A stretch of DNA of 64,000 nucleotides, taken from contig RWJK01001967.1 of NCBI GenBank assembly GCA_004335835.1, positions 114,312 to 178,311 of the forward strand. The letters are read 5' to 3'. This document shows positions 1 through 64,000 of the stretch, piece after piece (the first letter of the stretch is position 1; the number at the start of each line of letters is the position of its first letter). The position numbers were made by a program, and so were the translations under genes. Source of the DNA: Scenedesmus sp. ARA3 (Eukaryota; Chlorophyta; Chlorophyceae; Sphaeropleales; Scenedesmaceae). A model generated the notes under the pieces. It saw nothing but the letters and a program-made list of their open reading frames with translations, had not been told where the DNA came from and searched no databases.

Positions 1-175
1 GCCTTGCAAGTGCTGTTTGCTGGTATTGCACAGTGCCTATGTATGTGTGAGTGCGATGCATGCAAATGTCGAGCGATTATGCCTCAATATCCCGTGTGCT
101 GCCTTGCTTTCCAGCACCTGGCTATGCGTCATTCAGCCAGAAGCCCACTGGCGTCTGCACCACACACACTTTTAA

Positions 176-3520
<3,345 letters not shown>

Positions 3521-4817
3521 TTGCCCAGAGCACCAGCTGAGTGTTCTGGGAGGTATGCAGCAGGCGGGTGCCTAACCCGCCGCGCTGTAGCGCGCGCTTC
3601 CCTGTGGAGCTGGCAGGCCAACAGGCTTGCTTCTTACTTTGCAGCAGCAGCAGCAGCAGCACAGCAGCGGCAGTGTTGCAACGGTCTTCCTATGTGGGAG
3701 TGCCGCGAATCTATGTTGTGCAGTCTGTCTGCCCCCTTGCAGTAGTACAGCACTCTTTTTTCTGGGGTATCTCATGCGCTGCAGGGATCCGCAGGCTGGA
3801 AACCACCCACCTGATGATGAAACCAGCATGTGTGCATGGCAGGTGCTGCGCTGGGAATTTGTCTGGACTGGGTTGCAGTTTCAACGCAGGATGCATCTGG
3901 TGTGTGCTTCAGGGCCTTGACATTTACTGACTGCGTATGCGCCAGTAGTACTTGCATTAAGTACGCACTGTGCGTGACAACCCTCAAGCAGCCATAGCAT
4001 GTGAAGGGGTTTTTCATCTGCTGTATGTGTTACTCAGACGCCAAAGCTGTCACCAGGCCCACTGGTGAGATCACATGCATCTGGTGCTGCAATGCTCAGC
4101 ACTGTGTCCGTTTGGTGACAAATGCCAAGGAATTGGATTTTGGCCGAGCGTTGACCTTGGACCAACTTGCTGTGTACAGCCAGGGCGCTCAAGATGTGGC
4201 TCTTGTTGATTGCACAATCGGCGTACTGAGCCGCATGTAGAAAGGGCTATGCATGTTACCAAGATCAGCGTTGCCTCTGGCCCAGCATATATGCGTATAT
4301 ACGGCATGTTGTATGCAACGGCACAGAGGGTTGGCTTTGACATATGTAACGCCCACTTCGTGTTCAGGTCTTCCCTCGCATCCACTGCACTGTACCAATT
4401 TTATACTGCACTGCAGTATGCGACCGTGAGGAGGAAAGCCACAGACAACAAGAAGGAAGCAGAACCCGCGACATGCATGAAACAAGCTTCCAATTTCAGA
4501 GAACCGCCTGCCAAATGTAATTCGACGAGTGTATACACCTTCCCCAGACTGTGCCGTACCGCAGCACACCTCCACACGCCCCCATTTTCCGCGACGTTGA
4601 GAGTATGTCAAGTAATTCTCAGCCAGCCTAGCACCTACTTCATGGTCAGGCAGCACTGGGATGAGTGACTCAAGTGGCACTGATCATATACGACAAGCCT
4701 TACGTTACGTCACAAAGTTACCCTGCAAGAGATGTAGCAGGATCTACACGCAGAACATGTGCATGCCTGTGCAGGCCTACAGGACAGACCATGTAACAGC
4801 AACCACACGTGTGTACA
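3521..4817. other. Intergenic region, no gene recognised
   Basis: This lies between the PDS stop and the stop of the convergent ZBBX-like gene. Short open frames exist on both strands, but none has recognisable protein character, extended codon bias or phase-compatible splice partners. The first few hundred bases probably include the PDS 3' UTR. A short CAG run sits at about 3642-3662. Confidence 0.5.
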
Positions 4818-6763
4818 TCATCCTGCTGTGGAATCGGCTGCAAGCACTGCTGCAGTGCACTGCACCTGCTGCTCCAGCAGCTCCAACTCATCCAGCATCC
4901 GCAGCTGCTGCTGGTGCGCTGCAATGGCTTCACTCGTGGCTGGCGCCGGGCGTACTGCTGATATTTCTATGCATGCTTGGGAGCTTCGGTTGCCTGGTGT
5001 GGCTGCTGCTGGCATGATGGCTGCAACAGCCAGGGCTGCAGCTGCCGCCTGTGTGTCCTGCAGCTGACCTTGCATGCTTGTGAGCCAGTCGCCACCCTGC
5101 AGTCCAGGCTGTGGCGTGTCCCCTGATGCTTCTGGCACTGGCCCCTCTGCTGCCTCTGCGCAGCTGCCTGCACAGGTGCTGCCTGTGATATCTGGGCTGG
5201 CGCAACATCCATTTGCTGCCTCAGTCACAGGCAATCCCTGTGTAGACGCACCACCATCCACAGTGGTACTAAAGCTGTCATGGCAGGCTGCATGTGGTGA
5301 ATCATCGGTGCTGGGTTTGATCCTGCCACTGCTGCTGTTGCTCCTGCTGCCTGCAAGCATGCGCAGAAAGTAGGTGCTGGTGCCACTGCTGCTGACGCCG
5401 CTGATGCTGCCGGCAGCGCTGCCAGCTGAGCGCCCTGCTGCTGAGCGGCTCTGCTCTGCTCCACGGTCTGTCTGAACTGTCATGGCAGCCACCTCAGCCG
5501 GGTTCCCTGTCAGCGTTGGAACAGGACAAACAGATACTCAGCTGGAGGAACTGTTGTTACGAGGCGTGTACATCGACAGGAATACAAACAGCAGGTGATG
5601 CGCCGAACCAGGAATGCGACCTTACTCGAGTCTGTGCTGCTGGTTCCAGCTTGCAAAGTTGCGCTCAGAGTACAGCCATCTGCTTGCAACTTTATGTGGC
5701 AGGCGCACCTTGCGAGTTTGATCGGTGCCTGGCATTCATGCTGCTGCCGTTCAGGCTGTTGCTTGTGCTGTTGCTTGCACCTGCATTCCTCCACTCCCTG
5801 AGCGCCTCCTGGAAGGACTGACCCGCAGCAGCCTCGTCATATGCACCCTGCAGCAAGCCCTTGCTGCTGTTGCTGCCAGAACTGCCGCTCTGGCAGCTGC
5901 CGAGCCGCGGGTCATCACAGCTGCAGGAACCACAAAGTGGCTCAGCCATCACATCGCCTTGCACTGAGAGAACTTTGGATCTACTGTCTCTCATGCTGCC
6001 TGTGCTGTCCCCCCTGCTGCTGCTGCTACTGCTGCTTACAGCTGGCTGTTGCCTGCTGGTGCCTGTGCTTGGTGGGGCGTTGACTGGTGGGTTCAACACT
6101 GCTCTGCCAGTGGTGCTGCTGCTGCAGCGGGCGAGGTCGCCAGATTTGGGCCTTTCTGTGCCCCCACTGCCTCCTGGCGGCTTTGGTTGTCTGCCCAGCA
6201 CAGGCTGCTGTGAGGAGGGGTTTGCTTTGGTCATTACAGCAGTTTGACCAAGGCCAGGTTTGGTTGGTCCGCCTGCAACAGGTGACGCAAAATGAAAGTT
6301 AGTAAGGTTATCCTCATCCATGTTTATAGAGTATGAAAGACACCACCAAAAGGCACCTCAACTCATGTGTGCAAAACGTGTTGCTGGAATGTGTGCAGGG
6401 CTAGACTAGCATTGCAGCTGCAGCACAGTCAGTAGCCAATTACCTCTTGGCTTGGTCAGCCCGTTGGCTGCATTGCCCCAAATTGATCCACCTGTAGTTA
6501 CTGCTGCGCTGCAGTGGCATGCCAAGCAGGCATTCAGGTGTGAGAAGTTCAGCAGATGTACAGAAGGGGCTCTTGCCCAGGTGGCCTGGCTAGTAGTTGC
6601 TGCTGCTTGTGAGAGCTCACATGGCTGCTTCTCGTCGCGCTCGCTCTTGAATCATAGTTGTTTTTAATTCTGCAAGGCGGGCTTCCATCGTTGCTGCCTC
6701 TTGCGCCAATTCCTTGGTAACTTTTGCGTCCAAAGGCTTGGCTCTGTACTTTAGCTTCTGCAT
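4818..6763 (-). CDS. ZBBX-like (zinc finger B-box domain protein 1-like) protein
   Basis: Four phase-consistent exons on the minus strand: 6763-6621, 6508-6444, 6272-5709 and 5506-4818, giving 486 residues. The N-terminus (MQKLKYRAKPLDAK followed by an ELAQEAATMEARLAELK coiled coil) resembles the charged N-terminal helix of animal ZBBX as I remember it. Near residue 250, the stretch LLQGAYDEAAAGQSF-QEALREWRNAG matches the 'SFxEALxxWR' element of that family. The rest is Ser/Gly/Pro-rich and looks disordered, ending in a short Leu-rich helix. I see no clear B-box cysteine/histidine set; a small CGSCSCDD cysteine patch is the only candidate. The start may lie further upstream, because GATGCAG just before residue 3 could be an acceptor. 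ZBBX relatives occur in ciliated lineages, so a flagellum- or basal-body-related role is possible, but that is inference. Confidence 0.55.
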
Positions 6764-7106
6764 CTTTACCAAAATTAAAATGAATAGAAATGTTGCGATT
6801 ATGTGTTTTGTGGGGTACACATGTGTAAGGCTTGCATCGATGCCTGTCTGTGCGGTGGTCAAATGGAAATTCTTCTCCCGCAGAAGCAATCGCTGACAAG
6901 TACCAGTGGGACTGGTGGTGCTCAGCTTATACACCAACCTACATATGACTACGTGATGAGCATTGCTCTGTGTTCCGTATAATCATGTCAATGGCAGATC
7001 AGAACAGCTGCGGTTCTGTTACACGGCATGCAGCACCACACTGTTACTGTAAACAGCGCGGCATCAATCGATTACTTGCAGGATCCCATGGGCCCTATAG
7101 GAACAG
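6764..7106. other. Short intergenic stretch between the ZBBX-like gene and repeat copy 1
   Basis: It probably contains the 5' flank or a further 5' exon of the ZBBX-like gene; the minus-strand frame around 6899-6840 stays open. No dynamin-like coding sequence is present here, which matters because the dynamin gene on the other side of the repeat and gap lacks its C-terminal half. Confidence 0.4.
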
Positions 7107-8081
7107 TGTTGCGTTGAATGGTGTGACCATGCATATTGTGTGCCAGCTGCTGTAAGCACCAAGCTGGCCTGGAATGCAGTAATGCCGACAGCAGCAGTCA
7201 CGCTTGCTACCTGGGCATTCAACCCTGTCAAGTTTCCAGCTCAACTGCTGCCAGCTTGACACACAAAACCAAAACCCTCGCCCGGCGCATGATTAAGCAG
7301 TATGGCAACTGCCAACTGCCCTGCAGGCGAGTGAGCACTGCGCGCAGTGAAGTAACAGTGCCATGCCAGGCATCGTACTGCTGCGTGTAAGCTGCAAGGC
7401 CAGACCAGCCGTCTGCCCTGAGCTGAGTGTATATTAGTGTTTATGGCATGTTGAATAGTATATTACAGCCGGTCACTGCGCCAATGCGTGAGCTGAGCGT
7501 TGTATCGACGAAAGCGGTTGTTCGTTTACGTCACCAGGCCATGCATAACTGGCTTGAAAGTTACCTCACATATTACCATTGTATGTACAGAGTTCGCGTT
7601 GCCTCGGCATGCCCAACCTTGGCTGCCTTTGTTGTCGACATCTGCCCTGCTGTGGCTGGCTGCAGCCCACCACCATGCCTGGCAGTGCTACTGCCTGAAT
7701 GAAGCTTTGACTAGGCATATGTACCATATACCAGGCCACCATCTTTCGACTGGCCTTTGCATGTTGATATGAGCACCTTGTAGGTCTTGGAAGGCACTGT
7801 TTTGGGGCCCCAGGCCCACAGCAGCAACCACCAGCAGCCTCCTGTTTGCAGAGACTTTCTGCCCCCTTGACTAGTATTATGCACCCCTGCTGCATGCATG
7901 CCGGCTGCGGAGTTGGGATTAGAGGTCTGCCCGCCAGGCCATTGTATAGAAGCACTTTGCAGCCAGGGCCTCTCCCAGCCTGGCGAGACCTGACATATGT
8001 TGACCAGCGGTTACCTGATTTACCCCCCTGGCGCTTCGCCCTGCGAGTGCCCATGCGGCTAGAAATAATAATGCGTGGATT
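7107..8081. mobile_element. Dispersed repeat, copy 1 (probable retroelement or LTR fragment), truncated by a gap
   Basis: About 975 bp that align almost base for base with 49554-50519, with scattered substitutions and small indels. Both copies begin at TGTTGCGTT and stay homologous through GCGGCTAGAAATAATAATG. The flanks before TGTTG differ (GGAACAG here, GATCCA in copy 2), so the left edge of the element is well defined and starts with TG as LTRs do. It has no long open frame, so it is non-coding. The right end is lost in the run of N. Calling it an LTR is inference; the repeat relationship itself is read directly. Confidence 0.75.
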
Positions 8082-8131
8082 NNNNNNNNNNNNNNNNNNN
8101 NNNNNNNNNNNNNNNNNNNNNNNNNNNNNNN
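8082..8131. other. Assembly gap (50 N)
   Basis: Exactly 50 N, a common placeholder length for a gap of unknown size. It lies between the right end of the dispersed repeat and an internal exon of the dynamin-related gene, so the true distance and even the join are uncertain. Confidence 0.95.
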
Positions 8132-8960
8132 GCGCAGCGCTGGCAGTGCATTGGTGCCCCTGTCCATGATGTCCAGCTTGGTCAGCACACCTGTTGAAGG
8201 TACAGCAGCAGCAGCAGCAGCAGCAGCAGTCTGTCAAACATCACACAAAAGCGGCACCACCAGGTTGCGCAGTGCTCGCAGTGCATTGGTGTCCCTGTCC
8301 ATGATGTCCAGCTTGGTGAGTACATCTGTTTACAGTCAGCAGCAGCAGCAGCAGCAGCAGAGGGTGTTGTCCGCGACCATCAGCTGTGCCATCTGCAGGC
8401 ACATGCTACCCAACCAAGACCACAACACAGCCTTTTGGCTTCAGAGGTCATCAGACCCTATGAATGAAAACTCAAAAACATCTCACCAATGGTGCGCGCG
8501 CCCTCTGCGTCCACCAGCTGCGCCATCTGCAGCGCGTCGCTGTTGGCCAGGTCGGTGTTGGACGCAGACACGGCCAGGATGATGCAGCTGGGCTCACGGA
8601 TGTACTGCAGGTGCAGCCGCAGCAGCGGCGGTGGCGGCAGCAGCAGCGGCAGAGTAGCAAGTACAGCCTTAGCACGGACAGGACTATGCAGCTGGGCCCA
8701 CAGATGTACTGCAGCAACAACAGCAGGGCAAGCAGCAAAAGCAGCAGCAGCAGTAGCAAGTACAGCCTTAGCGCGGCCAGGACGATGCAGCTGGGCCCAC
8801 AGATGTACTGCGGCAGAAAATGGTGGCAGCAGCAGCAGCAGCAGCAGCAGCGGGTGGTGCGTCCTTCACTTCACCATTACAGAAAAAACACGTCGTGCTG
8901 CTCATCATTGATATGCCTGTCAATACGTGCTGCTACAGCTGACAGTCAACGTCACCCCCT

Positions 8961-8997
<37 letters not shown>

Positions 8998-10471
8998 ATA
9001 CTGTCAAACATCCAGGCTTGCTAAACCTTCGCTGGCGATGCCCACCCGTGCTGCACAGCTGCTGGTCGAATGATCATGCCTGCTGCTGCAGCCGCTGGTC
9101 AAACAGGTACCCCTGCTGCAGCAGCTGCAGCAGCTGCTTTTGCTGGTCAAAAGCTGGTCAAAACGCTGCTGCCGCACCTGCAGCACCATCTCACGGATGC
9201 GCTGCTCGATGTTGCTGGGCTGGTCGCCCACAGGCACCTTGGTGATGCCCGGCAGGTCGATCAGCGTCATGGTGCTGCAAGGTGGCAGCACACACAGCGT
9301 GACAATCATTGCTAGTGTGTTGGCAGGATCCAATAGAAGCCACAGTAACTGACTGGGAATGCTGTTGGCCGCAGGCAGCTCATTCCATTCCAGACGCCTG
9401 TGCAAGCACATCAATCACCGCTGCCCACCGCACAACCAAAATCCCTGCGGCACTCCTTGTTTACACCAACAACACTCACAGCACGTGTGGGCTGAAGATC
9501 TTGAGCCAGGTGGGCTTGCCAGAACACAGCATATAATACATGTGCCACCTAAAAACCCACAGCACACGTGCCAACAACGCAGCTCACAGCACGGTTGCCA
9601 CAGAACGCAACTCACAGAACATGAGGGCTGAAGATCTTGAGCCTGATGGGCTTGTCGCTGATGTTCTTGTTGCCGCCTGACACGCGCTCCGTCTCGGACT
9701 GGATCTCCGCACGGATGCGGTCAAAGTCGTAAAACACCTGCAGCAGCACACCAGAGAAGCATGAGACAACTGCCATGCTTGTGTAGCTGTTTGCGCTAAC
9801 CGCCTGCGGAAAATCAGCGGTTGCTGGTGCATAGGGGTTCATCCTGATGTGTAAGACGGTTGCATTGTCATAGGCACTGCGCAGACCCACAGATGGCTGC
9901 CATGCTGACGCAGCATCTCTCCTTCCACCTACAACTAATGTGCTGCGCACCTTGCCAGGAGCATGCAGGAACTCGCCCCACTCAGCGGGCTGGCTGGGTG
10001 CTGCTGCTGTTGCTGCTGCTGCGGGTGTTTTAATTAGCTGCAGCACCAGCGGGCGCCGCGTGCAGATGTCTGGCCCGCGGGGGAGGAAGTCGCGGCCCAC
10101 CTGCAGGCACAACATCAACACATGACGCTCGTGTCAGCACCGTGAAGTAAGTGACAGCGTAACTTACAGCGCCGCATGATGTGGTGTGGTGAGGCATGGC
10201 TAAACAACAGATGGGTGTCCACAGCACTTGATGTTTGCTGCTGGGGAGGTTCGGCTGCTTGCAGCCACCCTTGCATGCAGAGCAAGTGCTGGCTTTGGGA
10301 ACCGTAGTCAGCATGGTGCTGCCAACAAGGCTGTTGCTGCAGCTTGCTGCTGCTGCTGCTGTGCTGCAGCAGAGCCTCCAGCCTGCTGTACTTCTGAACC
10401 ATCTTCTCTACTGCAATACCTCCCTGGCCTTGCTCGGCATAACGTTTTGCACTGCCGTGCTAGACGAGCAC

Positions 10472-10513
<42 letters not shown>

Positions 10514-11458
10514 ACCAGTGCCTCCAGCACGCTGCTCTTGCCGCTGCTCTGGCTGCCCACCACTGCCACCTGCGGCAGGCCCAGCTTCAGCTCCACAGTC
10601 ACCTGCAGGTGATTGCAGCAGAATATGCGGTTACCGGATTTGCAGCAAGCAGCAGATTTGCAGCATGGACGGTCACCAGCAACATGCGCACAGGCCCAGC
10701 TTCAGCTCCACAGTCACCTGCAGGTGATGGCAGCAATATATGATTGCAGCAGCATGCGCACACACATGTTCAGCACGCATGGCAACAAGCAGCACGCGCA
10801 CAGAGCCGGTACGGGTGCAGTGACCATTTCATGTGTGCAGATGGAGTGTTTGGAGGTCCTAGGCAGTGCACAGGCGTGACAGCGCGGTTGCGCACGCTGC
10901 AGTGCAAGATGTGAACGTTGCGAGTAGTGCAAGGGAATGGACTGCAGCAGGCCACTGCAGCGGCTAGCAACCTGCTATCAACTATGATTGCATGATACTT
11001 TAATTATTAAATGTGTGGTGCAGGCTGTGGCATGTGTGGCATGATGCATGCAATCAGCAATTCAGACCGTAGGGAGCAGCAGCGGCGACATACACATGGT
11101 GCACAGTAGCACAGCCAGCAGAGACCATACAGGAGCAGATGTAATGAATCCCCCATGCACATGTGACTGCTGACACTGCAATCAGGCGCAGCAGTTGGCA
11201 CACTGACAGACTCTCCAACCAATGAAACACCCAAATCAACAGGCCCCCAAAGCTGGGCCAAGCGCGCCGCTGCGCCTGCAACTCAAAGTAATCCAAGACT
11301 ATTAAACCATTGCGCTTAGCAGTTGCGTGATTGGGGAGCCTAGTGGCTCGTAGTGTGGACGTTCATGGCGCACTCACCTGGCTGAAGATGTCCTGCAGCT
11401 TGTTGATCACGGGGATCAGCGAATCCCCCAACACATCTTCTTGCTTTGGCTTCGTCAT
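8132..11458 (-). CDS. Dynamin-related GTPase (DRP3/DNM1L type), N-terminal GTPase domain; C-terminus missing at gap
   Basis: Large GTPase of the family that constricts mitochondria and peroxisomes during fission. Minus-strand exons: 11458-11378 (starts MTKPKQED; an in-frame TAG lies 18 nt upstream), 10602-10516, 10100-9951, 9737-9616, 9274-9178, 8604-8487, and then two alternative versions of the next exon, 8325-8247 (7a) and 8190-8132 (7b, cut by the gap). Visible motifs are the switch-free start [12 protein letters not shown]-loop GSQSSGKSS (G1), [11 protein letters not shown] (G2), [14 protein letters not shown] (G3) and [12 protein letters not shown] (G4). All junctions keep frame. The middle domain and GED, about 400 residues, are absent from the window. 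Exon 7a carries Asp in place of Gly in the MDRG(T) motif but continues into RNLVVPLL, as in plant DRP3. Echo copies of exon edges lie in several introns. Confidence 0.9.
8680..8815 (-). repeat. Two echo copies of the 5' edge of dynamin exon 6
   Basis: The segments around 8680-8712 and 8775-8812 repeat, on the minus strand, the acceptor and first codons of exon 6 (CTGCAG|TACATC..GGGCCCAGCTGCAT). They lie in the intron just upstream of the real exon, which starts at 8604. The copies have diverged by several substitutions and run into unrelated sequence after about 35-40 nt. Confidence 0.75.
9490..9540 (-). repeat. Echo copy of the 3' edge of dynamin exon 4
   Basis: The plus-strand motif GGGCTGAAGATCTTGAGCC followed by GGTGGGCTTG recurs here. 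It repeats the end of exon 4 (coding for [10 protein letters not shown] at 9616-9665). It lies in the intron immediately after that exon in the direction of transcription. Confidence 0.7.
10685..10735 (-). repeat. Echo copy of the 5' edge of dynamin exon 2
   Basis: GGCCCAGCTTCAGCTCCACA and the following TCACCTGCAGGTGAT reproduce 10578-10612, the acceptor and first codons (VTVELKLGL) of exon 2. The copy sits about 107 bp upstream in the transcript and is nearly identical over 35 nt or more, so it is a fully formed decoy acceptor. Confidence 0.85.
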
Positions 11459-12571
11459 GCTGCTAAGGAACGGCTACGTCTATCCCTACTGCTTCCCCCT
11501 GACGTCCCTCCTCAGGAACAGCAGCTGCCTCGGGGTCGGTCAATTCTGCAGCATACTGTCCGTCCAAGGCATCGAAATCGTATAGGTGGGAGCGCGGAGT
11601 TGGATGTACCTCCCGCCAATCCTGTCAACTGTTTCTGGGGTTTGGGTCTCGTGGGGTGACTACGGCAGCGTCAGCAGCCCATTGGCCCAACCATTCACCA
11701 CACGTGAGCAACAATACATGCTTGTATGTTTGCTGCATATGTCTCCACACGTCAACCACAAGTCTGTAGATTGCCCTTGGTTCAAGTGCACCCCGGGGTA
11801 AGGCACAACACTGCAGTGGCTTCTGTCGTGCATAGTAACTGGAAGCATACGTTCCTTGCTTGATGAAAAACAGCATGTTTAAAGGCCGTCAGGGGCTGTC
11901 TAGCTGTTGCATGTAACACACCAGGCCCTGGTGACCAGGGTGACTGCCAGGCCCTGGCAGTCAGCAGCGGCCAGCAAGGAAGCCTGGTCCAGAAAACCTG
12001 GCAGGTTTTCTGATGAAACACGCATGGTTGGTGAAAACACACAACGGAAAAGCATATGACTCTTTGTTTCTTTGATTGAACTGCCAGCATGTCCACCCGA
12101 ACACAGTACTGATCAGAACTTGAAGCAGGCCAGTGGGCAGTGCCCACTCAGCACCTGCAGCTGCTGCAAAGCTAGATATCAGCTCACGTTCAAGCATGAC
12201 TTTCCGAAACATATATCTAATTTGTAGTCACTGCTTGTATGACCCAGTCACCCCGATCAGCGAAAGAAGTAACTGAACAACATGCATACACCATTACCAA
12301 CGCACAATGCATGGCGCATTGCGCCTCGGAGCTCAACCCATATTCAACGGTCCCCGAGCAAAAAACAGGAGGCATGAACCTGGCAAGAGAGTTTGAGCAT
12401 AGGGTTGGGGCTGACAGTGCCGACCCTTGACATTCCTACTACTCGTGATGTTTGCGTATGGCCGTATTGCTGCGTTGACTCTGCACAAGTAACTCGTCTG
12501 AAGTTTAGTATCGTATTGCAAGCGTTTGACTCGCAACGTGCTTTACATAGAACAGACAGTCCTCAGCAAAA
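11459..12571. other. Divergent intergenic region between the dynamin and aminotransferase genes
   Basis: The two genes are transcribed away from each other across about 1.1 kb, so both promoters should lie here. I found no convincing further gene. Short direct repeats around GGCCCTGG...CCAGG occur near 11920-11960. No TATA element is obvious at a fixed distance from either start codon. Confidence 0.4.
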
Positions 12572-15500
12572 ATGCTCTCACACGTTGCCAAGGCTCGCCA
12601 GGCGCAGAAGCTTGCTGGACTTCTGCAGCAATGTACCAGAGGTCTCGCTCACGCGATGCCATCAGACGTGAGCACTTTGAGCAACAGCATTACCACCCTG
12701 CCCTGGAACTCCCAACTCTCACACCCGTGCTTCCTTCCCGTTGCTTCCTTGAGCGCAGGCTGATACCCCATTGCAGGCAGTGCAGGTAGACTACTCATAC
12801 ACACCGGCTGGCAGGAACCATCTGTTTGTTCCTGGTGAGCTTGGGGATTGGAGGGAGGGGCTCGCGACAAGTCTGGCGAAACGCAATGGCGTTTTTTAGC
12901 GTGCTGATCAATGCCTCGACTTTCGAACAATATATTCAGCACTCGCAGCAGCGCTGGAGTAGCAGTGTTGCACATCCACCTGCATAGGTGGTTACAGCAG
13001 AGCAGCAGGACACCTAGCATGCTGCTGCTGCTGCTCAGCATAGGGATACAACAGCAGCAGCAGAAGCAATGAATGTGTTGCACTGGTCATGATATATACA
13101 TCCCATACACCCAGCGCCGGGAAGGTAGAGACAGCAGCAAAGCTGTATGGCACAGCAGTGGTACCTCATGGTACAACTGCAAACACTACAACCTCAAGCC
13201 AGCAGGGTGGTTCACTGCGTGCCTGCTGTACAGCCTACTGCACTATGCACCTGTATGATTACTGTTACTCCTTTACTTTGCAAGCCACCTATGCATGTTG
13301 GCATGCCACAGCACTGCCTTCATCTTGTGTCGCTGATGTGCCCAGGCAAATCTTCCCACGCGTGTGCCTCACCCACGTGCAAGGATAGCATGCAATTCCT
13401 TGCTGTGCATCCAGCCACTACTCACCTTTCCTGCAAACCGTTGACTGCTTTCCTGCACACCAACAACAATTTTCTGCAGGCCCGGTCAACATCCATGACC
13501 GCGTGCTGCGCGCGATGAATGTGCCGGGCCAGAACCACAGGGACCCCTGGTTCGCTGCCTTCTTCAAAGATGTGTTGGCTGACAGCAAGTACGTTTTCCA
13601 GACGCAGGCAGGCACGCCCTTCATCTTCTCAGGTGCGCGCTGCTGCTAGAGTGCTGCTGTCGCTGCTCTGAATGTGACTGGCAGTCTTCTGCGGGCGTGT
13701 GTATGAGCTCTCCACAGCTCTTGTTGAGCAGAGCAGTGGACATGGCACAGCAGGTGCGTGCTGCCTGCTAGATGCTACTGCAGGTGCTGTGAGCCGTAAT
13801 CTGGCCGGCGCGTGAGCCAAGCAGTGTCCTGCAGCCTTGTTCCTTGGTCAAATGTCAGCTCATGTCTAGTACAGTAGCCGTCACAGAACAAGCTGCAGCG
13901 CAGCCTGCAGCATTGCAAGCAGCGTAAAAAAGAATGGTCAAGCGGCGCCAGTGCCCCTACCATCATGCAGCAACCGACACAACCTTCACAAACTGCTGGC
14001 TCCTGCAGGCACCGGCACTGGCGGCTGGGAGGCAGCGCTGACCAACACGCTGTCGCCCGGGGACAAGATCGTGACCTTCCGCTACGGCCAGTTCAGCCAC
14101 CTGTGGATCGACATGATGCAGCGCATGGGCCTGGACGTGACAGTCATCGACAGGTGCGTGCCTGCAATAAAGATTGCAGCATCTGCTTGTTTGCAGCGCT
14201 GGTTGATGGGTGCGTGCCAGGCAGCAGTTCATGCACAGCTGGCTACTGTGCGGTGTAGGGCTGTTAGCTTTTGTGGCTGCTGGCGTGTTTTGCAGCCTTG
14301 CATTGTGTCCTGTGTATCCTGCATGTTGTGGGGACCACGGAAATGATATGTGACACCTACAACTCACAACAATAGATGCATAGATAACACTGATCTGTGG
14401 GGCGAGGGTGCTGACGCGGCCGTCCAGCAGGACACCTTGGCCAGATACTGACAGTGAATACTTGTTATGTGCATTGTGTGCTGTACACTTGCCGTAGGCC
14501 GTGGGGTGAGGGCGCTGACGAGGCCGTCCTGCAGGACATCCTGGCCATATGTATCAAAGATCCTGACACGGTTAACCTATCATTTGTGTGCTGTGCAAAT
14601 GCTGCACGCCGTGGGGTGAGGGAGCTGACGAGGCCATCCTGCAGGACATCTCGGCCGTAGTAATCTAGAAACTGACACTGGTTGCCTGTCATTTGTGCGT
14701 CGTACAAATGCCGCAGACCGTGGGGTGAGGGCGCTGACGAGGCCATCCTGCAGGACATCCTGGCTAAATGTATCAAAGGTACTGACACTTTTCACCTACC
14801 ATTTGTGTGCTGTACATTTGCCGCAGGCCGTGGGGTGAGGGTGCTGACGAGGCCATCCTGCAGGACATCCTGGCCAAGGACAAGGACAAGAAGATCAAGG
14901 CAGTGGCAGTGGTGCACAACGAGACCACCACAGGTGCGTAGGTTTTGTTGTGTGGCAGCAGCAGCAGGCGTCATCGCTGGCTTCAAGCAGTGGTCGACAC
15001 CGCAGCATGCACAGCTGGCCGTGCACAACGACCAGCACGTGCTTGTCTTTGTCAGCGCAGAAGCAGAAGCAGCAGGCAGCAGCAGTGTTCAAAACAGCAA
15101 ACGTGGAGCAGTAGTACACACTGCTGCCTGCGCAGCTGTAGTGACTTTGTGCGCAACTCGGCTGTGATGTTCAGTGTTTGGCTGAAGCAGCTGCGCCTGC
15201 TTGGCCAGTCCAACAAGCGCCCGGCTGTGTGTGGCTGCTGGCACGGACATGCTAAACATCTTGTCGGAGCACGCTGGTCTGCTGTTGTCTGAACATCCCA
15301 TGTAACTACTCATGCAGGTGTGACAAGTGACATCAAGGGTGTGCGCGCAGCCATGGATGCAGCCAGCCACCCTGCGCTGCTGCTGGTGGACGGTGTCAGC
15401 TCTATCGGTGCGCTGGAGTTCAAGTTTGACGATTGGCGCGTGGACGTGGCAGTGACTGGCAGCCAGAAGGCGCTGTCGCTGCCCACAGGCCTGGCGCTGG

Positions 15501-17524
15501 TGTGCGCGTCAGACAAGGTGCGCTACTGCTGCTGCTGCTACTGTAATGGCATTGCTGCGATTTGACTGCTGGGTTGTTTGCAGTGAGGTCGTTGTTGTGA
15601 CACGGCGGATGCTCAGCAAACAGCGCAGCAAGTTCGCCCTTGAGCAGCTTCAGCAGCAGCCATGCCTGTGCAGGGATAGCAGCGCTTTGCAGCACACCGC
15701 AATGACAGCTCCAGCCTAAACAGCATGCACAGTAGCTGCACGTACATACGTGGTGGGCTAGCTGCTCATGGGGCGGTTGCGACTGTGCTTTTTTGCTGTC
15801 CGTGCAGGCGCTGGACCACATGAAGACCGCCAAGCTGCCGCGCTGCTACTACGACTTCGCGGACCAGCTCAAGACCAACCCGGCAGGTGCGCAGCGCTGT
15901 GCGCAGCCATGTGGGAGGCAGTTGACAGCTTGTATGCAGTGACGGCAGCGTGCACGCAACGCATACCATGCTATGTTTGCAGCAGCAGCAGAAGCAGCAG
16001 CATGGCTACTCTTCGAGCTGACCTGTTGCAACAGCAGCAGCGGGCGAGTGAAAACAGCGATCAGCAAACGCATGGCACTGAGTGGCCACATGCCTTACAT
16101 GACTTTGGCATGGGCGTGTCACCTCTGTGTGTGCTCCTTGCTCCTGCAGGCAGCACGCCCTACACGCCCAGCCTGTCGATGCTGTACGGGCTGAAGGAGT
16201 CCATCGCCATGCTCAAGGCGGAGGGCATGGACAACGTGGTGGCGCGCCACCACAGGCTGGCTGAGGGCACGCGCAAGGCGGTGGAGGGCTGGGGGCTGGA
16301 GCTGCTGTGCGCACACCCCAGGTGGGCTTGAGATGGCTGTCATGCTCTGTGTTGAATTCAGGCGCAAGGCGGTTGAATGTGGGCGCAGGGCAGTCGAGAG
16401 AAGAGAGATGTAGAGCCCTGCAAGCAGCCTAGAGTCATGCTCTGTGTTGAATGTGGGCGCAAGGCGGTAGAGGGCTGGGGGCTGGAGCTGCTATGCGCAC
16501 ACCCCAGGCGGGATGACCGGATGAGCCTTTCCATGAGAGACAGTAAAGTCCTGCAAGCAGAGTATTACTGTCCTGTTTGTCGGGAGTGTCTGGCTTGCTG
16601 GCCTGCGATTGGAGGACTGGGGGCTGGAGCTGCTGTGCGCGCACTGCAGCTGGGCTTGATGTGTCTTTGAGAGAGAGGCTGGCTGCCCTGCAAGCGGACT
16701 GTGACCTTGCTGTGGGTTGGCTGTGATGGGCGGCGGTGCACAGCAGCAGATGGGATGACGGCCGCTGCCGACAGGATGCAAGAGATGCAACAGCAGCAAT
16801 CACGGTTGCTGGACAGCGTACACGATGCGCTCTGAGCTCCGCATCTTTTCCAGCTCTGGTTGGTGCAACTGCCGTCCGTCAACAGCTAAGCATATGCCTG
16901 GCATGCACTTCCAACACTCTCCAGTTGACCCAGTTACAAGCAGCTGTTAACAACTGGCAGTGTGTGCTGCTGTGGTGCTGCTGCAGGTGGCGCAGCGACA
17001 GCCTGACAGTGATCAAGACGCCGCAGGGCATCGACAGCAACAAGATTGTGAAGCACGCGTACAGCCGCTACAACCTGTCCATTGGCATCGGCCTCTCACA
17101 GGTGGGCGGCGCTGCTGGTTGCTGCCGCTGCTGTGGCATTCACTCTGCCAGCATGCTCAAGCAACCTGCAATTTCTCAACCCACTGCAACCACGGCATTA
17201 AGTTACATGCCATGCATTATTTGCCAAAATACTGCATTTACAGTGGTCACTGACATGCAGATGCGGTTTTTTTTTTCTATGTTACAAACATGTTTATTAA
17301 AATGAACTGCTGTGCTACATTCTCACCTGCAGGTCAACGGCAAGGTCTTCCGCATCGGGCACCTGGGCAACATGGACGAGCTGATGATGTGCAGCGCCAT
17401 CAGCGGCGCCGAGATGGCCATGATTGACTCGGGCATGAAGATCAAGCCGGGCAGCGGCATCGGCCCAGCCATCCAGTACTGGCAGGAAACCGCAAAGGTC
17501 ATCCCCACACGCGAGGTGGTCTGA
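12572..17524 (+). CDS. Serine/alanine-glyoxylate aminotransferase (class V PLP enzyme), photorespiratory
   Basis: Transfers an amino group to glyoxylate, giving glycine plus hydroxypyruvate or pyruvate in photorespiration. Exons: 12572-12667, 12786-12834, 13480-13632, 14009-14153, 14827-14933, 15318-15517, 15808-15886, 16150-16321, 16987-17101 and 17333-17524, giving 435 residues in frame. Exon 2 could instead start at 12777, adding AVQ. Diagnostic blocks are PAGRNHLFVPGPVNIHDRV, the TGTGGWEAALTN PLP-phosphate loop, RPWGEGADE, HNETTTGVTSDI and TGSQKALSLPTGLA with the PLP lysine. The leader MLSHVAKARQAQKLAGLLQQ is basic, amphipathic and free of acidic residues, like a mitochondrial presequence. 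The C-terminus TREVV lacks a peroxisomal PTS1, unlike the land-plant enzyme. Mitochondrial location, as reported for Chlamydomonas photorespiration, is therefore inferred. Introns 4 and 8 carry exon-edge copies. Confidence 0.95.
14388..14826 (+). repeat. Four tandem echo copies of the 5' edge of aminotransferase exon 5 (about 110-bp period)
   Basis: Copies of the segment GCCGTGGGGTGAGGGNGCTG through CAGGACATCCTGGCC start at about 14388, 14498, 14608 and 14717, followed by the true exon at 14827. Spacings are 110, 110, 109 and 110 bp. Each unit has about 47 nt of exon sequence plus about 60 nt of intron (ACTGACAC...CATTTGTG..CTGTAC). The base pair before the exon-like part is AG in the copies at 14498 (CGTAG) and 14717 (GCAG) but lost at 14608 (GCAC). 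Two decoys therefore retain an acceptor. Confidence 0.9.
16355..16660 (+). repeat. Echo copies of the 3' edge of aminotransferase exon 8
   Basis: The end of exon 8 (GCGCAAGGCGGTGGAGGGCT, GGGGGCTGGAGCTGCTGTGC, GCACACCCCAG|G) recurs in the intron after it. A short degenerate copy lies at 16361-16395, a near-complete copy at 16452-16508 ending ACCCCAGGCGGG, and a partial one at 16612-16650. In the second copy the donor GT has changed to GC. Confidence 0.85.
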
Positions 17525-19621
17525 GCAGTTGTGGCAAACCTTGCAACCTTGCATGGTGCAGCGGGATGGCAGTGCGGGCATGTTGAGGGGAGCGCCTCCT
17601 GCGATGTGGAGCCTCCCTGTTTGTCCACCTGCACTCCTGCAAAAACGGCAAAGCACTGTCTGGTGCAGCACACCAGCGGGTTGGAGTTCACCTCAAATGT
17701 GGTCACCGCGGTGGCTTCTGTGGTGTGTGTTGTGTGGCTGGTGTGCTGTGCTGCTGAGATGCTGCCTTTTGCAGCATCATGGCGGGGCTGTTACGGTTGA
17801 TGTGCAGGTGCATAGGTGCACAGCAGCTGCATCTGTGTCGCGTATTCAGGGCAGCTGTGCTGTGAGGTCAGAGCGGCAGCAGCAGCTGTGTGCAGAAGCT
17901 GTGTTGTCGTCCCTTTGCACAGTTCGTTTGTGCTTGCCAGCATTGCTGCTGCTCAGGGGTTGCTGCATGTTTGCTGGTTGGGTGCTGCCCACTTGTATGC
18001 AGAGCTCAATTGTTAAACGCTTTACGCAGGTCAGGGCTGCAGCAGCAGCAAAAAGCAGCTCTGACGCAGTCACAGTGCATGCATGGGTGCAACGCGCTTG
18101 GCGCATTGCCAGGTGTGCTGTGCATCAGCTGTGCCAGGACTGTACTGCCGTATGCAGCAGGGTGCGGCTGCTTGGCATTGTGGTGGCAGCAACAGCAGAC
18201 AGGGGTGCTGAGGACAGCGTAGCATGCACCAGGGTGGAGTTACAGCAGTGAAGTTGTGTGCGATGCTCGCGCCTTATGTTGCAGCTTTCACCTTTGCTCT
18301 GTCATTGCATCTGCCATGGCATCTGCAATCAAGTCCTGCAGCAGTTGTGCGGCTGCATGCCTGATTTGGCCGCTTGTCGTTGCATGCGACAACGTTGACT
18401 TGCCCCAGCATGCAATGACAATCAGCCACCGCTGTCATTGGCGTGTACTGTTGACCGCATGGCTGCCTGTTATGTATTCGGTGTACCTTGTGTGTACTCT
18501 CTTGCTGATCACAATGGATGAGCTTTTGCGAGCTCCTTATACAAGAGCTTGACATGAGTGCTGACTGGGCAGCTGAGGGGTGTATTGGTGGGTTTGGGGT
18601 ATCAAGTAGACAGCATACGAGTGTCCGCATGGGCGACTTGCCCTTCCAGAAGTCCATGAATTGCTTGGGCAGTGTACAGTAATGAGCCTTCAAAACTGGC
18701 CATGGATTACAAACTGGTATGGTGTTGTTGCATAACATCATCAGCACTGCCTCGTGTAATACAACTGTTTGTGATCTATGTGCTACAGCCATATATGGCC
18801 ATGGTGGCACGCACGTCGAGCTGCATTGCACTCACGAGCTAGTATAGTGTTGCCCAAACACACATTATTACAGCATGGAAACGAATCTTACAGTGAAGGT
18901 CCCGCTACCACGAGACCTTGCCAACTATTCAACCCGCCAAAGGCCCTTCCCCAGCAAGGCGCGTGGACCACATATATAAACAATCCACATTTCTACTATA
19001 TGCAACACAACTCTACTCTATGCAACTCATACAAACGCACTTTATGCATCTTCCAAGCAGCATGACACCTGATAAGAAACATACTGTACACATGACGTAG
19101 CCTGCCTCCGCCTAGTACACCTCATCGGATGGCATCCAGTACGGTGCTGCCAGTACGCGTGGCACGCGCACATTGGCGCATCCATGCACAAGACTTACAG
19201 GATAATGGCGGGACTCCTGGCACCTAGCTGGCCAGCTCATGCATATGGCAAATGACCGGGGCATGGCATCAAGCCATTTTGAACATGACCACCATTCCAG
19301 GCGTATCAAGCATAGCACGCAGGCCATGCAAGCCTGTTTTTGCTAGCAATACTGCTACACACATCCTCTGGTATCCTCAACTATGCATTGGCTGGCTGGA
19401 CAGATGCCTACGCATATGCCCTGTATCAGAACATACAGCCAAGCCTCAGGCTAGTAGCTAGAGCTACTCAAAATCATATCATGCATGGCCCGTAGGCGCC
19501 TCAAAGCATATTGTGACTGCTGCTGTCGCAAGAATCATGCAGTTTTGCGCACCGAAGACGGCTGAACAGGTCAGACACGCCGTTTTATTCTCCATTGACT
19601 GAGGACGTTGCACTGGCAACA
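17525..19621. other. Gene-poor stretch of about 2.1 kb
   Basis: It includes the aminotransferase 3' UTR and intergenic DNA. I see no recognisable protein, no exon-like frame with matching splice sites, and no repeat array. Confidence 0.5.
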
Positions 19622-20042
19622 CTACGTAGCGGCTGACTTGCTTCCACCTGCAGGTGCACTGCGGCGTGGCAGGTGCATCTTGGCGTGGTGCATGGTCAGG
19701 TTCGTATGCTGCACACCCCTCCACATCTTGCAGGCAAACTCGCTGATTGTGGCACCCAGCGCCGGCCAGTCAATCAGCCTCAGCAGCTGCCACAACACAT
19801 TGCACACATACACCAGGTTCACTGCCAGCAGGATGCCACCCATAGCCAGCCCGTACGTTGCACCAGGCAGGACAGGACCATTCAGCAGGAACGAGTGCCC
19901 AACAAGAGTGGTGAACAGCAGGCACTGTGTGTTCTGCACCATCGCCCTGCTTGTCTGCTTGTGTAGGTACGGCCTGCACCACAACCGCAGCTGTGCGATC
20001 AGCATCAGCGCAGCCATCATCAGGATGGTTTGGAAGAATGCA
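19622..20042 (-). pseudogene. Orphan terminal exon of a beta-helix/multi-pass membrane protein (paralogue of 20341-24222)
   Basis: A single minus-strand exon, starting after TTTTCTCAG and ending at TAA/TGA near 19622. It encodes about 139 residues closely matching the C-terminus of the plus-strand gene next door: LRLWCRPYLHKQ, LLFTTLVGHSFL, YGLAMGGILLAVNLVYV and LWQLLRLIDWPAL. The tail (HLPRRSAPAGGSKSAAT) is different. No upstream exons of the same kind are found on the minus strand before the plus-strand gene begins, so this is a truncated inverted copy or the surviving end of a broken gene. The exon itself has no stop or frameshift, so it may have been truncated recently or be used as an alternative end. 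Confidence 0.65.
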
Positions 20043-20340
20043 CTGAGAAAACAGGCGCAATCTCAGCAGGTGTGCTCCTGAAGAAAGTTGATAGCTCCAT
20101 AGGCAATCCATCGATGCAAGACAACCCCGCCATTTTCAAGCTGCCGTCACCGCCAGGTGCTGCAGAGCCGTTCTGGTTAAGCATTCAGAATAGCACAGCA
20201 ACCCTGGTACCATGCATGGTGTACTAGGCAACAATGTTGATAGTTTTACCGTGGACACTTCACTGCCAGTGCATACTTGCATCTTGAACCACAACACAGT
20301 TTGTGTTCACAAATATATTTTGGCTGCAATTGCCGTGCAG

Positions 20341-23300
20341 GTGTTGATCACCAACAGCACTTTCGTGGGCAGCCAGGCTGACTCTGGTGCAGCGTTTGAC
20401 GTCATGGATGGCAGCAGCATTGACGTCTATGCCAGCAACTTCGTCAGCAACAATGCATCTGTAGGCGGTGTGTTGCTGGCAGAACAGACGAGCCGGGTAG
20501 TTCTGGACACGTGCATGCTGGATGGCAACACAGCTGTCACGGATGGGGGTGTGCTGCAGGCCCTGGAAAGAACACAGGTGGGCATGCAGCTTTTGATCAG
20601 TAACTGGTGTCGTGGATGCACATCAGTTACATTGTGCTTGCACCTGCAATGCAGGTTGCTCTTACCAAGCACACGTAAACCTAGATGTGCTTCCTTCAAG
20701 TCTCATTTGTTGCACAGTTCTTGCGGACTGGCTGCTACCATTGCATTTTTGCTTGGGCGTTTGACGCAGTGCATGTACATGACACATGTGTCTAGCAAAC
20801 TGGGCAAGGCTGCTTCGGCGGTCATAGTTTGCATAGCACCGCATGTGTGCATGCGCAAACTGGCGCAGTGCCGCTCTTGCACCGCTGTGGCCAGCTCATT
20901 CCGACTCAACATCTGATCTGATGCGTGTTCTGCTGCTGATGAAAATGGCCGTTCATCAACACCAGGTGCTGTTGCGCAACTGCACGCTGAGCAACAGCAG
21001 CTCAACCAGGGGAGGAGCTGTGGCGGCATGGGGCAATGCATCTGTGTCTATCCATGACAGCCGCAATAGGTCTAACGCCGCAAAAGAAAGGGGCGGCGGC
21101 CTATTTTTTGAGGAGAACAGCAGGGGCAACTTGATGCGTCTGCTGCTCGCCAACAACAGCGCTGGACTCGCAGGAGGTGGCTTGTCGATTATGGGTTCGG
21201 CAAAGGTATGTGCAAGGCATGCATGCTGTACCTTCTGTTCGTTGGTGTGCTCTGGGTACTGCTGACATTGCAGCAAATCTTGACACATGCGTTCAGCCGC
21301 CAGCTCAAACATTGAACAGTTTAGAAGCTCACGCCAAGGCAGCTCATGCAAGTCACCTGCTGCTGATGTTTAGCTGTACCACCTTCACTGCATCATGCAA
21401 GCAATCATACAACATATATATATAGCTGTTGGCTTGCATCTTTAACACAGAAAATAGTCATTGGTAAGTGCTCTGCAGTGGTCATTGCTTCATGCAAGCT
21501 TGAGCAAGCGCGTTGTGCTCATTGTAAGTGGTAATGGTACTATTGGACATTGAGTCAGTTATCGTTTCTTGCACTGTGCAGGTCGATGCAGCATATGTTT
21601 TGTTTGAAGCCAACAGCGCACAATATGGTGGGGGCTGTTTCACCTTTGGTGTGGCGGCGCTGAGCCTCAGCGGGTGCACTTTGCGACTGAACAAAGCCAC
21701 ACAGAGTGAGGGTGGAGCATCAATCGAGGGCGAGTCTGTCGTGCACTTGAACCCTAACAATACCGCCATAACAGGCAATGTTGCAGCAAAGGGCGGCGGT
21801 GGAGTGTTTGCTCTCAGCCGTGGATTTGACGCGCATGATTTGCTGGCTGTCACAACCAATAACACTGCACACTTTGATGCTGACGTCTCCGTTAGCACCA
21901 CCAGCATTGTGTTGCTGGGTGATGCTGCCCGGCACGACTACGTTAGTAGGCCAGGTGCAGGCGAGGGTGTCTTGCCTGTGAGGTTGAATGTGGCGGGGTA
22001 TTATGGTGTGCCATGCGAAAGCATGTTGGTAGCTGCCACCCTTGATTATATGTACTCTTTAGGAACCAGCTTATCAGACAAGCATGGCATGGTTGACATG
22101 CTGCTGCGTGTACAGCAGCCGCCAGGGCAGTATAACATCACATTCACGGTTCTTGACAGCCCAAATGTTCCACCGGCAGTACTCAGCCTGCAGGTGCGTC
22201 CGTGCGTCAGGGGTGAGGTAGCACCTACCCCAGACACCTGCCAAGTGGGCCTGCCAGGCTCCTACAGTATTGACCCCAGCCAGCAGGCCTGCCAGCCCTG
22301 CCCGCCAGCAGAGTGCCCTGGTGGTGCAGCCATTCTGCCGCTGCCCGGCTGGTGGCACAGCGCAGCAGACTCGGTACAGATGCACAGGTGGGGCGCGGCA
22401 AGGGTTGTCATGTGCTACTACTGGCTACAGTGCCGCCAGCACCACGATGCATGTGCCTGCTGCCAGCATGCAGCAACACAAGATTCTTTGCTGCAAGGCA
22501 TGCATGCAATTCTCTTTGCAGGAGCACCTCTCCTGTCACTGTCCAAACGTAGGATCCAGCTCTCGTCAGCTCATTGCAGCAGTTTGGCAGAGTTCGAAGA
22601 CGGCATGTTTGGCTTGATGTGGCTTGCGCATTGCAGCAGTGTTTTCATGGGGCTAAAGTACGCAATGCTGCTGCTGCCATCGCTGCCATGCAGGTGTCCC
22701 AATGCAGAGTCATGCCAGGGCGACAGAGCAGCACTGCATGCATGCACTGACAACACCGTGTGCAGGAGCAGCAGCAGCAGCTTCCAGGACTTGCAGTGTG
22801 CTGCGATGTATACTGGTAATGTGTGCGGCAGGTGTGCTGCTGGTTTTGAATCCACCAAGCCGTTCAACTGCAGAGTGTGCATGAAGCCTGCTGTTATCAT
22901 TGCGTTGTATGCTGTTTCAGCAGTCATGCTGCTGGGATGCATCAAGCTGCTGTTGCACTTTACACTCGTTAACACATTGGCTGCACAGCAGGGGGGACAG
23001 CAGCCGCCAGCAGAGCTGATCCGCTGCTTGGTGCTGTATGGGCAACGCATGCTGATTTGTGGCTTCGCTCAGCGTCGATTGGCCGGCGTCCATTGCATAC
23101 CCGCTGCGTGCTCTGGCTTGGGTGTGGTCCAGCTCCTCTCCAGAGACGCTCATTGCAGCCTGCATTCTGCCAGCTAGCAGCAGTGTACCCCTAGCTGCAC
23201 AGCGGGTGTTGTTCTACCTCAGCATGCCAGTTGCCATGCTGCTAGTGCTGCTGCTTGTAGAGACACTGCTGCAGACAAAGTGTTGCCTGCACAGCAGGAG

Positions 23301-24222
23301 GCCTGGCACTGCCCGCAAGCTGCTGCCTCGCCTAAGCAGCAGCACCATGGTTGTGTTGTTCTTCTTCCTGCCGTCTATGCTGCGCACTTTGTTTGGGATT
23401 TTTGCATGTGTGCCGTTGGATCAGCCTGCAGCACTGCCATATGAAGCTAATGCAGTTGGCTCGCTTTGGGTGTATGATACAAACAGTGTCTGCTTTGGGA
23501 CACGTTGGCACAGGATGTTGGCGTTTGGGCTGGGCGTGCCTCTGGTTGCCCTGCTGTGTGTAGGCTTGCCAGCAGTGATAGTGTTTGTCACGGTGTTGAA
23601 CAAGGCACACCTAGATGATGCGGAATTCAGACGCGGCTGGGGTTTTCTCACGCACACGTATCGTCCAAGGTTCTGCTGGTGGGAGGCAGCGGTGGTGACC
23701 GAGACGGCTGTGTTGGTCGCCATCAGCGTGTTTGGTGTAAATGTGGGTTCATTTTATGAAGGCTTGCTGATGCTGGCTGCGCTCATGCTAATATCACACC
23801 TGCAGTTGAGATTTAAGCCGTACCTGCATAAGCAGTCAGGCAAGGCAATGGTGAGCAGCACACACTGCTTGCTCCTGACTACCCTTGTTGGCCAATCATT
23901 CCTGCCATATGGCCCTGTCAAGCCGGCCACGGCATATGGGCTGGCTATGGGTGGCATCCTGCTGGCAGTGAACCTTGTGTATGTGTGCAGTGTGCTGTGG
24001 CAGCTGCTGAGGCTGGTTGACTGGCCAGTGCTGTGTGCTGCACTTGGCAGAATTGGTGCTGCTGTGCAGAAAAGCATGCTCCATATGCGCCTGATGCTGC
24101 GGCGGCGGGGGTTCATGCTGCACAAGCATCCCCACAAGGGCCTTGGTTCTGGCTCAACGGCTGCTAGCTCATCAGTTGCAAGAGCCAGCCCAGTGGGCAA
24201 GCATCAGAGCAGCCCTGTGTGA
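20341..24222 (+). pseudogene. POMP-like beta-helix / Cys-rich / multi-pass membrane protein with a one-base frameshift; 5' end unresolved
   Basis: Exons 20341-20577, 20966-21205, 21582-22387 and 22694-24222 join in phase. The N-terminal part has short repeats of the parallel beta-helix (polymorphic outer-membrane-protein) kind: NSTFVGSQADSGAAF, NNASVGGVLL, GNTAVTDGGVLQ, GGGLFFEEN and LANNSAGLAGGGLSI. Next come Cys-rich segments (CQPCPPAECPGG..LPGWW; CGRCAAGF..C..C), then about six hydrophobic helices ending in the FKPYLHKQ...LVYVCSVLWQLL block. Near 23056-23058 (GATTTGTGG) the frame breaks: CLVLYGQRMLI runs into a short wrong frame, while VASLSVDWPASIAYPL continues one base out, and the last exon length confirms one surplus base. 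This could be a TTT homopolymer assembly error or a real lesion. Large surface proteins of this architecture are common in chlorophytes. The first exon and signal peptide were not identified. Confidence 0.7.
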
Positions 24223-24568
24223 AGGCGTTCTGCTGGTTGTTGAGTGTGTCGCAGACGGGTTCAAAAGTTTCTGCAGCAGCATTTGAACTTATTTGTGGGT
24301 GTGGTGGAGTTGTACGAGGCTCCGTGCCTGTTATTGCCAGTAGAGGCTCTTAACGCTGCCAGGGTTTTCAAACTGCTGTGCCCAGGAAATGTTTTGCTGA
24401 GCACCACTTGTTGATTTGAACACAACAGCGCGACGCGTTTCTGTACATCAACGTCACAGTTTAAGCTCGCAGCATGTCAGGACACTAGGGTACCAGTGGG
24501 TTGCATTGCTGCTGCACATGTGCTGTTGCTGTCTGCGGTGATGTGCACCGTTCTGTGATCAACTCAGG

Positions 24569-25129
24569 ATGCAACGAAACAGTATATTATCACATAAAAG
24601 TAACAGTACAACTCGGGCTTGGAGCTGGGCGCTTGACAGTCCGCAGTCACGCTTGCGGCATGCATCTCCGCTTGCGGCACGCGCAGCCCGGCAGCTTAGG
24701 CGCGGAGGCAGCAGTGGGTTTATTAATAAATCGGTATCGGACTATGTTTCGGAGCGTCAAACTCAAGGACGCCTCGGCAACCACGGGCACCGACAACAAC
24801 AGCAGCAGCAGGTACCGCTGCAACAGCAGCACAGCAGCAGCCCTGTAGTGCATAGAACGCAGCGACCCCGCAACGCAGCTGGGAACTTGCTTCCCGATCA
24901 GCTGCTGTTCAACAGCATCAAGGCCTGCAGCTCGCTGTTTGACTGCCAGCAGCTGCTGTCAGCCAACAAGCAGCAGCTGGATGCCATGCTGCTGAGCACG
25001 CTCGTTACTCAGACAGTGTACGTAGCTGTGGGCCAACCAGAGCAGCAGCAGCAGCAGCATGACCCGCTGGAGCCATCAACAGCAACTGCAGCGGCGAGCT
25101 ACGCCGCACCACACAGCACCAACACCTTA

Positions 25130-25225
<96 letters not shown>

Positions 25226-27195
25226 GCCACAGGCAGTGCCAGGGCTGCGGCCCAAGCACTATCTCGCCACCTGAGGCAGCTCTCTGAGCTGGCCTTGGAT
25301 CTGGCCGGCAGCTTCAGGCCGCAACAGTTCAGCAATGTGCTGTGGGGCCTGGCCAAGTGTGGCTTCAAGGCACCTGCTGCTTGGCTAGGGCCCTACCTTG
25401 AGCAGGTGAGTTGGAGTTGCGATGGCTATGTTTGCTCGCTGTATTCAAAGTATTATGTGTTGTACGCAATCAAGCAGTTCTTGTGTGGTATTCTCCAAAA
25501 CTGTGGGGCCTGGCCAAGTGCGTCTTCAGGACCTCGCTCAGATGCAGCTGAGTGTGTTTTGCCTGCTTCTCGCCTGCTGCACGGAGGTTGATCTGTCTTT
25601 AGTTCTTTGCTGCTTGTCCTTGTCTGCCAGCCTTTCATCTAATGCGTTCCGTCTCACACCCTGCCAAGTTGCTGCTTTACAGCTCTGCCATCCACACTTG
25701 TTTTCTGCTTGTCGCTGTCTGTCTTTTGCCTTGTTATGCAGGCTGGGCTGCAGCTGCACACTTCCAGCCACGCAACCTGGCCCAGCTGGCCTGCATTGCC
25801 GCCCACTATGCCGCTCGTCCTGTTGTCTCAAGCTTCAACCTTCATATTGCGCCCTGCCCCTGCATCTTTTCGCCTGGCTTCACTTGCAGGCTGAGCTGCA
25901 GCTGCATCACTTCCAGCCACGCAACCTGGCCCAGCTGGCCTGGGCCCTTGCAGCCATGAAAGCACAACCCCCAAGGAGCTTCCTAGCGAACTTCCTAGCC
26001 GAGTGCAGCGACAAGCTGTCACTTTTCAAACCCATTGACCTCGCTCACACACTCTGGGCACTCGCCACTCTGGCAGTGACACCCCCAGCAGATTGGCTGT
26101 CATCAGCACTCGCTGCCTGCTCAGCGCAGTGGCAGCAGTTTAAACCTCAGGAGCTGTCGATCACAGTGTGGGGTTTAGCACGGCTCGGCGCGGGGTTTAG
26201 GACGCAGCTGTACCCTGCGCACCCGCACTATGGTTTAACAGCGGAGCTGGGGGAGGACGGTTTAGCAGGGCTTATGGCTGCGGCTGCCTGGCAGGTTCCT
26301 GCAATGAGCCCTCAGCAGGCATCCACTCTGGTGTTGGGACTGGCAGTTGGGGGAGCGGTGCTACCTCCACAGCAGCTGCAGGTGCGCGCTGTGTGCAGGA
26401 TATTATATAATGGCAGCTGGCAAAGTGCTTGATAGCCGCGGTAGGGACATATAGGGGCAATGCTGCCGCTGCAGCAGCTGCAGGTGCGTAATGTGTGTGA
26501 GTGTGATGTTAGAAGTAGGCACAGTGCCGTGTACCCCTTGTTGGGAGGTAGACATACCTGCAGTGAGGGTGCAATGTGGTGTAGGGCCTGGCAGTTGGAG
26601 GGGCGGTGCTGCCGCTGCAGCAGCTGCAGGTGCGTGTCGTGCTTCACTGTGATCATGACGGTTGACAGAGTATGTGGTGGTTTGGCAAGCTAGACGGACC
26701 CACAAGAACGCTGCAGTGCTTGCAAGTTGTTGTGCTTTTGCCCTGCCTGTCACGCTGCTGTGTGTTGTTAACGGCCTGCATGGTCTGTCTGTCCACTGCC
26801 TGTAACACTGCTGTTGTTTCCTGTGCAGGCGCTGGCTGGCCAGGTCCTGCTGGTGCTGCGCAACTCAGCAGCCAGCTGCTGCAGCCAGGCCCTCACCACA
26901 GTCACCTGGGCCCTCACCAAGCTGCAGTGGACACCCAGCCAAGCCCAAGGAGCCCTGCTGCTGTCCCTGCTGCAGCAGCACCAGCAGCAGCACAGCTTGA
27001 GCCTGCGGCAAGCCTCGCTGCTGCTGTGGTGCTTGGGCAAGCTCAGGCTGCGCCTCCCGGCAGATGTGATGAGTCAGCTCATGGCGCAGCTGCAGGCCAG
27101 CATGCACGCGGCAGAGCCTGCAGATGTTGTGCAGGTCTTAGTGGGGGTTAGAACCCTTGGCTGGCGGCCTAGCGAGCACTGGTGGCGGCGGTTTT

Positions 27196-27236
<41 letters not shown>

Positions 27237-28115
27237 GGTAGCTTGCTGCTGGAGCAGGCTTCTGCGGGTGAGCTGGCGCAGCTGCTGGCAGCAGCAGCAG
27301 CGGTGAGGCCTGTGCGGCCAGATAAGGGCTGGTGGCTGGGGTTTTGGCGGCAGGTTGGACAGGCGCTGGATGCAACATTTGAGGCAAGGCGGCTGCAGCG
27401 CAGGGGGCAGCTGGTGCGTAGGGCTTGCAGCAGCAGCAGCGGCAGCAGCAGCAGTGCCAGTGCACAACGCCGCAGCACGGCAGCTCGCATGGCGCAGCTG
27501 CGGCAGCGGCTGCTGCAGGCCGGCAGCAGCAGCAGCAGCAGCAGCAGCAGCGTGGCCAGCAAGGGGCGTCAGCAGCGGCGTGCTCAAGCAGCAGCGAGTG
27601 AGCGGGCCTTGCTGGCAGTAAACCCCTGGCCAGTGATCCACAAGTACATGCAGCAGTACCTCAAGCTGCGAGCTGCTGCAGTGCCGCTGGCAGCAGGCTG
27701 TGTCAGTGCAGGGCAGCAGCAGCAGCAGCAGCAGCATGCGCTGGTCGGGCCACACAGTGCGCTGCTGCTGCTGTGGGCGGCTGCCAAGCTGCGGCTCGGT
27801 GTGCCTAAGCGGGCGCTGTGGCAACTGCTGGTGCTTGTTATAACAGATCTGCACTGTTATAGCCCCGGGCAGATGGCCACACTCATGCAGACGCTAGGTG
27901 TTATGTTAAGGGATAGAGGGCATGATGCTGTGCAGTGTCACTCGCTACTGAAGCTGCTGGCAGTTGCCGCGCAGTGGCGGCTGCACCAGGGGCGGGCCGG
28001 GGACTGTGAAGTTCGCGGCAGGTATGTTCGCGCGCTGAAGTTCATGGCGGCGGAGGCGAATGTGACGCAGCTGCTGGTGCTGAGCTGGCAGCCTGATGCC
28101 GGCGCTGGGGGCTAG
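24569..28115 (+). CDS. Octotricopeptide-repeat (OPR) protein, predicted organelle RNA-binding factor
   Basis: Three exons (24569-25405, 25890-26381, 26829-28115, TAG) give 871 residues in frame. OPR-type helical repeats with the L..LaWALaKL...P..WL pattern are plain: FSNVLWGLAKCGFKAPAAWL, LAQLAWALAAMKAQPPRSFL, LAHTLWALATLAVTPPADWL, LSITVWGLARLGAG, LTTVTWALTKLQWTPSQAQG and ASLLLWCLGKLRLRLP. OPR proteins (Tbc2-like and others) bind specific chloroplast or mitochondrial mRNAs to control stability or translation. The Arg/Ser/Ala-rich, acid-poor N-terminus fits an organelle leader, followed by a Gln/Ser-rich spacer with 31 CAG units. No RAP domain was recognised. TGTAAC 13 nt after the stop could be the algal TGTAA polyadenylation signal. 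Intron and 3' flank contain exon-edge echoes. Confidence 0.85.
25132..25224 (+). repeat. CAG microsatellite, about 31 units, coding for poly-Ser
   Basis: An uninterrupted CAG/AGC run in exon 1 of the OPR gene, read in the AGC (Ser) frame. Because it is perfect and long it is probably length-polymorphic. In-frame changes by whole units would be tolerated in this linker. Confidence 0.95.
25485..25545 (+). repeat. Echo of the 3' part of OPR exon 1
   Basis: CTGTGGGGCCTGGCCAAGTG, followed by a diverged CTTCAGGACCTCGCTCAG, repeats the exon 1 segment coding for LWGLAKCGFKAP (about 25341-25375). It lies in the intron right after exon 1. Confidence 0.75.
25735..25830 (+). repeat. Echo of the 5' edge of OPR exon 2, with one-base deletion
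   Basis: TATGCAG|GCTGGGCTGCAGCTGCACACTTCCAGCCACGC and the following AACCTGGCCCAGCTGGCC copy the acceptor and first 20 codons of exon 2 (real acceptor at 25889). The copy has CTGCACACTTCC where the exon has CTGCATCACTTCC, so it is out of frame. It lies about 150 bp upstream of the real exon. Confidence 0.85.
26395..26640 (+). repeat. Two echoes of the 3' edge of OPR exon 2
   Basis: The exon end (GGCAGTTGGGGGAGCGGTGC...CAGCAGCTGCAG|GTGCG) is repeated downstream at about 26455-26490 and 26585-26635. In both copies the donor GTGCGT is intact. Confidence 0.8.
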
Positions 28116-28284
28116 GCTGCTGTAACAAGCCCTGGGGTATGTCAAGTCTGTCAGTACTTCAGCTGTGGGACTGCTGTGCGTCTGCTGTGCAAGTGCTGTG
28201 CAGCTGCTGTGCAGCTGCTGTGCGTCCAGGGTCTGCTTTGCAGCTGGTATGTCAAGGCCGGCTGCTTGTGTTGATACTGAGTTT

Positions 28285-28905
28285 TGATGAGCGCGCTGGA
28301 GTTTATGGTGGCGGAGGCAAATGCGTGATGCAGCTGCTGGTGCTGAGCTGGCAGCCTGAGGCGGGCGCTGGGGGCTAGGCTGCTGTAACAAGTTCCTGCG
28401 CGCTTCAAGTCTGTTGCTATTTCTGCTGCGCGGCTGCTGTGTGACTGCTGTGCGTCTGCTGTGCGTCCTGGGTCTGCTGTGCGTCTAGTGTGTCAAGGTC
28501 GATGTTTGTGTAGATAAGGTTCACTTGACGTTCACTAAGCGCGCTGAAGTTCATGGCGGCGGAGGCGAATGTGTCGCAGCTGCTGGTGCTGAGCTGGCAG
28601 CCTGAGGCAGGCGCTGGAGGCTAGGCTGCTGTAGCAAGTTCCGGCGCGCTTCAAGTATGTTGGTACTTCTGCTGTGCGACTGCTGTGCAACTGCTGTGCG
28701 TCTGCTGTGCGTTTGATGCGCGCCCTGGGTCTGCTATGCACCTGGTGTGTCAAGTTCGGGTGCGTGTGCGTTGATAGGTTCACTTGATCTTTACTTCGCG
28801 CGCTGAAGTTGATGGCGGCCGAGGCGAATGTGTGATGCAGCTGCTGGTGCTGAGCTGGCAGGTGGGCGCTGACTCAGCCCTCGGAGGGCTAGGCTGCTGC
28901 AGCTC
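28285..28905 (+). repeat. Three tandem echoes of the OPR C-terminus including stop and 3' flank (about 250-bp period)
   Basis: The last about 85 nt of the OPR gene (GCGCTGAAGTTCATGGCGGC..CAGCTGCTGGTGCTGAGCTG..GGCTAGGCTGCTGTAACAAG) recur with their stop and 3' flank at 28289-28390, 28539-28640 and 28797-28900. The shared GGCTAGGCTGCTG falls near 28110, 28370, 28616 and 28885, so the period is about 247-268 bp. Copies 1 and 3 contain an early TGA (GTGTGATGCAG or GCGTGATGCAG), while copy 2 keeps the coding frame. Confidence 0.85.
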
Positions 28906-29901
28906 TACAGCCACCGGTCATCTGGGTGGTGCTGGGCGCTGGGCTGCAGCTAGATGTCAGCTTTGCAGTGCTGAAAGTCCTCTGCTGTATTGTATCTTTG
29001 TTTGTGTCTACAGCGGGTCCTGCATGCGCTTGGCGTCATGTGCATATGGGCGTGTATAACAGCATTCATGGGGTGGGTGCTGGCCTGTGGGAAGATCTTA
29101 TACATCACTTGTGCGTTGTACATCAGCTGTATTTTTTGATGGTGCCGTCGACAAAGCAAGTTTGCTGATCGTGCACACACTTGCAGGGAGGCCTGCCTGT
29201 TGTGAAGGGGTTGACCTTGCTTATTGGTGATGCCGCTGTGGTGGACACTTACATTCACAGTACTTGCATGCATGATTATCAGACTGGGCAATTGCTGTGG
29301 TCCTGCATGCACGTCTGAGAACTATACATGATGCTCATGTCAGCAATGATCATGTTTTTTTCGCGGCTGTGGCACGGTGCTTGGAGCAGCACAGCCAGAG
29401 GTTGAGCTGGTGGCTCATGCCTGGCATGCCATTGCTATGGCTGTGTCAGCTCAGTCAGGGCTGCAGACCGCGCTGTGGGGCCTTGGTGCATGTGATGTTA
29501 TTAATCTGTTTGCAGGAGCCTCAGATACAGCAGCTAATTTTGTAATGCCCGTGCCTTACAATTTCTGTTATGCCAACATCGATGAAGGGTTTCTGGCTGT
29601 GCCATGCCCCAGGGCGGTCTCGATTCTCTTGCAGTCAATTCAAGCTTTTAGCCACGCAAAGAATCACCGGGCAGCCTCTTTCACCTGCAGCGGTGACATG
29701 AGGTCGTTTCTTTTAAACTCCTTTTGACCGCAGTTCCTGTGACTTGCATCCGTGATTCATCATTGTTCAGCCGTGAAAGAAGCACTCAAATGCACTGAGC
29801 TTGGTCCTGCAGCCTGCAGGTGTTTCCGCAGCAACGCTGGGCCAATTAGAGTTCCACCCGCTCCTGCAGCTGGCTGCAGCAGTGTACAAGCTTAAACTTT
29901 G
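28906..29901. other. Intergenic region upstream of the bZIP gene
   Basis: No gene recognised. It should contain the promoter and 5' UTR of the bZIP gene. Short open frames around 29297-29727 have no recognisable similarity and no matching splice partners. Confidence 0.4.
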
Positions 29902-30097
29902 ATGACTGGTACAATGGAGCAGCTGCAGCAGCTGCTGGACGCTAACGCTCCTGCGGGCTCGTCTAGCACTTCAGCGCTTGGCGTGCAGCTCAAAGCGATC
30001 CTGCAGCAGCTGCAAACGCAGCAAAAGGCGAATCAGATGGATGCTCACCTTCAGGAGCGCCAAGCCGAGCAGCAGGGGCAGCAGGTGAGAGCTAGAC

Positions 30098-30128
<31 letters not shown>

Positions 30129-30483
30129 CCGGCATCATCTTGAACATAGACTCCTCACAGCTACCAGCTCACTTGCACGGCATCCTTTTCTTCGTTGCAT
30201 TTAACACGATCCAGTAAACCTGTCTAGCCACGCATCGCCTGACTGACTGCACCGCATAGCATCCTTTATCTGACCTACATTCACCTCTTTCGTCTGGTGT
30301 AGCACCCTGCGCCACTATGTTGCACTGATGCATTGGTGTGCACGCTAAGCTTGCTGTACCCAACATCTGGCTGCTGCTGCTGCTGCTGCTGCTCATGTGT
30401 GCACTGCAGGACAACCTAGTTTCACAGCTGTCACTGCTCAGTGACATTCTTGGGAGGCCTGAGGCAGCAGCAGGAGCAGCAGA

Positions 30484-30520
<37 letters not shown>

Positions 30521-33092
30521 CGACAACCGCCCCAGCACGCGCAGCATGCTAGGCAGACACCTGCTCAGCAGCAGGACACACGGCAGCGCCAGGCAGCCGC
30601 AATCGCGGCAGCAAATAACAACCAGCAGCAGGTGCAAGCGCTGCTGCAGCATCAGGCAAGCCTGCTGCAGAAGATGCACGGGGCACACATTACTGCAGAT
30701 CAGCAGCACCACCAGCAGCAGCACCACCACCACCAGCAGCACATGCAGGGTCGCCCATACCTGCCAGCCGCAGGGGCACCTTCTGCAGCAGCGGCAGCAG
30801 CAGCAGCGGCAGTGCCTGCTGTCCCTGTAGCACACCATGGCAGGCCCCTAGGCACCATGCAGCAGCAGCAGCAGCAGCAGCAGCGTGCTGCTCAGCTGAA
30901 AGGCCAGCTGCCGATGTTGCATCAGCAGTACCAGCCTCAGCAGATGCAGCGCGCTGCAGCGGCGCAGCAGCAGCAGCTGGCGCAGCAAATGCAGCTGGAG
31001 CAGCAGCAGCAGGAGCTGGAGCAGCAGCAGATGCAGCAGCAGCAGCCGGAGCAGCCGCAGAAGCGTCGCAGGGGCCGGCCTGCTTCCACGTCAACACGTG
31101 TGCACCCGAATCTGGTGTATGTGCGGCGCTTTCGGGAGCGCCAGAAGCAGATGGTGGGTGGAGGGTTGTGTGGTTTTGTTGCTTGGCCCTCAACTCATCC
31201 TGACAGGTTTTCATTTGAGGATGTGTACAGACAACACCTCGCAACTGCTTGACGTGCCGCAGTGCAGCTGGTTGTGTTGCAACAGGCGTGACTGCTGTAT
31301 GCTGAGCAGCTCTGTTGCCTACTGCAGAGCGCCCCCGCTGCTGCGGGCAAGCCTTGTAAGCTAACAGCACGCGCGCTACATATCATTGGGGTTGGCAGCA
31401 AGCAGTTGTTGAACTGCTGCTGCTGCTTTCCTTGCAGGAGATCAACCTGGAGTCCACCGTTGTTACCTTTGCAAGCAAGCACATGAAAGGCCTGTTGAAC
31501 AACTGCTGCTGCTGCTGCCGCTGCTGCTGCTGCTGCTGTGCTGCTGTCCTTGCAGGAGAACAACCTGGAGTCAACTGTTGCCACGCGCCGGCAGCAGGTG
31601 CAGCAGCTGCTGGAGGAGCAGCAGCAGCTATGTGTGAAGTGGGAAGCCCTGGAGCAGGTGCTGCAGGTGCAGAACCACGTGATGAGCCTTTTCCAGCAGC
31701 TGACTGTGTCTAAATCTGCTGCTGAAGTGTTGGAGCCAGAGGCCCTGCTGCTGCTGAAGAAGCAGCCGCAGCTGCAGCAGCAGCAGCAGCAGCAGCACGG
31801 CAAGCCGCAGGAGGACGATGCCCAGCAGCAGCAGCAGCAGCAGCAACAGCCGGACGATATAGATGTGTCCATGCAGGACCAGCAAGATCAGCAGCAGCAG
31901 CAGCAGGGGGAGGAGGCTGCTGCAGACAGCCCTGCAGCACCTGCTAAGAGTGAGCCTGCTGCAGCAGATGTTGCATCAGCCACTAAAGGTGACTCTGGCA
32001 CCCCAACAGCAGCAGCAGCAGCTGCAAAGGCCAGTACCGACAGCCAGGCAGCAGCTGCTGCTGCTGCTGCATCGCCTGCAGTGTCACAGGCCGCACTGGA
32101 GTCAGCATTGGCAGTGGCTGCAAAGGCTGCAGCAGACAGCGATGGGGATGCAGATGTAGCAGCCATGGATGAGGATGCCCCAACAGCAGCAGCAGCAGCA
32201 GCGGCAGCCGCTAGTGTGCGTGATAGCGACAGCGCTCGCAAGCCGCAGCGCAGCAGTACTGCCGGCACCCATGCCGGCACAACAGCAGCGGCTGAGCCTC
32301 CAGCAGCAGCAGCAGCAGCAGCAGTGGACGCCACAGCTTCACCAGAGTCACCAGCTGCTGCAGAGGAGGATCATGATGCTGTAGCTGTGGCAGCAGCAGC
32401 TGCCACAGAGGCGCTGCGTGGCGCATCGCTGCCGCCGCTGCTGCTGCCAGGCCCCAGTCAGGAGGAGCTGCACCAGCAGGCCCGGCAGTGGCTCGAGCCG
32501 GTCAAGCTGTACTCAATGCTTGCTGCAATCATGCTGGATGAGCTTGGGCTGCTGCCAAACAATGCGGCTGCTGAAGCTGCACTCGCAGCCGCTAAGGAAT
32601 GCCCAGAAGCGCTCGAGCCGGTGTCTCCGCTGTCGGCAGCGGAAGCAGCAGATGTCGTGGCGGCTGCGATCGCAGCGGATCAGGAGAAGGGGAGTAACGG
32701 CCCGGCGGCTGCGGCGGCGGCTGCGGCAGCTGTGGCGGTGGCTGCGCGGCGGGCGTGGGACGGATTTGGGGGTGGCTTGGCGCAGCAGGTGATGCTGGCG
32801 GACGGCGTGCCTCTGGTGAGTGGTTGAGGTGTGCTTCTGTGCTTTCAGTTCCGTCAATGTTTCAGAGTCCTTTTCCATGATGCCCTGTGATGAGTCCATC
32901 CATGCAGTGTATTCAGCCAAGTTTGCTGGGGGGCTTGAATGCGGCGACAAGCAAGGTCTCGGCCTGCGCTGAGCATCGCCAGTTTTCTGCCTGTTTAGTA
33001 AAAGACTGAAGTGCTGCTGCTGCTGCTGCTGCCAGGTGTGCTACCCCTACAGCATCGGCATTCGCGTCAACACACTTCCTGCAACACAACTC

Positions 33093-33128
<36 letters not shown>

Positions 33129-35223
33129 TGCGCTACCCCTACAGCATCGGCATGTACGTCATCACACCAGATGCCGTGAAGAGCGTGTGCTGGCCCCTCA
33201 ACATGCGCACCTGGCAGGTGGACACAGGCAACAACCAAGCGCACGCGGAGCGGGCGGGCCGCGCGCTGTGGGCTGCACTCAGGTGGGTTGAGGCGTTTGG
33301 TTTTGGGTGCAGCTGTGCTGCTGCACCGCTTTATGTCAGTGGCCAGTGTGTGGGGCTTGGTGCTTGCTGTGCTTGTCATTTTGTAGCTTTTGATGTTTGC
33401 TGGAATAACATCAAGGCCACAGCAGTAGCTGGCAGGTGGACACGGGCAACAACCAGGGTCACGCGGAGCGCGCCGGGCGCGCACTGTGGGCTGCACTCAG
33501 GTGGGCTGTGTATGGTGCTCTTTGTGGGGTGTGCTATGCGAGCTGCCTTCACAAAGGGCTGTGGTTGTGGTTGTAGCTTACGATCTTTGGCCCTTTCAGA
33601 CTTGCCTGATACAAAAGGTGCAGCAGGTTGAGCAAACAAACCTAAGCAACTGATGCCTGAGCGCTGGCGGCTGCTGCGTGCCACCTTGCTGACCGTGGGC
33701 AGCCAGCTGGACTAGCGAGGCAGAAATCGAGACTTACGAAGTGCTGCTGCTGCTGCTGCTGCTGCTGCTGCAGGCCTGAGCGCTGGCGGCTGCTGCGTGC
33801 CACTTGGCTGACCATGGGCAGCCAGCTGAACCGGGTGCAGGAAGACTTTGCACACCTGCACAGCTTGCTGCAGAACATTGGACAAAGCAAAGGCAAGAAG
33901 AGCAGCAGCGGCAGCAGCAGCAGGCTGCAGCAGCATCAGAGCCCCACCAGCAGCAGCGCGCAGAGCAGCTTGGCAACAGCAGCAGCAGCAGCAGCGGCGC
34001 CGGCGGGAGATGACGGCTGTGCAACGGATGCACAGCAGCAACAGCAGCAGCAGCAGCAGGCGCACGGGCCGGCACTTGATGGCTTTGCTAGCATGGAGGA
34101 CTCGACGGCGTACGATTATGCTGCAGCAGCTGTGCAGGTGAGGCCGGAGTGCTGAAATCCCTCGCCCACAATCCCTGCACATCACAGGAAGGTCCTGGTC
34201 GCCTAAACCACGTCTCCTTTTCCCTGTGCTGCACACCTAAACGCCAAGGTCGAGGCTGTGCCGCTGCATGTGAGGACGCCATGCTTACCAGCTCTGTGGC
34301 GCCTGCTTGGACCTGCTGTACCCTGGAAAGGGTTGCTGCACCAAAACCCTGTGCTCCTGTCTCCTGAACCCTGCGCCGCACAGGTTGAGGCCATGCTGCT
34401 GCGCGAGGACGCGATCGCCTGGCACTTCTGCGGCGCCTTTTTGGACCTGCTGTACCCTGGAAGCGTTGCTGCACCTAAACCCTGTGCCCCTGTCTCCTGA
34501 ACCCTGCCCCGCACAGGTCGAGGCCGTGCTGCTGCGCGAGGACGCGATCGCCTACCAGCTCTGCGGCGCCTTTTGGACCTGTTAGATCCAATGAGCATTG
34601 CTGCACCTGAACCCTTTGCACACACCTAAACCACTTGCACCTAAACCCTGCCCCACCCTCCTGCTCCCTGAACCCTGCGCCGCACAGGTCGAGGCCGTGC
34701 TGCTGCGCGAGGACGCGATCTCCTACCAGCTCTGCGGCGCCTTGTTGGGCCAGCTGTCCCTAAACAATATCGCTGCACCTAAACCCTGTGCCCCTGTCTC
34801 CTGAACCCTGTGCCGCACAGGTTGAGGCCGTGCTGCTGCGCGAGGACGCGATCTCCCACCAGCTCTGCGGCGCCTTTTTGGATCTGTTAGATCCAATAAG
34901 CATTGCTGCACCTGAACCCTTTGCACACATTTAAACCACTTGCACCTAAACCCTGCGCCACCCTCCTGCTCTCTGAACCCTGCGCCGCACAGGTCGAGGC
35001 CGTGCTGCTGCGCGAAGACGCGATCTCCTACCAGCTCTGTGGCGCCTTTTTGGATCTGTTAGATCCAATCGAGATCGCAGTGGGCTACGTGTCCAGCTGG
35101 CCTTACCACCCTCAGGCCCTGGCCATGTTTGATGTCATTTTCAAGCTGGGCGAGCCGCCGGAAGCTTTGGATGCGTTGCACATGGCTGAGCTGACAGGCG
35201 GGGCAGCAGCGATGGAGCTGTGA
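29902..35223 (+). CDS. bZIP transcription factor with Gln/Ala-rich regions and an unrecognised C-terminal domain
   Basis: Six exons (29902-30084, 30410-31153, 31556-32815, 33128-33282, 33774-34137, 34993-35223, TGA) give 978 residues, all joins in phase. Residues about 290-350 hold an AT-hook-like KRRRGRP and then a bZIP: NLVYVRRFRER carries the N-x7-R basic signature (Val in place of the usual Ala). After the exon 2/3 junction, leucines at heptad spacing (L..R..L..L..L in NNLESTV...QQLLEEQQQLCVKWEALEQ) form the zipper. Poly-Gln, poly-Ala and acidic stretches flank it, as in activators. The C-terminal part (YPYSIGMYVITPDAV, WQVDTGNNQAHAERAGRALW, PERWRLLRATW, EDAISYQLCGAFLDLLDP, WPYHPQALAMFDVIF) is well ordered but I do not recognise it. 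Targets are unknown. Every intron after exon 2 contains exon-edge echoes. Confidence 0.8.
31430..31500 (+). repeat. Echo of the 5' edge of bZIP exon 3
   Basis: CCTTGCAGGAGATCAACCTG..GAGTCCACCGTTG copies the real acceptor and first codons (CCTTGCAG|GAGAACAACCTGGAGT at 31548-31571) 115 bp upstream. Using this decoy and reading through to the real exon would shift the frame, since 115 is not divisible by 3. Confidence 0.85.
33028..33075 (+). repeat. Echo of the 5' edge of bZIP exon 4
   Basis: CTGCCAGGTGTGCTACCCCT followed by ACAGCATCGGCATTCGCGTC repeats the acceptor and first codons of exon 4 (33121-33160) about 94 bp upstream. Each copy is preceded by its own (CTG)n tract. Confidence 0.9.
33425..33502 (+). 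repeat. Echo of the 3' edge of bZIP exon 4, donor included
   Basis: CTGGCAGGTGGACACGGGCA through GGGCTGCACTCAG|GTGGGC repeats 33210-33288 with about 10% divergence, 217 bp downstream. Part of it keeps an open frame and a perfect donor. Confidence 0.9.
33655..33715 (+). repeat. Echo of the 5' edge of bZIP exon 5
   Basis: GCCTGAGCGCTGGCGGCTGC through GGGCAGCCAGCTGG repeats the first about 55 nt of exon 5 (33774 onwards), 118 bp upstream. Its preceding dinucleotide is not AG (GATGCCTGAG), so it is not a clean acceptor. Confidence 0.85.
34384..34992 (+). repeat. Four echoes of the 5' edge of bZIP exon 6 in a 133+171 bp higher-order array
   Basis: Acceptor plus exon-like copies (GCACAG|GTYGAGGCCRTGCTGCT, then GCGCGAGGACGCGATC) start at 34384, 34517, 34688 and 34821, and the true exon starts at 34993. 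Spacings alternate 133, 171, 133 and 172, so a two-part unit of about 304 bp has itself been duplicated. All four decoys retain CAG acceptors. Between them are CCTGAACCCTG and CCTAAACCCTG runs. A partial fifth copy (exon tail only) precedes the array at about 34296-34345. Confidence 0.9.
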
Positions 35224-35329
35224 GGTGTGTTGCATTGTCAAGCACGCTATTTAAGTGCCAAAACGTGGCCCCTTTGCACAGCACGGCGAGCTACAGGAGG
35301 CTTCAGGGGTGCTGCCTTGCTTTGGGGTG

Positions 35330-35700
35330 GTGCAGTGGGCTATGTGTTCAGCTGGCCCTACCACCCTCAGGCCCTGGCCATGTTTGATGTCATTTTCAAG
35401 CTGGGCGAGCCGCGGGAAGCTTTGGACGCGTTGCACATGGCTGAGCTGACGGGCGAGGCAGCAGCGATGGAGCTGTGAAGTGCGCTATATTGTCAAGCAC
35501 GCTGTGAAAGTGTCAAAAAGCGGCCCTGGCTTGGCCAGGTGGTGGAGCTTCAGGAGGCTTCAGGGGTGCTGCGTTGGTTTGGGGTGGTGCATGCGGCCGC
35601 ATTGCTGGATGCCTGATGGCCTTACCACCCTCAGGTCCTGGTCATGTTTGATGTCATTTTCAAGCTGGGCGAGCCGCCGGAAGCTTTGCGAGAGAGGATA
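35330..35700 (+). repeat. Two echoes of the bZIP C-terminus downstream of the gene
   Basis: 35333-35478 repeats the last about 145 nt of exon 6 including the stop (GTGGGCTATGTGTTCAGCTG..GCAGCGATGGAGCTGTGA) with few changes. 35617-35690 is a shorter copy, from CTTACCACCCTCAGGTCCTG to GCCGGAAGCTTTG. The period is about 255-280 bp. Confidence 0.9.
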
Positions 35701-38700
35701 GTTACATGTGGGTCCTGGCACCATCTTGGATGGTACATGCACCGCTGCTGGATTGGCCTGCGCTGCTGCGGGCAGTTACAGGCTGTGGTTGGTTTGGCTT
35801 GTGCAGGCGCGGCAGCCATGAATTCCTGAGGAAGATGCCATCCTATGCACGGTGCTAGACTGCTTCTGGCTGGTGTGATGCTGCAGCACCAGCCAGTTGC
35901 TGGAAGCGCAGCACTATTGTGAGCTGCTTGATGTGTGAGTGGCTAGGGTTGTGTTGTGGGCAGGGTTTGAGACATCCTTTTTGTTGTCAGATTGGAAACA
36001 GGCGGGAGGACTTTTCAGGCGTGGCTGGTGAGCTTGTACGCACGCTGCGCTGCTGCCGTCGGTGCTGCTCGCACAGTTGGTGTGTGATAACTAGTGATAA
36101 CGGAAGTGGTATAGCATTAGACGCTTGCTGGCTTCTGCTCATAGGCTGATACTGTCACACTGAGCTTGGCTGTAGCGTCCTTCGCAGCTCTTGGTTGGTC
36201 AAGCAGATTAGATGTTGCTGTTGACAACCTGTCAGCTGGCCGGGTTAGCTTGGTTTGTCCTGCTGCACAGTCTGAGAATTGCTTGGCAGCCCAGACTTGC
36301 AGCAAGTTGGCTGGTGAGCTTGTAAGCACCCTGCGCTGCTGCCAGTGGTGCTGCTTGCGCAGTTGGTGTGTGATAATGGAAGTGGTATCATACCAACTGA
36401 GTACATTAGACGCTTGCTGGCTTCTGCTGATAGGCTGATACTGTCACACTGAGCTTGGCTGTAGCATCTTCCCCAGCTCTTGGTTGGTCAAGCAGAGTAG
36501 ATGTTGCTGTTGACAACCTGTGAGCTGGCTGGGTCAGCTTGGTTTGTCCTGCTGCACAGTTCTGAGTACTGCTTGGCAGCCCAGACATGCAGCAAGTTCA
36601 GTTCGGTGTCACTGAATATCTGTTGACGGCATTGAATCACTGGTGTTCTGGTCGAAGTTGGGCCATCTGCTGGCGTGGTTGCAGGCTGTTTGGCGCCTCT
36701 TGACAGCGTGTGGGCAGTGTTGAACAGCAGGCTGCTTCCGGCTCAGCTGAGCCCACGCTGACAGAAATTGCTGCTGTGCCCGCTCCTGCGCTTGGGGAGG
36801 TCAGTCTGCACACAGGCGACTGTGCAAAGTCAGGAGTGGGTTTGGGTGGGTGGGAGCATGTCTGGTGTGTACTGCTCAGCATGCAGCTTGGCTGCATGTG
36901 CAGCTGGACGTCTCAACACCAGCAAAGGTGCACTGCAAAAGCGTGGCTGTCATAAAACGTGTCGAGCCAGCTGCTGCATCTGCTGACGGCAGTGTGTGTG
37001 TGGCAAACACCAGATTATGTTGTTGCTTGCTGGTGGTGGTGGTGGTGGTGGTGTTTTCTGTTACGGCAACACTTGACCCTCCAGCAGCAGCAGCAGCAGC
37101 AGCTAGGCAACTCCTGACGGTCCATGGTGTGCTGCTTAATTCAAGAGGGTTTTCTCTTTCTGTGTCTTGGCCCAACAGGCGCTTGGTCACCCAAGCTCGC
37201 CTAATGTGCTATTTTTGCTGCAGGCGCGCAGTTTTTTCATACCCCGCCTGGGGCCCGGGGTATGATGAGAGCCTGCGATTTGTGTTGAAGTTGAAGCTGA
37301 TTTGTTTGTAGCACAGGCATTTTTAGCGGATGCTGCTCGGATTCTCCTGCGTGTTGGCTGTTTTGAACAGCGCTGCAAGTGTGTTGACCGTTTGGTCTGT
37401 CTGCAGCTGTGATCTGCGGCCTTGGCGCTTGCTTTTGCGTCTCAAGCATGCGTGGTGTGCTGCAGCGTCTCAGATGCATTGAATCACTGCATGGTGACAT
37501 CCCCAGTTGCGCTGCACTTAAAACCCCAAGTGTCACTGCATGATGAACACCCCAACTTCATTGCTGCAAGCATCATGCAATCGACTCTAGTGCTGGGTTT
37601 GGCTGCGGTGCATTTGCCTCAGCTACCAGCTCTAGAAGAGTGACTTGGCTGCTGCTGATGGCATGGCTGCTGCTGATGGCAGATGCTGGATGTAAAAATG
37701 CCACTTCAGCTCCTGATACTTTTCATAACAGGATTTGTCCCTTATCATGTTCGTATGATTGAGTTGAGTGTCATCCCCACACCATCTGCAGTGCTGCTGG
37801 TTTTGAGATGTGATGTGTGAGTTTCATGCAGTGGCGCCGGCTGCAGGCTGCTATTTGCTTTGCAGTGTCACTGCAGCCGCAGCATTGCCGCCCTAGCACA
37901 GCGGTGAATGCAGCGCTGCTGCGGCTGGCAGCGGGTGCGCTGCATACATTTTTTTCTTAGGTGTGGCTTGCACACGCTGTCGCATTGCTACACACATATT
38001 GACAGGCACTATTGTGTTGCTGGCCCGTAGGTGATGCTTCACTCTATCGTTGTAACACTGAAAAAGCGACCATTGTTCAGTCATGCGACTTGTTGAGCTG
38101 TATTGCTAGGTGAGGAAGTGGCTATGTGGGTCTGTGTAGCACGCGGTTTGGCTAAGCCAAGTTTGTCACATGTGTGCATGCCCGTGGGAATTTCCTTTGA
38201 CTGCATGCATTCAGCTACTGCAATGACTTTCCTGCAACTCTTTATAAAGCAACGTGCGACCACAGCCTCTCTCTAGATGCAGCAGACGTTGGCAGGTACG
38301 TTGGCAACTGATGAGGTGATGGCTCTTGGCCGGCACAGGCAATAACACTGCACCTCCATTGAAATAAATAAATAGGCACCCGTTTCTGCTGTTTTCAAGC
38401 GGCAGCTTCTGCCTGTAGTGGTTTCGATTTCGCGTGCAGCTTGTACGGCCTGTTGGTGCACCTTGGCAGTACGGACGCCCTTCAAACAAGCAGAATTTCC
38501 TCCCTTGGTTATGATAACGTGAAACATCTATTATTTTGTTTTGGTATATGGGCATGGAGCCGGTGGTTTCCCCCGAAAGGTGTTGTTGGAGTTGGCTTCG
38601 TCCTTGTTATGCAGTTGCTCGCTTCGCAGCAGCCAGTCAAGCCTGGTGCTTGCGAGACGTCGTGGTTTCTTGTTTGTGAGACCTATCACACCGCAAGCAT

Positions 38701-38846
38701 TGCACAGCTCACTTTCGCACTTCTGCTTACCGCAAGCAGCGTTTGTGCTGCTTTCGTCTGGAGTATAGCACTCAATAGGTCATAAGTTGATACAGAGACA
38801 CATCATTTTAACTTTTCTGGCCATTTTGGTCTGTGAAAGTTCCAAA
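35701..38846. other. Gene-poor stretch of about 3.1 kb
   Basis: Apart from the two-copy tandem repeat at 36023-36598 I see no gene. A (GGT)n run lies at 37031-37052. No open frame combines length, splice partners and recognisable sequence. Confidence 0.5.
36023..36598 (+). repeat. Two-copy tandem duplication, about 286-bp unit
   Basis: 36023-36308 and 36309-36598 are closely similar throughout: GGCTGGTGAGCTTGT, CGCTGCGCTGCTGCC, ACGCTTGCTGGCTTCTGCT, ACTGTCACACTGAGCTTGGC, GACAACCTGT.AGCTGGC and AGAC.TGCAGCAAGTT. The main difference is a small insertion (ATCATACCAACTGAGTAC in place of AGC) in copy 2. No coding content is recognised. It resembles the exon-echo duplications but has no exon attached. 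Confidence 0.85.
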
Positions 38847-39951
38847 ATGCCCTGGTCAAGGCAGGCCTGCCGGTTCGCGGTACTCATCGTGCTCGTCCTG
38901 CAAGCAATATGCCTGGAGGCACGCAGCTGGACGGCAGAAAAGGTATTCATCTACTTAATGGCATATGTGAATGACGGATGTAGATGCTGTTGCCCTCCCA
39001 CTCGCTGTGGCCAGCAGCAGAAGTCACACTGTGACAGCACCCACTACTGTGGAGCCAGGAGCCGATCCCATAGCAAGGTGGCAATAAATCATGTGAAATC
39101 CACGAGTGTTGGCATTTGGTAAAGCATTCACCGCTGTACTGGCACATGTTGTGTTAGCTGCGCCAGTCAAGCAGCTCATGTTGTGCTGGCTGACTGACTT
39201 CAATATTGCCGCCATACAACCAGACCATGGATCGCTGGACTAAACAATGCAACCTCTCAGACTAAGTTTTCATCACACTACCCACCGGCAACTAACGCGG
39301 GCCTGTCTTTGAATACAGGGCTTTCTGGCGTGCAAGACAACACAAGCTGACAATCGTAGCGCTGCAGTGCTAGCACTGCTCATCACGTGTACTGAACGTG
39401 GGCCCCCTCTACCCTGTCCAGCTTGAGAGCCCTCAACACAAAGACACTAACACATGCAGTCCCCTTGTCTTTCCCTTTTCTAATTATTGTTGTCTGATCC
39501 TGCTTCCTCCTGTCTCTACGCCTCTCAATTCATACTGTGCAGGCTCTGCAGGACCCTCTGAGGCAAGCGGTAGAGTCCCTGATGCCAGATGCAGCTGCAG
39601 CAGCAGTGCTCTTCAATACAGCAGAGCCACCCAGCAGCGAGGCTGCCCTCACACACCCAGCAGCAGCAGCAGCAGCAGCAGTCACAGCCAGTGAGATCCT
39701 CCCTATGCACACAAAGCACGGCCTGGCCCTTCCAAGCCAGCACCAGCAGCAGCTGCAGCTGACCAAGCCAGAAGCTGAAAACAACGCAGCACCAGGTTAT
39801 GCAATGAGGGACGAGTTTCCTGCATTTCCCTTTGATGAGTCATCAGATGAGCTAATGGAAGAGTATGTGTACCTAGAGGAGCCACAATCCACATATGATG
39901 AAGACAAAGTTCCTGCAATGGCACTGCCGCCGCAGCTGCCTGAAGACATCC

Positions 39952-40001
<50 letters not shown>

Positions 40002-40276
40002 GATGTGGCAGCAGCAGCTGCACCCAGCATGTTTGAGCTGCAGGGTGATGTGATGATCTCATCCCGCGTGCCAATCAGCAGTGTGCTGCTGCAGCAGAGC
40101 ATCGCCCAGCCGGTCATTGAAATGGCTGCTGACATGGCACAGAGCGTCTGGCAGGTGCTGTCTGGGTTTGAAAGCACAGCGGGAATCTTTGGGCTGCGTG
40201 GCAGCAAGTATCAGCTGCATGAGCTAGAAGTAACAGTTGAAAGCGGCAGCAGCGCTGACCTGGCAGCTGAAACTAC

Positions 40277-40310
<34 letters not shown>

Positions 40311-42862
40311 GGTGATGTGGAGATCAGCGTGACAGTTGAGAGCAGCAGGCCGCGGCCGCTGCTGTCGCTGCTGCGAGGTGTGAACAGGAAGCAGCAAGCG
40401 GTGCAGGACAGCCTGGATGCTGCTGCCATTACAGCAGCAGTGCTCGAGGCTTTGGGTATGAAGGGGTCTGGCGAGCAGCAGCAGCAGCAGCAGCAGCCGG
40501 CAGTGCCGGAAGAGAAGTTGCAGGAGATGGTTGCTGAGCTGCAGGCCAAGGTAGGTGGCAACCAGGTGATGTTGATGTGTTTGGTTCATTGGCTCCAACT
40601 ACGGTTGACATTTTTCATGTGCTGTCGCCCAATATGCGTTGTGCGGACAATCCCAGCTGCAGGCCTCAGTAGGTGGCAGCCGCCTCGTGTGGGGTGTGCT
40701 GTGCACTCTTTTGCCTATCGCTTGCCGACCTACTGTGATGCACCTTTGGCTCACTGCTATTGTGTTTTTTGTTATGCTCCGCAGGGCACCTACGAGGGCC
40801 GGCTGACAGGCAGCCTGCAGCAGCTGCCTGCCACCACTGCTGCTGCTGTCGCAGCCGCCGCCAGGGCCCTGTCATCCAGTGAGCAGTGGGACAGCATGCA
40901 GATGGAGCTGTCAGTGACACACACAGTCAGCAGCAGGGCGCAGACATGGCTGCACTGCACGCTGCTAGGTGCGCTACTCACAAGGATTTTGTGTTTTTTG
41001 AGGTTTCATCAACTTGTGTGGGTTGTGTCCGCTGGCATGCCTTGTTGGATCTAGCTGCTGGTTGGTTTTCAGGGTTTGCATAGACCTGCAGGGCGAGCAC
41101 AAATTGCCGCCGCCAGGGCCCTGTCGTCCAGTGAGCAGTGGGACAGCATGCAGATGGAGCTGTCAGCGACACACACAGTCAGCAGCAGGGCCCAAACCTG
41201 GCTGCACTGCACACTGCTAGGTGAGCTCCTGACAAGGATTTTGAGGTTTTTGAGGTTTTGTCATGTCAATGTGTGTGGGTTTGTGTCCGCTGGCATGCCT
41301 TGTTGGGTCTAGCTGCTGGCTGGTTTTCAAGGGTTGCATAAAGTTGAAGGAGTTGCACACATGGCCGCCGCCAGGGCCCTGTCGTGTGAAATGAGCAGTG
41401 GGACAGCATGCAGATGGAGCTGTCGGTGACACACACCGTCAGCAGCAGGGCCCAGACATGGCTGCACTGCACACTGCTAGGTGAGCTACTGACGATGTTT
41501 CTTGTAGGTTTAGTTATATCAACTTTATGCTGGATTGTGTCTCCAAGCATTCCTTGTAGGGTCTAGCTGCTGGCTGGTTTTCAGGGGTTGCATAGAGTTG
41601 AAGAAGTTGCACACATGGCCGCCGCCAGGGCCCTGTTGTGTGTATTGAGCAGTGGGACAGCATGCAGATGGACATGTCAGTGACACACACCGTCAGCAGC
41701 AGGGCCCAGACCTGGCTGCACTGCACGCTGCTAGGTGAGCCAGTGCCAAGGATTTTGTGGTTTTTGAGGTTTTATCCATTTGTATGGGTTCGTGTCCGTT
41801 GGCATGCCTTGTTGGGTCTAGCTGCTGGCTGGTTTTCAAGGGTTGCACAGAGTTGAAGGAGTTGCACACATGGCCACCGCCAGGCCCTGTCGTGTAAAAT
41901 GAGCAGTGGGTCAGCATGCAGATGGAGCTGTCAGTGACACACACCGTCAGCAGCAGGGCCCAGACCTCGCTGCACTGCACGCTGCTAGGTAGGGTCAACA
42001 ACGAGGTTTTTGAGGTTTATCATGTGAATATGTGTGGGCTTGTATATGCTGCTGGCTGGTTTTCAGGAGTTGCACAGACAATTCCAGATTCAGATACCGA
42101 TCTGAATACACCCTGCTCCCTGCTTCTGCTTTTATTGCCGTTGGTGCCCGACATATCTTCTGCTTGCTCCTGATGTGCTGGCCATGCGGCTTGCTCACAT
42201 GGGGCTGTTCCTGCTTACATGATCAAAGCTGACCTTGCTGACGCTACCTGCTTTTGTGTTGCTTGCTGTTGCTGCATGACATATCTTCCCGCTGCTGCTG
42301 CAGTGCTGGCCATGACGTTTGCTCACATGGGGCTGTTCCTGCTCACATTATCAAAGCTGCCCTTGCTGACACTTCTGTCTCTTGTGTTGCTTGCTGTTGC
42401 TGCATGACATCTCTTCCCGCTGCTGCTGCAGTGCTGGCCATGGTGCTTGCTCACATGGGGCTGTTCCTGCTCACATGCAGCAGCCTTTGCTGACGCTACC
42501 TGCTTTTGTGTTGCTTGCTGCTGCTGCTGCCCGACATCTCCTTCCCTTGCTTTTGCAGTGCTGGCCATGGTGCTGGCTCACATGGGGCTGTTCCTGCTTA
42601 CAGTTTCCAAGCTGCCTTTGCTGACACTGCCTTCTCTTTTGTTGCTTGCTGTTGCTGTCCACTCAATGCAGTGCTGGCGATGGTGCTTGCTCACATGGGT
42701 CTGTCACTCCTGCTAGCCCCCTGGGTGTCCAAGCTGATGGGGTATGAGTCAGAAGACGAAGACGACAGCAGCAGCAGCAGCAGCAGCAACAAGAAGCAGC
42801 AGCAGTTCATCTCAGCTGGCCTAGCTGAGAAGCTGCTGCCTGAGGGCGCAGAGGCTTGCTGA
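38847..42862 (+). CDS. Unknown secreted/type I-like single-pass membrane protein, Ser/Ala-rich
   Basis: Four exons (38847-38942, 39543-40550, 40785-40968, 42672-42862, TGA) give 492 residues in frame. The start MPWSRQACRFAVLIVLVLQA is a clear signal peptide ending near LEARS. Then comes a low-complexity luminal part with two poly-Ser runs and an acidic stretch (DESSDELMEEYVYLEE). A more ordered central region follows (IAQPVIEMAADMAQSVWQVL, GLRGSKYQLHELEVTVES), then a Gly-Thr-Tyr-Glu-Gly-Arg-Leu-Thr-Gly segment. One membrane helix (VLAMVLAHMGLSLLLAPWV) is encoded across the last junction, with a short acidic cytoplasmic tail (GYESEDEDD...LPEGAEAC). I do not recognise the family. The 1.7-kb last intron consists almost wholly of echoes of both neighbouring exon edges. 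Confidence 0.7.
41096..41988 (+). repeat. Four echoes of the 3' edge of membrane-protein exon 3 (about 255-bp period)
   Basis: Copies of the last about 115 nt of exon 3 (GCCGCCGCCAGGGCCCTGTC...CTGCACTGCACGCTGCTAG|GTGAG) end at 41220, 41480, 41734 and 41988. The real exon ends at 40968, so spacings are 252, 260, 254 and 254 bp. All keep a GT donor (GTGAGC, GTGAGC, GTGAGC, GTAGGG). Coding similarity is high, but the start of each unit is cut at slightly different places. Confidence 0.9.
42175..42671 (+). repeat. Four echoes of the 5' edge of membrane-protein exon 4 (about 128-bp period)
   Basis: TGCTGGCCATGRYGYTTGCT followed by CACATGGGGCTGTTCCTGCT recurs at about 42175, 42304, 42432 and 42559 before the true exon at 42672. 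Spacings are 129, 128, 127 and 113 bp. Three copies have an intact CAG acceptor; the first has GATG instead. Each is preceded by a (CTG)n or pyrimidine-rich stretch. The decoys would encode a transmembrane helix much like the real one. Confidence 0.9.
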
Positions 42863-44834
42863 GCTGTCACCCGATGGTTTGAACGCATGCACAGCTGTTA
42901 GTAACAGTGTTACATTTTGTTTGAACTGTTTTGTGGTGGCAGGGCTGCAGGAAGCTGCTGCTTGGTCATGGTACTCCTGTTATAGCAGTTGTGGCATTCC
43001 AAACTGTCAATAACAGCAGCACCAGCACCGCGTTGGCTAAACAGCCGCTGCAGCAGCTGCCTTGTGCTGTTACTACGGCTTGCTGCTTTGTGGCAGCAGT
43101 GCTTGCTTGGGAGATGTGTCTGCCGTACTGCTACTACGGCTTGCTGCTTGTCATTCTGAGCAGCCAACCCAAGGCTAGGGTTTGAGGTTGCTCTAGAGCT
43201 GTGGCTGCCGCTTTCAGCAGTAGCAGCTGGTCCAACCCAGCAGCAGCAGCGGCAGCGGCAGCAGCAGCAGCATGTATGCAGCGAAGCGCCTTGAACAGCA
43301 AGGTGATGTGTGCATGGCCTACACCTTGGCTCCAAGGCAGGGCGCTGCGTGTAGATATATTGCAAAGCCTATGGGCGAAGCTTTTAAAAATTCAAGTTAC
43401 TGTTGGGGTGGTTGGCGGTAGGGTAGTCCAAGGCTTGCAGCATGCACACATGCATGTCTGCTTGCAGGGTAAGGCTCAAAGTAGCAGTTCAAGGACTCAA
43501 TAACGATGTCCAATTTCGGCGCTGTGATGGTTGCTGTGACACGCAGCGGTTCCGGCGATAAGTATGCCTTGCAGGCTGGCTTGCGTGTGGCCCTAAACTG
43601 TTTTGAAGGATTGAGGACTAATGTGGCATGTGTGCCACACATGGCAGTTGCAGTGTACTTTTAGTTCAGTGTGGAATGAATGCTAGGCGTATGGAATGAG
43701 TGTTGAACACGCAGCTGTTGTTGTTTGAAAGCCTATTACACTGCCTGCACCTACTAAGCACTGCGTGCTGAGGCAGTTTCAAGGATTATGTGAACCAACA
43801 GGTGTCGGGTACTGCCGACGGGTTATAGCTCTGGTTTTGGCAGCAAAGGTCATGCAGACATGGCATTACTTGGAGCACTTGCAAGCCGCCATGCGGCGCT
43901 TTGGTATTGCTCTCGGTCCGCTGCTGTGGCTTGCCCTGCACGTTCGGCCATTGCAACACAACTGTGATCGCTGTTGCATCTGTAGCGTCATCATCATCAT
44001 CATGTTACCATTTAAGCCATAGCAACGTCGCCATCGGCCCCGCGCCCCACAGGAGCGGCTGAANNNNNNNNNGAAGGGGGAAGGGGAGGGAGCACTATTT
44101 CATTATCCCGCTTGCAGACATTCCTGTGATTCCAGGCAAGAACAAGGTAGTCAGCAATCAGCTGAGCAGCCAACCTGCAAACACCAGATCCACCCCAAAC
44201 ATCGTACGATCTGACGCGTCAGAAACAAGCATCTGTAGCGTGTTGCTTTACTTATCATGATTAGTACCTGTACTGTGCTTCAAAGGCTGATGAAGCTGGC
44301 AGTGACCATAGCCATCCTACTGATAACAGCACGTGCTGTTGACACTGTCTGTGATGTTCATGCTGGATGACCCATGTGTGCTGCGCGGAGCCCCACTGGG
44401 GCTGAGCTCCAGTTCACTTGTGCCCAGGCAGCGGAGCACCAGCAGCTGGCACAACTGATGCCTCACATAACAGCCCAACCAAATATGCGCTACAACGTTT
44501 TGTTGTGCTGCAAAGGTGCTGGCCGAGTAGGGCTTCCTGCCATGCATGCAATAACCCTAGGCCCAGAACCAGAATAATGTCCAAAGCCTGTCAGCAACTC
44601 ACAGCAATCGCCTTGTCCTAAGGCCCACCGAGAATACGGAACCACCCCATTTTTTATTGCATTGTGCTTCTCTGATTGTTCGTGGTGCACTCATAGCATT
44701 CGCTGCATGATCGCAACACATCGGCTTGCTCGACAAACAGTGCTGAATATGAAGAACGGCAATCCATTTGAGGTCGGTACTCACGGTAGGATGTTCACAG
44801 CACACGCCTGCGACGTTCAACCACTGGCAGCTGA

Positions 44835-44866
<32 letters not shown>

Positions 44867-45008
44867 GAACACCGCCGATGCTGCTGCTTCCTCATGCTGC
44901 TGCTGCTACTGTTCCATGCGGCCCACTGCTGATGTTTCTGCTACTGTTTCCTGCTCCTGTTGCTGCTGCTGCTGTGGTGCAATCTGGCATTCCTGCTGTG
45001 TCCCTCAG
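42863..45008. other. Gene-poor stretch of about 2.1 kb with a 9-N gap; may hold 5' exons of the glycosylase gene
   Basis: No gene recognised with confidence. 44064-44072 is a run of nine N. An open frame continues upstream of 45009 to an ATG at 44916, but its Cys/Ser-rich translation is not convincing, so the true glycosylase start may be an unrecognised upstream exon. Confidence 0.45.
44064..44072. other. Assembly gap (9 N)
   Basis: Nine undetermined bases between GAGCGGCTGAA and a purine-rich GAAGGGGGAAGGGGAGGG segment. That composition may itself have caused the sequencing problem. Confidence 0.9.
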
Positions 45009-45168
45009 GCATTTGCATTCGAAGGCAGACCAAAACAATCAGCAGGTAAAACAGCAGCAGCTGCTACAGCTCGCAGCCAACCAGCAACCACCCCTGCTGC
45101 TAGCCCAGCAGCTGGCACTACTGCGCGGCATCACAGCAGCAGTGATGCGTCTGCAATTTCCACACCTT

Positions 45169-45207
<39 letters not shown>

Positions 45208-46831
45208 CTGAGGAAGCCTCACCCAACAGTGCTGCTCGCCGCCGCACCAGGAGCAGCAATAGCACAGGCACGGCAGCAGCAGCAGCAGCAGCGCCAGGGC
45301 ACAAGCGTCAGCGCAAGGCGTATGCGGCTCTGACTGGGCCCCCGAAAGGCCTGCCGGAGAAGCTTGGGGCTGCCCCACTGCGGCTCATCCTGGTGGGTTT
45401 GCCTCTATATACTTTTTGATTGTATATTTGATTGACGTTGAGATGCTGGCAGTGTTGTGGATGGTTGACTCCTGTGCACAACGGCCTGCTTGAGAAGCTT
45501 GGGGCTGCCCCACTGAGGCTCGTTTTGGTGGACTCAGCTGCTATACACTTTTTTATTTTATTTTTATGTTAGGATGTTATTCTGATAGCAACTGGAACGG
45601 CCGAATTTGTGCGGGTAATTGATTGCCCATGCAATGAAGGAGGAACTGGGTACCTGATTCCAACGCGCATGAGCGGTAGATCAGCTCGCTGGGCTTGCGC
45701 CTAAGATAGGTCCGTCCTGTACTTTGGTATTAGTATTGGTATGGGTATCCATGTTGTGAATGGTTGACTCCTGTGAAGACATGGCCTGCTTGAGAAGCTT
45801 GAGAGTACCCCACTGAGCCTCATCCTGGTGGGTTGCCTGCTACCTTGTTGCTGTAACATACGTTCCCGCAAGCGGATCTTGCATCTTGCAACTGTCAACA
45901 CCCAGTACGCTTAACTAAACACATCATCTGTGTGGGTGGCAGCTAGGACACACGTGTGCTGCCTATCTCCATTGTTTCTGCTGCTGCTGCCAATGCTGCT
46001 GCCGCAGATCGGCCACAACCCTAGTGAGCACGCCTGGCATACGGGACACTACTACTCAAACCCCTCCAACCGCATGTGGCGCATCCTGGAGGCCTCAGGT
46101 GATGCGGTTGTTGTTTTGCTACTACCTAGCACTTTTCAGCAATTACTCCATCCACTCCTCAGCGACCATATGTCGCAGATACCGACAGCAGCAACTGACA
46201 ATGATGTTTCTCAGTTGCTGGGAGCTCTGGTGCAAGTTGCACCAACAGCAGACATTATGAGGCATTGCAGTCGTGCTCGTCAAAACCATGCAGGCAATGT
46301 GTTATGCTGTTACATTCTTGCAGGAATAACACCCGCTGGTGTGTCAGGCCCCGAGGCTGATGATGTCATGCCTGCTGCTGTGGGGGTTGGCTTTACTGAC
46401 GTGGGTAGCGGCCAGCCAGGCACCGACAGGTGAGCCGGGGTTCAAGCTTGAGTTTTGGTACTTGTTTTTTACTTGACCGGCATCTCTCAATGAGTCGAGT
46501 GCAGACGGTGTTGTGTGAGCAGGAGTGGCTGTTGCTGGGCCTGCACTGCCAGACATAGGCTTCCAGGGCACCAGTTTAGAAGCAGTAGATGCAACAGCAT
46601 GCGGGCTTGCCATGCATGCCTGCTGCTGTGCGGTTGGGCTTCACTGACGTGGGCAGCGGCCAGCCCGGCACCCACAGGTGAGCAGGGTTTTGAGACTTCT
46701 GTGGGACAATTGGTGCTGACGGATCGGGAAATGAGCCTTGCGCACGCACGGATGGGCGAGTAGCAGTGGCGTATGTTGAACATGTAGCAGTGCCAGGCAT
46801 AAACAGCAGGTTTGTGTAGTGTATGTTATGC

Positions 46832-46862
<31 letters not shown>

Positions 46863-46957
46863 CTTCAGGCAATGCACGACTTCCAGACCCGAAGCTGCTG
46901 GAGCCATCTAGGCAAGCCTCAGCATCTCAGCAGCTGAGCCGCTGTACTGCCGTGAAC

Positions 46958-47054
<97 letters not shown>

Positions 47055-47392
47055 ACCCCTGCTTGCCTGTTGCTGCATCAGCTCGCTGTTCACTGCTGCA
47101 GACTTCCAGCGCTGGAGGGCTGCCTTTTATGCGCGGCTGGCTGCTCACATGAAGGCCGCTTCGGACAGCATAGGTGAGAGCAATGCCATTTTGCACTCCA
47201 ATGTTATTGTTGTGATGGTGCGGCATATTCAACATTGTCTAGACCAACAACTCTGGCAACAGGCTAGGCAGCATATTTGCTGCAAAGAAAAAGGCTTGCG
47301 GCTCACTGGGTTTTTTTTTGCGTGCTGCAGGCTGCAGCTGCGGCTGCTGCGGCGCTCCGCGGCTGGTGGCCTTCACTGGCAAGGTGCGCATT

Positions 47393-47439
<47 letters not shown>

Positions 47440-48756
47440 TCTACTTACTTGCTTTTTGCTGTTCAAGCACTTGCACCATCGCACCTTATCAGACTTCAAA
47501 CAAGCACCTGCCTGCTTTTGTGAGAACCCTGCCATAGCATGTACCAGCCATACGCTTGTACGCGCACCGTTTGATGCAACAAGTGTGCACGTTTGCTGTC
47601 AGCGCCGCAATCATAACAACATAGCTGTTGTTGACAGCTCATGTTGTGATCTGCCACACACGCTGCAGACATGCAGCTGCTCAGGCAGCAGCACAAGGGC
47701 ATGTGCGCATGTGGCACGATGTAGTGATCAAAATGACAACCTCTAATTGCCGGGTATAACAGTTTACTTTGAACTCTGCAGAGGCACTACCTGGAGCTGC
47801 TGAACCTTTATGCCCCATCGGCTGGCTCTGTCATGTTCAGATGTTACTTGACCTGTATGTAACACTTGTTACGTCCTTCAACACTGCACAGGCACTACCT
47901 GGAGCTGCTGATTCTGGATGCCTCAGGGCAGCAGCGCAGGGGCAAGGACTGTGTGGCAGCATGTGCTACACAACATTCTGGTCACACTGTGTGATGCAAT
48001 TTGTAACACTGCAGAGGCACTATCTGGAACTTCTGAACCTGGATGCCTCAGGGCAGCAGCGCAGGGGCAATGACCGCGTGGCATCGGCAGCAGTACCCTT
48101 GGGCCCGCAGCCGCCGCAGCAGCTGCCGCCTGGCTGGCCGCTGCCTGCTGACAGGACTGAGGTCTGGGTGCTCACCAGCACTTCAGGTGAGGGAGTGTTA
48201 TTTGGGTGCGTCATGTTGATACTGTATTGCTTTGGGGTGCCCTGCTGGTGGTAACGGCTGTCTGCTGCCTGCTCACCAGATTAAAGTTTGGGTGCTAACC
48301 AGCACGTCAGGTGGAACAGTGTAATATTTTCTGTCAGTTTGTGGGGTGTTTTTGCGCCCTTGCCGCCTGGCTGGCCGCTGCCTGCTGGCAAGACTGAGGT
48401 CTGGGTGCTGACGAGCACTTCAGGTGAGGGTTGAGATCCAAATTTTTTCCCAAGATTGCTCTTGGCTTTTGGGGCCCCTGGCAGCTGGCTGCTGCCTGCT
48501 GCCTGCTGCCTGCTGCCTGCTGACAAGTGTGAGGTTCAACTCCCTGCTGACATCAGACACAGCCCCCTTTAATTAATAGTTCATGATGTTGCTAATCTAC
48601 GTGTCTTGCCTGCCTGCTGCCGCTGCAGGTGCTGCCCCCATGAGCAATGAAGCCAGGGAGGCACCCTACAGGCGAGTAGCACAGCGGCTGGCGGAGCTGC
48701 CCTGGCCACGCAACGACATACAACTGTCCTGCAAGCCTAAGCCTGATCAGCCGTGA
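45009..48756 (+). CDS. G/T(U)-mismatch-specific DNA glycosylase (MUG/TDG family)
   Basis: Base-excision-repair enzyme that removes thymine or uracil opposite guanine. Exons 45009-45392, 46008-46098, 46324-46429, 47082-47173, 47331-47383, 48015-48186 and 48629-48756 (TGA) all join in frame; from 45009 they encode 341 residues. The first part is Ala/Ser/Thr-rich and basic (RRRTRSSNSTG, GHKRQRKAY). The catalytic core begins at LRLIL|IGHNPSEHAWHTGHYYSNPSNRMW, the family's G-I/H-N-P motif with the conserved Asn. It continues through VGFTDVGSGQPGTD, FQRWRAAFYARL, APRLVAFTGK, WVLTSTSG and APYRRVAQRLAELPWPR. The acceptor at 47082 was chosen because it restores both phase and the family sequence (SSLFTAADF). 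The start codon is not settled. Echo copies of exon edges sit in at least four of its introns and after its stop. Confidence 0.88.
45485..45840 (+). repeat. Two echoes of the 3' edge of glycosylase exon 1
   Basis: The exon end GGCCTGCCGGAGAAGCTTGG..GGCTGCCCCACTGCGGCTC..CTGGTGGGTT recurs at 45486-45540 and 45782-45835. Both are diverged, and the flanking GGTTGACTCCTGTG.A..AC.GGCCTGCTTGAGAAGCTTG is also shared between the copies. Donor GT is retained in both. Confidence 0.85.
46605..46685 (+). repeat. Echo of the 3' edge of glycosylase exon 3
   Basis: CATGCCTGCTGCTGTG.GGTTGG..TTCACTGACGTGGGCAGCGG..GGCACCCACAG|GTGAGC repeats 46366-46436 about 250 bp downstream, with the donor preserved. Confidence 0.9.
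46966..47052 (+). repeat. CTG microsatellite, about 29 units, in intron 3 of the glycosylase gene
   Basis: A perfect CTG run ending 30 nt before the acceptor at 47081. It is the longest of many sense-strand CTG tracts placed directly in front of 3' splice sites in this window. Confidence 0.95.
47775..47960 (+). repeat. Two echoes of the 5' edge of glycosylase exon 6
   Basis: AGGCACTACCTGGAGCTGCT at about 47783 and 47890 copies the first codons of exon 6 (RHYLELLN, real start 48015). The second copy extends through GATGCCTCAGGGCAGCAGCG..CAGGGGCAA. The preceding bases are CTGCAG in copy 1 and GCACAG in copy 2, both usable acceptors. Spacings are about 107 and 125 bp. Confidence 0.88.
48240..48430 (+). 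repeat. Two echoes of the 3' edge of glycosylase exon 6
   Basis: Copies of CCGCCTGGCTGGCCGCTGCC..GACTGAGGTCTGGGTGCT.AC.AGCACTTCAG|GTGAGG lie at about 48260-48312 (partial, GTCAGGTGGA) and 48360-48430 (nearly perfect). The real exon edge is at 48130-48190. Confidence 0.88.
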
Positions 48757-48764
48757 TAGCTCAC

Positions 48765-48975
48765 CAGTGCTGAACAGGCAACTGGCACAGCGGCTGGGGG
48801 AGCTGCCCTGGCCTCGCACCGACATACAACTCGCCTGCAGGGTGGATCAGCCATGACATCAGTCGTGACAGCTGGTCAGTGCTGAGCGGGCAACTGGCGG
48901 AGCGGCTGACGGTGCTGCCCTGGCTACGCAGCGACATCTAGCTGGCCTGCAGGCCTGACAGCTGATCTGCTGCGG
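48765..48975 (+). repeat. Two diverged echoes of the glycosylase C-terminus after the stop
   Basis: GGCACAGCGGCTGG.GGAGCTGCCCTGGCC..CGCA.CGACATACAACT and variants recur at about 48780-48850 and 48893-48960. They copy the end of the last exon (AQRLAELPWPRNDIQL). A weaker third copy may lie at 49065-49110. Confidence 0.8.
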
Positions 48976-49553
48976 CCGACTGAGCTGCTCTGGCCATAGA
49001 GACACAGCCCTATCCGCATGCCTGGCCTGTAGCACTGGAATGTGACATCTATCTGAAAGCTGGCGTTGCAGCGGCTGGCAGAGCTGCCCTGGCTGCGCAC
49101 TGACAGCAAAACACCTGCAGCAGTGATCAGCCACGACAACCGACCCGCTGCCCTGACGCCGCTGCGACATTCACTCGTTGCACCTCCTGGCAGTCGCAGC
49201 TGAAGTTGGAGCTTCAATGTAGGCAGAGGCAGGCATGTGTTTCAGGCACAATGCAGCTTGCCGCATGCACACAACCCGCTCTGTCAACAATGCGCCAACA
49301 CCTCCTGCTGCCTGCTGCTGCTTGGGCATCAGTGCCTCTAGGTGAGCAAATTGCAGTATCAGCAGTGGGTGCTGCTAGATAGCAGCTCTTTTGAGGTGTG
49401 GCACTGCACAGTAGGGTTTTGAAGAGCCGCTGATAGAGCTTGAGCATTGATGCCACATTTTGTGCAAAGCTTGCTGCGGCTGAACTCAAGTGCTAGTTTG
49501 GCAATGCTGAGCCTCAGTACTGAGGCACCACTGAGGCAGTAGTGCGTGATCCA

Positions 49554-50519
49554 TGTTGCGTTTAATGGTGTGACCATGCATAGTGTGTGCCAGCTGGTGT
49601 AAGCACCAAGCTGGCCAGGAACGCAGTGATGCTGACAGCAGCACGCTTGCTACCTGGGCATTAAATCCTGTCAAGTTTCCAGCTCAACTGCTGCCAGCTT
49701 GACACCCAAAACCCAAACCCTCGCCTGGCACATGATTAAGCAGTATTGCAACTGCTAACTGCCCTGCAGGCGAGTGAGCGCAGTGAAGTAACAGTGCCAT
49801 GCCAGGCAACGTGCTGCTGCGTGTCAGCTGCAGGGCCAGACCAGCCGTCTGCCCTCAGCTGAATGTATATCAGATTCTATGGCATGATGAATAGTAATTT
49901 ACAGCCGGTCACTGCGCCAATGCGTGAGCCGGGCGTTGTATCGACGACAGCGGTTATGCGTTTACGTCACCAGGCCATGCATAACTGGCCTTGTATGGTA
50001 CCTCACATATTACCGTTGTATGTACAGAGTTCGCGTTGCCTCGGCATGCCCAATCTTGGCTGCCTTTGTTCTCGACGTGTGCCCTGCTGTGGCTGGCTAC
50101 AGCCCACCACCATGCCTGGCAGTGCTACTGCCTGTCTGAAGGTTTGACTAGGCATATGTACCATATACCAGGCCTCCATCTCGTGACTGGCCTTTGCATG
50201 TTCATATGAGCACGTTGTAGGTCCTGGAAGGCACTGTTTTGGGGCCCCAGGCCCATAGCAGCAGCGCCCAGCTGCCTCCTGTTTGCGGAGACTTTCTGTC
50301 CCCTTGGCTAGTATTCTGCACCCCTGCTGCATGCATGCCGAATGCGGAGTTGGGATTAGAGGTCTGCCCGCCAGGCCATTGTATAGTAGCACTTCGCCGC
50401 CAGAGCCTCTCGGGGCCTGCTCAGGCTTGTTATATGTTGACCAGCGGTTACCTGGTTTTACCCCCCTGGCGCTTCGCCCTGCGAGTGCCCATGCGGCTAG
50501 AAATAATAATGCGTGGATT
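49554..50519. mobile_element. Dispersed repeat, copy 2 (probable retroelement or LTR fragment)
   Basis: Matches 7107-8081 over its whole length, with substitutions of a few percent and small indels; for example the CAGCCCACCACCATGCCTGG and AAATAATAATGCGTGGATT blocks are identical. Unlike copy 1 it continues past the end of homology. The following sequence holds a TATA-like CTATATAAAG at 50561-50570, then a pyrimidine stretch and further unique DNA. That arrangement would suit an LTR (U3 with promoter), but no primer-binding site, second LTR or polymerase coding sequence is visible. Confidence 0.75.
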
Positions 50520-50560
50520 GTTAGTAGTATAGTAGCACTTTGAGGGCTCGCTCACGGCCC

Positions 50561-50570
50561 CTATATAAAG
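50561..50570 (+). promoter_or_regulatory. TATA-like element downstream of repeat copy 2
   Basis: CTATATAAAG is one of the few good TATA boxes in the window. It lies about 40 bp after the point where the two repeat copies can no longer be compared because of the gap in copy 1, so it may belong to the element's own promoter. No transcript start can be inferred. Confidence 0.4.
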
Positions 50571-51606
50571 GGTGCCTTCCACTTTCTTTTTCAACATAGA
50601 AGTCCCCACAGACGGGCGACGTATCTTGTGTCGTGGTACGTTTAAGTAAAAAGGTAACTCACTGTTGCCCTGTCCCGGTCTCTCTCCTGCTGCGTCCGGT
50701 TTCGCCTGCCACGGACGGTGCCACGCGCACGGCCAGCAGCCCATAGTCAAGAGCAGCTGTCACAAGCAGCTCTTTGCTGCAGTTTGCAGGCTAGGCAAGC
50801 ACCAGCCTGACAGCTACAGCCCATAGCGACCCCATACCACCACTTCGATCCCCCTTCTAGCGGCTAAGGAGGTGCACGCACTCACGCGCTGGTCACATTG
50901 TGCTGCTAAAGCTTCCAGCCAACACATGAACCAGTTACAGGCAAACCCACAGCCCTGACTGCTCAGCGCACAACTCAGCACTACATCCCTGCGGCCCGCA
51001 CAGACTAAGGGTGTCACAGAGGGAACATTTAGACGTAGCTTCCTGCAGTTGTGCTGCTTGACCACTCACTGCTGCACGGGCACGCCTTGTGTGAATGACC
51101 ACCCGTTACATACCAACTCCAGTTTTGTTGAGCAGCGTCCTAACCGCCGACATGTGCACCTTGCTGTTGCAGGCTTCTGCTGCAATCATCGCTTGATGCA
51201 GCATGCACTGCTCAGCGTGCAAAGAACCCTGGAAGTACCCACTGGGGTGGCGCCTAGCGCTGGAGAAGTGACTTGTACATTACTCTAGCGCATTGCTGGA
51301 TTCCAGTCAGCATGCGCTGCTCATCGTTCATAGACGCTCGCAGGCGCTTGATGACAATGTGTTGGTGTTCTTCCAGCTTGTTTCTGCCACTGGGTCGCGT
51401 GTGCTGCCACCAGCTTCTGTTTGCAAACTGGGGTTTCGGGGCTCGCGATTGGTGCTGCATGCGCAAAGGTATTCAAGCGCCTCGTCGGCAATATAAAGCT
51501 CAAACGTTTGTTGGTAATCTCGCCGTGTGGTCTCACATGTGCAGCAGCCGCGCTCACGCTTCCTGCATACTGTTCCACTCAGCTGTTCCGAGACGCAGCA
51601 TCGACG
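50571..51606. other. Intergenic region before the MYND gene
   Basis: No gene recognised. It may contain the remaining part of repeat copy 2 (up to about 50760) and the MYND-gene promoter. Confidence 0.4.
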
Positions 51607-52759
51607 ATGTCCGATGACGAAGATAACCGTGTGTATACTGGACACGGACCTCACGAAGATGTTTCCATCAACGGTTTTATCTTCTGTGCCAGCCACGGCA
51701 GGGAGTGGTGCCATGTCTGCTGCACTGATCACAAGGCCTGCAACAACATACAGGCAAGTAGGAACGATCAGGGATTTGCGTATAAAGGAAATCAAACCTC
51801 GTCCAAATACTTGTGTCGCTTTCTGCCCGCCATAAGCAAGCAGCAGCGGCGGCGGCAGCGGCGGCGGCAGCAGCAGCAGCAGCGTGGCATGTTGAGTACT
51901 GCCAGAGCAGTTGAGCAGGGCAGCACTTCAAATGCACGAAGCCTACATCAGTACCGCACAGCACTGCTGAAAAGCATGCTGGATACAGTAGAGCTGTCCT
52001 GCGCTGAAGCATGCTATGTGTGTATGCGCGACAACAGTATGCCATGCATTGCAGCTACATCACAGCCACAGCAGCCCATTTTACCAAACTGTGTTGGTTC
52101 TCTGCATCACAGTTTGAAGACCACCTTACCGAGGAGCAGCGCGAACGACTTGTAGGGAAAGTAAAGAAAGGCTTCAAGATACTTGTAGAGAAATAAAGAA
52201 AGGCTTCAAGATACTTTTTGAAGACCTGGAAGACAGGCAGCAGCTGTCTGTGGCAGGCCTGTGGAAGAGGGTCCAAGGCAACAAAGCGGCTTGCAAGCGC
52301 CACAGCAAGATTGGCTGCAGCAGCTGCTTCGACTTCCAGCAGCAGCTGCTGCAGACGCTGCTGCCGGTTGCTGCTGCAGCAGCCGCAGCACCAGCAACAA
52401 CAGTAAGCCATGCAGCAGCAACAGCAGCAAGTGGTCAAGCAACGGCAGCAGCAGCAGCAGCAGGGGGAGCCGCAGCAGCAACATGCAGCCAAGACACTGC
52501 AGCATCAGGCAGCAGCAAACGGCACGCGTGCTGGCGGTGCGGCGCCCAGAAAGGCTCTAACACAGCAGCAGCAGGGACAGCAGCAGCAGCAGGGACAGCA
52601 GCAGCAGGTGCCAACATCAGTTTGCACAGGTGCAGCCGTTGCCAGCGCGCCAAGTATTGCAGCAGGGACTGCCAAGTGGCGGATTATGCTGAGCATAAGG
52701 CGCAGTGCAAGCGGTGGGCACAGCAGCGGCAGGAGCGCCCTGCGGAGGCACAGCAGTAG
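51607..52759 (+). CDS. MYND zinc-finger protein
   Basis: Proposed exons 51607-51753, 52113-52160 and 52199-52759 (TAG) give 251 residues. The N-terminus (MSDDEDNRVY...FCASHGREWCHVCCTDHKACNN) has its own Cys/His cluster, common in algal MYND proteins. A helical middle (EDHLTEEQRERL; KGFKILFEDLEDRQQL; VAGLWKRVQGNKAACKRH) is followed by a Gln/Ala-rich linker. The MYND finger CWRCGAQ(20-odd residues)LHRCSRCQRAKYCSRDCQ..YAEHKAQC is complete. MYND fingers mediate protein-protein contacts. Two odd joins need testing: exon 1 ends at CAG|GCAAGT, a GC-AG intron, and the gap 52161-52198 is a 38-bp tandem-duplicated piece that must be removed to keep frame. A further exon between 51753 and 52113 cannot be excluded. 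Confidence 0.75.
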
Positions 52760-53615
52760 TGTGAATAAGTGACGGTGCTGGAGTGAGGTCAGCTGCTGGT
52801 GCTGTTGATTGCAAGTGTATGGGCTTGCAGCATCCTGCAGGGTGATACAAGACCATCTGCGGCAGCATGTGAGTTTTACGCTTCCAGCAATGTCTTGAAA
52901 TACAGCAACAAGCATTTGCAGCTGGTCACCCCATAAGCGTGTGAAGCACGGAGGGCCACAGGGCAGCTTGAATTCAATAAGTGCAGGGGCAGGATGCGGC
53001 GAGAAGGCGAGGGAAACACACTGTGTACAATGTTTTGGGACGCCGCGTAGGCCATACGGATGAGCGTGATGGTGTAGCAGCTGTATACTGCAGCAATGCA
53101 TGCTTTCATATTGAGATGGGTGTTACTCAAACCGCGTCCGCAGTTGCAGAGCAGTTGGCTGTGTTGAATGACAGCCCGCTGCTGCTGGCAGGTGGGCATG
53201 CGCAGGAGCGCCTGACCCTTCCCGCTGCAACAGTTTGCAAAGCTATTCCTGCCTGTTGTTTTTTTTGTTGTTGAACTCATCGCCATGGCCTTATATTTGA
53301 GCACAGTTGGCAGCATCTGTGTGTCATTTTCTTGTTTGACTTCAGGGCTTAAGGCAGTTCTTTGTCACTTTCACGTAGGTAGAAGCAGAAGCAAAACTTT
53401 ATGCACAATATGATGACATTTACAGTACAGTGCTGATCAGTAAGAGTGTCCAGCTGCTTCTTTGCTGCTAAAAGCTGGGCATACACCTTCACATCAGCAG
53501 TGCACCTGCTGTTTTGTAAGCTACTTGACTGGTGATCGCCTGGCGAAGGCCAAAAATCTATCTTCGAAACGCTGTAGCACATAGTTGCTGGACCAGCGGC
53601 AGGCAGCTGTACACT
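52760..53615. other. Intergenic region between the MYND and SSU72 genes
   Basis: No gene recognised. Two same-strand genes are separated by about 0.85 kb that must hold the MYND 3' end and SSU72 promoter. Confidence 0.4.
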
Positions 53616-54121
53616 ATGCCGCAGAAACTTCGCTTTGCAATGGTCTGCGCGTCCAACCAGAACAGAAGCATGGAGGCACACCGCGTGCTGAAGGAACACA
53701 ACTTCAACGTAAGTTTATTTCCCCTTTAGATCACTGTTAAGAACGACTGCTGCCCGCATACCAACAGCATGAGCAGCAGCAGTAGACACAGCAGCATTGG
53801 AAGCAGATTGCAGCTGAGGACAGCACATGCTCCGTAGACAGTGTGGGTCCCTTGAACCTAGTCTTTAGCATCACTTTGGTTGGTGAGCACCTCTTCACAG
53901 TACTTCGGTGGTGCAGTGGCTAGCAAGCAAGCAGCAGTCACAACCCGCAGCACATCACACATGCCTGCAGCCACAGTCAGCAGTTGTCCTGATGTATGCA
54001 GTTTTCAAGGTGATCTGTTCAGTTTCTTCTAGCAGATTATCAGCAACCTATACGCAGAGCAGAACGTTTCACAAAGCAACATCAATGCTTGGTGTCTGGT
54101 CTGACACATGCCGCGCCTCAA

Positions 54122-54158
<37 letters not shown>

Positions 54159-54166
54159 GGCCTCAA

Positions 54167-54197
<31 letters not shown>

Positions 54198-55080
54198 ACC
54201 ATGCGCAGGTCTGCTCGTACGGCGTGGGTGGTCACGTGAAGCTGCCCGGGCCAGGGCCAAAGCAGCCCAACGTGTACGATTTTGGCACACGCTATGACTT
54301 CATTTTCAACGACCTCAAGTCCAAGGTAGGTCTGTGGTTGGTGGTCACTGCTGAAGACCGAGATTCTTCATCTTGTCTGCGGCACAATGAGCAGGCTTGT
54401 AAGGTCAGTCTACAGCAGCAGCAGCAGCAGCAGCAGCAGGAGGTTTGTATGGGACAACTTCAAAGCTGGGTGAAAATCACTGCAATGATGCATGCGACGT
54501 GCGTTGTGTGCTGTGCTGTGGATTATCTGTACATAACTGCCATCTATGCCGCATTGCCTTGCAGGATGAGGCACTATACACATGCAACGGTCGGCCGACG
54601 ATGCTGCAATGCAAACCTGGCAGTCAAGGCAGCGTTGTTTGAGTACTTGTGTGCTGCTGTTGCTGCTGCATATGCAGGATGAGGCGCTGTACACGCGCAA
54701 CGGCCTGCTCACAATGCTGCAGCGCAACATGGCAGTCAAAGCAGCGCCAGAGAAGTGGCAGTACTGCAGGTGCGAACACTGGCACCTGGCAGCAGTGCGA
54801 GAAATGTGATTCTGCTTGCAGGAAATCTTGCAGGGCAGCTTGCAGGCCAGCTTGCAGGATAGCTCTCAGAGCTGTGTCGTCGCAGGAAAGGCAGCTGAGA
54901 CAATACCACAGCTAGAAGGGTGGGCGCAGCTGCAGGACCACATCACAGTCCACCATGCCAGATTTGCGGTACAACGTTGCCCTGCCTGCGGGGAGAGAAG
55001 AGGTTTGTGTCTTGCAGATGCCATCACAGGTGCGCAGGAGTGTATACCTGTCACAAAAGCTCGATGGCATTTTGTGCTGC

Positions 55081-55143
<63 letters not shown>

Positions 55144-56464
55144 AGGGAGGTGTTTGATGCTGTGGTGTGCTTTGAGGAGAAGGTCATGCAGCAGGTCATT
55201 GAAGGTGGGATCCATCACAACAACCCGCCATGCTTGCATGTCTCCAAAATATTTCAATGCAAGCTCTTTGTCATCAGAACTAGGAGTTGCGCGCATGCGG
55301 CAGACAGCAGAGCCGATACAGAGACGCAGCGGCATGGCGCAGCAGTATGGAATTCTTCAGCTTGTTTTGCAACGTTGTCTGTCTACAGATGCACTGGTGC
55401 ACGCGCGGGCCGCCTTTTTCATTGAAATGAAACGTGTTCCTGCTTGCTGTGCAGACATGGCTGGCAGGCCGCAGATACTCTTGAAGCCTGTGCTGGTCAT
55501 CAACATTGTGAGTGGCATCAAGCTGTGGTAGCGGTTCTGGACGGTTGTGAGAATATGTTTATGCTGTGAGCCTGATTTCACAGTCACAACATGCAGTAGC
55601 TTGTTGTCCTTGCCGGACGATCTGTCTGTATAGAAAGGGCAATGCTCAGCATGCGTAAACCAGCCACATGTGCAGCGACAGCAGAAGGCTGCAGTGCCCT
55701 GTGTTATTCTTGCTACACTGTGGTTCTGTGACCAGGCTGGTCAGGATTGGAGTGCTCCTCTGCATTGCGTACTTGACGCATCACTGTGTTACATTCAGTT
55801 ACATCACCCTGTTATAAAATGTCACATGTTGTTACTTGCTTTCAGGATGTGAAGGACAACCATGAGGAGGCAGCAAAGGTGGCACCACAAACCCTGCAGC
55901 TCTGCCAGATGGTGAGCAGCAGGTGCTGTCGAGCTGGCTCTGTGCGTTGTATGATACTCCCTTGTATGCATCTTCAGGCTGTTTCAGGACAGCAAATGGA
56001 TGGCGCCACACACCCTGCAGCTCTGTCAGATGGTGAGCAGCAGTGCCTGCAAGCCGACAACCTGCTGATTTGTGTTGCAATCTGCAGATTTTGTTGTGTC
56101 TGGCTTGGTTGTCGCTGCTGCTGCTGCTGCAGCTGCTGCTCGATTGAGCTGGTATTGCTCATGGCCAAGTGCTTGCAGAGATTGCCCTTCAAATCTGCAT
56201 TTGCACTATTCGCAAGCATGGCTGGCTGCCGTGGAATCATCCACAGTCGTTGTGACAGCTGTTGTGACAGCAGCAGCACGCCATTCCTATGAGTTTCCCG
56301 CTGTACCCAGTTTATCCGGTGCGCTCATTGCCTTACTCTATCTGCTGCTGCTGCTGCTGCAGCTGGAGGCGGCTGACTCCTGGGAGGGTGCAGTGGATGA
56401 GGTGATGGCTCACTTTGAGCTGGAGCACCAGCGCCGCGCCACCTACACCATCTGCTACTACTGA
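53616..56464 (+). CDS. SSU72: SSU72, RNA polymerase II CTD Ser5/Ser7 phosphatase
   Basis: Removes phosphate from the RNA polymerase II C-terminal repeat during termination and 3'-end processing, as a subunit of the cleavage/polyadenylation machinery. Seven exons (53616-53708, 54209-54325, 54678-54769, 55146-55204, 55455-55507, 55846-55911, 56363-56464, TGA) encode 193 residues, the usual length for SSU72. The protein tyrosine phosphatase-type loop C-ASNQNR-S (CX5R) is at residues 10-17. Other family blocks are [62 protein letters not shown] with the conserved acidic residue, and the closing H.RR.TYTICYY. All phases agree. Introns 2-4 and 7 carry (CTG)n tracts up to the acceptor, and edge echoes lie near exons 3, 6 and 7. 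Confidence 0.97.
54558..54640 (+). repeat. Echo of the 5' edge and body of SSU72 exon 3
   Basis: TTGCAG|GATGAGGCACTATACACATG..CAACGGTC...CAAACCTGGCAGTCAAGGCAGCG copies the first about 70 nt of exon 3 (real start 54678) about 113 bp upstream. It has several changes, including Arg to Cys codons. The acceptor is intact and the frame stays open over this length. Confidence 0.85.
55076..55143 (+). repeat. CTG microsatellite abutting the SSU72 exon 4 acceptor
   Basis: Twenty-two CTG units with a single TTG interruption, running directly into CAG|GGAGGTG at 55145. The repeat itself supplies the pyrimidine-containing region and the AG of the splice site. Confidence 0.9.
55975..56045 (+). repeat. Echo of the 3' edge of SSU72 exon 6
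   Basis: GGCGCCACACACCCTGCAGC..TCTGTCAGATG|GTGAGCAGCAG repeats the end of exon 6 ([10 protein letters not shown], 55880-55925) about 122 bp downstream, donor intact. Confidence 0.9.
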
Positions 56465-56623
56465 AGCTGATTTGAACCTCTGAAGCCATCTACAATCTGG
56501 GCACCCCTTGCAGCAATGCCGTTTCAAACCCTGAACGGCAGTGGGGCCAGCGCGGCGGCAGCAGCAGAAGGCTGCCTGCAAGTAGCATCACCATTGCTGG
56601 TGCTGCTGCTGCCGCCGCCGAGC

Positions 56624-57001
56624 AGTGGATGAGGTGATGGCTCACTTTGAGCTGGAGCACCAGCGGCGCACCACCTACACCATCTGCTACTACTGAAGCC
56701 CCTCGCCAAGCATTAGCTGGCTGCAATCATGGAGCAGCGCCAGCGCAGCAGCAGCAGCAGCAGCAGCGGCAGCAGCAGCCAACAGCTGCTGCATGCGAGG
56801 AGTCCTGTTTCGTCTGCTGCTGGCACCGCTAGGCAGCCAGGTTTTGCCTGTGGCACACTTTGAGCTGGAGCACCAGCGGCGCGCCACCTACACCATCTGC
56901 TACTACTGAAGCCCAGCTGCAGTTGGTTTTCTCTGTTGTCAGAGGGCGGCACTGCCAGCGCAGTGCGGCGGGGTACCACCTACATGGTCTGCTACTACTG
57001 A
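56624..57001 (+). repeat. Three echoes of the SSU72 C-terminal exon with stop codon
   Basis: GATGAGGTGATGGCTCACTT..GAGCTGGAGCACCAGCGGCG..TACACCATCTGCTACTACTGA recurs, ending at 56695 and 56909, with a short remnant ending at 57001; the real stop ends at 56464. Two copies are almost perfect at the protein level ([16 protein letters not shown]), so only the last about 20-24 residues are repeated. Confidence 0.92.
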
Positions 57002-59810
57002 CGCTGAGGGCTCCGCCGCTTGCACAACCTTGGACAGCTCCGCAACATCAGCACAGAGGGCTGCGGCAGCAACCGATCAACCACGCCAGTGCCGCCTACG
57101 CCATTAAGCTGTGTTCAACCACCGCCAACACCGCCACCACCAACACCAACACCACCATTACTTCACAAGCCCTTGGCGGTGTTATGCCTGCCGGGCCTTG
57201 CAGGACGCACATGCCCACCATGGCGGCCAGCAGTCTCCGTACTACCTGATGCAGCTTCATCAATCCACACACCGCATGCTGCTGAGCCACGCAAGTCCCA
57301 GCTGCAGCCCATAGATGGCAGCGCAGGGTACAAAAGTGGGATGCTGCAGCCGGTGTCAGCTACAGCAGCATCTGCAGGAGAGGCTGCGCAAGGCTACCGC
57401 CACGGGTGTGCAAGTTGCTGTGCGCATGCCTGTCTGCGGCATGCAGGGTTGCCTCATTGCCATCACACAACTGGTGTGTGACGCCACCCGCATTGCATCA
57501 GTGTGTTACCATTTTTTTGTGTTACCCTTCATGAGAGGTGATTTTTGCATGACTGTTGTCGTGCAGGATGTGCTGCTGCCGTTTCCCAGGCACACTTCGT
57601 TGTGTGATGCGCGCACTTCTGTCGTGCATGATGTGTTGCCATGCTGTGGTGTGCCTGATTGCATGTTACCGTTGAAACCGCGGCAAGGCTGCAATTGGGG
57701 TGCGCATGTTGCGCCAACCGTTGGCACTGGGTGCCTGCAACTGTGCGTGCAGCAGCTTTTGTAGGAGGCAGACAACTTGCCAGCAGGTTCATACGGTTGT
57801 TGGGGCCTGCACAGGTTTAGATGCTTGTTACAACAACAAAGGCACCCGGCCATGCGTCTGGTGTGCTCTAGTGTGCTGTGCCTCACGACCGCAAGATAGT
57901 GGCCTGCTTGCAGCAAGTAACACGTGTCAGCGCACTTGAGCCGCTGCATCACCACTGCTCAGCAATCTGAAACGTGCAACGGGACAGGACAAGCATTGAC
58001 ATCAACAGCAGCAGTACCACCATGGTTGTTGGCCAACAGTAGTGGCAGCAGCACCGACTGAAGCACTGCTGTTGACCACCGAACGCCAGCAGCAGAAGCA
58101 GCACCAGAAGACCAGCTGTAAGATCTGGTGACGCACGGTGTGCGGTACACTGCGCGGTACACTTTGCAGCACAAGTGCTACTGTGCACCATGCGTTGCAT
58201 GACAAACCAGCAAGCATCAGCACAACTGAACATTGCTTCCAAGTCAGTAGCACCGCAAACGGACAAGAAAAGCGACACCGGCATGCAATTGTATGGTGTG
58301 TGCACATCATGGCCCATGATGGCACGCAGTGCGGCAGCTGCTACTCCAAACAACCTCTGTGCGGACAACAACTACAACAACAGCAACACATACAACTCAA
58401 CCTGTTGCAAAGCCTGCACAAACACACGCGGTATAAGCTGCTAATTTGTGACAACACGCAAATCGTGGAAACCATTGTAGCATTCCTGTTACTGACGCCC
58501 CAACACAGGCATCCCATCAGCGCAGCCAGCTGGCTTAACTGCACATGCTGACGTGGCATACCAGCTCAACACAGTTGGCTAGCAGCAGCGGATCAACATG
58601 CCATGCACTGTCAGTGCATGCCATGATTGAAGTCTGTTAGAGCCTCTGTATGACATGTTTCCTGTGTGTAGTGTGTGCGCACCATGGTAACGACGTTGTG
58701 AGCATTTTGAAGTGTAGTGCACAACTGGCAGCAGCCTAGCAACAATTGCACAGCAATGCAACCTGACAAAAGACGCATGCCAAAAGCAGGGCACTGCAGT
58801 GTAGGGTTTATGCATCCAGAGAACAACCTGTGACTTTGAGTTGCCCCTGCTGCAGCATGACAGATTATGCAAGCTGTCCTTGCAACACTAACAAAAAAAC
58901 CTGTTGGAGGCACATCTGCAACGCATCTCAGCATATTCAAACAATGCAAACGCAGGTGCATCTTGCATCAGTCACTCAAAGCTCATAACCATGTGGAGAA
59001 CAAAGAGCAAGGTGTTTCTCTGGGCTAGCTCAACATACATGTACAGACAGTGAAAGCCACAACTCACTTGGTAGTACCAGCGGTTGCATGCAGCTGTTAT
59101 GTACTGAAACCTTGCAGATGTCCTGTACTTCCGGTACAGGTTGCAGCCTTGGGCGAGCTCAACGTTCACACAGCGGTAGCCACACCTATCAGCTGTTGCA
59201 GGCACCTGTCATGTACTAGAACCGTGCAGCTGTCCTGCAATTGCAGCATAGTAATGCCTGCAGCAATCCATCTGTAGATGCATGACAGCATACAGCCACA
59301 TGCAGCCAACCCCAAGCAGCTGATGTGCCAGTCTCTCTCATTTGTGATTCGGGGGCCTCCACATGCTGCCGATGTGCATTACCACATGACTGCACGCAAC
59401 CTGCACCTGCTGCCCACACCATGTCGCGGAAATCTGTGCCATAACAGATTGTGCGTTGCTGACTCACTGCTGCCTGGTAAGTTAGCAGCCCGTTCACCCA
59501 GCCACTCCAGGATGTGCCCCACCTGCAGCCTCACCAACATCACTCTAAGCAGCCTTTCTTCGACATCACAGTCTGCACAAACGAGACGCGTGCATGCGCG
59601 CCTTCTGCCACATAAGAACCTGCTGAGTCAGCAGCTGTGCATCAGCATGCCCACTCAACCAGCCACTACATGCTAGGCCCAGCCTGCAGCCTCACCAACA
59701 TCCAGCGGCCTGCTGCCAGCAACACCATGTGCACGGCCTGAGTACAAAACATGTGTAATTGCTGACTTTCTGTATTCCCTGCGTCAGCAGCTGCGCATAC
59801 GCACGCCAGC
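57002..59810. other. Gene-poor stretch of about 2.8 kb
   Basis: I see no recognisable protein on either strand. Frames around 57020-57764 are open but unlike any family I know and have no matching splice sites. The region lies between the convergent SSU72 and haloperoxidase-like genes. Confidence 0.45.
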
Positions 59811-60209
59811 TCACCCAGCCACACCCGGTTTTGCCCCACCCGCAACCTCCCCAGCAGCCCCTTTAGCAAGCCCATCCCCCACCCCAGCAACCTCTGTGTA
59901 CCGCACAAAGCATTTCTCCCCAATCGGCTTGCCCAGCGCAGCACCCGCCGTAATACTCGGCTTGAAATGCACGCCGGCGTGCAGCCGAGACAGGCCACAC
60001 ATCTGCACCATCTCATCGATGCTGCTGAGCACCATAGGTATGTCCTGTGCTGGGGTGAGCCCTGGCTCACGCCTGCTGCAGCCCTTTTTAAGAAGGACGT
60101 TGATTGGGGGCTGGAAGGAGTCGGAGTTGAGGAAGCGCCGCATGAACTCGCCGTAGGCTGCACAGACACCGGAAGTGCCGCTTGGGTACTCTGTGCAGCG
60201 GTGACGGCG

Positions 60210-60245
<36 letters not shown>

Positions 60246-61809
60246 CCAGCAGCACCAGCAACTAGTTAAGGATTAGTTTTGTGGTGTGTATCAGGGAGTT
60301 GAGGAAGCGGCGCATGAACTCGCCGTAGGCTGCACAGACAGAGGAAGTTCAACTCGAATACTCTACAGGGCAGCAGCAGAAGCAGAAGCAGCAGCAGCAG
60401 CAGCAGCAGCAGCACGGTGATGTGGAGCGGGAAGGCGCCAGAGCTGAGGAAGCGCTGCATAAACACGCCATAGGCTGCACACACAGAGGAGGGGTCGGGT
60501 ACTGGGTCGGGTGGCATCAGCAGCAGCAGCAGCAGCAGCATATGCTGGCTGCCGCGCAGCAGCGCCTCTGTAATCCAGCCAACGGTATGCAATGCAGCAG
60601 CTGCAGCTGTGGTGGACTTTCTGGAGCTGTACGCGCAACAGCAAAGCTCAGCAAGGATTCTTCTTCCCCTTTTTGTGATTTGTTTTGAAGTGTGTATCAG
60701 CAGCCCCACCTGCGTGTGGCATGGTGCGTATGTAGCTGTTCCATTGGCTGCCCTTGATGTCCTGCGTGCCTGCGGACCTGAACAAGCAGAACATCAGTGC
60801 AGGGTTTAGGGTTTAGACCAGAGAGTCAGCGCAAGCAAGTATCTTAGCAGAAGACTGGCGGATGCACAAGTAGCAGCATTCGCCTGCACCTGCAATGCGT
60901 CACTTTGCATACAGCCGCTTCATCTGTAACGCGTCACGCAGGATGGTACGGCTGCACCTGTAATGCGTTACACTGCGTACAGCCGCTTGCATACAGCCGC
61001 TTACTCTGCATACAGCCGCTTACTTTGCATACAGCCGCTTCATGCTATCTGACACCACCACCATGTGCAGCAGTTCGATGGCAGTGTGCACAGCAGTGCA
61101 GCAGCGCTGCACGTGGCAGTGGCATCGACCAACATTGACACGGTTGCATGCAGTGTAAGGCAGTGAGTGTCAGCCCCTGGATGCACCACCCTCTTGGTCT
61201 GGAGTTCATGCCACACAAATGAATTGCTACACGTCCCTAAGAAATCCTGCTGGTTTGAATACCGCCACCCTCACCTGCCAGCATAGGCCTTGACTGTGGT
61301 ATTGCCATAGAAGTGTCTCACTAGTGACACCGGCCGCACAGCTGCACACACCAACATGCCAGCATTTAAACAGGGCAGAAAGCAGGACAGGCGCAGCAAG
61401 CTGTCAAACGATTGTCGCAGTGTTGGACCGAGTTCCCCCTCATGCATGACATGCAGCCCCTGAAGAACTGCTATGCTATCTGGCTGCAACAAGCTGTGCT
61501 GCGATGCTACTTTGCTGCTGCTGGCTGCGCCATGCTGCAACAGCGTCAACACGCAACAGCTGCTGCAACACGCACCGTTGTGGCGGAGCTTCTCTCTCCA
61601 AGAGACAATGGTGGCATCATACACACAGTTCCTGCAAGATCAGGAGAGCAGCAGCGGAGGCTGGTCAGTAGAGCAGCAACAGAGACGGCAGCAATGTTTG
61701 CCCAAGCTTGTCTTGAGGCAATGCTTTGGGTATAGCGCACAGTGCGGCACACAACAAAGGGTCGCTGCCACAACTCTACAGGGCAAAGCTCGCGCTGTAC
61801 AGCAGCAGC

Positions 61810-61904
<95 letters not shown>

Positions 61905-63871
61905 CAGCGGCAGCAGCAGCAGCCCTGCCTGACAATGTGCGCACAGTGTTGTGGACTGCCCACCACCCATTGCTCACATGGCCAGTGTTGCCCCCAGCAG
62001 CTTGTGCGTGTCCCATCTGTTCAGTTGGGCCAGCTTAACATAGTTCCAATCAAATCTGCATCTGTGCAGGCATGCTTGTGCCACTCACATAGCCAGTGCT
62101 GCCCTCAGCAGCGTGTGCGTATCCCATCTGCTGAGTATGGCCAGCCAGAAAGCCAGCAACACCTTGAGAGTCAACTACATCTCAACAGTAGCACTGTTTT
62201 GCACCACTCACATGGCAAGTGTTGCTCCCAGCAGTGTGTGCGTGTCAAATCTGTTGACTATGGCCAGCTGAACATATTTCCCATTGAGACTAAAATAATT
62301 GCAAATTGATCTGCGTCTGTACAGGCATGCTTGTGCCACTCACGTGACCAGTTTTGCTCCCAGCAGTGTGTGCGCGCCGCATCTGTTCAGGATGGCCAGC
62401 TGAACATAGTTCCCGTTGAGACTAAAATAATTGCGAATTGATCTGCGTCTGTACAGGCATGCTTGCACCACTCACATGGCCAGTGTCGCTCCCAGCAGTG
62501 TGTGCGTGTCCCATCGGTTGACTATGGCCAGCCATAAGGCCAACATGCACCATGACTGATTGTTCAAAGCCAAAAGCAAAGAAATTTGTCATCAGCACAG
62601 TGTGTGCACCGTTTCCAGCAGCACAGGTGTGTCCCATCTGTTGACAAAGACCACCCAAAATTACACCTCATGATTTATGAGCAGTTGGACTCACATGGCT
62701 AGTGTCGCTCCCAGCAGTGTGTGCGTGTCCCATCTGTTGACTATGGCCAGCCAGAACGCCACAGGCGCCAGCGAGATCAGCTTGTCGTCGAACCACTCTG
62801 CACGCATCTTCTGGGTGTCTGTGAGCGTAGCAGAGGCTGCCAACACCTGCAGCGCGGCAGTCACAGCCACATGCATTACTGTTCTATTGACTGCTGCCAG
62901 TGTTGGCACAGGACAGCAGCGCTTGCGCAGAATTAACAGGGAGCAAGGGAAATCAGCTTGTCATCGAACCACTCTGCACGCATCTTCTAGGTGTCTGTCA
63001 GCGCAGCGGATGCTGCAAGCACCCGCAGTGAAGAGCACATGCATGTGTCACTAGCATTGCTGGCAAACCAACTGGTGTGCTGCGCAGAGCACCAGCAGGT
63101 GCACTGGGACGGTAGCAGAAGATTGAGGTTCAACCTGTGCATATAAGGTACACGCACAGAGCATGTTACATTATCCGTCCTGTGTGTCACTTGGTGCAGA
63201 GCAGGTTGAGCACATGCCTGTCTATGGCTGCCGCAGCAGTGCTGCAGATTGCTGTGCATGCTGCATTGCAAGCTGCTTCACAAATGTTTATTCAAACAAC
63301 AAAGCAGGATGTCTCTGGTGTGGATCGCTGCAATGGTCTGTGCCCTGCGCTGCGCGCACCTCGTCAGTCTGGTTTCTCATCAGGTTCAGTGTTGCTTGTG
63401 AGGGGCTGCCGCCTTCCTCAGGGTACATTGAAGCAACAGTGTAGGCAGCGCCGCCGTCAGGGCCCAGGGAAAAGCCCTTGGCGTGCCTGATCTGGGGTGT
63501 GATGTGGTGCTGAATGAAGAAGTACCTGCAGCACACAATTTTCATGTCTAGATTGTCATGGGCTAGATTATCATGTCTAGAGCGTCTCTTCTGTTGCCGG
63601 CAGCGGCTGCCACTCGATTTGGTTACGCAGCTGCATGCGCACGTGATGCTGCTGCTGCAGCTGATGTCCGGCAAGCTGCAAGGTTCAAGTGCAGCTGCCA
63701 TGCAACTCATGTAACTCACCCCAGCTCGTTTGTCTCCAGCAGCGGCTGCCACTTTGTTGGGTTGTGCAGCGTGAAGGCATCGTTGGAGGGGATGAACAGG
63801 TCAGGCCCATAGTCGCTGTAGTTGGCACGGTTGAATGCGTGCTCTGCAGAACCATCACGGTTCAGGCCATC
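59811..63871 (-). CDS. Vanadium-haloperoxidase / PAP2-like protein (chloroperoxidase-type fold), 5' incomplete
   Basis: Minus-strand exons 63871-63720, 63525-63360, 62846-62695, 61631-61576, 61341-61275, 60777-60710 and 60190-59811 join in phase for 346 residues plus stop. Family landmarks in order: DGLNRDG..YSDYGPD, LHNPTKWQPLLE, YFFIQHHITPQ, LTDTQKMRAEWFDDKL, YDATIVSWREKLRHN, VRPVSLVRHFYG, GTQDIKGSQWNSYI, EYPSGTSG and GLSRLHAGVHF. This order matches algal and bacterial vanadium-dependent haloperoxidase-like proteins. In active enzymes the EYPSGH motif supplies a His next to the vanadate/phosphate; here it is Thr (PSGT), although the later Arg and His (SRLHAGVHF) are kept. The exon 60190 start was chosen over an inner acceptor at 60157 because it restores EYPSG. 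The N-terminus lies beyond a CAG-rich stretch at the window end. Activity and substrate are uncertain. Confidence 0.82.
60320..60520 (-). repeat. Two echoes of the 5' edge of the haloperoxidase last exon
   Basis: GAACTCGCCGTAGGCTGCAC at about 60316 and a diverged version at about 60465 repeat, on the minus strand, the segment coding for VCAAYGEFMRRFL (real copy near 60154). Spacings are about 171 and 146 bp, upstream in the transcript. The first has an in-frame TGA after EYSS. The second stays open as YPDPSSVCAAYGVFMQRFL. Confidence 0.88.
61798..61923 (+). repeat. Interrupted CAG array with regular TAG units
   Basis: A 120-nt CAG run broken by single TAG triplets at irregular multiples, in an intron of the minus-strand haloperoxidase-like gene (so CTG/CTA on the sense strand). 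It is the longest interrupted array in the window. Confidence 0.9.
61973..62535 (-). repeat. Five echoes of the 3' edge of haloperoxidase exon 3 (about 110-132 bp period)
   Basis: On the plus strand the motif CTCACATGGCCAGTGTNGCT..CCCAGCAG.GTGTGCGTGTC..CATCTGTTGACTATGGCCAGC starts at about 61973, 62084, 62207, 62339 and 62471; the true exon edge starts at 62690. On the minus strand this is the codons for LAIVNRWDTHTLLGATLA plus the GTGAG donor, repeated downstream of the exon. Confidence 0.9.
62945..63030 (-). repeat. Echo of the 5' edge of haloperoxidase exon 3, with stop
   Basis: AATCAGCTTGTCATCGAACC..ACTCTGCACGCATCTTCTAG..GTGTCTGTCAGCGCAGC repeats the exon's first half (VLAASATLTDTQKMRAEWFDDKL, 62846 downwards) about 172 bp upstream in the transcript. 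The CAG (Gln) codon has become TAG, so inclusion would truncate the protein. Confidence 0.9.
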
Positions 63872-63942
63872 CTGCGTGTCACACGGTACAGGGGCGGCGC
63901 AGCAGCAGCAGCAGCAGCAGTAGGAGGAGGAGGGATGAGCAG

Positions 63943-63948
<6 letters not shown>

Positions 63949-64000
<52 letters not shown>
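63949..64000 (+). repeat. CAG microsatellite at the window edge
   Basis: Near-perfect CAG run continuing off the end of the window. On the minus strand it is CTG, upstream of the first visible haloperoxidase exon, and may again lie close to an intron end. Confidence 0.9.

Follow-up and report, generated by a model that had tools for sequence, protein, structure and literature searches.

Diverged copies of exon edges in introns of Scenedesmus sp. ARA3: junction-straddling tandem duplications and likely recopying of their exon halves

Why do introns in a 64,000-nucleotide stretch of contig RWJK01001967.1 of the green alga Scenedesmus sp. ARA3 (the whole stretch is hereafter the window) contain diverged copies of the edges of adjacent exons, splice sites included? 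An earlier reading of the letters alone (the sequence-only reading) attributed these copies, here called echoes, to local tandem duplications with units straddling the junction. This origin is supported by the same-strand orientation of the copies and by residual homology that lies mainly on the intron side. The reading we favor, with a probability of about 0.6, is that tandem duplications straddle exon ends, that splicing bypasses their copies in the two genes checked, and that the exon half has likely been recopied by gene conversion.

Echoes at exon edges

Gene models came from a self-trained HMM made for this analysis, with only a few genes backed by matched proteins, and edges on exons shorter than 70 nt were dropped from the edge rates and from the tallies of block length and codon position. 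In the window, exons of 70 nt or longer supply 110 edges (including a few repeat-rich edges that were counted although left out of the search), and 28 of these have a diverged copy on the predicted side, that is, in the intron before the exon for a 5' edge and in the intron after it for a 3' edge. The estimate of more than 20 junctions with copies, made in the sequence-only reading, therefore holds. Six tiles from elsewhere in the assembly yielded 15 of 130 edges, and a set of kinesin loci 8 of 264; thus, 11-25% of the exon edges in the window and these first six tiles have an echo, compared with 3% in the kinesin loci.

Around 633 model edges (repeat-rich ones skipped), we detected 190 same-strand copies within 1 kb. 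The corresponding opposite strands gave 7 matches, and comparisons with unrelated neighbourhoods 9 of 1125. For kinesin introns placed by homology, a set that omits 13 of 50 introns because their splice sites scored poorly and 47 of 97 exon pairs that lacked DNA or a usable junction, a copy in the own intron was found at 3 of 74 exon edges, compared with 3 of 2556 foreign-intron controls. A chance origin of the edge copies is excluded.

Of 56 copies that fall within the adjacent intron, 50 extend across the junction. Before filtering, the predicted side holds 131 copies and the opposite side 59; once exons shorter than 70 nt are removed, together with copies that the model also calls as edges, the counts are 44 and 11 edges. 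The placement rule is a matter of geometry because a duplication straddling a junction must produce it. The claim that stop-codon ends are copied beyond the gene is confirmed by SSU72, whose coding end recurs with its stop downstream, including an additional shorter copy (88%) besides the two in Table 1. Echoes in nearly every gene, by contrast, were claimed too broadly: in the self-comparison of the window, the phytoene-desaturase-like gene and the interval from 16.7 to 25.3 kb are both free of above-threshold repeats, and edge-containing loci are present in only 6 of 12 tiles (3 of the first six and 3 of six replicate tiles).

The principal exon edges and their echoes are given in Table 1. 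The name "bZIP-like" is that of the sequence-only reading, and "glycosylase-like" is a name suggested by motifs; neither gene model has a Pfam match. Protein matches indicate Tetradesmus obliquus as the alga.

Table 1. Exon edges and their echoes in the window (positions of the whole stretch)
Feature	Position	Strand	Basis or remark
Dynamin exon, real 3' edge	9610..9654	-	Pfam PF00350 on gene model
Echo of this 3' edge	9474..9518	-	87%
Dynamin exon, real 5' edge	10558..10608	-	PF00350 gene model
Echo of this 5' edge, preceding intron	10673..10723	-	84%
Aminotransferase (AGXT-like) exon, real 5' edge with last 6 intron nt	14821..14877	+	exon 14825-14935 matches P0001, 37/37 residues
Tandem array of echoes of this 5' edge, preceding intron	14397..14767	+	copies near 14398, 14492, 14602 and 14711; tblastn pieces of P0001
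Aminotransferase exon, real 3' edge and donor	16271..16327	+	P0001 match
Echo of this 3' edge, following intron	16457..16513	+	96% over exon part; GT to GC
Second echo of this 3' edge	16610..16655	+	90%; GT to CT
bZIP-like gene exon, real 3' edge	33211..33288	+	Tetradesmus obliquus OEZ85_002096 (P0241)
Echo of this 3' edge	33429..33506	+	89%; skipped in P0241
bZIP-like gene, later exon, real 5' edge	34987..35078	+	P0241
Four echoes of this 5' edge, alternating spacer types	34378..34897	+	starts 34378, 34511, 34682 and 34815
Glycosylase-like gene exon, 3' edge	46363..46435	+	model
Echo of this 3' edge	46611..46683	+	87%
Predicted exon, 3' edge	48124..48192	+	model
Two echoes, about one and about two units downstream	48256..48429	+	decayed 80% and better 94%
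SSU72 exon, real 5' edge	54673..54746	+	window self-comparison and protein match
Echo of this 5' edge	54560..54634	+	window self-comparison
SSU72, real 3' coding end and stop codon	56396..56467	+	spliced protein P0121 match
First copy of coding end, past stop	56628..56699	+	70/72 nt
Second copy of coding end	56851..56912	+	60/62 nt
Haloperoxidase-like exon, real 3' edge and donor	62689..62770	-	Pfam PF22778 on model
Five-echo array of this edge, following intron	61972..62551	-	four echoes at least 80%
Echo of 5' edge of haloperoxidase-like exon (real edge 62761-62852)	62937..63028	-	84%

The duplications in the assembly

Repeats less than 1 kb apart comprise 166 direct and 6 inverted rows in 264 kb in all (80:3 in the window, 16:0 in the kinesin loci, 38:0 in the first tiles and 32:3 in the replicate tiles). 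Pairs with more than 40% simple repeat were left out of the replicate-tile counts, of the gene-by-gene survey of the window, and of the unit sizes, identities and intron shares below. These same-strand, closely spaced copies are what small local tandem duplication produces. The self-comparison of the window, with a different search space, gave 76 direct and 2 inverted repeats at this distance. Units of 92-148 bp account for 44 of 64 and units of 203-286 bp for 12 of 64 in the first sample; in the replicate tiles, 13 of 15 units span 86-164 bp. The median identity of the copies is 86%. Duplication loci contain 14.3% of the intron bases, so that the proposal that introns largely grow by such duplications was an overstatement.

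Several candidate correlates failed. CAG/CTG arrays of at least 6 units overlap 11 of 64 loci, compared with 13.1 expected, and are not the trigger. Introns are not longer where duplications lie (HMM median lengths 213.5 and 229.5, a comparison in which echoes called as exons split some introns). As for dispersal of the introner or transposon type, one 701-bp stretch of array compared with the whole genome matched its own place only, twice.

Duplications that contain an exon edge are over-represented: they make up 50 of 63, where simulated detection leads one to expect about 45% (p = 2.5e-8), an expectation from random placement to which stricter exon rules were applied, even with loci 25737 and 56390, which look like edge echoes on inspection, kept in the non-coding class. 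The replicate tiles agree (11 of 14 against about 45%, p = 0.011), and among loci of at least 90% identity, 14 of 19 contain an edge. Exon-only duplications number 1 of 64 against 11% expected in the first sample and 1 of 15 against 10% in the replicate; their selective removal is suggested by the first sample only, not by the replicate. This excess over purely non-coding duplications had been overlooked in the sequence-only reading, as had the sudden loss of similarity where the splice signal ends.

Unequal divergence of exon and intron halves

Exon-echo pairs below 80% identity were dropped from the block/spacer, block-end and edge-profile analyses. The exon part is 83-98% identical, and at most donors similarity drops sharply once 5-6 nt of intron have been passed. 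Over 19 edges, identity upstream of the donor is 0.88; it is 0.36 over +7 to +18 in the 16 edges with a GTNNG donor (null about 0.25); the other 3 may be model errors, 35197 not being a donor according to P0241. The similarity block ends within 16 nt of the junction at 14 of the 19 donor edges (74%) compared with 15% in an equal-rate neutral simulation, and simple equal-rate decay alone does not account for the donor ends. At acceptors the ends are more diffuse, with 13 of 35 pairs stopping within 16 nt.

Copying of blocks only up to the splice site is tempered by what lies beyond them. Past-block similarity exceeds the 95% null mostly on the intron side: 7 of 26 short-block donor pairs there against 1 of 26 on the exon side, 4 against 2 of the 9 long-block donor pairs, 12 against 1 of 22 long-block acceptors, and 2 against 1 of 13 short-block acceptors. 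Most donor blocks stop near +6, and homologous spacers (z >= 4) were identified in 42 of 71 exon-echo pairs, with 9 of 298 unrelated spacers passing.

The exon half of the repeats is usually much better preserved than the intron half, and the likely cause is recopying of the echo from the real exon by local gene conversion. In the proposed scenario, staggered breaks that are filled in and end-joined, or something comparable, would give rise to the duplications. Selection would remove those lying wholly inside exons; those straddling an edge would be tolerated because the original splice sites stay in place. The intron half would then erode on both copies, and the conserved exon would occasionally overwrite the exon half of the echo, keeping old edge duplications visible, which would therefore look over-represented. 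More tentatively, exon edges might act as standing templates from which conversion keeps restoring the exon half of echoes, as far as the splice signal reaches. If so, introns of this alga would hold renewable, splice-ready spare exon edges that decay unlike other intron DNA.

The main alternative, which we regard as less likely, posits the same tandem duplications without conversion. Exon-derived sequence would erode more slowly, since indels and substitutions accumulate more readily in introns and the exon copy is under constraint. Intron change 2-3 fold faster with 0.35 indels per substitution reproduces the observed block ends (64-74%). Echo-echo blocks contain few indels, with 4 gap events over 2598 nt, and their spacers many, with 176 over 3002 nt; exon-echo pairs with spacer z >= 15 show 0.055 substitution in blocks against 0.148 in spacers. 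Spacers diverging 2-2.7 times as fast as blocks would leave 58-64 homologous spacers rather than the 42 observed, and a 4-fold rate would leave 46, close to that count. However, echo-echo pairs with spacer z >= 15 have nearly equal substitution in blocks (0.104) and spacers (0.106). This bin, which was chosen on spacer match, thus gives no sign of a large difference in intrinsic rate, lower bins having ratios of 1.9-2.7; the equality also counts against conversion, being what plain neutral decay predicts. Shared derived changes among echoes are also scarcer in blocks (shared:private 12:49) than in spacers (114:201; p = 0.012, 8 hand-listed arrays), two poorly aligned arrays contributing many of the shared spacer changes (8:37 against 55:132 without them, counted by hand, with no p value).

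Within blocks, differences lie close together in pairs slightly more often than expected (p = 0.024). The longest-identical-run test for tracts, which left out gapped pairs and pairs with fewer than 2 differences, was negative (p = 0.31).

Splicing of the echoes and related systems

Spliced proteins matching the AGXT-like and SSU72 genes use the original edges only and leave the echoes out. P0001 (444 aa, on contigs of at most 2473 nt) matches the former, which spans 12572-17521, with 1 residue different inside exons, and P0121 (contigs of at most 2738 nt) matches the latter, also with 1 residue different. In this comparison, no new spliced intron made from duplicated sites was found in either gene. 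Duplication of a whole exon with both splice sites is not the pattern here: donor-type blocks span 29-121 nt on one exon side, with some exceptions, among them 35330-35474, where the block covers an entire predicted exon.

Decoy splice sites are present, as the sequence-only reading had it, with GT kept in 31 of 34 echoes and AG in 31 of 35. Such retention might indicate that selection maintains the echoes for a function, as splicing decoys or as alternative ends of exons, as might the third-position share of exon-echo differences (164 of 298, and 7 of 8 in the 33211/33429 pair) and the distribution of echo-private changes over codon positions in 17 hand-listed arrays (35:31:53, p = 0.019 against base composition). 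Nevertheless, this explanation appears improbable: the retention is about what block divergence predicts (0.85), 66 of the 119 private changes hit first or second positions, the mild third-position lean may reflect old synonymous states of the exon, and the spliced proteins of two genes skip the echoes. The same private changes are mostly not coding-like, and echoes as coding exons were rejected. An assembly or haplotype artefact, to which the two N runs of the window (one, 8082-8131, adjoining a duplication) might point, is already largely refuted and has a negligible probability: with a median difference of 14%, the copies are, as had been argued, not simple assembly doubles, duplication loci are present in 10 of 12 tiles from elsewhere in the assembly (edge-containing ones in 6), and an independent T. 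obliquus protein shows the same exons as the window gene.

Intron gain by tandem duplication has reportedly been studied by Gao and Lynch in 2009 and by Hellsten in 2011. According to a review (PMC3443670), local duplication within genes supplies extra splice sites, which is common to both systems. The algal units include existing splice sites, whereas the intron-gain model presented there makes the pair from exon sequence, and the tested algal genes have no new intron. The potato RdRp gene has a tandem duplication across an intron-exon boundary, plus another 83-bp duplication inside the first intron, and RNA-seq showed that a new intron, which is spliced, came from the copy (Ma, Lan and Niu 2016, PMC4974935); in the alga, many edges in several genes are involved, and both genes tested splice past their copies. 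Staggered-break repair by fill-in and end joining yields small head-to-tail tandem duplications (Schimmel 2021, PMC8355091), a plausible source of the algal units. Those are short insertions of less than 100 bp in mammalian cells, and the algal units are mostly 92-148 bp.

Among the matches listed from the open-licence PMC literature, which is not proof of absence, there is no description of such duplications as a genome-wide feature, and those straddling a junction are in print as single cases of intron gain; in this alga, they are common enough to be studied as a standing feature of the genome. Each echo pairs an exon half with an intron half of one event, which can be compared side by side, and it can therefore be asked whether exons rewrite nearby introns. 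Echoes also bear on the tolerance of decoy splice sites and on how material for alternative exons originates. They can mislead gene finders: our HMM took some of them for exons, such as 33429-33500 and 46657-46677.

Exon-edge echoes in the window and in other samples

Exon-edge echoes, diverged copies of an exon end with its splice site in the neighbouring intron, are a real feature of the DNA examined. Besides the window, taken from an unannotated assembly of 87 Mb in 1567 contigs, we analyzed ~80 kb around kinesin exons, six arbitrary 10-kb tiles and, as a replicate, six further tiles (942 N in one of them). Genes were modelled with a small exon-intron HMM, trained in-house and seeded with kinesin exons placed by Pfam homology, which recovers the splice consensus (donor CAG|GTGMG, acceptor TGCAG|G); some echoes that it miscalled as exons were dealt with through exon-length rules. 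The G at -4 of the acceptor is present in 86% of these self-trained models. Among ten protein pieces searched against Pfam, those of an amine oxidoreductase (presumably phytoene-desaturase-like), dynamin, class-V aminotransferase, beta-helix protein, Ssu72 and a haloperoxidase-like protein were supported, the bZIP-like, OPR-like and glycosylase-like pieces had no match, and one further piece gave only a sub-threshold match. The aminotransferase model aligns almost full-length with serine-glyoxylate aminotransferase 6pk1 and at 95% with P0002, a protein of Scenedesmus sp. NREL 46B-D3; five window exons match P0241 (OEZ85_002096), a protein of the scenedesmacean green alga Tetradesmus obliquus, at 97-100%.

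The sequence-only reading counted echoes at more than 20 junctions, and their number exceeds chance: 633 model edges yielded 190 same-strand copies, against 9/1125 matches in controls from other neighbourhoods and 7 on the opposite strand. At kinesin introns anchored by homology, 3/74 edges had an echo, compared with 3/2556 foreign and 0/74 reverse-complement controls. Repeat rows less than 1 kb apart, which are non-independent events, were overwhelmingly direct rather than inverted (window 80:3, kinesin loci 16:0, tiles 38:0, replicate tiles 32:3). Edges with a copy on the predicted side numbered 28/110 in the window, 15/130 in the tiles and 8/264 in the kinesin loci, and duplication loci span 21%, 11% and 3% of these samples, respectively, and 9% of the replicate tiles. 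These rates, together with edge-containing loci in 6/12 tiles, mark the window as a rich, atypical example.

Junction-straddling duplications and placement

The echoes look like small local tandem duplications. We counted 64 independent duplication loci in 204 kb (window 33, tiles 20, kinesin loci 11), with units of 92-148 bp in 44, 203-286 bp in 12 and less than 92 bp in 3; the 92-148 bp pile-up also appears in most purely non-coding loci. There was no unit between 66 and 92 bp among these loci, and the replicate (15 loci) has units of 86 and 91 bp. CAG/CTG arrays of at least 6 units (110 in the 204-kb sample) are not associated with the duplications.

Of the copies in an adjacent intron, 50/56 cross the junction. 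Beyond the block (the similar stretch of an exon-echo pair), similarity exceeded 95% of the null on the intron side of 7/26 short-block donors, 12/22 long-block acceptors, 2/13 short-block acceptors and 4/9 long-block donors, compared with 1/26, 1/22, 1/13 and 2/9 on the exon side, which fits a unit starting inside the exon and running into the intron and supports the proposed origin from junction-straddling duplication. The spacers, the intron-side sequences between blocks, were homologous (z >= 4) in 42/71 exon-echo pairs, and 9/298 unrelated spacers passed the same cut. The second-copy block is often one or two units off, sometimes with a decayed copy in between, and in four arrays spacer types alternate, as if two-unit blocks had been duplicated later.

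The strict placement claimed for the echoes holds for the majority, with exceptions. Before filtering, the rule side had 131 copies and the opposite side 59, of which 24 and 26, respectively, are predicted edges themselves; after removal of such copies and of exons under 70 nt, 44 edges followed the rule and 11 opposed it, several of the latter belonging to short exons or arrays or lying in repeat-rich stretches. A donor-straddling duplication would leave its extra copy downstream and an acceptor-straddling one upstream, provided that the original edge stays in use; placement needs no rule beyond this geometry.

A junction-crossing tandem duplication made a new intron in one potato gene (PMC4974935), tandem duplication is a proposed route of intron gain, once shown experimentally (PMC3443670), and in mammalian cells DNA repair is known to give rise to small tandem duplications (PMC8355091). 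Among the matches listed in the open-licence PMC literature, numerous silent exon-edge copies are nowhere described as a genome feature.

Edge excess and abrupt block ends

With one exon-only locus set aside, 50/63 loci contain an exon edge, compared with 39% when units of these lengths are placed at random and 45-47% after simulated decay and detection, with constraint assumed and ages uniform. In the replicate tiles, 11/14 loci do so (against 45%, p = 2.5e-8 for the first sample and p = 0.011 for the replicate). In the three protein-supported genes, where loci and exons were compared by hand, 11/11 loci touch a coding edge, including the SSU72 stop-codon locus that the 50/63 tally counts as non-coding. 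Exon-only loci were depleted in the first sample (1/64 vs 11% expected) and not in the small replicate (1/15 vs 10%).

At donors, similarity ends abruptly. Identity of the best echoes of 19 donor edges is 0.88 up to the junction and 0.82 across the splice hexamer, where the null is 0.66, before falling to 0.52 at +7..+12 and 0.35 at +13..+18; for the 16 GTNNG donors, identity over +7..+18 is 0.36, with unrelated anchors at ~0.25. At least 8 of 12 positions match at 4/19 donor edges (+7..+18) vs 13/21 acceptor edges (-18..-7), two of these 13 sitting in CTG repeats, and at 14/19 donor edges the block stops no more than 16 nt from the junction. The SSU72 stop codon shows a similar pattern: its far copy is 97% identical, with the 3' flank at null (z 1.2) and the upstream flank at z 3.7; the 3' flank of the nearer copy reaches z 6.7.

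Exon-to-echo gene conversion, the recopying of the exon half of an echo from the real exon, is a likely but unproven explanation. It would account for the donor ends, for the edge excess as persistence, and for the smaller number of derived changes shared in blocks than in spacers (p=0.012, 8 arrays, two poorly aligned ones contributing). In a weak test for conversion tracts, close pairs of differences were slightly in excess (p=0.024), and the longest runs were not (p=0.31). Slower erosion of exon-derived than of intron sequence also fits the donor ends, since simulations with a 2-3 fold higher intron rate and many indels placed 64-74% of block ends near the junction; a related simulation gave 58-64 homologous spacers at rate ratios 2.7 and 2, and 46 at ratio 4, against the 42 seen. 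This account sits uneasily with the echo-echo pairs of best spacer match, in which blocks (0.104) and spacers (0.106) diverged equally, as conversion would explain, although this bin, chosen on spacer match, is biased and lower bins give ratios of 1.9-2.7. A purely neutral model fails on the donor ends, placing 15% of them near the junction at equal rates.

Echoes in spliced products

P0001 (444 aa), a protein from the source "lgn", which we take to be assemblies of public reads, corresponds to the aminotransferase gene, with one residue differing inside exons. Its contigs (<= 2473 nt) are too short for the unspliced gene, so that the ORF is held in spliced form only, and it contains none of the gene's four 5'-edge and two 3'-edge echoes. 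P0121 (193 aa, contigs <= 2738 nt) corresponds to SSU72, with one residue differing, and likewise lacks the SSU72 echoes. P0241, which may be a gene prediction, omits the echo at 33429 and those of the 34.4-34.9 kb array. Thus, of the suggestion that echoes load genes with decoy splice sites, the sites themselves stand, with GT retained in 31/34 and AG in 31/35 echoes (expected 0.85), decaying about as fast as the block, but they are unused in the P0001 and P0121 proteins.

The private echo changes of 17 arrays divide 35:31:53 among codon positions; this departs mildly from base composition (p=0.019) and may reflect old synonymous states of the exon. The echo pair with differences concentrated at third positions is a candidate case of a copy with a past or present coding role, even if P0241 skips it. 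The two minus-strand ORFs apparently belong to a dispersed repeat family, judging by their translations.

Positions of individual features in the window and in three separate sequences (L030, L036, L038)
Feature	Sequence	Position	Observation
Aminotransferase gene	window	12572-17521	
SSU72 coding span	window	53616-56464	
Echo pair	window	33211-33288 / 33429-33506	7/8 differences at third codon positions; both copies open
Array at end of P0241 gene	window	35077-35688	2.4 copies, 255-bp unit; copies one and two open in frame
Alternating-spacer array	window	34378-35078	
Alternating-spacer array	L036	8221-9089	
Alternating-spacer array	L030	744-1282	
Alternating-spacer array	L038	2866-3842	
N run	window	8082-8131	50 N; adjoins a duplication
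N run	window	44064-44072	9 N
Minus-strand ORFs	window	7569-8240 / 50006-50551	translations clearly alike; ~42 kb apart
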